From Carnegiea gigantea (taxonomy: Eukaryota > Streptophyta > Magnoliopsida > Caryophyllales > Cactaceae), in contig JAKOGI010003010.1 of NCBI GenBank assembly GCA_029747015.1, positions 1-64,000 on the forward strand: a stretch of 64,000 bases of DNA, in the 5' to 3' direction. Below the pieces are notes generated by a model, which had not been told where the DNA came from, ran no database searches, and was given only the letters and a program-made list of their open reading frames with translations. A program made the position numbers and the translations under genes. This document shows, one piece after another, positions 1-64,000 of this stretch (positions are counted from its first letter, which is position 1; the number at the start of each line of letters is the position of its first letter).

Positions 1-828
1 CGTTTTCTACGAGATCTTGGATTTCACGATATGTTAGTGGATTTTGGGATGTTGTTTGGTGAATTTATCGCTCTTATGTGCAATTTCTTGCTCTGGTTGT
101 TTACCTTTCTCGTATTGTACATCTTGATTTATGACATTTAGTGTAAAATTGCTGTTTCAACGTTTTGCTGAAACTGGTTTGGTGATTAGTGATCTGTACA
201 TATGTGAGTAGTTATTACTAGTTGTAGTATTGGTGATTATCTATCTAGGTAATCATTTCTCTTGTCTAATTGTTTGCAAGTCGGGCGTGGTATATTTGTT
301 TAGGGCTAGGATGCTTTGAATTGCTTTTTATTAGTGATCAGTAGTTTTGTTATTAGTGATTGCTATAATAAGATTAGTGATATGTAGGTTATTTATTGAT
401 GATCAAAGGATGTGTTATTAGTTATCAGTATATATATATTTTAGTGATCACTGATAGGAATTTCTAGTGATCACAAATATAAGATAAGTGATCAGTAGGA
501 ACAATATTAGTGACCACACACACATTACTCACTGATCATTCTAAGAAGTGCACTCAATGATCAGTCCATGTATCTTTGGTGATCAAATAGAATAAGGTCA
601 GTGATCAACGGATGTTTGTTGGTGATCAGTAGACATTTTATTAGTGATTAATAGTTTTATTATCAGTGATCACTAGAATAAGATTAGTGAACTGTAGTTT
701 ATTTATTGATGATCCATTATTAGTGATCAGTAGACATTTTATTTGTAGTCAATAGTTTTTGGCAATTTGTGTTATTGGTGATCAACGGATGTGTTACTAG
801 TGATCAGTAGAGAAGGAACATCACAGCA
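1..828 (+). repeat. Degenerate 22-bp TGATCA minisatellite, intron of copy A
   Basis: AT-rich DNA without a credible ORF. From about 180 to 810 the motif AGTGATCAGTAG and close variants recur, often 21-22 bp apart, for example near 482, 618 and 725. I read at least a dozen TGATCA hexamers between 361 and 810. The T/G-rich strand is the plus strand, the sense strand of the neighbouring gene. Position and composition fit an intron (or 5' flank) upstream of the first visible exon of copy A. The first 180 bases contain nothing I recognise. Confidence 0.6.
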
Positions 829-1030
829 AGTGTGTTAGAAGATGAAGGTAAAGCTCAAGATGAAATAGCAATTTGAAAGGTTAAGGTGAGTCAAATATGT
901 TTAATTTATTTTGTTATGTATTGACACAAAAAAACAAACAAATTGTACTCTCTTCTGTTTTCGTCCATCGTTTCCAAGTAAGGTGGCATGTCCTTTTTTA
1001 CAATAAGTGTTGGTTGTTCCCATTAGGCTC

Positions 1031-1498
1031 TTTTTCGGGACGCTTAGGCTGCAACCGATTTGATAATAACCAACTGTCGACGGCTAAGGGAAATTATGAC
1101 AGAGCTGGAGGAGTTGATACCTGGAGCACGCAGCCCACTCAAGAAAGTAAGAAATGTAGCCGCGGAATTGGTGAGTGATGCCCTCATTAGTGATAGGCTT
1201 AAGGGGTCGAGGAGTAGAACACCGGTACTCTCGCAAGAATCGTTTGAATCGGATGGGTTCCTAATGCAGATTGATGAAATTGAGAAGAATTGCACGGGCT
1301 CCTGAGATAAGGTGCATGACTTCCCACAGTTCGATGTACCCAATTTTAGCCTTGGAGTGTCTCAAGAAGAGAAAGAGGCACTGCCCGAAGGAGTTGTTGT
1401 TCTTGACTCACAGCCTGATAGTCTGGCAGCAGCAGTACAAGTAATAAATTGTGATGTGGACGACATTGTTACGAAATGTATGACAACCTCCGCATAGT
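1031..1498 (+). pseudogene. Copy A linker exon with in-frame TGA
   Basis: One frame reads through this exon except for TGA at 1,303-1,305. Before it comes an acidic/basic stretch with 'ELEELIPGARSPLKKVRN' and after it 'PQFDVPNFSLGVSQEEKE', ending at TAG 1,495-1,497. The FSLG.SQ phrase is paralleled by YSLGLELSQ in the copy C exon near 53,800, which supports homology. The linker in this family is poorly conserved and has no known catalytic role. Confidence 0.45.
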
Positions 1499-1584
1499 GC
1501 ATCAGCACGCCGTCGCTATCGGGTACTTCCTCTCATAGTCTTCCAGCCGAATTTTTTCTTGTTGTTAGATGTTACAAAAAAATT

Positions 1585-1870
1585 ATGATCAGGCCAGCAA
1601 TGATCCTTTTTGCATGTGGATTTTATCCTCTAAGGTAGAAAGCAGTGATCATACATAGACACATTAGTGATCTTTTTGTGTTTTAGATACTCCCAATAAA
1701 CTGCAAAAATAGTGATCGTTACTTATAAAATTAGTGATCTTTAGGAGACAAATCAGTGATCACAAAAGATTGCACCAATAATGTGTTAAAATGGTGGTCA
1801 TTACTTCAAAACTTATTGATTATTAGTTGATCAATTAGTGAACCATAAGTTGATGAATTAGTGTTCACTT
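1585..1870 (+). repeat. TGATCA minisatellite block, intron of copy A
   Basis: Several GTGATC(A/T) units lie between about 1,645 and 1,770, followed by decayed units to 1,870. A C-tract sits at 1,888-1,901. From 1,871 to about 2,025 there is only AT-rich intron-like sequence ending in a 'tttttacag' acceptor-like site. Confidence 0.5.
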
Positions 1871-2589
1871 CATACAGACATGCTTTCCCCCACCCCCCCA
1901 CCCAAATCATATCGCAATTGTCTAAATGATCTTGTATAACATTGCATTGCATTTTTTTCCTTAGCATTATTTTTTATATAAATCTATATTTATATAATTT
2001 TCCTGATTAGTTGTTATGTTTTTACAGGTCCAATAGTGCTATGTTTCCAGGAAGATAACAACGCATTCGTTGATTGATCTTTGATGAGAATTGCGGAACC
2101 TGATTTTCAGATACTAGGCATGTAGACACCAACTAATACTGACAAAGGTAAAGATGTAGTGGTTGAAGCACCGAAAAGGCACAAGACGAGGTCACCTCAA
2201 TGTATTATCAGTGCATTGCAAGCAGGTAAAAAAAAAATGATACTAGTTTTCTTCCTGATAAACTTGATGTCTATGTTTTTATATTTTTCTTCTAGGTTAC
2301 ATTCCCCTTGTATGAATTTTATTTCGTTGGCTGTGTGTACAAACTATTCATTCTATGCACCACCCTTGCCAATAGAGTCTACGCCTTCTTTGTTCTCCAC
2401 TTACATGCAGCAGAATGCAATGATCTCTTGTGCAATTTCATATGAACTGATGTTGTATGCTGACGTTGTCTTCAACTCAGAAGAAGAACAAAGGTAAGAG
2501 TAAATATGTGTGTCCTAGAAAAATGATTCATATACAAGTCTTTTGCAAGCAGTATTTTTCAGTGATAGATTTGTTTGTTTATTCGCTAG

Positions 2590-3782
2590 CCAAGTGTTGT
2601 GCGATGACTTACACTATGTGGCCAACCAAGGCATGCTCTCAACTATTGTTGACGATGACTGTGTTGACAAAATCATAGTGGACATTTAGGCAAATATAAT
2701 GAATGAAAGTGAACTGAACATAGATCGTTCCTATATTCAAAGGCTTTTCTTCACAAACGAAGTGTTTGCAAGCTAATTGGAAAAAAAAAAATCTACTTTC
2801 AATGATATTTTACACATACACGCATGTTTTTTCATGAATAAAATACATTGATTGTCGCTTTAAAAAGTTGGTGTTTTTTTTTGGGAAGCATTTGTACATG
2901 AAGACAAACACAGGCAAAGAAAGCTAAAGTTGTGTTCTTCCGCCAGCTAAACGAGGAGCTATCCTTGAGTCCACATATCAACTTCAAGCAAGTTAACATG
3001 GTAAGAATTAAGCTAGACATATACACTTTATTTTAATTAAAAAGTTTTGTTTCATTGCCTGTTATTTAGGCACTAACTTATGATAAATTTTGGTATTTCA
3101 GGTGTTCTTGTATTGTTCTGACGACAGAAAATAATTTGTCATTTGTTTCAATTTGAAGCAAAATAGTATGAACATAATTGACCATATCAAGAGAAAGCGC
3201 AGAGAACATTATGTATATGAATGCTTTGTAGATATTTTGGCAAAGCTTCATCCAATATTAGTTTGCCTTAAAAACAAACTTAAGCTGGTGCTTTTTGGTA
3301 ATTTCATGTTTTGGGTTTTATATGAGCATTACAGTGCATGCTCTTTCAGAAGTATCTCACAGAGGAACATGGTGATATGAAAAGAGCAAACTTCATTCAA
3401 GAATTTGAACTAAGATGCATAGATATGCCTTGGAAGCAAGAGGCTGTAACGACAGATGATAATCAAACCATTTATGTTATAAAGCATATACAGGAATACA
3501 AAAGATTGCCTTGTCTTTGGGATATAGGATTCGCAAATGATCAGGTGAACATGCTACTCAACCTTCTTTCACCAAGAAAAGAATGGTAAATGTTTGAGAT
3601 ATCGTGCCAATTATTGTGCGCACCCCCTAATTTGCTTTGTATCTCATGTTACTGCAGTCTATAAGTTTAGGGTGGAGTGCTGCCACAAGATCCTCACTTC
3701 ACCAACCAATGCAATTTCGGCACATGTGAAGAGAATGGTGAATGTTTATGAAACGATAAGGCTGAAAAAGTCAAGAAAGTAG
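2590..3782 (+). pseudogene. Copy A peptidase-domain exons (catalytic residues lost)
   Basis: Visible exons: about 2,590-2,760 (start of the domain, with stop TAG after 'DKIIVDI'); 2,914-3,000 ('FFRQLNEEL...FKQVNM', donor gtaaga); about 3,102-3,297 ('VFLYCSDDRK', a stop, then 'FVICFNLKQNSMNIIDHIK'); 3,350-3,585 ('KYLTEEHGD...IDMPWKQ...IYVIKHIQEY'); and 3,658-3,782 ('FRVECCHKILTSPTN', final TAG). In Ulp1 peptidases the third exon should hold the catalytic His-Trp and the fourth the Asp-Cys-Gly-hydrophobic motif before 'MRHME'. Here those sites read as a stop and as Asp-Asn-Gln, so activity is not expected. Assignment rests on motif order and spacing recognised by eye. Confidence 0.5.
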
Positions 3783-4575
3783 TGGCTAGTTCATGCAAGC
3801 GAGATGTTTGTAGTGAATAAATTAGTGGATTTTAGTTTTGATGATCATTACATATCTAGCTAGTGACTAATCGTTATATGTAATTCATCTCTTGAAGACA
3901 AAGCATAGTTATAATGATGCCCAAAGCTCCTTGCGTTGATCACTAAGTTTATAACTACACATGTATTGTGATGTTGTAGCCATTGCCTAGGACAACATAA
4001 AGAAATCCATTGATTACCAAGAGTAATACTAATGATCACGAAATGATCACCTATTGATCACCACCTAATAGGCGTATATCAGTACCTATAATTGATAATA
4101 TGTAATTAGTGATCAGTTGTCATAAATCATTCATCTCTTGAATACGAAGCATAGTTATAGTGATGACCAAAGCTCCTTGCGTTGATCGCTAAGTTTATAA
4201 CTACACATGTATTGTGATCTTGTAGACGTTGCTTAGGACAACATAAAGAAATGCATTGATCACCAAAAGTAATACTAATGATCACTGAATGATCACCTAT
4301 TGGTCACGAAAAGTAATACTAATGATCACTGAATGATCACCTATTGATCACAATACCTGTAATTGATAATATGTTGATAACCAGAAATAGAACCAGCGAT
4401 AAGGCGACCTACTTGTAATGATCACCAAGACTAGAACTTTTGATCACCAACTACAATTGAAGATGTGTTGGTCACATTGAATACACCTAGTGATGGCTAC
4501 ATATAGTTCTTATGATCACCAAAACAAACCTATTAATCACCAAAGGAACACCTATCGATCACCGACTACAATTTC
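3783..4575. repeat. Intergenic TGATCA-rich spacer, mostly inverted orientation
   Basis: The spacer between the end of copy A and the leader of copy B. From about 3,990 the units read TGATCACC(T/A)A, the reverse complement of the intron units, so the A/C-rich strand is now on top. No ORF of note. It contains the 246-bp tandem duplication listed separately. Confidence 0.55.
3885..4376 (+). repeat. 246-bp direct tandem duplication
   Basis: The block beginning 'tcatctcttgaa' at 3,885 recurs at 4,131, a period of 246 bp. It carries in order the landmarks gcatagttata, aaagctccttgcgttgatc, ctacacatgtattgtgat, acaacataaagaaat and taatactaatgatcac. The second copy has an extra internal duplication of the TGATCA-bearing segment near 4,300-4,355. 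Confidence 0.75.
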
Positions 4576-4576
4576 A

Positions 4577-5005
4577 AACTTCATTGCCTTCTACAAAATT
4601 GACATATGTCATTATATCTGTAAATATTTGATCTTTTAATTCATACACCAAAAAAGAAAAAAAAGGGAAAAAACACACAAAAATAGATAAACAACAATTC
4701 CTTTTATGAAAAGAGATGTTCATTAATTAATATTCTTTTACGAAGTTGACATATACGATCAGTTATGATAGCAACCAACTCTCTCTCTTAATCACAGTCT
4801 CTCTCTTATTCTCGCTCTATAGCTCAACTGTCTATTCACTTTCTCGCATCCATCTTACTTTGGTATTGTCAGTCTCTCTCAATCTCTCTCTCTCCCCCTC
4901 TCCCTCTCTCGCTCTCTCTCTCTCTCTCTCATAGTTATAATCTGCAACCTCGTCAATATTCGTCAGACTGCTTCAACTTCTCTGTAGCTTCTCTGCACTT
5001 TCAAG
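4577..5005 (+). promoter_or_regulatory. Presumed promoter and 5' leader of copy B
   Basis: The 3' part (4,932-5,005) is clearly similar to the leader of copy C (about 48,080-48,145): both have 'cttcaacttctc', then 'ctgca(c/t)ttt', then a GT donor (gtgaga at 5,006). This is therefore a non-coding first exon. It is preceded by a long CT tract, common in plant leaders. I could not pick a convincing TATA box. Confidence 0.4.
4865..4931 (+). repeat. (CT)n microsatellite in copy B leader
   Basis: Nearly uninterrupted CT dinucleotides, ending at catagttata. The apparent Leu/Ser-repeat ORF here is a by-product of the microsatellite. Confidence 0.85.
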
Positions 5006-5372
5006 GTGAGATTCTTGACCTTTGTGTTCACATTGCTCTCCTTGTTCTGTTTTAGTGCACTTACTTTGGATTTTTTTTGGTGATTTTCTTCGATTTCTTT
5101 TTATCTTTTGTAAGTTTGAATATTTTCTTGGAAATCTGGTTTGAATTCCAATTTTAAAAGCTTGTAGTCTGTTTTTGCACTAAAAACCATGTTGTTTAGT
5201 TCTTGGAAATGTACCATGCTCTGATCTTTCACTTTCGAACCACCTTTTTTTGATTTTAATCTACTTTTCTGCTAATATTATACAATTTCGTAAAGTTTAG
5301 TGATATACTATGGTTTGAACGATTTATTTTCCTCAATCTTATAATTTTTCATGGATTTGCTTTTTCTCTAAG
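5006..5372 (+). other. Intron 1 of copy B
   Basis: Runs from donor gtgaga (5,006) to acceptor ctctaag (5,372). T-rich, no coding content. The equivalent intron of copy C is 48,146-48,489 with recognisably similar ends. Confidence 0.45.
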
Positions 5373-5452
5373 GTTTACTGCTGAGAAATCGTGGCCCGAT
5401 GATAAGTTCAAAAAACTCCCAAGGGGAATGGAGAAGAATCATCTTCCATTAG
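5373..5452 (+). pseudogene. Copy B exon 2, start codon lost
   Basis: Aligned with the first coding exon of copy C, where 'gagaaaccATGGCTGGAG' holds the start. Copy B has 'gagaaatcGTGGCCCG', an ATG-to-GTG change at 5,391. The exon ends at a gtaaaa donor (5,453), as in copy C. Confidence 0.5.
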
Positions 5453-5509
5453 GTAAAAGATTGCACTTAAAAACCTTTTGAGTAAATATTTTTCATATTA
5501 CATATGTCT

Positions 5510-6120
5510 TATATATTTGGTGATCATTACTTATATATTTAGTGATCATTAGGCATAGTTTCAGTTATCATTTTGCACATTTCTTTGTCTCTTTGATTAC
5601 TTTTAGTAGGTTCTTTAAAAAAAAATCCAAATTCTTACATGCAAATGTCTTTCTTCAAAGCGGTTAAAAAATTTTAAAAACCATGGAGCAACATTTTTTC
5701 ACAGTGCACGTCTACCATAGTAATTGTTAGAAAGGTGATAAGTGATCATTAGGTATCATATTACTAATTGCTAGCTATGATATTCGTGATCGTTATGTAT
5801 AATATTAGTGATCATTTTGGATATGTGTGTCATCTATTTGTGATTGTTAGATAACTATTTGGTGAAGGTTATATATTGTATTAATGATCATGTTTTTTTA
5901 AATTTATAAAATGCTTGCGTATTCTGTCTTTGTCTTCATAAATGTTTGCTTTCCACTTATCAATAACTGCCCTTTCCAACCAGCAAATATAAACACACTC
6001 ACATGATAAATAAATGCCTTTTACGGTTCCAATTTGTATCATATGTTCAGTATTTGTGATCAGCGCAGTTTTGATTGGTGATCATCTCAATTATGATTAG
6101 TGGTACATTATATTTATGAC
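5510..6120 (+). repeat. TGATCA minisatellite in intron 2 of copy B
   Basis: Units (agtgatcatta, ggtgatcatt, gtgatcagcg and variants) are scattered between 5,520 and 6,085 among AT-rich sequence. The intron ends in the acceptor 'tattctacag' at 6,170. Confidence 0.5.
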
Positions 6121-6170
6121 TTCATAGAAGTATGTACTATCTTTACTCACTTGCCTTTTGTATTCTACAG

Positions 6171-8391
6171 TGCTAAAGTGGCTTCGAATCTAGACGAAAT
6201 TGGACAATGTACTCATGAAAGAAAAGGATCTGTCAATAAGACTAGCAGCAATTCTGTCCAAGGGAAGAAGCGTCGATACAAAAGCATTTTCCTGCAAGAT
6301 AGACGACGATGACGATGCTACGAATGATTCTCATAATGAAGAGACGTTGCATAAGAACACAACCACTGAAGATAAATCCCGACCGAGGTATCGGAAGACA
6401 AGAATAGGAAGACTGATAAGACAATTGAAAAAACCACAGAGAAGAAGACTGGGAAGAAGAGGAGGACTGAGAAGGAAAGTAAAGAAGAGGTCCCGCCTGA
6501 GGAGAATGTTGATGATACGGAAAAGACCAATAAGCTAGCTCAAAGAGCGACAAAAATAGATGTTCTCCCTGAGAAACTCGTTAAGAAACGTTCCAAGAAG
6601 ACTGACAAGTCAACTCAGAAGACAAGAAGAAGACTGAGAAGAAAAGTAGTGAAGAGGTCCCCCTTGAAAGGATTGTTGATGACAAGGAAAAAATCGATAA
6701 GTCAGCTAAAAGAGTAATGGAAAAAGAAGCTCTCCCTGTGAAACCCGCTGAGAAACATCGCAAGAAGGCAAAGGCTAGGAAACAAAAATGTGAGGAGGCT
6801 ATAAGTAAGAAGGCAAAGAGGGGCAATTCTTCTCAGCAAGCAACAGAGGGTGGTGAGTCTCTACAAAAGACTGATGCGAAAGAGATGGAAGAAGACAGTT
6901 CAATGGGGAAGGTGGAGGAGAAGAACAAAGGCAGTGAGAAGAATGGTGTTGACAGGCCACAAGAGGGGGCAATTCTTCCTCAGGCTGCAAGTATACATCT
7001 AGAGGCTGTGACATCTTCTAACAAACCACAACAAGAAGAGAAAACTTTAGAAAAAACCCCAACAAAATTTGAGAAGAAGCAAAGAGGGGAAAAGCCGGGA
7101 GAAATAAAAAAGGAAAAGCCAAAGATGAAGGCATTCCCCATGAGATGATCACAGAGGGTGCGAAACTTATCAAAGCCTCTGGGGCAGTAAGGGCACATTT
7201 CTAAGGTAAAGATTTCTTCTAATACTTCATACGATAAAGAAAGCAGTGCCAGGGAGGTTGCAAGTAATGATGAAAGCTCTAATAGATCTTCTGAGAAGCT
7301 ACAGGAGGAAAAGGAACCTTCTGACAAATCTCCCACCAAACTCTAGCGCAAAGAACGATAGGAATAGATAGAAGAAATAAAGAAGCAGGAGCCAAAGAAG
7401 AAACCAGTCATCGTCAGGTGATTGCAAAGGGTGCGAGGGTTACCGAAGCCTACAGTACAACAGCCCGACGTATTCGACGTCCGCATGAACATGAAAATGT
7501 CAATGATAATGCGAACAACAAAGAGGGGGAAGAAGAGACACACATTGAAGAAGCTCCAATGCTACTCCGAAGATGAAGAAGCTTGCATTAAAATTTGAAG
7601 GCAAACAACCCATCGAGAAAAAGAATGCTCAATTGAGTACTGGTGATGCTTTGCCAGAGGAGAAAACAAGCAGCTCGGTGCAAGACATTCAGATGGCCCC
7701 ACAACAGCAGCCTTTAAAATATAAAAAGGGTGGTAATAAAAAGAGAATGTACCAAAAGGCATTCATCACGAGGATGAGTACACATTCATTTTCATCAATG
7801 CTGGCACAGCTGAATGAAGCTCAGGCCGAAGCAGTTAAATCAATAGGATTTGCTTCCTTCTTGAAGGTTGACCTGAAGCAAATTCCAGGGAAGTTTTCAA
7901 GATGGCTTGTAAATAGCTTTGATCCCTACTCTACCTCCTTTGTGCTTCTGGATGGGCAAAGGTTTATGGTCACATCATTTGATGCTTATGTGACCCTAGA
8001 TGTGCCTATTGGTGGAAGGGAAATCATAGAGAGCAGCAGGTCTTCAACGGATGAAGAATATAATGAGGTGCCTACTGCCTAGGTCAAGGAATGGAATTGA
8101 GCATGCTGCCCTAGAACTGACCCATATGCCAGAGTTCATTCTGGCCAAAAAAGACGGCGGCAAGAGCTTCAAGAGGAACTTTATCATATACTTGGTGAAT
8201 TTTCTTTTTAGCGGGTCGAAGAACCGCTACTGCAGCAAGTCCATCCTCAATACGTCAAGGATGTGAATCAAATTGCATCCCTAGACTGGTGCAAGTTTGT
8301 AGCGCAGAAGCTCATCACTAGTGTGAGGCATTACAGGGAGAGTAAGTCTGCAAAAGGGGTGTACTTCGACTGTCTACTCTTCTTCTTAATG
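6171..8391 (+). pseudogene. Copy B long exon: Lys-rich region and conserved domain
   Basis: The first 1.4 kb encode very basic/acidic low-complexity protein (runs of KK, EK, EE; 'KKAKARKQK' near 6,760) in frames that shift several times. From 7,573 one frame is open to 8,082 and includes 'MSTHSFSSMLAQLNEAQAEA', then 'SIGFASFLKV', 'WLVNSFDPYS' and 'GQRFMVTSFDAYVTLDVP'. The TAG at 8,080-8,082 replaces TGG in copy C ('AAWLKE'). A second frame continues with 'FILAKKDGGKSFKRNF' and 'SGSKNRYCSKSIL' (8,051-8,266). The domain resembles the N-terminal half of plant Ulp1-like, transposon-associated proteins; its function is not established. Confidence 0.5.
6455..6780 (+). repeat. Internal duplication of about 167 bp in the Lys-rich exon
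   Basis: 'gaagaggtccc' starts at 6,484 and again at 6,651. Both copies continue through similar text ending 'gagaaac(t/a)(c)...aag'. A period of 167 is not a multiple of three, which fits frame loss in a once in-frame protein repeat. Confidence 0.55.
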
Positions 8392-8615
8392 GTCAGTTTT
8401 ACTACACAATAACTTGGCCCTTTCATAAAATTGGTGAACAATATGACGAAACACAATGATCATTTAAAAAAGCAATGCCAGAATGTGCTACTGATCAATA
8501 ATTAACCTAATAGTGATTAATAACTTGTTGATTAGTGATCAACTATTCATATATGCGTACATTACCAAAATGCATGTACTAATAGAAATTTTTTTTGCTC
8601 TTTCTATATTTACAG
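8392..8615 (+). repeat. Intron of copy B with TGATCA units
   Basis: From donor gtcagt to acceptor 'tatttacag'. Copy C has the same donor (gtcagt at 51,617) and a similar acceptor. TGATCA units occur between about 8,455 and 8,545. Confidence 0.5.
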
Positions 8616-8833
8616 ATGCTGTACTTGGACAAATTGTTTTCATTGAGAGAATAGTGCAGAGACCATTTCCAATAATGTCCACTTGGACTAATGAGGACAA
8701 CAAGAGAAGAATAGAAGCTGAGTACAGGAGCAAAGGTTTTCAGAGGGGTGTTGTCCAACCTCCGCTAGATGTAGCTCAGCGAATGGAGGCTGAGCAGCAA
8801 GCTCCTCAAGACAACAGGGCAACTGAAATTGAG
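8616..8833 (+). pseudogene. Copy B exon: 'FPIMSTWT' segment
   Basis: Opens with codons for MLYLD and ends at donor gtagta. Relative to copy C (51,851-52,069) one base seems missing around 8,629-8,634, so 'MLYLD' and 'VFIERIVQRPFPIMSTWTNE' lie in different frames. The phrase RxFPTxSxWTxExxKxR is a recurring signature in plant Ulp1-like proteins, as I recall the family. Confidence 0.5.
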
Positions 8834-9602
8834 GTAGTAAACAAAGCATTTTCGTCTTCTTCTGGTGATCATTACATGTTTCATTAATCATGTTTTAATT
8901 TAATGTAGTGATGGTTTGCATTGCTTATTTCAATGTTACTCCCTAACACTTCTTATACAGTCCTTTGGTGCATGGTGATCAATAGATGTATTGCTGGTGA
9001 TCTTTAGAAGTAATATCAGTGATTAAAAATTATGGAATTAGTGATCAGTACAAATCACATTAGTATGCAGTTCATGTCGATCTCTCCATTTTTTCAAAGT
9101 ATATGTGTTAAAAATAGCATTAATGATAAATATTAATGTTCTTAGTGATCAATGTGAATGTGTTTTTGTGAGTAGAATACATGCTGTTAGTGATCAGTAG
9201 ATATATTATTTTTGATCACTACTTATGTGACGAGTGATCAACAAAGATACTTATCAATGATCACCTAACTTAACTTTTTATGTCTGTCTTTGTCTGGATT
9301 ATCCAAAAAGTGTTGAGCACTCATGTTTTTGGTGATGATTACATATAATATTAGTGATCACTTCAATTGGTGCTTACTTATTTGATATTTTTGATTCACA
9401 GTCATCTGAATGAAAATCTCAAATAAGTAAACACTAATTTCGGTGATCACTTATGTAACTTATATTAGTTTTCTCTCATTAGTTTCCAATTTCATGATTG
9501 TGTTAGTACGTGATCAATAGTCATGTTATTAGTGATCAACTAACATATCTATATGTATATATATTTTTCTTTTTACTGTTTTTTTTTCTTTGAAAAATTT
9601 AG
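8834..9602 (+). repeat. TGATCA minisatellite in copy B intron
   Basis: Dense plus-orientation units (ttagtgatcagt, gtgatcaacaa and so on) from about 8,870 to 9,545, followed by a T-rich acceptor region. Confidence 0.55.
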
Positions 9603-9892
9603 AAGGATGTAGGCAAGATAGTTTCTGCTACCAAGAAGTTGGCTTCTGCTTATAAAAATTTTTATCAGCATCATGGATTCTATGTCAAGCAAGTATGGGC
9701 AAAATGAAGGGCTTGACAGCATACAAGATGAAGCGAGGGCGATGTTCACGTCATTATGCGATGCTGCTGCTGCACATGAACAATCCCAGCAAGAGGCTAG
9801 TGCGAATGGAGTGCCTGCGACAAGCGAATGCTAGAATGCTGCAATGAAGGAGGCTGCTATAGAACTTCGCACCGCTTGTATTATAAGTGATA
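9603..9892 (+). pseudogene. Copy B exon: 'IVSATKKLASAY' segment
   Basis: Reads 'KDVGKIVSATKKLASAYKNF', then needs a 1-bp shift near 9,660 to continue 'IMDSMSSKYGQNEGL...DEARAMFTSL', matching 'IMDCMCNKYGKSEDL...DEAREMFISF' of copy C (53,400-53,500). A TAG follows 'TSEC' at about 9,831. This is the last recognisable exon of copy B. Confidence 0.5.
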
Positions 9893-10385
9893 GTCATTAA
9901 TAACAGTAGACATGTTATATTGATGACAATGTATGAGTTAAAAATGTGCAGAACATCTGGTGTTGGTGATGAGTAATATTCCTGCTAATAGATGTATTTT
10001 CTAGTAATCTTTACAAGTAATATTAGTGACCAAAAGTTGTGGAATTAGTGATCAGTACAACTCAGATTAGTATGCAGTTGAACTCAATCTCATCTTTTTT
10101 CCCTCAATCGACTAGAGTTTAGTTTTGTGTCGAACAGTCATATTATTACTTGTCTAAAAGCATAGGGTTTGGTTCAACAAGTGCTTATAATTCTATGCAT
10201 ATAAAACTCGGTGATCAACAAAAATGTTGTAGTGATCAATAAGAATCTAGCGATCATTGAGTAAATAATGATGGACTTCTGGAGAATGATCAGTGAGTAA
10301 TATATGTGCTCAATAATATTGTATCTACTGATCACTAATCTTATATTTGTTGATCAATAGATATGTGTTTCATATTGAGCACCAT
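9893..10385 (+). repeat. TGATCA minisatellite, plus orientation
   Basis: Continuation of the intron-type repeat after the last copy B exon, with units such as gtgatcagtac and ggtgatcaac. No gene. Confidence 0.5.
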
Positions 10386-10835
10386 ATTGGAAGGCATTAG
10401 ATCCTAAGATACTACTCAAAAAAATCATTGAACACCAGTCCACTAATCTGGAACCAACGGATCACAAAACGCATGCCTACTAATCACCAAATAAACAAGG
10501 AGATAATTCTATACTGTTAGGAAGGAGTAACATCTGTGAGCATTAATGTTATGCTTATTGATCACCAACAACACACCTATAAATCACTAAAATTACGTGT
10601 ATAGAATTATAAGCACTAATTGACCCAATAAACAATATTATAAAAGGAGATAATTCTATGCTGCTAGGAAGGATTAACATCAGTGATCACTAATTTTGTG
10701 CCTATTAATCACTAACATTATGCCTATTGATCACCCAAATTACAGGCATATAATTATAAGCATAGGCTGAACTGGTGAACAATATTAAAATTAGTGATCA
10801 CTCATTTTATGCTTATAGATCACTAATACCTTTGG
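10386..10835 (-). repeat. TGATCA minisatellite, inverted orientation
   Basis: Units now read (TT)GATCACCAA, the reverse complement of the preceding block. A segment around 10,160-10,215 reappears inverted near 10,555-10,640 (landmark 'atagaattataagcac'). The orientation switch lies close to 10,390. Confidence 0.55.
10488..10780. repeat. 147-bp tandem duplication
   Basis: 'ggagataattctat' begins at 10,499 and again at 10,646 (period 147). It is followed in both by ctg(t/c)taggaagga(g/t)taacatc and TGATCAC-type units, and ends near aacaatatta. Confidence 0.6.
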
Positions 10836-11002
10836 CCTAAATATATGTGTGTTACACAAAGGAGAATGTAAAAAACCTTAGAAAGGGGCTCATGTCCTCA
10901 GGAAACGGAGGAAGGTTCTCATTAAAATTACGAATAAGTACATGACGATACTATAAAAAGAGAAGAAGTGCAATGAAAAAAGAAGCGAGATACAAAAGAG
11001 CC

Positions 11003-11284
11003 CTAAGCCTGTTCTTTATCACTCGAAGCAGAAGGGGCATCACTCAGCTTCGAGTCGTCTTCGAGGCCGCCTGCTAACCCTAACGCAGGGTTGGCGATCA
11101 GGTCGAGGAGAAGGGAAATCTGAGCTCTTTGGAGCCTTTCCTCGATTCCCCATAGCCAGGACTTAATAACAACCCAGTTCAACTCCCGCATGACTAACAT
11201 CATACAGTCCATTATAATCCTGCTCGAGTGTCCCAGCTTCACAGCATCATTAAGCACCATGGCATAAAAAAAGGCCTGCGTCAT
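11003..11284 (-). CDS. Hypothetical 93-codon ORF, unrecognised
   Basis: An ATG-initiated open frame with non-repetitive composition: 'FFYAMVLNDAVKLGHSSRI', a Trp-rich middle ('LNWVVIKSWLWGIEERLQRAQ') and an acidic Ser-rich end. The GC content is higher than in the surrounding repeats. It looks more like a fragment of a real protein, possibly of transposon origin, than chance, but I cannot name a family. The adjacent minus-strand sequence to about 11,460 is open in other frames, so it may be a truncated or frameshifted gene. Confidence 0.3.
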   Translation of the reverse strand: MTQAFFYAMVLNDAVKLGHSSRIIMDCMMLVMRELNWVVIKSWLWGIEERLQRAQISLLLDLIANPALGLAGGLEDDSKLSDAPSASSDKEQA

Positions 11285-11465
11285 CTCGAGAATGCGGGAG
11301 TTGTGACGTACCGCATTGCCACTAGAAGGTCGAAGTTAAGGCAAAGACCATGGTGGTTCTTAGGAAGCAAACTAGGTTGGAGAGTAGAGGATTTCCTCAA
11401 AGACCAAAGGAAGTTTTCCCTAACATACTCCACCACTTGTTGAGAAAGTTGGGAAATATGATGGG

Positions 11466-11467
<2 letters not shown>

Positions 11468-11511
<44 letters not shown>
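11468..11511. repeat. (CT)n microsatellite
   Basis: A pure CT run of about 22 dinucleotides, followed by an imperfect CT stretch to about 11,532. Confidence 0.9.
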
Positions 11512-11513
<2 letters not shown>

Positions 11514-11648
11514 CACCATCGTTCTCTCTCTCACTACAAAAGTTGAGAGGATTAGTTGAGATATTTTTTTCCCTAGTTGGATTGGGTTGGATGTCCTTGC
11601 TGTGAGGAAAAATGAAAAGACAAAGATAGAGGGGATGGAGAGAGGAAT

Positions 11649-11671
11649 GAGAGAGAGAGAGAGAGAGAGAG
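11649..11671. repeat. (GA)n microsatellite
   Basis: A GA run of about 11 dinucleotides. The Leu/Ser 'ORFs' on the opposite strand are its shadow. From 11,672 to 11,969 I see only AT-rich sequence and no gene. Confidence 0.9.
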
Positions 11672-11969
11672 CGAAGGGTCTATTGTATGGAAGAAGATGG
11701 GGGAAGAAGATGGGGCCGGTGGCACGAAGAGAAGATGGGGATGGGGAAGCGTACTGCATTTATTGTTTATATGCAAAATGTACTGCATTTAATTTTATAT
11801 CAGTAACATTACTTTTAATTTTGTTGGCATAAATTAATTACTCAATTTTATAGTAAATTTATAGGTTACTCTTCACAACTTATTCATATGAATAATAGCA
11901 CAAACTAAGAAGTAAAATTAATTAATATATTCAGTGGTGGGTTCTATAGGTAATATTTAATGTGGTGAG

Positions 11970-11974
11970 CTAAA
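11970..11974. repeat. Left target-site duplication CTAAA
   Basis: CTAAA lies immediately before the first TGTTGTGATTTC of the array. The same five bases follow the last AACA of the array at 47,103-47,107. Five-base duplications are typical of LTR-retrotransposon integration. Confidence 0.85.
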
Positions 11975-13494
11975 TGTTGTGATTTCCCGCAAGCGTACGG
12001 TTTCCATTGTAGTAATTACGGATGTCGTCCTCAGGGATGGTTGTTAAATTTGATTAGCAAAAATTCTAAACTAAATTACAACGAGATGCTAATTAACGAA
12101 CTCTAAGGTTACGTTATTCTCCCAATTATTAGACTTAGTAAACAATATTAATTCATGGAATTATAAGCTCTAACTTACAAATACCGGAAACCAAAATAAG
12201 AATAAAGCACCAAAAAGTAAATAAGTTAAGCCTACCAACACATAGATGTAATGATTTGTTTTAATTCATTTAGCCAAGCAAAGCAGCAAATGAAAGCATA
12301 GCAATGAAAGCAGAGGAAACCTGAAACTCATAGCAGCAGAGCAAACGAGAAACGAAAGCAATGAATTTAGCCAACTTGAAGTCCGTGATTCTGGAAATGA
12401 AAGAAAACAGAAGAAAAGTAAAACTAAAGCCTAATTTTAGGAATGGAACAAAGCAATCCGATATAGGAATGGAAAAGTAACACTAAAACTAAAAAAATGG
12501 AAATTGAAGCTACTCTACTCTATGCTACTCCTCCTACTCGCCACTCGAACGCCTCTGCTCTCGACTTTTAAGCCCCTCCATTGAAGCTTTTCCCAGAACC
12601 CGTTTATTGCCCCTTTAGTTGCCTCCATTACTTCCTTATAACTCCTCTTAATTATGGTATTGATGGGAAACTAATAGCGAAGAGAGAGAGTGAGGTAACG
12701 GATGAGGGGAGGAGTAGGTGGAAAGGCTGCCCTGTTTTGTGGCCCTATTTGGGTCGCTGGGCGTAAAGAAGAAGAGTAACGGGATGGGTAACAGATAGTG
12801 AAATTATTATGATGAACGATGGAGGAAGATGAAGGTTGCCATGGCCGTTGATGATGGCCGAAGATGAAGCGTTGAGGGAGCAGGAAAAACTGCCCTGTTT
12901 GTCGGGCTTCCAGGTGCCGAGGTATGAGGGAGAAGAAGAGGAGGAGATGGGGGGTGCTGGGTCACGTGAGAGAGGCGTGGCCTCACTTAAGAAGAAGCAG
13001 GCTAGGCTTGGTCTGGGAAGAAGGCAGAGAACCGGGCCCAAAGAGAGGGAAAAAGAAATAGGAGAGAGGGAGAGAGACTGGGGCAGGCTGGGAAAAAAAA
13101 TGTTGGGTCGGCCCGTGTAACGAAAGAAATGAAAGAAGAGAAAGGGGGATAGAGAAAAGAAAAAGTACTGGGCTGGCAAATGGCTCGGTTAGGCCTGGGC
13201 CACGGTTCATTGGGCAGTTGGGCTTCAATCTGGAGGGCTGGTCCAATTGAGAAAGAGCAAACTGAATAAGAAGGGTGGATTGGGTTGCACGAATTGTGCG
13301 TGCTCCTCTTCCTTGTTTCTTTGTCTTACTTGATCTAATATCAAGCAAATTGAGTATCTTATTCAATTTTTCCAACTCCTCTGTAATCCTACAAAATAAA
13401 CAAAAAACAGTATTTAAATCCTAAATTAGTAATTTATTTCGAGCAAATATTGGGTAATAAAGGGTATAAAAATGTAATAATTTCAGGCTGAACA
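11975..13494 (-). repeat. LTR 1 (array-terminal 3' LTR)
   Basis: 1,520 bp, TGTTGTGATTTC...CTGAACA. Followed at 13,495-13,510 by aatacccccacaccta, the PPT complement. Its left end abuts the CTAAA duplication. Like the other LTRs it has a purine-rich tract near 12,680-13,150 and a conserved 'acttgatc(t/c)aatatcaagcaaattgag' stretch near the PPT side. Confidence 0.88.
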
Positions 13495-14955
13495 AATACC
13501 CCCACACCTAAGTTTCGTTCGTCCTCGAGTAAAACAAAGCTAAAAATACTAGAAAAAGAAAATAAAATTCCTAACTCACTTTCGTAGCAATCACGGCTGC
13601 ACTTAGTGCATGCAACAAGCCCTTTAAACCCCTATGTTACCCTTAGTGGATGAGTAGGGTCTCTTGAGGGTTTGCAGAAGATATACCCACAAAATCTATA
13701 AAAGAAAACATAAACAGAAACTTGAAAATCTTTTTTTAATTTTTTTTTCAAAAATTAATATATACAAAACTGAGAAAAGATATATACACACATTCTAATC
13801 AACTAAATCACCCATGTAGCAAAGATATTGGCATGCATATAAACAAAATGCACTCATCAAGGCTCTCCACCCCTGAATGACATCAAAGCACTTACTTTTC
13901 ACCCCACTGGACATCAAGACTTGGAATCCATCCCACTGCTCGAGTGCAAGTGTATCATTATCCAAGGGCTCAAGTTTACCAAAATCAAACTCAATCCCAC
14001 TTAACTGACACAAATTACATTATTGATTTATTAACATAGGAAGCAAGCTTTTCCAGTAGCAGGATTGCCTCAAAGGCTAACACCCAGTAGCACGTGCCTC
14101 AAAGGGTAATGCCCAACAGCGTATGCCTCAAAGGAATACTTGTCATTCCAAATTTTATTTCATTTCCCTTTTCCCGCATTTTTTCATTTTTTTCTTCATT
14201 TTCATTTTTTTTTGGGTTTTTTTCTTGAAATTCAAAGACAAACCAGAGTAATCACATCAAAGACAAGTGGGGGAGCCAATAATGGAAAACTAAAACCTTA
14301 AGACAATGAGGATGGTATAAATAGGGATTGGATTACACAGTGATAATGAACAAATAGGGTTAGAATCAGGGCTTAGAATGACACACAGAGGACAAAGACC
14401 TATCAAGCACATCACGCTTACGTACAGGCCAATAGTCAAAGCACAAGGCATTGAAGCTGATCAGAATAGATTCCCCAAAAACAAAATAGAAACTTTTTCA
14501 ATTTTCAAAATTTTTTCAATTTTTTTTTCAAAGTTTCCCCCACCCCCACACTTAAATCTCATAATGTCCTCATTGGAAGTGAAAAGAAACAGACAAAAGA
14601 CCAAAAACTAAAAAGAAAAATGAATATACAAAAAGAAGACTAAGACTCAAAAAGAAAGAAAAATGACATGACTCTAAAACTCAAAAAGAAAACAATAAAA
14701 ATAAAAGTCAGCCACAAATATATGCAAAAGAGGAAAAAAAAGAGATAAAGATGAACGATTATACTAGGTCAGGTGCAGAATTACACTTAAGCTATAGCCT
14801 TCAGAAATGCGCTCAAATAGAGGCATATGGAGCATCAGCCACTCCATATCGAATGCAACATTGCTACTTAAGTCAAAACTTGTTAAAGCGCGTAGCAGTT
14901 TATCAAACAAAGAAGCCTAACTCTCAATAAGCGTAATGCAATAGAGATTAAAGAG

Positions 14956-16330
14956 TCAGAGCCAAAATGAGTACATCCATCACAGCAATAAAGTACAAGT
15001 AAGGGCCCACTTCAACTTGTCAAATGTATGGTCCCAAACATCAAACAAGCAGATGTAATTCAAACTAGCCAGCTGGTGGGTCATTGGCCCAGAAATTGGG
15101 TTATCATGAATGAGCAGTGTAGGCAAAATACTGGGTGCAAAATCCACAAGTCTTTCAGTACCAAAATGTGCATGAATCTGGTTTAAAGCAAAATTCTTAG
15201 TGGCAATGCTCTCAGACTCAGCAAATTCAGACTTGCGATTTTCAAAAAGGAGGTTAATTCGGATGGGGCCCAAAGAAAAAGATTCATATTCAACACACAG
15301 GTTCTCATTCAAACCCACATTGACATCAAACCCACATGAAAAAGATTCATATTCTATAGAAAGAATATCATCGTCAAATTTTAAAGCAGTGGGTTCAAGT
15401 GGCTCCTCACATTACCTCTATAAAATAGGTTCTTTTGACTCTTCTACCTCATGATGCTCAAAGTCTATTGTGATGCTCAAATCTAACTCACTAGGGTTCC
15501 CACATTCATCACCCTCCTCAAACTCAAAAGAATCATTTAAAGTGGTGTGTGGGTGGGCAGAAACTAGGACATCCTCAATGACGTACGTAGGTAAGCTAGT
15601 GTGAGGTGCAAGATCTTGTGATAGATATGTAAGGAAGTCCCCCTCTTGCTCTGCACTGGGCAATGGCATATCATTATTCAAATTGAGCTGAGAGAGATAA
15701 GAGGGCTCAAAATCATCATAGAGACTAACTTCAGGCTTAGGAGATCCTAAACTAGAGTCACGCCCATAACAATTCTCCCTACTTTAATTAAAACATTGAG
15801 AATATTAAGCAATTCTCACTTTCATGTTCTCTATCATTTTATCAGTCAATTCATTTAGCTTCTTTTCAACACTTGCACAGGTAGCATCAATATAAGTACG
15901 AAAAGGGCAAGTAAGAACATCATGGTCAGAAGATTCTCAACATTCGCACAACACAGGAGACATATAAGAATAAGATGGGTCATATAAGTTTATAAAATGA
16001 TCCTGGGGCAAGGATTAGCAGGAAAAACAGACTCATTAGAAGTTCAATATCCAAAATTATTTTCACCTTGTTCAAACGAATAGGTATTCCAAGCTAGCTT
16101 TTCAAAGAAATCCCATACCTCATCTTGAGTTTTAGATAATAAACCTAGCACACCTCCAGGATAAATGGACTCAGTATAACCTCAAGATTCAGAATTCAGA
16201 CCCACAGCAATGACCTCATAAATTTTCCATTGTTGAAAATTCTGATTCAATTGCGCACGATAATCATCAAGTCACGATAAATTGCTCCAGAAAGGTCATG
16301 CTCGAATTGTGGGAAATTAAAAACTGGCAT
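14956..16330 (-). pseudogene. Gag-like frame in unit 1
   Basis: The most decayed gag copy. The segment matching 'YIESIYP' and 'FEKLAW' is recognisable on minus around 16,050-16,190 but has no long open frame. The acidic C-terminal part is open at 15,418-15,681 ('MNNDMPLPSAEQEGDFL...'), then interrupted by a stop at 15,418 and continued at 14,980-15,318. The zinc-knuckle second Cys codon is TGA, as in all units. Confidence 0.6.
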
Positions 16331-16909
16331 TCTTGAATCTAGTGTTTTTTTTTTTAATTTTAAGAATTTTTTAATTTTTTGGGGTTTTCAAGTTTTTAAT
16401 TTTTTTATTTTTTTAAGGAAAGAAAATGCATCTCGGACACTATTTGCAAACAAATGACTAAAACAAAAAGAAGAGACTCAAATAATTACGTGAACAAAAC
16501 AAAATAAACTAACAAAAATGAAACTATGCTGTCAAAATAAAAGAAATACCAAAATGACTAAAACATCACAACAAATATAAAATGAACACAAACACAAAAG
16601 AAGAGCATTTTTTAATTTTTTTTTTTCTCTTTGTTGCTGCTGCTTCTGTGCCTGTTTCCTACGGAACAACTAAATTGTTAGTCTCTTCTTTTTCTTTTTT
16701 TTTTCAAGTAGCAAAATTGCATGAAATAACAAAATTAAATTGACTCAAAGCTAAAACTGCAACTCAAATTAAAAATCAAAAATAATCCAAGTTAAAACCA
16801 ACTAACACACACAAAATCGAAAATCAAAAATATGAAACGAAAACGAAAATAAAATTGACGCGAACAACTAAATTAAGACTCGACTATGCAACCTAATTTC
16901 ACAATGCCA

Positions 16910-16927
16910 TCCCCGGCAACGGCGCCA
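16910..16927 (-). other. tRNA-Asp primer-binding site next to LTR 2
   Basis: The plus strand reads tccccggcaacggcgcca; minus reads TGGCGCCGTTGCCGGGGA. It matches the 3' end of plant tRNA-Asp(GTC), including CCA, and sits six bases from the LTR edge. Confidence 0.88.
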
Positions 16928-16933
16928 AAAACT

Positions 16934-18437
16934 TCTTGTGATTTCCCACAAGCATACGATTTTCATTGTAGTAATTACGGATGTCGTCCTCAAGGATGGT
17001 TGTTAAATTTGGTGATCAAAAATTCCAAACTAAATTACAACGAGATGCTAATTAATAAACTCCAAGGTTAAGTTATTCTCCCAATTATTAGACAAAGTAA
17101 ACAATATCAATTCCTGAAATTGTAAGCTCTAACTTGCAAATACCGGAAACCAAAATAAGAATGAAGCACCAAAAAGTAAATAAATTGAGCCTACCAACAC
17201 TTAGATGTAATGATTTGCTTTAACTCATTTAGCCAAACAAACTAGCAGATGAAAGCATAGCAACGAAAGCAGAACAAACTTGAAACTCATCGCAGCAGAG
17301 CAAACGAGAAACCAAAGCAACAAATCCAACCAACGTGAAGTCCATGATTCTAGAAATGAAAGAAAATAGAAGAAAAGTAAAACTAAAGCCTAATTCTGGG
17401 AATGGAACAAAGTCGCAGATGAAACAAGGCAATCTGATCTAGGAATAGAAAAGTAAAACTAAAACTAAAAAAATGGAAACTGAAGCAACTCCACTCTATG
17501 CTACTCCTCCTACTCGCCACTCGAATGCCTCTGCTCTTGACTTTTAAGCTTCTCCGTTGAAGCTTTGCCCAGGACCCATTCATTGCCCCTAGAGTTGCCT
17601 CCATTATTTCCTTGTAACTCCTCTTGATTATGGTATTGATAGGAAACTAATAGTGAAGAGAGAGAGCGAGGTAACAGATGAGGGGAGGAGTAGGTAGAAA
17701 GGCTGCCCTATTTTATGGCTCTATTTAGGTTGCTGGGCACAAAGAAGAAGAGTAACGGGATGGGTAACGGATAGTGAAATTATTATGATGAATGATGGAG
17801 GAAGATGAAGTGTTGAGGAAGGGGGAAAAACTGCCCTGTTTTTTGGGCTTCCCGGTGCCAAAGTATGAGCGAGAAGAAGAAGATGAGGAGATAGTGGGTG
17901 CTGGGTCATGTGAGAGAGGCGTGGCCTCACTTAAGAAGAAGCAGGCTGGGCTTGGTCTGGGAAGAAGGCAGAGAACCGGGCCCAAAGAGAGGGAAAAAGG
18001 AATAGGAGGGAGGGAGAGAGAGTGGGGCAGGCTGGGAAAAAAAATGTTGGGCCGGCCCGTGTAAGGAAAGAAATGAAGGAAGAGATAGGGGGATAGAGAA
18101 AAGAAAAAAAACTGGGCTGGCAAGTAGCCTAGTTGGGCCTGGGCCACAGTCTACCTGCAGCTGGGCTTCAGTCTGGAGGGCCGACCCAATTGAGAAAGAG
18201 CAAACTGAATAAGAAGGGTTGATTGGGTTGCACGGATTGGGCCTGCTCTTCTTCCTTGTTTCTTTGTCTTACTTGATCCAATATCAAGCAAATTGAGTAT
18301 CTTATTCAATTTTTCCAACTCTTCCGTAATCCTACAAAATAAACAAAAAACAGTATTTAAATCCTAAATTAGTAATTTATTTCAAGCAAATATTAAGTAA
18401 TAAAGGGTATAAAAATGTAATAATTTCAGGCTGGACA
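16934..18437 (-). repeat. LTR 2
   Basis: 1,504 bp. The first bases are TCTTGTG instead of TGTTGTG, and the end reads CTGGACA instead of CTGAACA, so both termini carry substitutions. The PPT complement acccccacat follows. Confidence 0.87.
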
Positions 18438-19901
18438 AATACCCCCACATCTAAGTTTTACTCGTCCTCGGGTAAAACAAAATTAAAAATACTAGAAAAA
18501 GAAAATAAAATTCCTAACCCACTTTTGTAGGAATCACGGTTGCACTTAGCGCGTGCAACAAGACCTTTAAACCCCTAGGTTACTCTTAGTGGATGAGTAA
18601 GGTCTCGTGAGGGTTCGCAAAAGATATACCCACAACATTAATAAAAGAAAACATAAACAAAAACTTGAAAATCTTTTTTTATTTTTTTTCCAAAAATGAA
18701 TATGTACAAAACTGAAAAAAGATATATACACACATTCTAATCAACTAAATCACCCATGTAGCAAAGATATTGGCATGCATATAAACAAAATGCACTCATC
18801 AAGGCTCTCTACTCCATAAATGACATCAAAGTACTAACCTTTCACCCCACTAGACATCAAGACTTGGAATCCATCCCAGTGCTCAAGTGTAAGTGTATCA
18901 TCATCCTAGGGCTCAGATTTACCAAAATCAAACTCAATCCTACTCGACTGACAAAAGACACATTATTGATTTATTAACATAGGAAGTAAGCTTTTCCAGT
19001 AGCAGTATTGCCTCAAAGGGTAACACCTAGCAGCACGTGCCTCAAAGGATAATGCCCAGCAATGCGTGCCTCAAAGGAATACTTGTCATTCCAAATTTTA
19101 TTTCATTTCCCTTTTCCCGCATTTTTCCATTCTTTTTCTTCGTTTTCATTTTGTTTTTTTGGTTCTTTTCATGAAATTCAAAGACAAACCAAAGTAATCG
19201 CATCAAAGACAAGTGGGGGAGCCAATAATAGAAAACTAAGACCTTAAGACAATGAGGATGATATAAATAGGGATTGCATTACACAGCGACAATGAACAAA
19301 TGGGGTTAGAATCAGGGCTTAGAATAACACACTGAGGACAAAGACCTATCAAGCACATCACGCTTACATACAGGCTAATAGTCAAAGCACAGGGCATTGA
19401 AGCTGATCAGAATAGATTACCCAAAAAGAAAACAGAAACTTTTTGGATTTCCAAAATTTTTTCAATTTTTTTTTTCAAAGTTTCCCCCACCCCCACACGT
19501 AAATCTCACAGTGTCCTCATCGGGAGTGAAAAGAAATAGACAAGAGAAAAAAAACAAAAAAGAAAAACGAATATACAAAAAGAAGGCTAAGACTCAAAAA
19601 GAAAGAAAAATGACATGACTCTAAAACTCAAGAAGAAAATAATAAAAATAAAAGACAGCCACAAATATATACAAACGAAAAGAAAAGGAGATAAAGATGA
19701 ACGATTATTCTAGGTCAGGTGTAGAATTACACTTAAGCTATAGCCTCTAGAAATGCACTCAAATAGAGGCATATGGAGCATCAGTCACTCCATATTGAAT
19801 GCAACATTGCTACTTAAATCAAAACTTGTTAGAGCACATAGCAGTTTATTAAACGAAGAAGCCCAACTCTCAATAAAAGTAATGCAATAGAGATTAAAGA
19901 G

Positions 19902-21276
19902 TCAGAGCCAAAATGAGTACATCCGCCATAGCAATAAAGCACCAGTAAGGGCCCACTTCAACTTGTCAAATGTATGGTCCCAAACATCAAACAAGCAGAA
20001 GTAATTCAAACTAGCCAGTTGGTGGGCCATCGGCCTAGAAATTGGGTTATCATGAATAAGAGGTGTAGGCAAAATAGCGGGTGCGAAAACCACAAGTCTC
20101 TGAGTACCAAAATGTGCATGAATCTGGTTTAAAGTAAAATTCTTAGTGGCGATCCTCTCAGACTCAACAAATTCAAACTTGCAATTTTCAAAAAGGAGGT
20201 CAATTCGGATGGGGTCAAAAGAAAAAGATTCATGTTCAACACACAGGTTCTCATTCAAACCCACATTGATATCGAACCCGCATGAAAAAGATTCATATTC
20301 TATAGAAAGAATATCATCGTCGAATTTTAAAGTAGTGGGTTCAAGTGGCTCCTCACATTGCCTCTGTAAAATAGGTTCTTCTGACTCTTCTATCTCATGA
20401 TGCTCAAAGTGAATTGTGATGCTCAAATCTAACTCACTAGGGGTCCCACATTTATCACCCTCCTCAAACTCAAAAGAATCATTTAAAGTGGTGTGTGGGC
20501 CGGCAGAAACTAGGACATCCTCAATGGCGTACGTAGGTGAGCTAGTGTGAGGTGCAAGGTCTTGTGATAGAGATGTAAGGGAGTCCCCCCTCTTGCTCTA
20601 AACTAGGTAAAGGCATATCATTATTTAAATCGGGCTGAGCGAGATAAGAGGGGTGAAAATCATTGTAGAGACTAACTTCAGGTTTAGGACATCCTAAACT
20701 AGAGTCAGGCTCATTACAATTCTCCCTACTTTAATAAACCATGAGAATATTAAGCAATTCTCACTTTCGTGTTCCCTATCATTTTATCAGTCAATTCATT
20801 TAGCTTCTTTTCAACACTTGCACAGGTAGCATCAATATAAGTACGAAAAGGGAAAGTAAGAACATCATGGTCAGAAGATTCTCAATATTCGCACACCACA
20901 GGAGACATATAAGAATAAGATGGGTCATATGAGTTCATAAACTGATCCTGGGGGAAGGACTAGCAGAAAAAACAAACTCATCAGAAGTTGGATATCCAAA
21001 ATTATTTTTGCCTTGTTCAAACGAATAGGTATTCCAAGCTAGCTTTTCAAAGAAATCCCATACCTCATGTTGAGTTTTAGATAATAAACCTAGCACTCCT
21101 CTAGGATAAATGGACTCAATATAACCCCAAGATTCAGAATTTAGACCCACGATAATGACCTCACAAATTTTCTATTTTTGAAAATTCTGATTCAATTGAG
21201 CACGATAATCATTAAGTCGTAATAAATAGCTCCAGAAAGGTTCATGCTCGAATAGTGGGATATTAAAAACTGGCAT
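19902..21276 (-). pseudogene. Gag-like frame in unit 2
   Basis: The C-terminal acidic part is open for 174 codons (19,902-20,426), ending 'RMYSFWL'. A frame break near 20,590 ('gtccccc' run, one extra C shared with unit 3) separates it from 'MPLP'. The core 'GLNSESWGYIESIYPRG...FFEKLAWNTYSFEQ' is open at 20,935-21,150. TGA replaces the second zinc-knuckle Cys. Confidence 0.6.
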
Positions 21277-21856
21277 TCTTGAATCTATTGTTTTTTTCAA
21301 ATTTAAGAATTTTTCAATTTTTTTGGATTTTCAAGTTTTTAATTTTTTTTTGCTTTTTTTAAGGAAAGAAAATGCATCTAGGATACTATTTACAAACCAA
21401 TGACTAAAACAAAAAGAAGAGACTCAAATAATTAAGTGAACAAAACAAAATAAACTAACAAAAATAAAACAATGTTCTCAAAATAAAAGAAGGACCAAAA
21501 TGACTCAAACATCACACAAAATATAAAATGAATACAAGCACAAAAGAAGAGCATTTTTTTAATTTTTTTCCGTCTTTGTTGCTGCTGCCTCTGTGCTTGT
21601 TTCCTGCGCAATAATCAAATTGTTAGTCTCTTCATTTTTTCTTTTTTTTTTCAAGTAGAAAAATCACATGAAACAGCAAAATTAAATTGACTCAAAGCTA
21701 AAACGGCAACTCAAATCAAAAATCAAAAATAATCCAAGTTAAATCAAAACCAACACACACAAAATCGAAAATCAAACATATGAAACGAAAACGAAAACAA
21801 AATTGATGAAACAACTAAATTAGGACTCAACTATGCAACCTCATTTCACAATGCCA

Positions 21857-21874
21857 TCCCCAGCAACGGCGCCA
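21857..21874 (-). other. Primer-binding site next to LTR 3 (one mismatch)
   Basis: The plus strand reads tccccagcaacggcgcca, one base different from the tRNA-Asp match seen at LTR 2 and LTR 4. Confidence 0.8.
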
Positions 21875-21880
21875 AAAACT

Positions 21881-23417
21881 TCTTGTGATTTCCCAGAAGC
21901 ATACGGTTTTCATTGTAGTAATTACGGATGTCGTCCTCAGGGATGGTTGTTAAATTTGGTTGCCAAAAATTCTAAACTACATTACAACGAGATGCTAATT
22001 AACAAACTCCAAGGTTAAGTTATTCTCTCAATTATTAGACTAAGTAAACAATATTTATTATTGAATTGTAAGCTCTAACTTGCAAATACCGGATACCAAA
22101 ATAACAATGAAGCACCAAAAAGTAAATAAGCTGATCCTACCAACACTTAGATGTAATGATTTACTTTAATTCATTTAGCGAAACAAAGCAGCAGATGAAA
22201 GCAAAGCAACGAAAGCAGAGCAAACTTGAAACTCATAGCAGCAGAGCAAACGAGAAACAAAAGCAACGAATTCAGCCAACTTGAAGTCCGTGATTCTGGA
22301 AATGAAAGAAAACAGAAGAAAAGTAAAACTAAAGCCTAATTCTGGGAATGGAACAAAGTCGTAGATGAAACAAGGCAATCCGATCTAGGAATGGAAAAGC
22401 AAAACTAAAACTAAAAAAATGGAAATTGAAGCTACTCTACTCTTTACAACTCCTCGTACTCGCCAGCTGAACGCCTCTGCTCTCGACTTTTAAGCCTCTG
22501 TGTTGAACCTTTTCCCAGAACCCGTTCGTTGCCCCTTCAGTTGCCTCCATTATTTCCTTGTAACTCCTCTTGATTATGGTATTGATGGGAAACTAATAGT
22601 GAAGAGAGAGAGTGAGGTAACGCATGAGGGGAGGAGTAGGTGGAAAGGTTGTCCTGTTTTGTGGCTCTATTTGGGTCGCTCGGCACAAAGAAGAAGAGTA
22701 ACGGCATGGGCAATGGATAGTGAAATTATTATGATAAATGATGGAGGAAGATGAAGGTTGCCATGGCTGTTGATGATGGAGGAAGATGAAGCGTTGAGGG
22801 AGGGGGAAAAATTGCCCTGTTTTTTGGGCTTCCATGTGCCGAGGTATGAGGGAGAAGAAGAAGATAAGGAGATGGGGGGTGCTGGGTCAAGTGAGAGAGG
22901 CGTGGCCTCACTTAAGAAGAAGCAGGCTGAGCTTGGTCTGGGAAGAAGGCAGAGAACCGGGCCTAAAGAGAGGGAAAAAGAAATAGGAGGGAGGGAGAGA
23001 GACTGGGGCAGGTTGGGGAAAAAAATGTTGGGTCGGCCCGTGTAAGGAAAGAAATGAAGGAAGAGATGGGGGATAGAGAAAAGAAAAAAAACTAGGCTGG
23101 CAAATGGCCCGGTTGGGCCTAGTCCATGGTCTACTGGGCAGCAGGGCTTCAGTCTGAAGGGCTGATCCAATTGAGAAAGAGCAAACTGAATGAGAAGGGT
23201 TGATTGGGTTGCACAGATTGGGCGTGCTCTTCTTCCTTGTTTCTTTGTCTTACTTGATCCATACCAAGCAAATTGAGCATCTTATTCAATTTTTCCAACA
23301 CTTCCGTAATCCTATAAAATGAACAAAAAACAGTATTTAAATCCTAAATTAGTAATTTATTTCGAGCAAATATTAGGTAATAAAGGGTATAAAAATGTAA
23401 TAATTTCAGGCAGAACA
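21881..23417 (-). repeat. LTR 3
   Basis: 1,537 bp; begins TCTTGTG and ends AGAACA. PPT complement acccccatac follows. Confidence 0.87.
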
Positions 23418-26400
23418 AATACCCCCATACCTAATTTTTGCTCGTCCTCAAGTAAAATAAAACTAAAAATACTAGAAAAAGAAAACAAAATTCTTAACTC
23501 ACTTTCGTAGGAATCACAGTTAGCGCGTGCAACAAGCCCTTTAAACCCCTAGGTTACCCTTAGTGGATACGTAAGGTCTCTTGAGAATTTGCAGAAGATA
23601 TACGCATAAAATCTATAAAAGAAAACATAAACAGAAACTTGAAAGTCTTTTTTTAATTTTTGTTCAAAAATTAATATGTACAAAACTGAGAAAAGATATA
23701 TACACACATTCAAATCAACTAAATCACCCATGTAGCAAAGATATTGGCATGCATATAAACAAAATGCACTCATCAAGGCTCTCTACGTCATGAATGACAT
23801 CAAAGCACTGACTTTTCACCCCACTGGACATCAAGACTTTGAATCCATCCCAGTGCTCAAGTGCAAGTGTATCATCATCCTAGGGCTCAGGTTTACCAAA
23901 ATCAAACTCAATCCCACTCGACTAACACAAATTACAATATTGATTTATTAACATAGGAAGCAAGCTTTTCCAGTAGCAGTATTGCCTCAAAGGGTGACAC
24001 CTAGTAGCACGTGCTTCAAAAGGTAATGCCTAGCAACGCATGCCTCAAAGGAATATTTGACATTCCTAATTTTATTTCATTTCCCTTTTCTCGCATTCTT
24101 CCATTCTTTTTCTTCATTTTCATTTTTTTTTTTGGTTTTTTTCTTGAAATTCAAAGACAAACCAAAGTAATCACCTCAAAGACAAGTATGGGAGCCAATA
24201 ATAGAAAACTAAGACCGTAAGACAATGAGGATGACATAAATAGGGACTAGAGTACACAGCGATAATGAACAAATGGGGTTAGAATCAGGGCTTAGAATGA
24301 CACACAGAGGACAAAGACCTATCAAGCACATCACGCTTACATACAGGCTAATAGTCAAAGCACAGGGCATTAAAGCTAATCAGAATAGATTCTCCAAAAA
24401 CAAAACAGAAACTATTTGGATTTCCAAAATTTTTTCAAAGTTTCCCCCACCCCCACACTTAAATCTCACAATGTCCTCATTGGGAGTGAAAAGAAACAGA
24501 CAAGTGAAAAAAACTAAAAAGAAGAACGAATACACAACAAGAAGACTAAGACTCAAAAAGAAAGAAAAATGACATGACTCTAAAACTCAAAAAGAAAAAA
24601 ATAAAAATAAAAGACAGCCACAAATATATACAAAAGAAAAAAAAAAAAAGGAGATAAAGATGAACGATTATTCTGGGTCAGGTGTAGAATTACACTTAAG
24701 CTATAGCCTCCAGAAATGCGCTCAAATAGAGGCATATAGAGCATCAGCCACTGCATATCGAATGCAACATTGCTACTTAAATCAAAACTTGTTAGAGCAC
24801 GTAGCAGTTTATTAAACGAAGAAGCCCAACTCTCAATAAAAGTAATGCAATAGAGATTAAAGAGTCAGAGCCAAAATGAGTACATCCACCATAGCAATAA
24901 AGCACCAGTAAGGGCCCACTTCAACTTGTCAAATGTATGGTCCCAAACATCAAACAAGCAGATGTAATTCAAACTAGCCAGTAGGTAGGCCATCGGCCTA
25001 GAAATTGGGTTATCATGAATAAGCGGTGTAGGCAAAATAGTGGGTGCAGAATCCACAAGTCTCTGAGTACCAAAATGTGCATGAATCTGGTTTAAAGTAA
25101 AATTCTTAGTGGCAATCCTCCCAGACTCAACAAATTCAGACTTACAATTTTCAAAAAGGAGGTCAATTCGGATGGGGTCAAAAGAAAAAGGTTCATATTC
25201 AACACACAGGTTCTCATTCAAACCCACATTGACATCGAACCTGCATGAAAAAGATTCATATTCTATAGAAAGAATATCATCGTCGAATTTTAAAGTAGTG
25301 GGTTCAAGTGGCTCCTCACATTGCCTCTATAAAATAGGTTCTTCTGACTCTTCTATCTCATGATGCTCAAAGTCAATTGTGACGCTCAAATCTAACTCAT
25401 TAGGGGTCCCACATTCATCACCCTCCTCAAACTCAAAAGAATCATTTAAAGTGGTGTGTGGGTCGGCAGAAACTAGGACATCCTCAATGGCGTATGTAGG
25501 TGAGCTAGTGTGAGGTGCAAGGTCTTGTGATAGAGATGTAAGGGAGTCCCCCCTCTTGCTCTACTCTAGGCAAAGGCATATCATTATTTAAATCGGGCTG
25601 AGCGAGATAAGAGGGCTCAAAATCATTGTAGAGACTAACTTCAGGTTTAGGACATCCTAAACTGGAGTCAGGCTCATTACAATTCTCCTTACTTTAATAA
25701 ACCATTGAGAATATTAAGCAATTCTCACTTGCATAGGTAGCATCAATATAAGTACGAAAAGGGCAAGCAAGAACATCATGGTCAGAAGATTCTCAATATT
25801 CGCACATCACAGGAGACATATAAGAATAAGATGGGTCATATGAGTTTATAAACTGATCCTGGGGGGAAGGACTAGCAGGAAAAGCAGACTCATTAGAAGT
25901 TGGATATCCAAAATTATTTTTACCTTGTTCAAACGAATAGGTATTCCAAGCTAGCTTTTCAAAGAAATCCCACACCTCATGTTGAGTTTTAGATAATAAA
26001 CCTAACACACCTCCAGGATAAATGGACTCAATATAACCCCAAGATTTAGAATTTAGACCCACATCAATGACCTCACAAATTTTCCATTTTTGAAAATTCT
26101 GATTCAGTTGAGTACGATAATCATTAAGTCGCGATAAATGGCTCCAGAAAGGTTCACGCTTGAATTGTGGGAAATTAAAAAATGGCATTCTTGAATATAG
26201 TGTTTTTTTCAACTTTATGAATTTTTCAATTTTTTTGGATTTTCAAGTTTTTAATTCTGTTTAGTTTTTTTTAAGGACAGAAAATGCATCTAGGACACTG
26301 TTTACAAACCAATGACTAGAACAAAAAGAAGAGACTCAAATAATTAAGTGAACAAAACAAAATAAACTAACAAAAATAAAACTATGCTGCCAAAATAAAA

Positions 26401-26701
26401 GAAAGACCAAAATGACTCAAACATCACACAAGCACAAAAGAAGAGCATTTTTTATTTTTTTTCCTCTTTGTTGCTTTCTCCTTCTGTGCCTGTTTCCTAC
26501 GCAATAACCAAATTGTTGGTCTCTTCTTCTTTTTTTTTTTTCAAGTAGCAAAATCACATGAAATAGCAAAATTAAATTAACTCAAAGCTAAAACTGCAAC
26601 TCAAATCAAAAATCAAAAATAATCTAAGTTAAAACTAAACCAATACAAACAAAATCAAAAATCAAAAATGTGAAACGAAAACAAAAACGAAATTGACGCA
26701 A
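23418..26701 (-). mobile_element. Internal region 3, ends at a deletion join
   Basis: Has the normal PPT side next to LTR 3, but its 5' (right) end stops at gacgcaa and joins directly to the interior of unit 4. The rest of the leader, PBS and LTR are missing. A further deletion near 25,728 removes part of the segment around 'KKLNELTDKM'. Confidence 0.8.
24865..26188 (-). pseudogene. Gag-like frame in unit 3
   Basis: The core is open at 25,793-26,212 ('MPFFNFPQFKREPFWSHL...YIESIYPGG...FFEKLAW'). TGA at the zinc-knuckle Cys is followed by a small deletion. The C-terminal part is open at 24,865-25,227, with TAG ('cta' on plus near 25,328) interrupting the acidic part. Confidence 0.6.
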
Positions 26702-29645
26702 TCAGCCCCACTTGACATCAAGACTTGGAATCCATCCCAGTGCTCGAGTTCAAGTGTATCATCATCCCAGGGCTCAGGTTTACCAAAATCAAACTCAATC
26801 CTACTCAACTGGTACAAGACACATTATTGATTTATTAACATAAGAAGCAAGTTTTTCCAGTAGCAGTATTGCCTCAAAGAGTAACACACAGTAGCACGTG
26901 CCTCAAAGGGTAATGCCCAGTAGCGCATGCCTCAAAGGAATACTTGTCATTCCAAATTTGATTTCATTTCCCTTTTCCCGCATTTTTCCATTCTTTTTCT
27001 TCATTTTCATTTTTTTTTTGGTTTTTTTCTTGAAATTCAAAGACAAACCAAAGTAATCGCATCAAAGACAAGTGGGGGAGCCAATAATGGAAAACTAAGA
27101 CCTTAAGACAATGAGGACGATATAAACTGGGATTGGATTACACAGCGATAACGAACAAATGGGGTTAGAACCAGGGCTTAGAATGACACACTGAGGACAA
27201 AGGCCTATCAAGCACATCACGCTTACATACAGGCTAATAGGCAAGGCACAGGGCGTTGAAGCTGATCAGAATAGATTCCCCGAAAACAAAACAGAAACTT
27301 TTTGGATTTCCAAAATTTTTTCAAATTTTTTTTTTCAAAGTTTCCCCCACCCCCACGCCTAAATCCCACAATGTCCACATTGGGAGTGAAAAGAAACAGA
27401 CAAGAGAAAAAAAACTAAAAAGAAAAATGAATACACAAAAAAGAAGACTAAGATGACATGACTCTAAAACTCTAAAAGAAAACAATAAAAATAAAAGACA
27501 GCCACAAATATATACAAAAGAAAAAAAAAAGGAGATAAAGATGACCGATTATACTAGGTCAGGTACAGAATTACACTTAAGCTATAGCCTCCAGAAATGC
27601 GCTCAAATAGAGGTATATGGAGCGTCAGCCACTTTATATCGAATGCAACATTGCTACTTAAATCAAAACTTGTTAGAGCGCGTAGCAGTTTATCAAACAA
27701 AGAAGCCCAACTCTCAAAAAAAGTAATGCAATAGAGATTAAAGAGTAAGAGCCAAAATGAGTACATCCACCATAGCAATAAAGCACAAGTAAGGGCCTGC
27801 TTCAACTTGTCAAATGCATGGTCCCAAACGTCAAACAAGCAGATGTAGTTCAAACTAGCCAGCTGGGGGTTCATTGACCTAGAAATTAGGTTATCATGAA
27901 TGAGTGGTGTCGGCAAAATAGTGGGTGCAAAATCCACAAGTCTCTAAGTACCAAAATGTACATGAATCTAGTTTAAAGTAAAATTCTAAGTGGCAATGCT
28001 CCCAGACTCAACAAATTCAGACTTGCAATTTTCAAAAAGGAGCTCAATTCGGATGGGGTCAAAAGAAAAAGATTCATATTAAACACACAGGTTCTCATTC
28101 AAACCCACATTGACATCAAACCCACATGAAAAAGATTCATATTCTATACAAAGAATATCATCGTCGAATTTCAAAGTAGTAGCTTCAAGTGGCTCCTCAC
28201 ATTGCCTTTGTAAAATAGGTTCTTCTGACTCTTCTATCTCATGATGCTCAAAGTCAATTGTGAAGCTCAAATCTAACTTACTAGGGTTCCCACATTCATC
28301 ACCCTCTTCAAACTCAAAAGAATCATTTGAAGTGGTATGTGGGTCAGCAGAAACTAGGACATCCTTAATGACGTACATAGGTGAGCTAGTGTGAGGTGCA
28401 AGGTCTTGTGATAGAGATGTAAGGAAGTCCCCCTCTTGCTCTACACTAAGTAAAGGCATATCATTATTCAAATCAGGCTGAGCGAGATAAGAGGGCGCAA
28501 AATCATCATAGAGACTAACTTCAGGTTTAGGAGATCCCAAACTAGAATCAGGCTCATTACAATTCTCCCTACTTTAATTAAAACATTGAGAATATTAAGC
28601 AATTCTCACTTTCATGTTCTCTATCATTTTATCCGTCAATTCATTTAGCTTTTTTTCAGCACTTGCACAGGTAGCATCAATATAAGTACGAAAAGGGCAA
28701 GTAAGAACATCATGGTTAGAGGATTCTCAATATTTGCACAACACAGGAGACATATAAGAATAAGATGGGTCATACGAGTTTATAAAATGATCTTGGGGGG
28801 AAGGATTAGCAGGGAAAACAGACCCATCAGAAGTTGGATATCCAAAATTATTTTTGCCTTGTTCAAACAAAAAGGTAATCCAAGCTAGCTTTTCAAAGAA
28901 ATACCATACCTCATCTTGAGTTTTAGATAATAAACCTAGCACACCTCCATAATAAATGGACTCAATATAACCCCAAGATTCAGAATTCAGACCCACAGCA
29001 ATGACCTCATAAATTTCCCATTTTTGAAAATTCTGATACAATTGAACATGATAATCATTAAGTCGTAATAAATAGCTCCAGAAAGGTTCATGCTCGAATT
29101 GTGGGAAATTAAAAACTGGCATTCTTGAATCTAGTGTTTTTTTCAACTTAAGAATTTTTCAATTTTTTTGGATTTTCAAGTTTTTAATTCTTTTTAGTTT
29201 TTTTTAAGGAAAGAAAATGCATGTAGGACACTGTTTACAAACCAATGACTAAAACAAAAAGAAGAAACTCAAATAATTAAGTAAACAAAACAAAATAAAC
29301 TAACAAAAATAAAATTATGCTGCCGAAATAAAAGAAAGACCAAAATGACTCAAACATCACACAAAATATAAAATGAACACAAGCATAAAAGAAGAGCTTT
29401 TTTTTTTTTTTCTCTTTGTTGCTGCTGCTTCTTTGCCTGTTTCCTACGCAATAACCAAATTGTTAGTCTCTTCTTCTTTTTTTTTTCAAGTAGCGAAAAT
29501 CCCATGAATACAAATTAACATGACTCAAAGCTAAAACTGCAACTCAAATCAAAAATCAAAAATAATCTAAGTTAAAACTAAACCAACACAAACAAAATTG
29601 AAAATCAAAAAATATGAAACTAAAACAAAAACAAAATTGACGCAA
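26702..29645 (-). mobile_element. Internal region 4 (lacks LTR on its 3' side)
   Basis: Starts at the join 'gcaa/tcagccccacttgac', about 400 bp inside a normal internal region, so the PPT, LTR and PBS between units 3 and 4 are absent. 2,944 bp to the next identical join. Confidence 0.82.
27554..29122 (-). pseudogene. Gag-like frame in unit 4
   Basis: Core open at 28,727-29,146; acidic part open at 28,079-28,540 ('GSPKPEVSLYDDFAPSYLAQP...'). A TAA follows 'NENLCV'. The last part is open at 27,554-27,937 and extends past 'MYSFWL', because the usual TGA reads TTA in units 4-6. Confidence 0.62.
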
Positions 29646-32612
29646 TCAGCCCCACTTGACATCAAGACTTGGAATCCATCCTAGTGCTCGAGTGCAAGTG
29701 TATCATCATCCCAGGGCTCAGGTTTACTAAAATCAAACTCAATCCTACTCGACTGGCACAAGACACATTATTGATTTATTAACATAGGAAGCAAGCTTTT
29801 CCAGTAGCAGTATTGCCTCAACGAATAACACACAGTAGCACGTGCCTCAAAGGGTAATGCCCAGTGGCGCATGCCTCAAAGGAATACTTATCATTCCAAA
29901 TTTTACTTCATTTCCCTTTTCTCGCATTTGTCCATTCTTTTTCTTCATTTTCATTTTTTTTTTGGTTTTTTTCGTGAAATTCAAAGACAAACCAAAGTAA
30001 TCGCATCAAAGACAAGTGGGGGAGCCAATAATGGAATACTAAGACCTTAAGACAATGAGGATGATATAAATAGGGATTAGATTACACAGCGATAACGAAC
30101 AAATGGGGTTAGAATCAGGGCTTAGAATGACACACTGAGGACAAAGACCTATCAAGCACATCACGCTTACATACAGGCTAATAGTCAAAGCACAGGGCGT
30201 TGAAGCGGATCAGAATAGATTCCCAAAAACAAAACAGAAACTTTTTAGATTTCTAAAATTTTTTTCAAATTTTTTTCAAAGTTTCCCCCACCACCACACC
30301 TAAATCTCACAATGTCCTCATTGGGAGTGAAAAGAAACGGACAAGAGAAAAAAAAACTAAAAAGAAAAATGAATACACAAAAAGAAGACTAAGACTCAAA
30401 AAGAAAGAAAAATGACATGACTCTAAAACTCAAAAAGAAAACAATAAAAATAAAAGACAGCCACAAATATGTACAAAAGAAAAAAAAAAGGAGATAAAGA
30501 TGAACGATTATACTAGGTCAGGTGCAGAATTACACTTAAGCTATAGCCTCCAGAAATGCGCTCAAATAGAGGTATATGGAGCATCAGCCACTTCATATCG
30601 AATGCAACGTTGCTACTTAAATCAAAACTTGTTAGAGCGCGTAGCAGTTTATCAAATAAAGAAGCCCAACTCTCAAAAAAAGTAATGCAATAGAGATTAA
30701 AGAGTAAGAGCCAAAATGAGTACATCCACCATAGCAATAAAGCATAAGTGAGGGCCCGCTTCAACTTGTCAAATGCATGGTCCCAAATGTCAAATAAGCA
30801 GATGTAGCTCAAACTAGCCAGCTGGTGGGTCATTGACCTAGAAATTGGGTTATCATGAATGAGTGGTGTAGGCAAAATAGTGGGTGCAAAATCCACGAGT
30901 CTCTGAGTACCAAAATGTCCATGAATCTAGTTTAAAGTAAAATTCTTAGTGGCAATGCTCTCAGAATCAACAAATTCAGACTTGTAATTTTCAAAAAGGA
31001 GGTCAATTCGGATGGGGTCAAAAGAAAAAGATTCATATTCAACACACAGGTTCTCATTCAAACCCACATTGACATCAAACCCACATGAAAAAGATTCATA
31101 TTCGATACAAAGAATATCATCGTCGAATTTTAAAGTAGTAGGTTCAAGGGGCTCCTCACATTGCCTCTGTAAAATAGGTTCTTCTGACTCTTCTATCTCA
31201 TGATGCTCAAAGTCTATTGTGACGCTCAAATCTAACTTACTAGGGTTCCCACATTCATCACCCTCCTCAAACTCAAAAGAATCATTTGAAGTGGTATGTG
31301 GGTCGACAGAAACTAGGACTTCCTTAATGACGTACATAGGTGAGCTAGTGTGAGGTGCAAGGTCTTGTGATAGAGATGTAAGGAACTCCCCCTCTTGCTC
31401 TACAGTAGGCAAAGGCATATTATTATTCAAATCGGGCTAAGCGAGATAAGAGGGCTCAAAATCATCATGGAGACTAACTTCAGGTTTAGGGGATCCTAAA
31501 CTAGAATCAGGCTCATTACAATTCTCCCTACTTTAATTAAAACATTAAGAATATTAAGCAATTCTCACTTTCATGTTCTCTATCATTTTATCCGTCAATT
31601 CATTTAGCTTTTTTTCAGCACTTGCACAGGTAGCATCAATATAAGTACGAAAAGGGCAAGTAAGAACATCATGGTTAGAAGATTCTCAATATTTGCACAA
31701 CACAGGAGACATATAAGAATAAGATGGGTCATATAAGTTTATAAAATGATCCTGGGGGAAAGGATTAGCAGGGAAAACAGACCCATCAGAAGTTGGACAT
31801 CCAAAATTATTTTTACCTTGTTCAAACGAATAGGTATTCCAAGCTAGCTTTTCAAAGAAATCACATACCTCATCTTGAGTTTTAGATAATAAACCTAGCA
31901 CACCTCCATAATAAATGGACTCAATATAACCCCAAGATTCAGAATTCAGACCCACAGCAATGACCTCACAAATTTTCCGTTTTTGAAAATTCTGATTCAA
32001 TTAAGCACAATAATCATTAAGTCGCAATAAATAGCTCCAAAAAGGTTCACGCTCGAATTGTGGGAAATTAAAAACTGGCATTCTTGAATCTAGTGTTTTT
32101 TTCAACTTTAAGAATTTTTCAATTTTTTTGGATTTTCAACTTTTTAATTCTTTTTAGTTTTTTTTGAGGAAAGAAAATGCATCTAGGACACTGTTTACAA
32201 ACTAATGACTAAAACAAAAGGAAGAGACTCAAATAATTAAGTGAACAAAACAAAATAAACTAACAAAAATAAAACTATGCTGCCAAAATAAAAGAAAGAC
32301 TAAAATGACTCAAACATCACACAAAATATAAAATGAACACAAGCACAAAAGAAGAGCATTTTTTATTTTTTTTTCCTCTTTGTTGCTGCTGCTTCTGTGC
32401 CTGTTTCATACGCAATAACCAGATTGTTAGTCTCTTCTTCTTTTTTTTTTTTCAAGCAGCAAAATCACATGAAATAGCAAAATTAAATTGACTCAAAGCT
32501 AAAACTGCAACTCAAATCAAAAATCAAAAATAATCTAAGTTAAAACTAAACCAACACAAACAAAATCGAAAATCAAAAATATGAAATGAAAACAAAAACG
32601 AAATTGACGCAA
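29646..32612 (-). mobile_element. Internal region 5 (no LTR on either side)
   Basis: 2,967 bp between two copies of the same deletion join (29,645/29,646 and 32,612/32,613). With unit 4 it forms a direct tandem of LTR-less internal regions. Confidence 0.82.
30513..32081 (-). pseudogene. Gag-like frame in unit 5
   Basis: Core open at 31,686-32,000 with a TAA near the start (after 'LNDYCA'). The acidic part is open for 167 codons at 30,927-31,430, with a TAG after 'IHAHFG'-type text near 30,927. Tail at 30,513-30,896. Confidence 0.62.
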
Positions 32613-33479
32613 TCAGCCCCACTTGACATCAAGACTTAGAATCCATCCCAGTGCTCGAGTTCAAGTGTATCATCATCCCAGGGCTCAGGTTTACCAAAAT
32701 CAAACTCAATCCTACTCGACTGGCACAAGACACATTATTGATTTATTAACATAGGAAGCAAGCTTTTCCAGTAGTAGTATTGCCTCAAAGAGTAACGCAC
32801 AGTAGCACGTGCCTCAAAGGGTAATGCCCAGTGGCGCATGCCTCGAAGGAATACTTGTCATTCCAAATTTTATTTCATTTCCCTTTTTCCGCATTTTTTC
32901 ATTCTTTTTCTTCATTTTCATTTTTTTTTTTTGGTTTTTTTCTTGAAATTCAAAGACAATCCAAAGTAATCGCATTAAAGACAAGTGGGGGAGCCAATAA
33001 TGGAAAACTAAGACCTTAAGACAATGACGACGATATAAATAGGGATTGGATTACACAGCGATAACGAACAAATTGGGTTAGAATCAGGGCTTAGAATGAC
33101 ACACTGAGGACAAAGACCTATCAAGCACATCACGCTTACATACAGGCTAATAGTCAAAGCATAGGGCGTTGAAGCAGATCAGAATAGATTCCCCAAAAAC
33201 AAAACAGAAATTTTTGGATTTCCAAAATTTTTTCAATTTTTTTTCAAAGTTTGCCCCACCCCCACACCTAAATCTCACAATGTCCTCATTGGGAGTGAAA
33301 AGAAATAGACAAGAGAAAAAAAACCTAAAAAGAAAAATGAATACACAAAAAGAAGACTAAGAGTCAAAAAGAAAGAAGAATGACATGACTCTAAAACTCA
33401 AAAAGAAAACAATAAAAATAAAAGACAGCCACAAATATATACAAAAGAAAAAAAAAGGACATAAAGATGAACGATTATA

Positions 33480-35047
33480 CTAGGTCAGGTGCAAAATTAC
33501 ACTTAAGCTATAGCCCCCAGAAATGCGCTCAAATAGAGGTATATGGAGCATCAGCCACTTCATATCGAATGCAACGTTGCTACTTAAATCAAAACTTGTT
33601 AGAGCGCGTAGCAGTTTATCAAACAAAGAAGCCCAACTCTCAAAAAAAGTAATGCAATAGAGATTAAAGAGTAAGAGCCAAAATGAGTACATCCACCATA
33701 GCAATAAAGCACAAGTAAGGGTCCGCTTCAACTTGTCAAATGCATAGTCCCAAACGTCAAACAAGCAGGTGTAGTTCAAACTAGCCAGCTGGTGGGTCAT
33801 TGACCTAGAAATTGGGTTATCATGAATGAGTGGTGTCGCCAAAATAGTGGGTGCAAAATCCACAAGTCTCTAAGTACCAAAATGTACATGAATCTAGTTT
33901 AAAGTAAAATTCTTAGTGGCAATGCTCCCAGACTCAACAAATTCAAACTTGCAATTTTCAAAAAGGAGGTCAATTCGGATGGGGTCAAAAGAAAAATATT
34001 CATATTCAACACACAGGTTCTCATTCAAACCCACATTGATATCAAACCCACATGAAAAAGATTCATATTCTATACAAAGAATATCATCGTCGAATTTTAA
34101 AGTAGTCGGTTCAAGTGGCTCCTTACATTCCCTCTGTAAAATAGGCTCTTCTGACTCTTCTATCTCATGATGCTCAAAGTCAATTGTGACGCTCAAATCT
34201 AACTTACTAAGGTTCCCACATTCATCACCCTCCTCAAACTCAAGAGAATCATTTAAAGTGGTATATAGGTCGGCAGAAACTAGGACATCCTTAATGACGT
34301 ACATAGGTGAGCTAGTGTGAGGTGCAAGGTCTTGTGATAGAGATGTAAGGATGTCCCCCTCTTGCTCTACACTAGGCAAAGGCATATCATTATTCAAATC
34401 GGGCTGAGCGAGATAAGAGGGCGCAAAATCATCATAGAGACTAATTTCAGGTTTAGGAGATCCTAAACTAGAATCAGGCTCATTACAATTCTCCCTACTT
34501 TAATTAAAACATTAAGAATATTAAGCAATTCTCACTTTCATGTTCTCTATCATTTTATCCGTCAATTCATTTAGCTTTTTTTCAGCACTTGCACAGGTAG
34601 CATCAATATAAGTACAAAAAGGGCAAGTAAGAACATCATGGTTAGAAGATTCTCAATATTTGCACAACACAGGAGACATATAAGAATAAGATGGGTCATA
34701 TGAGTTTATAAAATGATCCTGGGGGGAAGGATTAGCAGGGAAAACAGACCCATCAGAAGTTGGATAGCCAAAATTATTTTTACCTTGTTCAAACGGATAG
34801 GTATTCCAAGCTAGCTTTTCAAAGAAATCCCATACCTCATCTTGAGTTTTAGATAATAAACCTAACACACCTCCATAATAAATGGACTTAATATAACCCC
34901 AAGATTCAGAATTCAGACCCACAGCAATGACCTCACAAATTTCCCGTTTTTGAAAATTCTGATTCAATTGAGCACGATAATCATTAAGTCGCAATAAATA
35001 GCTCCAGAAAAGTTCATGCTCGAATTGTGGGAAATTAAAAACTGGCA
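33480..35047 (-). pseudogene. Gag-like frame in unit 6 (best preserved)
   Basis: From ATG 35,047 the core is open to TGA 34,653-34,655: 'FWSYLLRLNDYRAQLNQNF', 'EICEVIAVGLNSESWGYI', 'GGVLGLLSKTQDEVWDFFE', 'KLAWNTYPFEQ'. This matches the Retrotrans_gag type of plant Ty3/gypsy elements. The TGA falls exactly at the second Cys of a C-x2-C-x4-H-x4-C zinc knuckle ('CKY', stop, 'ESSNHDVLTC'). Three more TAA codons occur around 34,500-34,530, then the same frame is open for 167 codons (33,894-34,397) with an acidic, repeat-like C-terminus. Gag binds RNA and forms the particle; this copy cannot be full length. Confidence 0.65.
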
Positions 35048-35622
35048 TTCTTGAATCTAGTGTTTTTTTCAACTTTAAGAATTTTTCAATTTTTTTGGAT
35101 TTTCAGGTTTTTAATTTTTTTTAGTTTTTTTTAAGGAAAGAAAATGCATCTAGGACACTGTTCACAAACCAATGACTAAAACAAAAAGAAGAGACTCAAA
35201 TAATTAAGTGAACAAAACAAAATAAATTGACAAAAATAAAACTATGCTACCAAAATAAAAGAAAGACCAAAATGACTCAAACATCATACAAAATATAAAA
35301 TGAACACAAGCACAAAAGAAGAGCATTTTTTATTTTTTTTTCTCTTTGTTGCTGCTGCTTTTGTGCCTATTTCCTACGCAATAACCAAATTGTTAGTCTC
35401 TTCTCATTTTTTTTTTTCAAGTAGCAAAATCATATGAAATAGCAAAATTAAATTGACTCAAAGCTAAAACTGCAACTCAAATCAAAAATCAAAATAATCT
35501 AAGTTAAAACTAAACCAACGCACACAAAATCGAAAATCAAAAATATGAAACGAAAACGAAAACGAAATTGACGCAAACAACTAAATTAAGACTCGACTAT
35601 ACAACCTAATTTCACAATGCCA

Positions 35623-35640
35623 TCCCCGGCAACGGCGCCA
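35623..35640 (-). other. tRNA-Asp primer-binding site next to LTR 4
   Basis: Exact 18-base match, same as the one at 16,910-16,927, six bases from the LTR. Confidence 0.88.
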
Positions 35641-35646
35641 AAAACT

Positions 35647-37187
35647 TATTGTGATTTCCAGCAAGCGTACGGTTTTCATTGTAGTAATTATGGATGTCGT
35701 CCTCAGGGATGGTTGTTAAATTTGGTTGCCAAAAATTCTAAACTAAATTACAACGAGATGCTAATTAACAAACTCCAAGGTTAAGTTATTCTCCCAATTA
35801 TTAGACTAGGTAAACAATATTAATTTATGGAATTGTAGGCTCTAACTTGCAAATGCTGGAAACCAAAATAAGAATGAAGCACCAAAAAGTAAATAAGTTA
35901 AGCCTACTAACACTTAGATGTAATGATTTGCTTTAATTCATTTAGCAAAACAAAGCCGCAGATGAAAGCATAGCAACGAAAGCAGAGCAAACTTGAAACT
36001 CATAGCAGCAGAGCAAACGAGAAATAAAAGCAACGAATTCAGCTAACTTGAAGTCCGTGATTCTGGAAATAAAAGAAAACAGAAGAAAAGTAAAACTTAA
36101 GCCTAATTCTGGGAATGGAACAAAGTCACAGACGAAACAAGGCAATCCGATCTAGGAATGGAAAAGTAAAACTAAAACTAAAAAAATGGAAATTGAAGCT
36201 GCTCTACTCTATGCTACTCCTCCTACTCGCCACTCAAACGCCTCTGCTCTCGACTTTTAAGCCTCTCCGTTGAAGCTTTGCCCAGAACCCGTTCGTTGCC
36301 CCTTCAGTTGCCTCCATTATTTCCTTGTAACTCCTCTTGATTGTGGTATTGATGGGAAACTAACAGCGGAGAGAGAGCGCGAGGTAACGGATAAGGGGAG
36401 GAGTAGGCGGAAAGGATGTCCTATTTTGTGGCTCTATTTGGGTCGCTGGGCACAAAGAAGAAGAGTAACGGGGTGGGTAACGGATAGTGAAATTATTATG
36501 ATGACTGATGGAGGAAGATAAAGGCTGCCATGACTGTTGATGATGGAGGAGGATGAAGCGTTGAGGGAGGGGGAAAAGCTGCCCTGTTTTTCGGGCTTCC
36601 AGGTGCCGAGGTATGAGGGAGAAGAAGAAGATGAGGAGATGGGGGGTGCTGGGTCACGTGACAGAGGCGTGGCCTCACTTAAGAAGAAGCAGGCTGAGCT
36701 TGGTCTGGGAAGAAGGCAGAGAACCGGGCCCAAAGAGAGGGAAAAAGAAATAGGAGGGAGGGAGAGAGACTGGGGTAGGCTGGGGAAAAAAATATTGGGC
36801 TGGCCCGTGTAAGGAAAGAAATGAAGGAAGAGATAGGGAGATAGACAAAAGAAAAAAAAACTGGGCTAGTAAATAGCCCGGTTAGGCCTAGGCCATGGTC
36901 TACTGGGCAGCTGGGCTTCAGTCTGGAGGGTCGATCCAATTGAGAAAAAGCAAACTGAATAAGAAGGGTTGATTGGGTTGCACGGATTGGGCCTGCTCTT
37001 CTTCCTTGTTTCTTTATCTTACTTGATCCAATATCAAGTAAATTGAGCATCTTATTCAATTTTTCCAACTCTTCCATAATCCTACAAAATAAACAAAAAA
37101 CAGTATTTAAATCCTAAATTAGTAATTTATTTCGAGCAAATATTAGGCAATAAAGGGTATAAAAATGCAATAATTTTAGGCTGAACA
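35647..37187 (-). repeat. LTR 4
   Basis: 1,541 bp; starts TATTGTG, ends CTGAACA, PPT complement acccccacac after it. Confidence 0.87.
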
Positions 37188-40100
37188 AATACCCCCACAC
37201 CTAAGTTTTGCTCGTCATCGAGTAAAGCAAAACTACAAATACTAGAAAAAGAAAATAAAATTCCTAACTCACTTTCGTAGGAATCACAGTTGCACTTAGC
37301 GCGTGCAACAAGCCCTTTGAACCCCTAGGTTACCCTTAGTGGATGAGTAAGGTCTCGTGAAGGTTTGCAGAAGATGTACCCATAAAATCTATAAAAGAAA
37401 ACATAAACAGAAACTTGAAAATCTTTTTTTAATTTTTTTTCAAAAATTAATATATACAAAACTGAGAAAAGATATATACACACATTCTAATCAACTAAAT
37501 CACCATGTAGCACAGATATTGGCATGCATATAAAGAAAATCCACTCATCAAGGCTCTCTACCCCATGAATGACATCAAAGCATTAACTTTTCACCCCACT
37601 GGACATCAAGACTTGGAATCTATCCCAGTGCTCGAGTGCAAGTGTATCATCATCCTAGGGCTCAGGTTTACCAAAATCAAACTCAATTCCACTTGACTGA
37701 CACAAATTACATTATTGATTTATTAACATAGGGAGCAAGCTTTTCCAGTAGCAGCATTGTCTCAAAGGGTAACACCCAGTAGCACGTGCCTCAAAGGGTA
37801 ATGCCCAGTAGCGCATGCCTCAAAGGAATACTTATCATTCCAAATTTTATTTCATTTCCCATTTCCCGCATTTCTCCATTCTTTTTCTTCATTTGCATTT
37901 TTTTTTTTTTGTTTTTTTCTTGGAATTCAGAGACAAACCAAACTAATCGCATCAAAGACAAGTGGGGGAGCCAACAATGGAAAACTAAGACTTCAAGACA
38001 ATGAGGATGATATAAATAGGGATTGGATTATACGGCGATAATGAATAAATGGGGTTAGAATCAGGGTTTAGAATGACACACTGGGGACAAAGACCTATCA
38101 AGCACATCACGCTTATATACAGGCTAATAATCAAAGCACAGGATCTTGAAGCTGATCAGAATAGATTCCCCAAAAACAAAACAGAAACTTTTTGGATTTC
38201 CAAAATTTTTTCAATTTTTATTCAAAGTTTCTTCCACCCCCACACCTAAATCTCACAATGTCCTCATTGGGAGTGAAAAGAAACAGACAAGAGGAAAAAA
38301 AAATCAAAAAGAAAAATGAATACACAAAAAGAAGACTAAGACTCAAAAGGAAAGAAAAATGACATGACTCTAAAACTCAAAAAGAAAACAATAAAAATAA
38401 CAGACAGCCACAAATATATACAAAAGAAAAAAAAAAGGAGATAAAGATGAACGATTGTACTAGGTCCGGTGCAGAATTATACTTAAGCTATAGCCTCCAG
38501 AAACGCGCTCAAATAGAGGCATATGGAGCATCAGCCACTCCATATCGAATGCAACATTGCTACTTAAATCAAAACTTGTTAGAGCGCGTAGCAGTTTATT
38601 AAACAAAGAAGCCCAACTCTCAATAAAAGTAATGCAATAGAGGTTACAGAGTCAGAGCCAAAATGAGTACATTCCACCATAGCAATAAAGCACAAGTAAG
38701 GGCCCGCTTCAACTTGTCAAATGCATGGTCCCAAACATCAAATAAGTAGATGTCATTCAAATTAGCTAGCTGGTGAGTCATTGGCCTAGAAATTAGGTTA
38801 TCATGAATGAGTGGTGTAGGCAAAATAGTGGGTGCAAAATCCACAAGTCTCTGAGTACCAAAATGTGCATGAATCTAGTTTAAAGCAAAATTCTTACTGG
38901 CAATGCTCCCAGACTCAATAAATTCAGACTTGTAATTTTCAAAAAGGAGGTCAATTCGAATGGCGTCAAAAGAAAAAGATTCATATTCAACACACAGGTT
39001 CTCATTCAAACCCTCATTGACATCAAACCCACATGAAAAAGACTCATATTCTATAGAAAGAATATCATCGTCAAATTTTAAAGTAGTGGGTTCAAGTGGC
39101 TCCTAACATTGCCTCTGTAAAATAGGTTCTTCTGACTCTTCTATCTCATGATGCTCAAAGTCAATTGTGACGCTCAAATATAACTCACTAGGGTTCCCAC
39201 ATTCATCGCCCTCCTCAAACTCAAAAGAATCATTTAAAGTGGTATGTGGGTCGGCAGAAACTAGGACATCCTCAATGACGTACATAGGTAAGCTAGTGTG
39301 AGCTGCAAGGTATTGTGATAGAGATGTAAGGAAGTCCCCCTCTTGCTCTACACTAGGCAAAGGCATATCAGTATTCAAATCGGGCTGAGCGAGATAAGAG
39401 AGCTCAAAATCATCATAGAGACTAACTTCAAGTTTAGGAGATCCTAAACTAGAGTCAGGCTCATTACAATTCTCCCTACTTTAATTAAAACATTGAGAAT
39501 ATTAAGCAATTCTCACTTTCATGTTCTCTATTATTTTATCAGTCAATACCTTTAGCTTCTTTTCAACACTTGCACAGGCAGCATCAATATAAGTACGAAA
39601 CGGGCAAGTAAGAACATCATGGTCAGAAGATTCTCAATATCCGCACAACACAGGAGACATATAAGAATAAGATAGGTCATATGACTTTATAAAATGATCC
39701 TGGGGGGAAGGATTAGTAGGAAAAACAGACTCATTAGAAGTTGGATATCCAAAATTATTTTTACCTTGTTCAAACGAATAGGTGTTCCAAGCTAGCTTTT
39801 CAAAGAAATCCCATACCTCATCTTGAGTTTTAGATAATAAACCTAGCATACCTCCAGGATAAATGGACTCAATATAACCCCAAGATTCAGAATTCAGGCC
39901 CACAGTAATGACCTCATAAATTTTTCATTTTTGAAAATTCTGATTCAATTGAGCACGATAATCATTAAGTCGCGATAAATAGCTCCAGAAAGATTCATGC
40001 TCGAATTGTGGGAAATTAAAAACTGGCATTCTTGAATCTAGTGTTTTTTTTCAATTTTAAGAATTCTTCAATTTTTTTGGATTTTCAAGTTTTTAATTTT

Positions 40101-40597
40101 TTTTAGTTTTTTTTAAGGAAAGAAAATGCATCTAGAACACTATTTACAAACCAATGACTAAAACAAAAAGAAGAGACTCAAATAATTAAGTGATCGAAAC
40201 AAAATAAACTAACAAAAATAAAACTATGCTGTCAAAATAAAAGAAAGACCAAAATGACTCAAACATGACACAAAATATAAAATGAACACAAACACAAAAG
40301 AAGAGCATTTTTTATTTTTTTTTTTCTCTTTTTTGCTGCTGCTTCTGTGCCTGTTTCCTATGCAATAACCAAATTGTTAGTCTCTTCTTTTTGTTTTTTT
40401 TTTTTCAAGTAGCAAAATCACATGAAATAGCAAAATTAAATTGACTCAAAGCTAAAACTGCAACTCAAATCAAAAATCAAAAATAATCTAAGTTAAAACT
40501 AAACCAACAAACACAAAATCGAAAATCAAAAATATGAAACAAAAACGAAAACGAAATTGACGCAAACACCTAAATTAAGACTCGACTATCAAAAACT
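37188..40597 (-). mobile_element. Internal region 7, PBS deleted
   Basis: 3.41 kb. At 40,583-40,597 the text goes from 'ctcgactat' straight to 'caaaaact', so the 'gcaac' to 'ggcg' part holding the PBS (present beside LTRs 2-4) is gone. Confidence 0.8.
38652..40029 (-). pseudogene. Gag-like frame in unit 7
   Basis: Core open at 39,634-39,903; zinc-knuckle TGA at about 39,632; acidic part at 39,103-39,378, ended by TAG ('ctaacattgcc' on plus). A 1-bp insertion near 38,671 ('acattccacc') shifts the end, so the usual 'MYSFWL' terminus is lost. Confidence 0.6.
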
Positions 40598-42134
40598 TGT
40601 TGTGATTTCCCGCAAGTGTACGGTTTTTATTGTAGTAATTACGGATGTCATCCTCAGGGATGATTGTTAAATTTGGTTGCCAAAAATTCTAAACTAAATT
40701 ACAACGAGATGCTAATTAACAAAATCCAAGGTTAAGTTATTCTCTCAATCATTAGACTAAGTAAACAATATTAATTCATGGAATTATAAGCTCTAACTTG
40801 CAAATACCGGAAACCAAAATAAGAATGAAGCGCCAAAAGGTAAATAAGTTGAGCCTACCAACACTTAGATGTAATGATTTGCTTTAATTCATTTAGCTAA
40901 ACAAAGCAGCAGATGAAAGCATAGCAACGAAAGCAGAGCAAACTTAAAACTCATAGCAGTAGAGCAAACGAGAAACAAAAGCAACGAATTCAGCCAACTT
41001 GAAGTCTGTGATTCTGCAAATGAAGGAAAACAGAAGAAAAGTAAAACTAAAGCCTAATTCTGGGAATGGAACAAAGTCGCAGATGAAACAAGGCAATCCA
41101 ATCTAGGAATGAAAAAGTAAAACTAAAACTAAAAAAAGGGAAATTGAAGCTACTCTACTCTATGCTACTCCTACTCGCCACTCGAACGCCTCTGCCCACG
41201 ACTTTTAAGCCTCTCTGTTGAAGCTTTGCCTAGAACCCGTCCGTTGCGCCTTCGGTTGCCTCCATTATTTCCTTATAACTCCCCTTGATTATGGTATTGA
41301 TGGGAAACTAATAGTGAAGAGAGAGAGTGAGGTAACGGATGAGGGGAGGAGTAGGTGGAAAGGCTGCCCTATTTTGTGGCTCTATTTGGGTCGCTAGGCA
41401 CAAAGAAGAAGAGTAACAGGATGGGTAACAGATAGTGAAATTATTATGATGAATGATGCAGGAAGATGAAGGTTGCCATGGCTGTTGATGATGGAGAAAG
41501 ATGAAGCATTGAGGGAGGGGGAAAAACTGCCCAGTTTTTCGGGCTTCTAGGTGCCGAGGTATGAGGGAGAAGAAGAAGATGAGGAGATGGGGGGTGCTAG
41601 GTCACGTGAGAGAGGCGTGGTCTTACTTAGGAAGAAGCAGGCTAAGCTTGGTCTAGGAAGAAGGCAGAGAACTGGGCCCAAAGAGAGGGAAAAAGAAATA
41701 GGAGGGAGAGAGAGAGACTGGAGTAGGCTGGGGAAAAAAATGTTGGGCCGGCCTGTGTAAGGAAAGAAATGAAGGAAGAGATAGGGGGATAGAGAAAAGA
41801 AAAAAAACTGGGCTGGCAAATGGCCCGGTTGGGCCTGGGCCACGGTCTACTGGGTAGCTGGGCTTCAGTCTAGAGGGTCGATCCAATTGAGAAAGAGCAA
41901 ACTGGATAAGAATGGCTGATTGGGTTGCACGGATTGGGCCTGCTATTCTTCCTTGTTTCTTTGTCTTACTTGATCCAATATTAAGCAAATTGAGCATCTT
42001 ATTCAATTTTTCTAACTTTTCTGTAATCCTACAAAATAAACAAAAAATAGTATTTAAATCCTAAATTAGCAATTTATTTCGAGCAAATACTAGGTAATAA
42101 AGGGTATAAAAATGTAATAATTTCAAGCTGAACA
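40598..42134 (-). repeat. LTR 5
   Basis: 1,537 bp with intact TGTTGTG start and CTGAACA end. PPT complement is acctccacac, one base changed. No PBS beside it. Confidence 0.87.
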
Positions 42135-45100
42135 AATACCTCCACACCTAAGTTTTGCTCGTCCTCGAGTAAAACAAAATTAAAAATACTAGAAAAAGAA
42201 AATAAAATTCCTAACTCACTTTCGTAGGAATCACGGTTGCACTTAGCACGTGCAACAAGCCCTTCAAACCCCTAGGTTACCCTTAGTGGATGAGTAAGGT
42301 CTCGTGAGGGTTTACAGAAGATATACCCACAAAATCTATAAATGAAAACATAAACAGAAACTTAAAAATCTTTTTTAATTTTTTTTTCAAAAATTAATAT
42401 ATACAAAACTGTGAAAAGATATATACACACATTCTAATCAACTAAATCACCCATGTAGCACAGATATTGGCATGCATATAAAGAAAATGTACCCATGAAG
42501 GCTCTCTACCCCATGAATGACATAAAAGCACTAACTTTTCACCCCACTGGACATCAAGACTTGGAATCCATCCCAGTGCTCGAGTGCAAGTGTATCATCA
42601 TCCTAGGGCTCAGGTTCACCAAAATCAAACTCAATCCCACTCGACTGACACAAATTACATTATTGATTTATCAACATAGGAAGCAAGCTTTTTCAGTAGC
42701 AATATTGCCTCAAAGGGTAACACCCAGTAGCACCTGCCTCAAAGAGTAATGCCCAGTAACGCATGCCTCAAAGGAATACTTGTCATTCCAAATTTTATTT
42801 CGTTTCCCTTTTCCCGTATTTTTCCATTCTTTTTCTTCATTTTCATTTTTTTTTTGGGTTTTTTTCTTAAAATTCAGAGACAAACCAAACTAATCGCATC
42901 AAAGACAACTGGGGGAGCCAATAATGGAAAACTAAGACCTTAAGACAATGAGGATGATATAAATAGGGATTGGATTACACCGCGATAATGAACAAATGGG
43001 GTTAAAATCAGGGCTTAGAATGACACACTGAGGCCAAAGACCTATCAAGCACATCACGCTTACATACAGGCTAATAGTCAAAGCACAGGGCATTGAAGTT
43101 GATCAGAATAGATTCCCCAAAAACAAAACAGAAACTTTTTGGATTTCCAACATTTTTTCAATTTTTTTTTCAAAGTTTCCCCCACCCCCACACCTAAATC
43201 TCACAATGTCCTCATCGGGAGTGAAAAGAAACAGACAAGAGAAAAAAAAACTAAAAAGAAAAACGAATATACAAAAAGAAGGCTAAGACTCAAAAAGAAA
43301 GAAAAATGACATGACTCTAAAACTCAAGAAGAAAACAATAAAAATAAAAGACAGCTACAAATATATACAAAAGAAAAAAAAAAAAAGGAGATAAAGATGA
43401 ACGATGATACTAGGTCAGGTGCAGAATTACACTTAAGCTATAGCCTCCAGAAATGCGCTCAAATAGAGGCATATGGAGCATTAGCCACTCCATATCAAAT
43501 GCAACATTGCTACATAAATCAAAACTTGTTAGAGCGCGTAGCAGTTTATCAAACAAAGAAGTCCAACTCTCAATAAAAGTAATGCAATAGAGATTAAAGA
43601 GTCAGAGCCAAAATGAGTACATCCACCATAGCAATAAAGCACAAGTAAGGGCCCGCTTTAACTTGTCCAACGCATGGTCCCAAACATCAAACAAGCAGAT
43701 GTAATTCAAACTAGCCAGTTGGTGGGTCATTGGCCTAGAAATTGGGTTATCATGAATGAGTGGTGTAGGTAAAATAGTGGGTGCAAAATCCACAAGTCTC
43801 TGAGTACCAAAATGTGCATGAATATAGTTTAAAGCAAAATTCTTAGTGGCAATGCTCCCAGACTCAACAAATTCAGACTTGCAATTTTCAAAAAGGAGGT
43901 CAATTCAGATGGGGTCAAAAGAAAAAGATTCATATTCAATACACAGGTTCTCATTCAAACCCACATTGACATCAAACCCACATGAAAAAGATTCATATTC
44001 TATAGAAAGAATATCATCGTCGAATTTTAAAGTAGTGGGTTCAAGTGGCTCCTCACATTGCCTCTGTAAAATAGGTTCTTCTGACTCTTCTATTTCATTA
44101 TGCTCAAAGTCAATTGTGACGCTCAAATCTAACTCATAGGGTTCCCACATTCATCACCCTCCTCAAACTCAAAAGAATCATTTAAAGTGGTGTGTGGGTC
44201 GGCAGAAACTAGGGCATCCTCAATGACGTACGTAGGTGAGCTAGTGTGAGGTGCAAGGTCTTGTGATAGAGATGTAAGAAAGTCCCCCTCTTGCTCTACA
44301 CTAGGCAAAAGCATATCATTATTCAAATCGGGCTGAGCGAGATAAGAGGACTCAAAATCATCATATAGACTAACTTTAGGTCTAGGAGATCCTAAACTAA
44401 AGTCAGACTCATTACAATTCTCCCTACTTTAATTAAAACATTGAGAATATTAAGCAATTCTCACTTTCATGTTCTCTATCATTTTATCAGTCAATTCATT
44501 TACCTTCTTTTCAACACTTGCACAGGTAGCATCAATATAAGTACGAAAAGGGCTAGTAAGAACATCATGGTCGGAAGATTCTCAATATTCGCACAACACA
44601 AGAGGCACATAAGAATAAGATGGGCCATATGAGTTTATAAAATGATTCTGGGGGGAAGGATTAGCAGGAAAAACAGACTCATCAGAAGTTGGATATCCAA
44701 AATTATTTTTACCTTGTTCAAACAAATAAGTATTCCAAGCTAGTTTTTCAAAGAAATCCCATACCTCATCTTGAGTTTTAGATAATAAACCTAGAATACC
44801 TCTAGGATAAATAGACTCAATATAACCCCAAGATTCAGAATTCAGACCCACAGCAATGACCTCACAAATTTTTCATTTTTGAAAATTCTGATTCAATTGA
44901 GCACGATAATCATTAAGTGGCGATAAATAGCTCCAGAAAGGTTCATGCTCGAATTGTGGGAAATTAAAAACCGGCATTCTTGAATCTAGTGTTTTTTTTC
45001 AATTTTAAGAATTTTTCAATTTTTTTGGATTTTTAAGTTTTTAATTTTTTTTAGTTTTTTTTTAAGGAAAGAAAATGCATCTAGGATACTATTTACAAAC

Positions 45101-45560
45101 CAATGACTAAAACAAAAAGAAGAGACAAATAATTAAGTGAACAAAACAAAATAAACTAACAAAAATAAAACTATGCTGTCAAAATAAAAGAAAGACCAAA
45201 ATGACTCAAACATCACACTAAATATAAAATGAACACAAACACAAAAGAAGAGCATTTTTTTTTTCTCTTTGTTGCTGCTGCTTCTGTGCTTGTTTCCTGC
45301 GCAATAACCAAATTGTTAGTCTCTTCTTCTTTTTTTTTTTCAAGTAGCAAAATCACATGAAATAGCAAAATTAAATTGACTCAAAGCTAAAACTGCAACT
45401 CAAATCAAAAATCAAAAATAATCTAAGTTAAAACTAAACCAACACAAACAAAATCGAAAATCAAAAATGTGAAACGAAAACGAAAATGAAATTGACACAA
45501 ACAACTAAATTAAGACTCGACTATACAACCTAATTTCACAATGTCATCCCCGACAAAACT
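42135..45560 (-). mobile_element. Internal region 8, PBS truncated
   Basis: 3.43 kb. Next to LTR 6 the PBS reads 'tccccgacaaaact': the inner part is deleted. As LTR 6 is the array-terminal 5' LTR, the array as a whole lacks a working primer site at its 5' end. Confidence 0.8.
43602..44977 (-). pseudogene. Gag-like frame in unit 8
   Basis: Core open at 44,582-44,851, stop TGA at the zinc-knuckle Cys. The acidic part is split by a 2-bp loss near 44,138 ('ctcatagggttcc' where others have 'ctcactagggttcc') into 44,129-44,326 and 43,905-44,150. The end is open at 43,602-43,793 with the usual 'MYSFWL' stop. Confidence 0.6.
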
Positions 45561-47102
45561 TGTTGTGATTTCTCGCAAGCGTACGATTTTCATTATTGTA
45601 ATTACGGATGTCGTCCTCAGGGATGGTTGTTAAATTTAGTTGCCAAAAATTCTAAACTAAATTACAACGAGATGCTAATTAACAAACTCCAAGGTTAAGT
45701 TATTCTCCCAATTATTAGACTAAGTAAACAACATTAATTCATGGAATTGTAAGCTCTAACCTACAAATACCGGAAACCAAAATAAGAATGAAGCACCAAA
45801 AAGTAAATAAGTTGAGCCTACCAACAGTTTGATGTAATGATTTGCTTTAATTCATTTAGCAAAACAAAGTAGCTGATGAAAGCATAGCAACGAAAGCAGA
45901 GCGAACTTGAAACTCATAGCAACAGAGCAAACGAGAAACAAAAGCAACGAATTCAGCCAACTTGAAGTCCATGATTCTGGAAATGAAAGAAAACAGAAGA
46001 AAAGTAAAACTAAAGCCTAATTTTGGGAATGGAACAAAGTCACAGATGAAACAAGGCAATCCGATCTAGGAATGGAAAAGTAAAACTAAAACTAAAAAAA
46101 TGAAAATTGAAGCTACTCTACTCTATGCTACTCCTCCTACTTGCCACTCGAACGCCTCTGCTCTCGACTTTTAAGCCGCTCCGTTGAAGCTTTGCCCAAA
46201 ACCCATTCATCGCCCCTTCAGTTGCCTCTATTATTTTCTTGTAACTCCTCTTGATTATGGTATTGATGGGAAACTAATAGTGAAGAGAGAGAGTGAGGTA
46301 ACGGATGAGGGGAGGAGTAGGTGGAAAGGCTGCCCTGTTTTATGGCTCTATTTGGGTCGCTGGGCACAAAGAAGAAGAGTAACGGGATGGGTAACGGATA
46401 GTGAAATTATTACGATGAATGATGGAGGAAAATGAAGGTTGCCATGGCCGTTGATGATGGAGGAAGATGAAGCGTTAAGGGAGGGGGGAAAATTGCCTAG
46501 TTTTTCGGGCTTCCAGGTGCCGAGGTATGAGGGAGAAGAAGAAGATGAGGAGATGGGGCGTGTGCTGGGTCACGTGAGAGAGGCGTGGCCTCACTTAAGA
46601 AGAAGCAGGCTATGCTTGGTTTGGAAAGAAGGCAGAGAACTGGGCCCAAAGAGAGGGAAAAGGAAATAGGAGGGAGGGAGAGAGACTGGGGCAGGCTGGG
46701 GAAAAAAATGTTGGGCCGGCCCGTGTAAGGAAAGAAATAAAGGCAGAGAAAGGGAGATAGAGAAAAGAAAAAGAGCTGGGCTGGCAAATGGCCTGGTTGG
46801 GCCTGGGCCACGGTCTGCTGGGGAGCTAGGCTTCAGACTGGAGGGCTGATCCAATTGAGAAAGAGCAAACTGAATAAGAAGGGTGGATTGGGTTGCACGG
46901 ATTGGGCCTGCTCTTCTTCCTTGTTTCTTTGTCTTACTTGATCCAATATCAAGCAAATTGAGCATCTTATTCAATTTTTCCAACTCTTCCGAAATCCTAC
47001 AAAATAAACAAAAAACAGTATTTAAATCCTAAATTAGTAATTTATTTCGAGCAAACATTAGGTAATAAAGGGTATAAAAATGTAATAATTTCATGCTGAA
47101 CA
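45561..47102 (-). repeat. LTR 6 (array-terminal 5' LTR)
   Basis: 1,542 bp, TGTTGTG...CTGAACA, immediately followed by CTAAA. Confidence 0.88.
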
Positions 47103-47107
47103 CTAAA
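47103..47107. repeat. Right target-site duplication CTAAA
   Basis: Matches 11,970-11,974. The related unoccupied sequence at 48,766-48,775 reads 'gagctaaactgaat' with a single CTAAA. Confidence 0.85.
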
Positions 47108-47455
47108 CTGATTAACTATTTAATTTTCCTAAACTAATTAACTATTTGCCTGAAAAACGTATTTTTGCAAAACCTTGGATGAATTTTTTTTATATTGCGT
47201 GCTCATTTTTACGAGCAATATCTTGTTGGTGATCAATAAAGGTATGACTGATAATCACTAGTGTTGTCATTGGTGATCAGTAGTGTTCTTATTGGCAATA
47301 AGTATAGTGTTGATTGGTGATCAGTAGTGTTCTTAATGGTGTTCAGTAGTGTTCATATTGGTGATCAGTAGTGTTCTTGTTGGTGATCAGTATAGTTATG
47401 ATTGGTGGTCAGTATAGTTATGATTGGTGATCAATAAGTATATGACAATTGATCA
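47103..47455 (+). repeat. Duplicated segment, paired with 48,770-49,150
   Basis: From 'ctaaactgattaactattt' through 'gcctgaaaaacgtattttt' and 'gagcaatatcttgttggtgatc' it parallels the segment inside an intron of copy C, with scattered substitutions. The last 230 bp are 22-bp units at a steady 22-bp spacing: TGATCA-type cores start near 47,275, 47,319, 47,363, 47,385 and 47,429, with decayed units between. Confidence 0.7.
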
Positions 47456-47690
47456 CTAAGAATAATCTTAGTGACTACTTACTGATCATTCTGAGACGTC
47501 CACTTGGTGATCACTACATGTATCTTTGGAGATCAAATGGAATAATGTCAGCGATTAATTCATGGAGTCATCAGATACTGCTAGAACTTCGCAGAAATGG
47601 GTTGCTTCCAATAGGGTGATCAGCAGTGCACAGCGTAGTGATCAGATAGAGTAATAATGGTGATCAAAGCATACCTCGTTAATGATCAAA
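47456..47690 (+). repeat. Spacer similar to the copy A 5' repeat
   Basis: 47,463-47,545 (tgatcattctgag, catgtatctttggagatcaaatgga) resembles 509-603 in the copy A intron, so parts of the minisatellite regions are themselves duplicated. No gene. Confidence 0.5.
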
Positions 47691-48145
47691 TTTTCAATCA
47701 ACTATACCTATGATTCAAGCTTTATACAATGCATTTTCTTCATAGTGAATATTTTCATCTTTTAGTCCTATATGAAACAAAGAGAAAAAAATAAAAAAAA
47801 TAACTGCAATAGAACTTTTTCAAAACCTGTTGTGAATATTTTCTTTATTATATGGTAGGTAACCAACCAACTCTATTTATATAACCGCCCAAATAATGCA
47901 GAAAAAAAAGAAGATAAAACACGGGAATCTAAAAAAAGAGCGCATAATGATTATTAAAAACTTTTCAAAGAGACTCTTCAATTTCTTAGCCCCCTGTTTT
48001 GCGGTCCTCTTTCTTAATATATCTATCTGTCTCGTACTATCTCTATCTATCTCTCAAGAGACTCTCTCTTACACTTTAAATTTGAAAATCAAACTAGCAT
48101 CTTTGAAATCCTTCAACTTCTCAGGATCATTTCTGCATTTTGGAG
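47691..48145 (+). promoter_or_regulatory. Presumed promoter and leader of copy C
   Basis: A TATA-like 'ctatttatataac' lies at 47,872-47,884, followed by a T/C-rich leader with 'ctatctctatctatctctc'. The leader exon ends at 'tttggag' before donor gtgaaa (48,146). The exon 3' end matches that of copy B. The 119-codon ORF from 47,896 looks like low-complexity leader and intron translated by chance. Confidence 0.4.
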
Positions 48146-48489
48146 GTGAAAGTCTTGACTTTTTCTATGTGCCATTCCTCTGTTTGTTGATTTTTAGTAC
48201 ATTCGGTTTGTTTTTTTATGCATTTTTCTTCAATTTTTACACGATCTTTGGTTAATTTGTGCATTTACATTCGAAATATGCTCTCACACTCACTTATGAA
48301 ACTTGAACTCTACTTTTGAACTTAAAAAGGTGTGGCGTTGATCTTTTACTTGCGAACCTCCTTTTTTTTGCATTTAATTTATTATTCTGATAATATTGTA
48401 CAATTGCATGAGGTTTATTGATATATTGTTTTTTCAAAGGAGTTATTTTGTCAGATCTTCTGGTTTGACATACTTCCGCGTTTGTCTAG
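48146..48489 (+). other. Intron 1 of copy C
   Basis: Donor gtgaaa, T-rich body, acceptor 'ttgtctag'. Homologous to 5,006-5,372. No gene. Confidence 0.45.
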
Positions 48490-48508
48490 GGTTTTGTACT
48501 GAGAAACC

Positions 48509-48570
48509 ATGGCTGGAGACAAAGTTCAAGAAACAAGCAACAGAAATGGAGAGCAAACACCTTCAAAGAG
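48509..48570 (+). CDS. Copy C first coding exon
   Basis: ATG in context aaaccATGGCT, a good plant start. Reads 'MAGDKVQETSNRNGEQTPSK', then AG before gtaaaa. Joining to 49,836 gives Ser-Pro-Asn in frame. Copy B keeps the exon but not the ATG. Confidence 0.5.
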
Positions 48571-48639
48571 GTAAAAAATGCAATTCAAATGTTAAGTGAG
48601 TATTTGTAGATTACATACGTAATTCCTAATCCATCATTG

Positions 48640-49245
48640 CATATTTAGTGATCATTAGGTATAACATTTGTGATCGGTTTGCATATGTGTTTCACTATTG
48701 ATGAATCCCGACATGTTGTTTCATAAAAATTTGATTTCTCAGACACCTTAAATGTGTTATTTAATGTGATGAGCTAAACTGAATAACTATTTGATTTTCC
48801 TAAACTGATTAACTATTTGCTTAAAAAATGTATTTTTACAAAGCCTTGGGTGAACTTTTTTCATATTACATGTTCAGTTTTGCGAGCAATACCTTGTTGG
48901 TGATCGATAAAGGTATGACTGGTGATCATTAATATTGTCATTGGTGATCAATAGTGTAATTATTGGTGATCAGTAGTATTCTTATTGGTTATCAGTATAG
49001 TGTTGATTGGTGATTAGTAGTGTTCTTGTTTGTGATTATTAGTGTTCTTGTTGGTGATCCAGTATAATGTTGATTGGTGATCAGTAGTATTCTTGTTGGT
49101 GATCAGTATAGTTCTTGTTGGTGATCAGTATAGTTATGATTGGTGATCTGCTAACAAAGTGTTGATTTGTGATCAGTAGTATTGTTGTTGGTGATCAGTA
49201 AAACTGTAATTGCTAATGAGGACTGTCTGTGATCAAGAGATGTAC
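48640..49245 (+). repeat. 22-bp TGATCA minisatellite in intron 2 of copy C
   Basis: From 48,896 the units are almost perfectly periodic at 22 bp for about a dozen repeats. The core is TTGGTGATCAGTAG followed by an 8-base variable end such as tattcttg, tagttatg or tgttcttg. One unit is 23 bp (inserted c near 49,058) and one 26 bp (near 49,145). Confidence 0.8.
48766..49150 (+). repeat. Second copy of the segment at 47,103-47,455
   Basis: Upstream, 'ttatttaatgtgatgagctaaa' also resembles the left flank of the LTR array (11,950-11,974). Together the two sides reconstruct the pre-insertion locus. Confidence 0.7.
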
Positions 49246-49403
49246 ACCTTGTTTACCATAAATACACATAGACATAGCACATATAATAAACAGCTCTCTT
49301 TATCATGTGCTCAGTATTTCCAATGAATGCGGTTGTGATTGCTAGTCATTTGAACTATGATTAGTGATGCATTATATTACATGAGTTCATTGAAGTATGC
49401 TAA

Positions 49404-49404
<1 letters not shown>

Positions 49405-49458
<54 letters not shown>

Positions 49459-49464
49459 TATATT

Positions 49465-49548
<84 letters not shown>

Positions 49549-49559
49549 GAGAGAGAGAG
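49405..49559. repeat. Compound (TA)n-(CA)n-(TA)n-(GA)n microsatellite
   Basis: About 45 bp of TA, then short CA and TA blocks, then GA to 49,559, inside intron 2 of copy C. Confidence 0.9.
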
Positions 49560-49835
49560 TTTTATATGTATGTTGTATACATAAATTTCTGGCTTTACTT
49601 TAGGCCCCAAAATGATCCTACCGAGGAACGAATTCCTGAAACAATAAAAAAATTATCATTGAAGACATTATAACTTTAGGTTTGTCTAACAAAGAATTGA
49701 AATGGTACTGCTTATACTAACTTTCCTTTTTATATAGTGACGATTTTCTGTTCAGTAAAGAAGTCAAAAGGAACACATTCTAATTACAGTATAACTTCAA
49801 AATTTGCACACTAACTTTCCTTTTGTATTCTGCAG

Positions 49836-51616
49836 TCCTAACATCCCTTTGGATTCAAAAGAAAGTGAGATACGAGATGATGAAAGAAGAGGATCTACTG
49901 AAAAAAGAGCATCAGTGCTGGTGAAGGAAAAAAAAGCATCATTTCAAAGTGTTTTCCTAAAAAATCAAAAGTGTCGATGATGATCCAAACAAGTCTGATG
50001 GACGAGACAATTTGCATGACAATAAGGAATCAAAAAAGCAGTCCCTGGCTGATGAACGACAAGAAAAGAAAGGCAAGACTGACAGAAATGTTGAAAACAG
50101 TGCAACATCGGAGAAGCTTCCACAAGAAGAACATCTCTCTTAAGAACCCACTGAGAAGCCTAAAAAAAGAAAAAGGCTCACAAGAAACAGAAGACTGACA
50201 GTAACAACAATGAAGAGCTCAACTCTAAAGGGTATGTTGCACGTGACAAGCAAACAGAGAAAGAAAAGAAAAAAGAAGAACTTTTCAACCAAGCTATGGA
50301 CAAAGTTGCTAAAAAGAGGAAGCCCAGCATAGACCCCGCCGACAAGCCTTTAAGCAAGAAGGCAAAGAGGGACAAATTTCCATCGGAATCGGGAAAGGAT
50401 GAGGAGCCTGCACAAAAAATTGCAGCGAAAGGTGAGGACAACAAGAAGAGTAGCAAGCATATCGTTGCCAACAACGCTGCATGTGACGATGAAGCGCATT
50501 AAAAACCTGCTAAGAAGTGCGAATACAAAGAGAAACACCATCAAAAAGCCCTCCCCAAACTGGAGAACAAGGAGAACGGGGAGAAGGCAGAACAACCAAA
50601 AAACCACAACCCAAAGAAAATGGCAGTAAATGACAGGCAATCAAAGATGATGCAGTCGTTATCAAACGCTGCAGTACGGAAAGGCCACGTATCTGACGTG
50701 GAACCTTCCAACAGCTCGAATTCAAAAGAAAATGATTCGAATTATGAATGCGAAGAGGTCAATCATGAGAACAAGTAGATAGACGCGAAAGAAGAGGTCG
50801 TCATTCATTGACCTGTAAAAGCTGCACAAACGAGGAACAAGCCTTCGTTACAGTCCAAAGGCGACGGTGCTGCTTTGGTGTTGGTGAAAACAACTAGCTC
50901 AGGAAAGGAGCTTTAGATTGTGTAGGAAGAGATGGTTTTAAAATCTGAGGAGGGTGCCAGTGAAAAGAGAACATACCAGAAGGAATTCATTACGAGAATG
51001 TCTACACGTTCATTCTCATCTCTAGTGGCACAGCCCAACGAAGCTCAGGCTGAGGCTCAGATCCATGGGGTTTGCTTCCTTCCTGAAAGTTGATGCAAAG
51101 CAAATCCCATGGGACTTTTCCAAGTGGCTAATGGAGAGCTTTGATCTGTATGTTGTGTGCTTCAGACTTCCAAATGGGCAAAAGTTTTCGATCACAACAT
51201 TTAATGTGTATGTGGCCCTGCGTGTCCCTTTGGAGGGAATGAAAATTATTGAAATCACCAAGTCTTCAATGGACGAAGAGTATGATGAGGTGTATGCCGC
51301 ATGGCTCAAGGAATGAAAACTCTAGAAGAATGCCCCGGAACTCACTCGAATGTCCAAGTTCATTCTAGCTGAAAAAGACAAGGGCGAGAGCTTCAAGAGG
51401 AACTTCATCGTACACTTGGTAAACTGCTTTTTCAGCGGACCGAAGAACCGTTACTGTAGCAAGTCCATCCTTAAATATGTTAAGGATGTAAGCCAGATTG
51501 CATCCCTAGACTGGTACCAGTTCATAGTGAATGAGCTAATCACCAGTGTCAGACACTACAAGGAGAGTACAGCTTCAAAAGGGGTGCATTTCGACGATCC
51601 GCTCTTCTTCTTGATG
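49836..51616 (+). pseudogene. Copy C long exon: Lys-rich region and conserved domain
   Basis: Starts 'PNIPLDSKESEIRDD' in frame with the first exon, then frameshifts near 49,970 into 'KSVDDDPNKSDGRDN'. Very Lys/Glu-rich until about 50,950, e.g. 'KPLSKKAKRDKFPSE'. Conserved part: 'MSTRSFSSLVAQPNEAQAEA', a frameshift near 51,058, 'MGFASFLKVDAKQIPWDF', 'LPNGQKFSITTFNVYVALRV', TGA at 51,314, then 'FILAEKDKGESFKRNFIVHL' and 'SGPKNRYCSKSILKYVKDV' to 'FFLM' and donor gtcagt. Lys-rich segments of this kind are often nuclear-targeted; that is inference. Confidence 0.55.
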
Positions 51617-51850
51617 GTCAGTTCTCTTATTCAACAATGCAGCCCTTGGTCAAACTTGTGATCAATATAAGCAAACATAGTGATCATGTAAAAAAAAAAA
51701 TTGCCTTAGTGATCAACAGTTAAATGATTAGGGGTCAATAACTTGTGCTTTAGTGATCAATAAGTTATGCATCAGTGATCAACTATAGATACCTGTGTAA
51801 GTAACCGGAATCCTTGTATTAAGTATTTTTTGATGTTTTTGTATTTGCAG
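51617..51850 (+). repeat. Intron of copy C with TGATCA units
   Basis: From gtcagt to 'gtatttgcag'; several units between 51,657 and 51,785, in the same position as in copy B. Confidence 0.55.
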
Positions 51851-52069
51851 ATGTTGTACTTAGACAGGGTTGTCTTCATGAAGAGAAGAGTGAAGAGACA
51901 ATTCCCAACAATGTCTATATGGACTAATGAGCACATCAAGAAAAGGATAGAAGACGAGGACTGGAGCCATGGTTTTGGGAGAGGCACCATTGAACCTCGT
52001 CTGAATGTGCCACACTTAACAATGCATGAGCAGCATCCTGCTGAAGACATCAGGAGCTCTGAAATTCAG
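51851..52069 (+). CDS. Copy C exon: 'RVVFMKRRVKRQFPTMSIWT' segment
   Basis: One open frame from acceptor to donor (gtagta) with no stop: 'MLYLDRVVFMKRRVKRQFP', 'WTNEHIKKRIEDEDWSHGF', 'EDIRSSEIQ'. The best-conserved exon of the three copies. Confidence 0.55.
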
Positions 52070-52459
52070 GTAGTAAGCAAAATATGCTTATCTATGTTGT
52101 AAATTATTTAAGAAACCCTCGTTGCTGATCAATACAGATCCGATTAGTGATCTCTTTGCTTAAATCACTAATCATTTTAGAATAGAATCTTTCTGTGCAT
52201 TGTGATCAATAGAGAGTAATATTAGTGATCAAAACCTGCCCAATTACTGATCAAAAGCTGCCTAATTAGTGATCATTTTAGAATGGAGTCTTTTTCCCCC
52301 CATTGCTTAATTCAGAGCTTGTTTACTAATTGAACATTAATGTTGTGATTGGTTATCAAATGGGCATAGTGCTAGTGATAAAGTAGATAGATCTTTTGTT
52401 CTTTCCGCACGATGCTTAAAGTCTAATATGGTACGATATTTATTTTTCGAAAAATATAG
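52070..52459 (+). repeat. Intron of copy C with TGATCA units
   Basis: Units near 52,128, 52,145, 52,204, 52,227, 52,248 and 52,271; acceptor 'aaaaatatag'. Confidence 0.5.
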
Positions 52460-52573
52460 AAAGCCATGGTGGAGAAGGCTGTTGGCAAGGAGGTAGTCAA
52501 GGAAGCATTTGATTTCCCACGACTTGAGGCTCAAATTGAAGATGCTGAAGAAATAAAGAAGATAGAATTTCAG
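52460..52573 (+). CDS. Copy C small exon, Glu/Lys-rich
   Basis: 38 codons, open, 'KAMVEKAVGKEVVKEAFDF...EDAEEIKKIEFQ', donor gtaata. The frame continues from 51,851-52,069. No counterpart found in copy B; a weak resemblance at 829-886 in copy A. Confidence 0.45.
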
Positions 52574-53330
52574 GTAATAAATAACCCCCTTTATGCCCAT
52601 TTCTTAGAATTTCATCGTTGTGTGCGAATGCAGATCAGTAGTGTATGGTGATCGATACTTGTGTGATCATTAATTGAATAAAGGTGGAGATTACCAATCA
52701 GCCAAAACTTAACTTGAATTTTCTATCTTTGTATGGATTATGTACTGACTGATCAGTAATCATTGTTTTAGTGATCATTGTCAATAATATTAGTGATCAC
52801 TGAAAATCAGTGTCTACTTATTTTATTTTTTGGCTGATGTTGATTACTATTATGTATAGTAATTATTACAGACTGATAATTGCCATAGGATTGGTGATCA
52901 AATTACTTATTACTTGAACACTACTTATATTTGGACTACTCTTTTGTTGGTGATCACTAGAGATGTTATCAGTGATCAGTTGGCATAAGATTGGTGACCA
53001 TATTACTTAGTGTTGAATTTTTTAACATCGCTTCTATTTTCACTTATTCCTTGGTTGGTGATCATTGGAGATGTTGTTTATGATCTGTTTACATATGATT
53101 GGTGACTACATTACTTATTGTTTACTTTTTTGGTCGTGACTGCTTCAATTTCAATTCTTTGTTGAGTTGTAATCAATGCTCATGTTATTAGTGATCAAAA
53201 GTGATGCTTTTAGGGATAAGTTTTCTATTCACCACTTTTATAATTCGATGATTGTTTAGTGAGTGATTAACAAGCACACTGTAACTGATCATCCAACATA
53301 CGCATTTATTTATTTATTTATTTTTGAAAA
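52574..53330 (+). repeat. Intron of copy C with TGATCA units
   Basis: Plus-orientation units throughout (52,655, 52,770, 52,795, 52,950, 52,973, 53,058, 53,192 and others). A related text 'ggtgatcactagagatgttatcagtgatc' at about 52,950 is echoed near 53,056. Confidence 0.55.
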
Positions 53331-54774
53331 TTGCATAAAGATATTGACAAAGTCATTTCTGCCACAAAACAATTGGTGTTGGCTTACAGAAACTTCACAG
53401 CCATCATGGATTGCATGTGCAATAAGTACGGTAAGAGTGAAGATCTTCGAAGGATATGGGACGAAGCAAGGGAAATGTTCATCTCATTCTACGATGCTAC
53501 TTCTCAAAATTATCAGAGAGAACCTCAGGGTTTCAACACTGATATTATAAAGGAGGCTGTTGCAGACCTTTAGAGTGCTCACGTGGAGTTTCAAAATCTT
53601 GAACTGAAACAGAAAGCAAATAATGACCTCTATGCTCCTTCATTCAGCCCCACACTTCCATTTGATAAACCAGATGGTGAAGCTGAAATTCTGGGAGACA
53701 CATTGGTTTCTGATGCTAGAATCATTATTGAAAAGAAAGAGCACCGTGAGGATGTGGTGCTAGATCAGCCAAAGAGCATTACGAAGAAGGATGCTAGCAT
53801 CCTATCATATAGTTTAGGGTTGGAACTGAGTCAGCCGGACAACCAAAATCCAGTCCCTCAGACCACCTCTGTGCCTAATCCAAGCACTATTGGGGTTGAT
53901 GAAGATGATGGTATTGAAGATGACGAGGACGGTGCTCCATTTAGATTCCCATTGAGGAACACTTCACAGGTGAACCATGAGCACAGTATAAAGAAACCAG
54001 CTGAGAAAAAGCCCAAAGAAGATGACGAGTTTTCTTCTAAAAAGGGTGAGGTTAGGAAGCAGAGTATCAAGATTAAAAAGTCAACCATGCAGTAGCAGAT
54101 GACTGGCTCAAAAGTACCATCTCCTCACAATGCCAAAGAACCAGCAAAACAGAGCAAACAAGCATTGTCATTAGAGGCTAAGCATAAGCAACCCAGGCCG
54201 AGAAAACTGACAACGGTCCAACAGCCAGACATGAGGCTGGAAAACAGACCATGCCTGCTGCGCATGGTAAACATGGCAAGCAAAGGGCTAAATATGCTAT
54301 TGTAAAGCAACCAGGGCAGCAGCAGCAGAAGCTGCCATCAAATGCATAGGGCCATGAAAACCAAACTGCTGGGGAGAAAGCAAAGTTGCCTCAGAAGTAG
54401 AAGCCAAGTATGTACACCAGTATCAGTGAAAAAATGACAATTACACCGATTGCAAGACAGCCAGTAGAGCAAAAGAAAGGAAGCCCCAGGGCTTACGATG
54501 AGCAAGAAGCAACTGATTCCAGGAAGCCCAAATTGACAAAAGAGGTGGTGCCCAAAAAGAATAATGAGAAGCATTTAGGTGCTGCAAGAACTCCAGAAAA
54601 GTTGAAGGAAGCAAGTCCATTGGATGCACTGAAAAAGCGGCAGACTAAAAAACTACCTCTAGCCTACTGCTCGCCGTATGTGATCCGACTGACAAAGCTC
54701 GACGGTGAACTCTCTCAGGAAGAGCTGACCATATCTGAGCATGTTTTCAGGAAAGTTAAAGATGTGGATGATAA
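53331..54774 (+). pseudogene. Copy C linker exon
   Basis: One frame runs 53,331-54,305 with TAG at 53,571-53,573 and 54,093-54,095: 'DIDKVISATKQLVLAYRNF', 'LRRIWDEAREMFISFYDA', 'ILSYSLGLELSQPDNQNP', the acidic 'DEDDGIEDDEDG' and the basic 'KPAEKKPKEDDEFSSKK'. It ends at TAA about 54,303 and then shifts frame for 54,410-54,774, ending 'KKLPLAYCSPYVIRLTKL' and 'EELTISEHVFRKVKDVDD' before donor gtaata. In this family an 'RSP(Y/F)V' phrase normally precedes the peptidase domain, as here. Confidence 0.5.
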
Positions 54775-56117
54775 GTAATATCTCTAATCAATCTTCTTGT
54801 ATGATAAGTGGTGCTTTTAGCAAAGCATTCTATTGTGTAGTTAATGATGAAAGGGTATATGATTGGGGATCAGTAGCTTTGTGATTGGTGATTACTTCTG
54901 TTATCACTTGTGTAAAATATCAATTTATTTCTCACCCTCATGCGTTGCAATTCAGTGTTTGTGATGAGTGATCAACAGTTATGTATTGCTGATCAATTGT
55001 TATCTTTGTTACTGGTGAATATTTGATTCACTTTGTATGAATGTTTACTTTCTTCAATATTTTTGCCTGGCTAGTATTGATCAAGTGTTATTTGCTTGTG
55101 ATCAATATAGGTGTAGTTGGTGATCAGTGGTTGTGGGTTTAATGATCAATAATTCTTTGATTCATGATTAGTAATTATTTGGTTGGTGATGAATAATTTT
55201 TTGATTGGTGATTAGTAGTTTGGTGACTGGTGATCAACTTAAGATCACTTGAGTAAATGATTACTTCTTTCATCATGCATTGTAATTCACTGCTTATATA
55301 ATTCAACTGTTATCTTTGCTGCTGGTGGATATTTGATTCACTTTGTATGAATGTTTTCTTTCTTCAGTGTTTTTCCCTGGCTAGTGTTGATCAAGTGTTA
55401 TTTACTTGTGATCAATATGGGTATAATTGGTGATCAGTGGTTGTGTGTTTGGTGATGAATACTTTTCTGGTTAGCAATTGGTAATTATTTGGTTTGTGAT
55501 GAATAATTTTTATCATTGGTGATCAGTAGTTTGCTAACTGATTATCAACTTGGGATTACTTGTGTAAATGATTACTTCTTCCGTCATGCATTGTACTTCA
55601 CTACTTATATAATTCAACTGTTATCTTTGTTGCTGGTGGATATTTGATTCACTTTGTTTGAATGTTTACTTCCTTTGCTGTTTCTCCCTAGCTAGTGTTG
55701 ATCAAGTGCTATTTGCTTGTGATCAATATGGGTGTAATTGGTGATTAGTAGTTGTGTGTTTGGTGATCAATAGTTTTCTGATTCGCGATCAGTGATTATT
55801 TGGTTGGTGAATAATTTTTGTGATTGGTGATCAGTAGTCTCATGACTCTTAATCAACTTGGGATCACTTGTGCAAATGATTACTTCTTCCATCATGCATT
55901 GTAATTCACTGCTTATATGATAAAGTGATGCCTTTTCCCCAGTGAACGTGTTGACTGGTCATCGATCAACAATTTCACATTGGTGATTAGTGTCTTTATA
56001 CTGGGTGATCATTACTTATGTGATTTGTGATCAATATGTGATTACCTACGTAAATCTTACATTTTTTTTAATTTCCTAGTAAGTGTGTAACCGTTCTTTT
56101 TCATTTTGATTTTACAG
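54775..56117 (+). repeat. Large intron of copy C full of TGATCA units
   Basis: 1.34 kb, mostly minisatellite, including the three 310-bp higher-order repeats. Acceptor 'tgattttacag'. Confidence 0.6.
55001..55920 (+). repeat. Three tandem 310-bp higher-order repeats
   Basis: Landmark 'tatctttg(t/c)t' starts at 55,001, 55,311 and 55,622. Each copy has the same order: 'tggatatttgattcacttt', 'gaatgttta', 'gctagt(a/g)ttgatcaagtg', about seven 22-bp TGATCA units, 'tgattacttctt', 'atgcattgta' and 'ttcactgcttatat'. The same-position units resemble each other across copies more than their neighbours within a copy. Confidence 0.85.
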
Positions 56118-56298
56118 TGAGTCGTTGTTTGACGGTTGCAGCGATAAGGAGGCCATTAGGGATTCTATGGTCACTCTAAAGCTAGGTGATTAGCTTGCGA
56201 TGAATGTCATAAACATACGGTCGAGCATACTAAATGATCGAGAGAGAAAAAGGGATCCCTCCACTCCAAGCAGATTGTTCATGTCATGCGATCAAAGT
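56118..56298 (+). pseudogene. Copy C exon: start of peptidase domain, TAG for Trp
   Basis: Reads 'ESLFDGCSDKEAIRDSMVTL', 'KLGD', TAG (56,191-56,193), 'LAMNVINIRSSILNDRERKR', 'RLFMSCDQS'. In Ulp1 peptidases this is the 'PG.WL.d.vIn' region, so the stop takes the place of Trp (TGG to TAG). Donor gtaagt. Confidence 0.5.
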
Positions 56299-56466
56299 GT
56301 AAGTGCCTCACACTCAACTTATTGCTCAATAATAACCGCATTAGCGATCATAACTAAAACATTAAGTTATTGAAATAGCTACTTTAACAAATTTCTCACC
56401 AAGAATGGTCTGTCTTCAGCAGTAAATTATATTGCATAAACATCCATTGTTTTTTCTTTGATGCAG

Positions 56467-56589
56467 TATTTCTTTAGCAGAGACATGTTGAGAGCATCTT
56501 CATTCGAAAAGAGATATGAAGATTTTAAGGTGGTAATGGACAAAGAGCTAGAAAGATGTCCATGGATCAAAATCAAACAAGTTGACATG
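56467..56589 (+). CDS. Copy C exon: 'YFFSRDM...IKQVDM'
   Basis: 41 codons, open, acceptor gatgcag, donor gtaaag. 'CPWIKIKQVDM' matches 'SPHINFKQVNM' of copy A (2,960-3,000). The next exon should carry the catalytic His but the copia LTR starts 25 bases further on. Confidence 0.5.
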
Positions 56590-56614
56590 GTAAAGGATGA
56601 TGTTCAGTGAACGG

Positions 56615-58190
56615 TGTTGAGTTCGTGAGTATACAACCACAAGAGGGGGGTGAATTGTGGTGTCTGATTTTCGCGTTGTAAATAACAAACACCCTCACAG
56701 AGGTTGTTCTCAAATGACAAACACCCTGATAGCTTGTTTGCACAGGGTGTTCTCAAATATTGCAGATGCGAAAATCACCAAGATAAATGCGAAAAATAAA
56801 GCACACACAATTTTTACGTGGAAAACACCTCTAGCCCAACTGAGGTGTGAAAAACCACGACCTACCTCGTGTAGGATTTAACCACTTTCACTAACGGGCT
56901 TCACACGTTACAAATGTAACACACCTTGTTACAACTTGCAACCACGTAACCTTCTTCCCAAAGACAGGTTACACCACGTCCAACCTTCGCAAGATTAGAC
57001 ACGTCCAAGTCCACACGACTAGGACACACTCACTCACTTTTCTGATCCAAGATCAGGGTTACAAACACCTTACAGGGGGTGCTTCTCACTAAGCAGATGT
57101 AAGGTACAATGAAGATCCTATTATGCCAATGGTTTGAAAACTTAAATCAAACACAGCTTGTCACGGTTTTGCTTTTCAGAATGAAGCTCAAGAATTTTAA
57201 TGTGAAAACCGAGTTTCCTGATTTTTTCTAGATTTTTCAGAAAGCTGTGTTGCTTCTCTTTTTCAGTCTGAGTTTTTTTCTATCTGCTTCTTAGCTTCTC
57301 TATGGGAGAGAAAAGCTGCGGTTTTTAAACACAAGGTCCAACGGTCAAAAACCAAAGACTCAGCTAAGTATGGAAAATGATTTGCAAACAAAATATATTC
57401 TCCAACGGCTAATGATGAATTTATCCCAAAATATAAGGGATTTTGTTATCTTAAAAGATAACCCTTATCTTCCCATAGCCGTGAAGAGGTTTAAAGAGAT
57501 TTTCAGCTTTTACCAAATCCGAAAATATAGTCATAGGAATCTTTTGATTTGGCAAATCTCCCAAACCTATTTTCGCAAATCTCCATAATATTTTCAAGAA
57601 CTATCCTCTCCAGAAAAATAGCAATTTTGAAATTCAAAGAAAGTATTCTGGAGATCTTGGCCAACCAAAATGAATTTTCAAAAATAATCGGGTATGGCCA
57701 CTGCAGTTCAGAAACACCCTAGGCACCCTGTTTGCAGGGTTGTTCGCAACTGGTGTTCTGAAGTACTTTAGCGCAAATACCGATTCAAGAGGTGTTTAAA
57801 ATGATGTTTTCAATATTGGCATATTAACAAGAGTCTAATTAAATAAACCTATATACCCAAGACTTCTTGTTTTGAACCAGTCATCTTGTCCGAGATTTGT
57901 AGAGCTGCTGTGAACACCAAAGCCACCTTGTTTGCTGGGGTTGTTCTTTGCATTGCTAGAGTTCAGGAACACGCTTTACAATCAACTGTCGAGATGGTGT
58001 TCTTGACTTAATATGGAATCACCAAGTAAAACCTGTCTAGAAGACTTGTTCTCACATGTAGCAAACCAGTTAATACAATAAAGATCACAAACACCAGTTA
58101 GGCCTGTTTGGAGATCGTGTTCGGAGCAACATTACTTGGACAAATTTTTACACTTGGATTTGTTATCATCAAAACTAAATATAATCAACA
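56615..58190 (-). repeat. 3' LTR of the copia element
   Basis: 1,576 bp, TGTTGA...TCAACA termini. On minus it begins TGTTGATTATATTT just after the PPT. The plus-strand flank AACGG (56,610-56,614) is the candidate target duplication; its partner would be past the 5' LTR, outside the window. No real ORF inside. Confidence 0.82.
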
Positions 58191-58205
58191 AATTCCCCCT
58201 TTTTG
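58191..58205 (-). other. Polypurine tract
   Basis: On minus: caaaaagggggaatt, directly before the LTR TGTTGA. It primes plus-strand DNA synthesis. From here to 58,516 I see no gene. Confidence 0.8.
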
Positions 58206-58519
58206 ATGATGACAAACCAAGTGACCATATTGACAAAATTTAAACGCGCTTAACAACGTTTAATGCTGATAGGGATCTGCTGATAGGGATCCTCTGGGTG
58301 CTAGGTCATATCTGGGATCGTCTAGGTGCTAGATCATATCTGTCCATATGGTCTTATTCCCCCTTTTGGCATCATTAAAAAGCATAAGCAATAGGAGTAA
58401 TGCAAGAAAAGCAGTATAGAGCATAAGGTGCAAGTAGCATTAATAAAGGGATATTGCATTAAAAACATTACAATGCCAAAAAACTGAGATGAGAGGAAAC
58501 AAGAGAACAGCCTAGAGAA

Positions 58520-60388
58520 TCAGGGAGCAGGGGGTGGTTTCGTTTGCAGAGGAGGGATGCTAGGGGCAAGAGTGGAGAGAAGTGCAAGCAAATCTTCATG
58601 GCGTTTGGCCGAGAGAGCTCGTTCCTCAGCAAGAGCAGCCTTGACAGCTGAGAGCTCATCCTTGAGGCGAGCATTGTCCTCAAGAACAGCCTCAACCTTG
58701 ACGGAAGGTTGCCCAGAAACAGGTGGTCGAGGTGGTCGACGACCCTGTTTGGAGGCTGACCCTTCGCCAACCTCATAGCCACACCCTAGCAGAGTGTCAA
58801 TCCCAATCTCATCAATGATTTGGGCCGCCACTCTTCGTGTGAGCACTATCCCAAAGTGCTCAAGCACCCTTGTCAATAGAAACCCATAGCCAAAATCATG
58901 TACCTGGGTGGTGTTCGCAATTCGCTCTATGTGGCGAATAATGATTGCAGGGAGGTTTACTGGTTCCTCCCGATCCAGTAGGTCCACCAGACATTGATCG
59001 AAGGCATCTGTTGAGTTTCGCCCTTGACCTCGCGGTATTATGTTCTTGATGGTGAACATAAACAGTAGTTGGTGCAGGGAGGTCATTTCACCCTTCTTAA
59101 CCGAGAGGGGTGTTCTCAGGCCCTGTTTTTGACTAAGGCGTTTGGACACCTCTAAGAGTCTGGCTGTTTCCAGGGCAGTTTTGTCTTCCCTCATATACAC
59201 AGCAAATCCACGAGAATGGATGCCCAGAATGTCACCAAGGGTGGCTGCATCAAAGGAGAAATGGCACTCATTGACAGCACTTGTCACCACCCCATTTGTG
59301 ACAGAGCAGTTGGCATAGAACTCAGCCAACTCAGGCACAGAACACCCTTGCTGGGTGTTTGCAAACAACTCAAGCCAGCCTTGGGCTCGAAGCTTGTTCA
59401 AGAACACCCCCCGACCCTGTTCCTCGAAAAAGCTTACATTCACTACCTTCCCCCCGACGACATTGCGCTTCAGCAACTACGCATGTTTGTCAGACATAGG
59501 AGAGGGAGTGAACGACTTTGGGCGTTTAAAGACAGGAACAGAGGTGGTAGTTTCTGGTAGGGGGGCTGTTCTGGACTTTTGCTTGAGGGGTGTTTTGGCA
59601 GGAGAGGGCTTCACAGCAGGTTTATTGGTTGGTTTTGGAGGAGATTGGTCTTCAGAGGACTCGAAAAACACCGGTGTCCCCTGTTTGAAGGTGGTGTTCT
59701 CAGAGTCAGAACTCGAGAACCCTTTAGAAGAAGAAGAAATCTCCTCGATGATAGGAGCAGAGGGTTTGGAGGGACGATGAGAGGATTGAAACGCTAGCCT
59801 TGCAGATTTTCGAGAGGGCTTAAGGGATTGAGGAGAAGAGGGAGTTTGAGATGGTTGAGACCTTGGTTTTGGCCTTGTTCTTGGCGTTCTGCTACGCCTA
59901 GCCACGATTTTCACCCTCTTCCTTTTCTCTCCAGTTTGAAAGTATGGAGTGGAGATTTCAGCCTCAGGGAGAGAATTCTTCTCTAGACTCTCCTCTGACG
60001 ACTCATTCGACTTCCCTTGGAAGTCGACATGCAGATCCTCCACAAACACACCTTCGACAGAGGCAGCCCCTGTTTCTGTCGCGGTGTCAGAGAACAACCC
60101 AGAAGAACAGGGCTCAAAATTAAACCCTTCAGGGGTTTCCAAGAATTGTTCTTGAGACCCCGACTTTGTTCCCTCTGACTCAACTAAAATGGGATAAGCA
60201 ATTGCCCCTGCGAGGAACACCAATTCCCTTCCACATTCAAAGGGAATATCATCCATCCCCATTTCCACTGATTTTAGGGACAAGCGATTCAGGAACTTGA
60301 AAGGCTTGTAAAGAATTGGGCGAGGGGGAGCAGGGATTGAGGCTGCAAGAACGAGGGCTTTTGATTGAGAAGAGTTGTTGGAAGCCAT
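58520..60388 (-). CDS. Extra (envelope-position) ORF with plant-transposon-protein-like domain, interrupted by one TAG
   Basis: From ATG 60,388 ('MASNNSSQSKALVLAAS') 303 codons run to TAG at 59,477-59,479. The same frame then continues for 318 codons to 58,520, giving about 620 codons with one stop. N-terminal half: Ser/Pro/Lys-rich, disordered, with basic 'KRKRVKIVARRSRTPRTRPK', possibly nuclear-targeting. Second half: 'LRAQGWLELFANTQQG', 'ELAEFYANC', 'LGDILGIHS', 'LVDLLDREEPVNLPAIIIRHI', which resembles the 'putative plant transposon protein' domain (Pfam PF20167, recalled), then a coiled-coil-like Ala/Glu/Leu stretch and a Pro-rich end. No membrane segment or signal peptide is visible, so 'envelope' describes its position only. 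The TAG could be a mutation or a readthrough site. Confidence 0.6.
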
Positions 60389-60480
60389 TGTTGCTAGAAG
60401 AGAGAGATTAGGGTTTAAGGTGTTTGCAGGATGTTCGGTTTTTTCTTGAGGGCGAGATGAACGATAGTACTGAGAGCAGG

Positions 60481-60510
60481 GCATATAAAGAGAGAGAGAG
60501 AGAGAGAGAG
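60481..60510 (-). promoter_or_regulatory. CT tract and TATA-like box upstream of the extra ORF
   Basis: On minus, a (CT)n run (60,489-60,510) passes into CTTTATATGC (60,481-60,490), about 95 bases before the ATG at 60,388. A pyrimidine patch plus TATA at this distance resembles a plant promoter, so the ORF might be transcribed separately from gag-pol. Between 60,511 and 60,859 I see no further gene. Confidence 0.35.
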
Positions 60511-60859
60511 CAGCCGAATCTTTGAGAAGATCTCTTGATTTGCAACGGGTAGGAGCATTAACATCTTGTGCCTTGGGAAGGAAAGAAAACACACCGAGCA
60601 ACCAAGGGGCGTACCTGTTCTCTGTATTATGCCTGTTCTTTGCCGTCTGATCTGATTCGACTGAATGGCATTAAGACGGCTCCAGTACATCCCCTTATGC
60701 TGTACTAAGTAGATAAGAGACCCAAAAAAAAAAAAAAATGCACGCAATTTGGGTGTATGCAATCACATCCGTTATTAATAAAATTTGCAAACAGGGGGAG
60801 AGAACAGGGTGTAAAGGTTGATCTTACCAAACCCAGTTCATGTTCTGGAAACAGGTATC

Positions 60860-61693
60860 TCAGGGTGTTCTCACCAACCCTAGTTCCAGTCTATTTCTTT
60901 CAAAATGATCTCTAGCGAGTGCCTTAGTGAATATATCAGCAATTTGATTTTCCGTTGAGCAAAAATTCATAGAGATTAAACCCTTTTCAACATTATCTCT
61001 CAAGAAATGATGTCGAATGTCAATATGCTTTGTTCTTTTATGTTGACATGGATTTTTGGCAATGTTAATTGCACTTGTGTTATCACAAAAAATAGGAATG
61101 CATCCAATGTCAACACAAAAGTCCTTAAGCTGTTGTCTTATCCACAACAGTTGAGCACAACATGAAGCTGCTGCAACATATTCAGCTTCTACTGTGGACA
61201 TGGCAACTGAATGTTGCTTCTTGGTAGCCCAAGATACCAAACAAGGTCCAAGAAAGTGAGCCATACCTGAGGTACTCTTTCTATCAACTAGGAATCCAGC
61301 ATAGTCAGCGTCAGCATATCCAACAAGATCAAAATTGCAACCTTTAGGATACCATAAAGCTAAATTGGGTATATGTTTCAAATACCTTAGTATCCGTTTA
61401 ACAGCCTTAAGATGAGTTTCCTTAGGGTTAGACTGAAAACGGGCACATAAATCAACACTAAAAACAATATCAGGTCTACTAGCGGTTAGGTATAAGAGTG
61501 ACCCAATCATACCCTTATAGAGTTTCTCCTCAACTGAGGGACTCCCATCATCCATAACCAACTTGGTTGAAGGAGAAATAGGAGTGTCTATGGGTTTGGC
61601 TAACTCCATCCCAAAATGCTTAAGTAACTCCTTGATATACTTTTGCTGATGGATCATGGTGCCGTTTGGAGTTTGCTTGATTTGTAAGCCTAA
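60860..61693 (-). pseudogene. Copia RNase H domain and RT C-terminus
   Basis: 265-codon open frame. 'YIKELLKHFGM', 'GSLLYLTASRPDI' and 'DADYAGFLVDRKSTSG' are RT-connection/RNase H landmarks. RNase H acidic residues appear in 'DADYAG', 'TVEAEYVAAA' and 'FCDNTSAI', and the end carries 'HKRTKHIDIRHHFLRD' and 'ADIFTKAL'. The domain degrades the RNA strand during reverse transcription. Entry from RT requires a frameshift. Confidence 0.85.
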
Positions 61694-62292
61694 GAAAAAT
61701 TAAGCTCACCCATCATGCTCATCTCAAACTCACTCCTCATCATATTTGAAAATTCATTGCATAAATCATGATGAGTTGCACCAAATATAATGTCATCAAC
61801 ATATATTTGGACAATCAAAAAATGTTCCCCCTTAGATTTTAGAAACAAGGTATTGTCTACCTTGCCTCTTCTAAAATCATTTTCAAGTAAAAAACTTGAC
61901 AACCGTTCATACCAAGCTCTTGGAGCTTGTTTTAAACCATAAAGTGCCTTGTCAAGTTTAAAAACATGATTTGGAAAATCACCATTTTCAAAACCAGGGG
62001 GTTGTTTGACATACACCTCTTCTTTAAGGTATCCGTTTAGGAATGCACTTTTAACATCCATTTGATATAGCTTGATTTCCATATGAGCTGCAAAGGCTAT
62101 TAAGATTCGAATAGCCTCAATTCTAGCAACTGGTGCAAAGGTTTCTTCATAGTCGATCCCTTCTTCTTGATTGTATCCTTGTATAACCAGCCGTGCCTTG
62201 TTCCTAGTGACTGTTCCTGACTCATCCAGTTTGTTTCGGAACACCCACTTGGTTCCAATGATTGTTCTCTCTGCAGGTTTAGGTACAAGGTG
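61690..62292 (-). pseudogene. Copia reverse transcriptase domain
   Basis: '[20 protein letters not shown]', '[13 protein letters not shown]', '[13 protein letters not shown]' (first catalytic Asp), '[13 protein letters not shown]' and the active-site 'YVDDIIFG' are present, so catalytic residues are kept. A TGA at 62,293 precedes it, and the frame ends early at 61,690 ('MMGELNFS' then stop) because one base is lost from a homopolymer. Confidence 0.88.
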
Positions 62293-63670
62293 TCATACTT
62301 TGTTTCTCTCAAATTGATGAAGCTCTTCTTGCATAGCCGTGATCCAATCTGAATCTGCAAGAGCTTCATTCACACTTTTTGGCTCAATGTTAGAAAGAAA
62401 AGCATAGAAAGCACAAAAATTCTTTAGTTTAGATCTAGTTTGCACTCTAGTATTAATATCTGACAAGATTTGATCAAGAGGGTGTGAACTATAGTGCTTC
62501 CATGGTCGTGGAGTAAGAGGATCCACAGACCCATGCTCTACTCTAGTCGTAACATAATGCTTACGATCATCTCCCGAGCCTGTTTCTGCACATGTTTGTA
62601 AGTCTATTCCTGAAGAACACGGTTCCGAACAGGGTTCAGCGGTGTTTTCCCCTGTTTGGTGTTCACCTTGCCTGCTGTTCTGAGGAACACCTTCAGGAGT
62701 TGTTTTCTCCATGGTGTTCTTACCTCGTTTATCTTGGAGCAACACTTCTTTTCGAACAAGACCTAATTCAAGTTCATCTTCCTGTGCATCATTCTCACTC
62801 AACAAGTTAGATTCATTAAAAAGCACATGCACACTTTCCTCAACACACAAGGTTCTTTTGTTAAAGACTTTGTATGCCTTGCTGTGAGAAGAATAGCCAA
62901 GGAATATTGTCTCATCACTCCTAGGGTCAAATTTTCCTAAGGCATCCTTCCCATTATTATGCACAAAACACCTACAACCAAATGTCCTTAGGTGCGTAAT
63001 ATTGGGTTTTCTGCCCTTGAAAAGTTCATAAGGAGTTTTGCTCAAAATGGGTCTGATCATGCATCTATTTATAATGTAACATGAGGTGTTCAATGCTTCT
63101 GCCCAGAAATACCTAGGAAGACCACTAGCTATAAGCATTGTTCTTGGTCATGTCTTCCAGGGTTCGATTTTTGCGCTCAACCACCCCATTTTGTTGGGGT
63201 GTTCTTGGGGCTGAGAAGTTATGATCAACACCATGTTCATTACAATAGTTAATAAAACTTGCATTTTTAAACTCAGTTCCATTATCAGATCTCAAGCTAA
63301 TTAAAGAGTGTCCTACTCTCTTTTCAACCTTTTTGAGAAAGGCAATAAAATTCTCAAAGGTTTCATCTTTGGATGCCAAAAACAAGGTCCAAGTAAATCG
63401 AGAGTAATCATCCACTACAACAAGCACATACTTTTTCCCACCTCTACTGGTTACCCTCATGGGACCACACAAATCAATGTGTAATAATTCTAGAGGTCGA
63501 ATAGTGCTTACACATTTTTTCGATTTAAAAGAATATCTGACTTGTTTGCCTTTTGCACAAGCTTCACATACCTTGTCATCATTAAATTTGATGGAAGGTA
63601 GTCCAATAACTAGGTCTTTTGAAACAAGTTTGTTTAACAAGGATAAGCTTACATGACCTAGTCTCTTGTG
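62293..63670 (-). pseudogene. Copia integrase domain, frameshifted
   Basis: 63,125-63,640 holds the zinc-binding end 'CEACAKGKQ' (paired with 'HKRLGH' upstream) and the core 'LLHIDLCGPM' (Asp), 'LRSDNGTEF' (Asp) and 'NGVVERKNRTLEDM' (Glu): a complete D,D-35-E set. One extra base shifts the frame after 'LEDMTK'. 62,293-63,138 resumes with 'MLIASGLPRYFWAEALN', 'KTPYELFKGRKPN', 'FGCRCFVHN' and 'SSHSKAYKVFNKRTL', then a variable linker to RT. Integrase would insert the cDNA. Confidence 0.87.
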
Positions 63671-64000
63671 CTATAGCATTATATCATCATTTAATGCATT
63701 TAAACAAGTCAGATTATTTTGGGGAAGAGTGGAAATACAAACTTTATAAACATTTTGACATCGCTTCCCCCTCAACACAACATCTCCTGTGTCGTCATTC
63801 ACAACCAAGCAACGTGTTTTTGAAAACAGTACTAGGTTGTTCTTGTCACACAGTTGGGACACACTTAGCAAATTGTGTTTTAACCCATCAACTAAGTGCA
63901 CATTATCAATTGAGTGGGAGAGAGTTTTACCAATATTACCTATACCGATAATTGTCCCATACTTGCCGTTTCCAAATGCTACACTCCCACCATTCAAAGC
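63671..64000 (-). pseudogene. Copia protease-to-pre-integrase segment
   Basis: Open from the window end to TAG 63,671. 'VAFGNGKYGTIIGIGNIGK', 'NVHLVDGLKHNLLSVSQLCD' and 'VVLRGKRCQNVYKV' are typical of the stretch between the aspartic protease and the GAG-pre-integrase domain. The protease active site itself is not in the window. Confidence 0.8.

Follow-up and report, generated by a model that had tools for sequence, protein, structure and literature searches.

The question raised by this locus of Carnegiea gigantea is how some 35,000 bases of tandemly arranged LTR-retrotransposon sequence came to lie within a single 5-bp target site duplication (TSD): by growth from one insertion, by the entry of a ready-made array or by the accumulation of separate insertions. 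The term window designates here the whole stretch of DNA that was analysed, 64,000 nucleotides in length.

Layout and coding state of the array

Self-comparison of the 64-kb window revealed one direct-repeat block (11,975-47,102) composed of six LTRs, each 1504-1542 bp long, together with eight internals that all share a common core of about 2.96 kb, with an array unit (LTR plus internal) of about 5 kb (Table 1). These coordinates bear out the original prediction of six LTRs and eight internals of one LTR retrotransposon placed head to tail in one orientation. On the minus strand, a G-rich stretch with terminal GTATT is present at all five inner PPT-side edges, and TGGCGCCGTTGC[C/T]GGGGAT is found six bases past the LTR end at three of the five inner PBS-side edges, the PBS being deleted beside L5 and partly deleted beside L6. 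This placement implies a minus-strand orientation of the element, with L6 as its 5' LTR and L1 as its 3' LTR. The expectation that inner LTR edges carry PPT or PBS held on the PPT side in five of five cases, but a whole PBS was recovered at only three of the five sites.

Table 1. Positions of the array components and associated features in the window
Feature	Positions	Strand	Remarks
Target site duplication CTAAA, left copy	11970..11974	.	
LTR L1	11975..13494	-	3'-most in element sense; outer end abuts TSD
Internal I1	13495..16933	-	PPT beside L1; whole PBS ~16927 beside L2
LTR L2	16934..18437	-	35-column deletion
Internal I2	18438..21880	-	PBS ~21874; ~1.5-kb exchanged stretch common with I3
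LTR L3	21881..23417	-	
Internal I3	23418..26700	-	ends at LTR-less junction J
Internal I4	26701..29645	-	junction J on both sides, no flanking LTR
Internal I5	29646..32612	-	junction J on both sides, no flanking LTR
Internal I6	32613..35646	-	junction J at low-coordinate side; whole PBS ~35640 beside L4
Broken gag-like reading frame in I6	33483..35102	-	three internal stops common to 8/8 units
LTR L4	35647..37187	-	
Internal I7	37188..40597	-	PBS deleted
LTR L5	40598..42134	-	
Internal I8	42135..45560	-	PBS partly deleted
LTR L6	45561..47102	-	5'-most in element sense
Target site duplication CTAAA, right copy	47103..47107	.	
Empty-site paralog	48749..49148	+	paralogous host sequence spanning insertion point, single CTAAA

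Not every pair of internals is separated by an LTR, I3, I4, I5 and I6 being joined directly and consecutively through three junctions, designated J, at about 26,700, 29,645 and 32,612. The core of J, about 37 bases in a comparison by eye, is identical at all three. Since the normal core-to-core interval amounts to 1975-2016 bp (four measurable cases, from coordinates), J is equivalent to the loss of about 2.0 kb comprising an LTR, the PBS leader and the PPT tail, and would have arisen as a deletion.

The broken reading frame of the internals was labelled gag-like from a reading of its sequence by the author, and not from a database name. Two pieces of this frame have 47 and 34 relatives, respectively, among metagenome proteins, and of 81 protein relatives 13 possess a CX2CX4HX4C knuckle, which all eight array units lack. 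The relatives read on past the position of the first of the three in-frame stops common to all units, two of the nine relatives aligned at the stop point ending within one residue of it (stop or contig end). None of 15 internal ORF pieces matched a Pfam family at E 0.01, and no reverse transcriptase or pol was found among them, while four protein relatives gave only matches below the curated cut-offs; one protein query found no relatives in IMG/VR. Elements of the gag-only TR-GAG type combine LTRs and a recognisable gag domain, and have no pol. As the stops are shared by all eight units whereas the relatives continue, the founder element was probably already coding-defective when it inserted, and, with no pol match in the scanned pieces, it would likely have been mobilised in trans. 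The shared stops and the lack of a pol match in these pieces are also in agreement with the earlier description of the element as non-autonomous. The second part of the gag-like frame shows no sign of selection since insertion, its pN/pS of 0.64 falling between the values for the two wrong frames of that stretch (0.55 and 0.74); a pN/pS of 0.81 was obtained for the first part, calculated for the true frame only.

The whole array stems from a single insertion

The pentamer CTAAA was confirmed at both outer ends of the array and is absent from all ten inner edges of the LTRs, as had been claimed, the inner edges having AAACT on the PBS side and AATAC on the PPT side (five of five each). Two random flank 5-mers matched by chance with a frequency of 0.0016 (320 of 200,000 draws). 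Moreover, when the joined flanks were aligned to the window, a paralogous host sequence spanning the insertion point was located 1.6 kb from the array, with similarity that extends leftward for 30 bases, CTAAA included, and rightward for about 325 bases. To the left of CTAAA, 20 of 25 bases match by eye count in the alignment, and since the similarity stops there the left side of this empty-site test is short. The presence of a single CTAAA across the insertion point indicates that the array is one insertion flanked by a genuine target duplication, and the whole array thus stems from one insertion and not from independent ones, as the original prediction had it.

Timing of growth, exchange and decay

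The six LTRs differ pairwise by 6.96-9.23% (15 pairs; identity 90.8-93.0%), with a mean K2P of 0.085, which corresponds to 3.3 or 6.1 million years at assumed plant rates of 1.3e-8 or 7e-9 substitutions per site and year, respectively; the LTR-bearing units would therefore date to roughly 3-6 million years ago at these rates. Among two-state LTR sites, 257 are singletons and 44 are shared, 12 columns with more than two states having been left out of this count. In the 40 shared sites that were tested, the groups are spread as in shuffled columns (2000 shuffles; P 0.60 for the best group and 0.63 for the sum of squares). The LTR tree reaches a maximum split support of 75, for a division of L1 and L6 from the four inner LTRs. 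Each LTR has 33-53 private changes and no group is united by more than 6 shared sites, so that the separation of the LTR-bearing units probably fell within about the first tenth of their age. The LTR distances, together with the absence of a well supported tree, demonstrate a near-simultaneous origin of these units. In a star simulation with four site classes, the mean number of shared LTR sites was 30.3 and the 95% bound 39, compared with 43 observed, indicating slight structure or unmodelled rate variation. A star shape does not by itself tell several quick exchanges from one concatemer insertion.

The internals preserve traces of later events. I4, I5 and I6 differ by 4.2-5.1% (3 pairs) as compared with 5.4-8.3% for the other 25 internal pairs, and have 21 derived sites in common (core columns 4-2276 of 2987; support 100), each internal core carrying 39-84 private changes. 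I2 and I3 share 25 derived sites (core columns 45-2313) and are closest at columns 745-2257, a stretch matched by none of 200 shuffles. Both the closer kinship of I4-I6 and the exchanged tract between I2 and I3 are thus observed directly; the tract, of about 1.5 kb, fits conversion or a double exchange as expected, and the J-bearing unit (I4-I6) was amplified later than the LTR-bearing units.

Once the I4-I6 and I2/I3 groups are set aside, 71 shared internal sites are left, and the best group among them counts 6 sites (P 0.26 for the maximum and 0.01 for the sum of squares). In a subset of five internals (I1, I2, I6, I7 and I8), three groups of 10 sites were obtained, all including I2, above the 95% bound of 7, so that the internals do not form a clean star and, together with the residual shared sites, some further exchange appears likely. 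The I3/I6 crossover expected for the expansion of J was looked for along the core and could not be placed. A break between I4 and I6 near column 2770 (2 of 200 shuffles) corresponds to a divergence of I4 from the other copies at that point.

Transitions per site per copy amount to 0.126 at CG, 0.085 at CHG, 0.034 at CHH and 0.017 at A/T in the LTRs, and to 0.111, 0.073, 0.035 and 0.017, respectively, in the core. Such CG- and CHG-biased change is the pattern expected of methylated DNA and suggests that the array may have been methylated. The units have decayed independently since the array grew.

Mode of growth and relation to known tandem LTR retrotransposons

Taken together, the absence of TSDs from the inner edges and the single outer TSD support the predicted growth from one insertion, whether by unequal recombination or as a concatemer. 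The preferred reading, with a probability of about 0.6, is a single insertion followed by quick unequal LTR exchange, deletion at J, copying of I4-I6 and independent decay. A coding-defective LTR retrotransposon with LTRs of about 1.54 kb, moved presumably by proteins supplied in trans, would have inserted once on the minus strand and created the CTAAA duplication. Soon after, unequal exchange between the LTRs of misaligned sister chromatids or homologues would have added LTR-plus-internal units head to tail within the original target duplication, unequal crossing-over being in that case the growth step. An illegitimate deletion of about 2.0 kb would have removed one LTR with flanking ends, fusing two internals into junction J, and later homologous exchange between internals would have copied the J-internal unit to give I4, I5 and I6; a stretch of about 1.5 kb would also have been exchanged between I2 and I3. 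Thereafter, each unit would have decayed on its own, CG and CHG cytosines changing the most per site.

It is possible, though clearly a minority prospect, that the array or most of it was integrated ready-made, as a replication concatemer inserted by ordinary integrase with one TSD, the concatemer being derived from transcription of a one-LTR circle or from strand transfer between packaged RNAs. The near-simultaneity of all six LTRs and the single TSD would both agree with this route. Such a concatemer would be of the order of 25-30 kb, which is large for a retrotransposon particle and counts against it, and the later growth of I4-I6 and the exchange between I2 and I3 mean that recombination did act at the locus. 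The ready-made route is considered open in the 2025 rice study (PMC11899658), and for the arrays of Cassandra template switching has been put forward (PMC7215508); for one-LTR or rolling-circle routes, the literature search found no paper. The stricter form, a one-step entry of at least five LTR-internal units made in reverse transcription and edited later by recombination, is doubtful; if true, it would represent an exceptionally large single retrotransposition product.

A much older array, kept uniform by frequent unequal exchange and for which the star would date the end of homogenisation, is unlikely. An array once homogenised and then frozen would also yield a star, L1 is slightly more distant from the other LTRs (7.6-9.2%), and L1 and L6 stand apart from the inner four at support 75. 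The outer LTRs, being less reached by exchange, should however diverge more, which L6 does not (7.2-7.8%, against 7.0-9.0% for inner pairs), and the sites uniting L1 with L6 number only 5. The L1/L6 split and the slight excess of L1 were judged too weak a sign to establish that homogenisation had gone on for long beforehand. That dispersed copies were mis-assembled into an array is very improbable: since exact repeats within it do not exceed 157 bp, there is no long identical stretch for an assembler to collapse, every LTR and core carries its own private changes and the outer ends have the same TSD. Separate insertions of related elements, nested or side by side and joined later, could be imagined from copies 4-9% apart, a distance possible for dispersed family members, but are strongly disfavoured by inner LTR edges without private TSDs, by neighbours sharing inner LTRs with PPT- or PBS-side sequence at their edges, and by outer ends with a common TSD of which the empty-site paralog has a single copy.

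The locus had also been regarded as a satellite in the making. Satellite DNA is a long homogenised array of near-identical monomers; here the internals are 4.2-8.3% and the LTRs 7.0-9.2% apart and the shared LTR sites are spread as in shuffled columns, which does not sustain that view. With copies 4-9% apart, any homogenisation that may have taken place ended long ago. Ogre-derived satellites resemble this array in that retrotransposon sequence turns tandem, but, as described in PMC7004042, they grow from short tandem repeats of the 3' untranslated region, whereas whole internals are the units here and show no homogenisation.

Nor are arrays of this kind unusual, as had been supposed. Tandem LTR retrotransposons sharing LTRs within one 5-bp TSD are reported as common and widespread in plants, with 66 candidates in one rice genome, 28 of which are clearly tandem in structure (TSDs being perfect in 10 of the 28), and 266 in the rice pangenome; Arabidopsis, almond and cotton have further ones (PMC11899658). 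The TLI loci of that study resemble the present array by an LTR at both ends, alternating LTRs and internals and one 5-nt TSD; here, this alternation is interrupted only by the three LTR-less junctions between I3 and I6, and the single flanking TSD has no counterpart at inner edges. The two TLI loci detailed there have three LTRs and two internals, as opposed to six and eight with three LTR-less junctions. In 80% of the rice tandems the LTRs are over 95% identical, against 90.8-93.0% here, although TLI1 is likewise old by this measure (85-89%), and the 28 curated rice cases encode conserved retrotransposon domains, none of which was found here (PMC11899658).

Further arrays are on record, in maize Wukong, of which two elements have six and seven LTRs (PMC4528315), in TA-TRIMs of L3I2 and L5I4 form (PMC4717578), in Arabidopsis, with four elements of more than three LTRs (PMC5379124), and in Cassandra, with at least 12 LTRs (PMC7215508). 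Among the published passages used for this comparison, none shows internals repeated without LTRs in the manner of I3-I6. TA-TRIMs and Wukong are, like this array, non-autonomous and LTR-sharing, and the TA-TRIMs illustrated have 5-bp TSDs; TRIM units are, however, under 1 kb (PMC4717578, PMC4528315), and the unit of about 5 kb found here lies outside the size limit for TA-TRIM elements. Cassandra forms similarly long arrays of LTRs and internals, but its elements are small and have 5S-related pol III promoter sequence in the LTR (PMC7215508). Athena of peanut, non-autonomous and without reverse transcriptase, has in its conserved sequence the 17-base PBS-like stretch of the array; the comparison covered this stretch, and the account of the sequence in PMC5904367 does not describe Athena as tandem. 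Membership of the Ty3/gypsy lineages Tat, Ogre or Athila is decided by reverse transcriptase phylogeny, and the internal pieces scanned here yielded no reverse transcriptase.

The array is thus a large, old addition to the already known class of tandem LTR retrotransposons. Owing to its age, enough private changes have built up in the units for the events at one locus to be put in sequence, so that the origin of the LTR-bearing units at about the same time, the subsequent amplification of the fused internals and the stretch exchanged between two units can be read. The array bears in this way on how tandem LTR retrotransposons arise, the choice between unequal recombination and complex insertion having been left open by Morales-Diaz et al. 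2025 in their treatment of the rice loci (PMC11899658), and it suggests that shared-LTR arrays can last for millions of years without homogenising or collapsing to a solo LTR.

Primer-binding sites and minisatellite within the array

Among the five inner LTR edges on the primer-binding-site (PBS) side, the PBS has been lost through deletions at two (the 40597 and 45560 edges), the end points of which differ between the two. The PBS of the array element contains the palindrome GGCGCC. In the tandem-repeat listing, a 29-bp minisatellite of 2.3-2.8 copies was found for seven of the eight internal regions, and no such repeat was listed for I5 (29646-32612, between two LTR-less junctions).

Repeats and mobile-element genes in the flanks

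The flanks are dotted with numerous short arrays whose 22-bp repeat unit is of the type TTGGTGATCAGTA. This unit is nearly missing from the retrotransposon array, inside which falls only one of the 27 TTGGTGATCA matches. To the right of the array, domain search matched the ORF at 58520-59476 (-), one of a pair of long ORFs, to Transposase_32, a putative plant transposon protein; within a Ty1/copia-type pol divided among several ORFs, an SH3-like retroviral polymerase domain was matched at 62293-63147 (-) and RVT_2 at 60860-61699 (-), the latter below its cut-off only.

Repeats and mobile-element genes in and around the array
Feature	Positions	Strand	Basis
22-bp-unit short arrays	300-800, 4257-4351, 10497-10762, 47226-47445, 48920-49201, 52221-52275, 55143-55918	both	
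29-bp minisatellite (one per internal with listing)	14053, 19009, 23983, 26857, 32781, 37745, 42706		tandem-repeat listing
Two long ORFs	58520-60670	-	ORF calls
Ty1/copia-type pol, in several ORFs	60860-63670	-	ORF calls, domain matches

Duplicated host segment

Self-comparison within the window revealed that 4971-9771 and 48111-53504, on either side of the array, are diverged collinear duplicates, sharing five collinear blocks at 66.5-77.8% identity and spaced by ~8.0-8.6 kb once the array length is subtracted. This collinearity indicates that the array is located inside a host segment that is locally duplicated.
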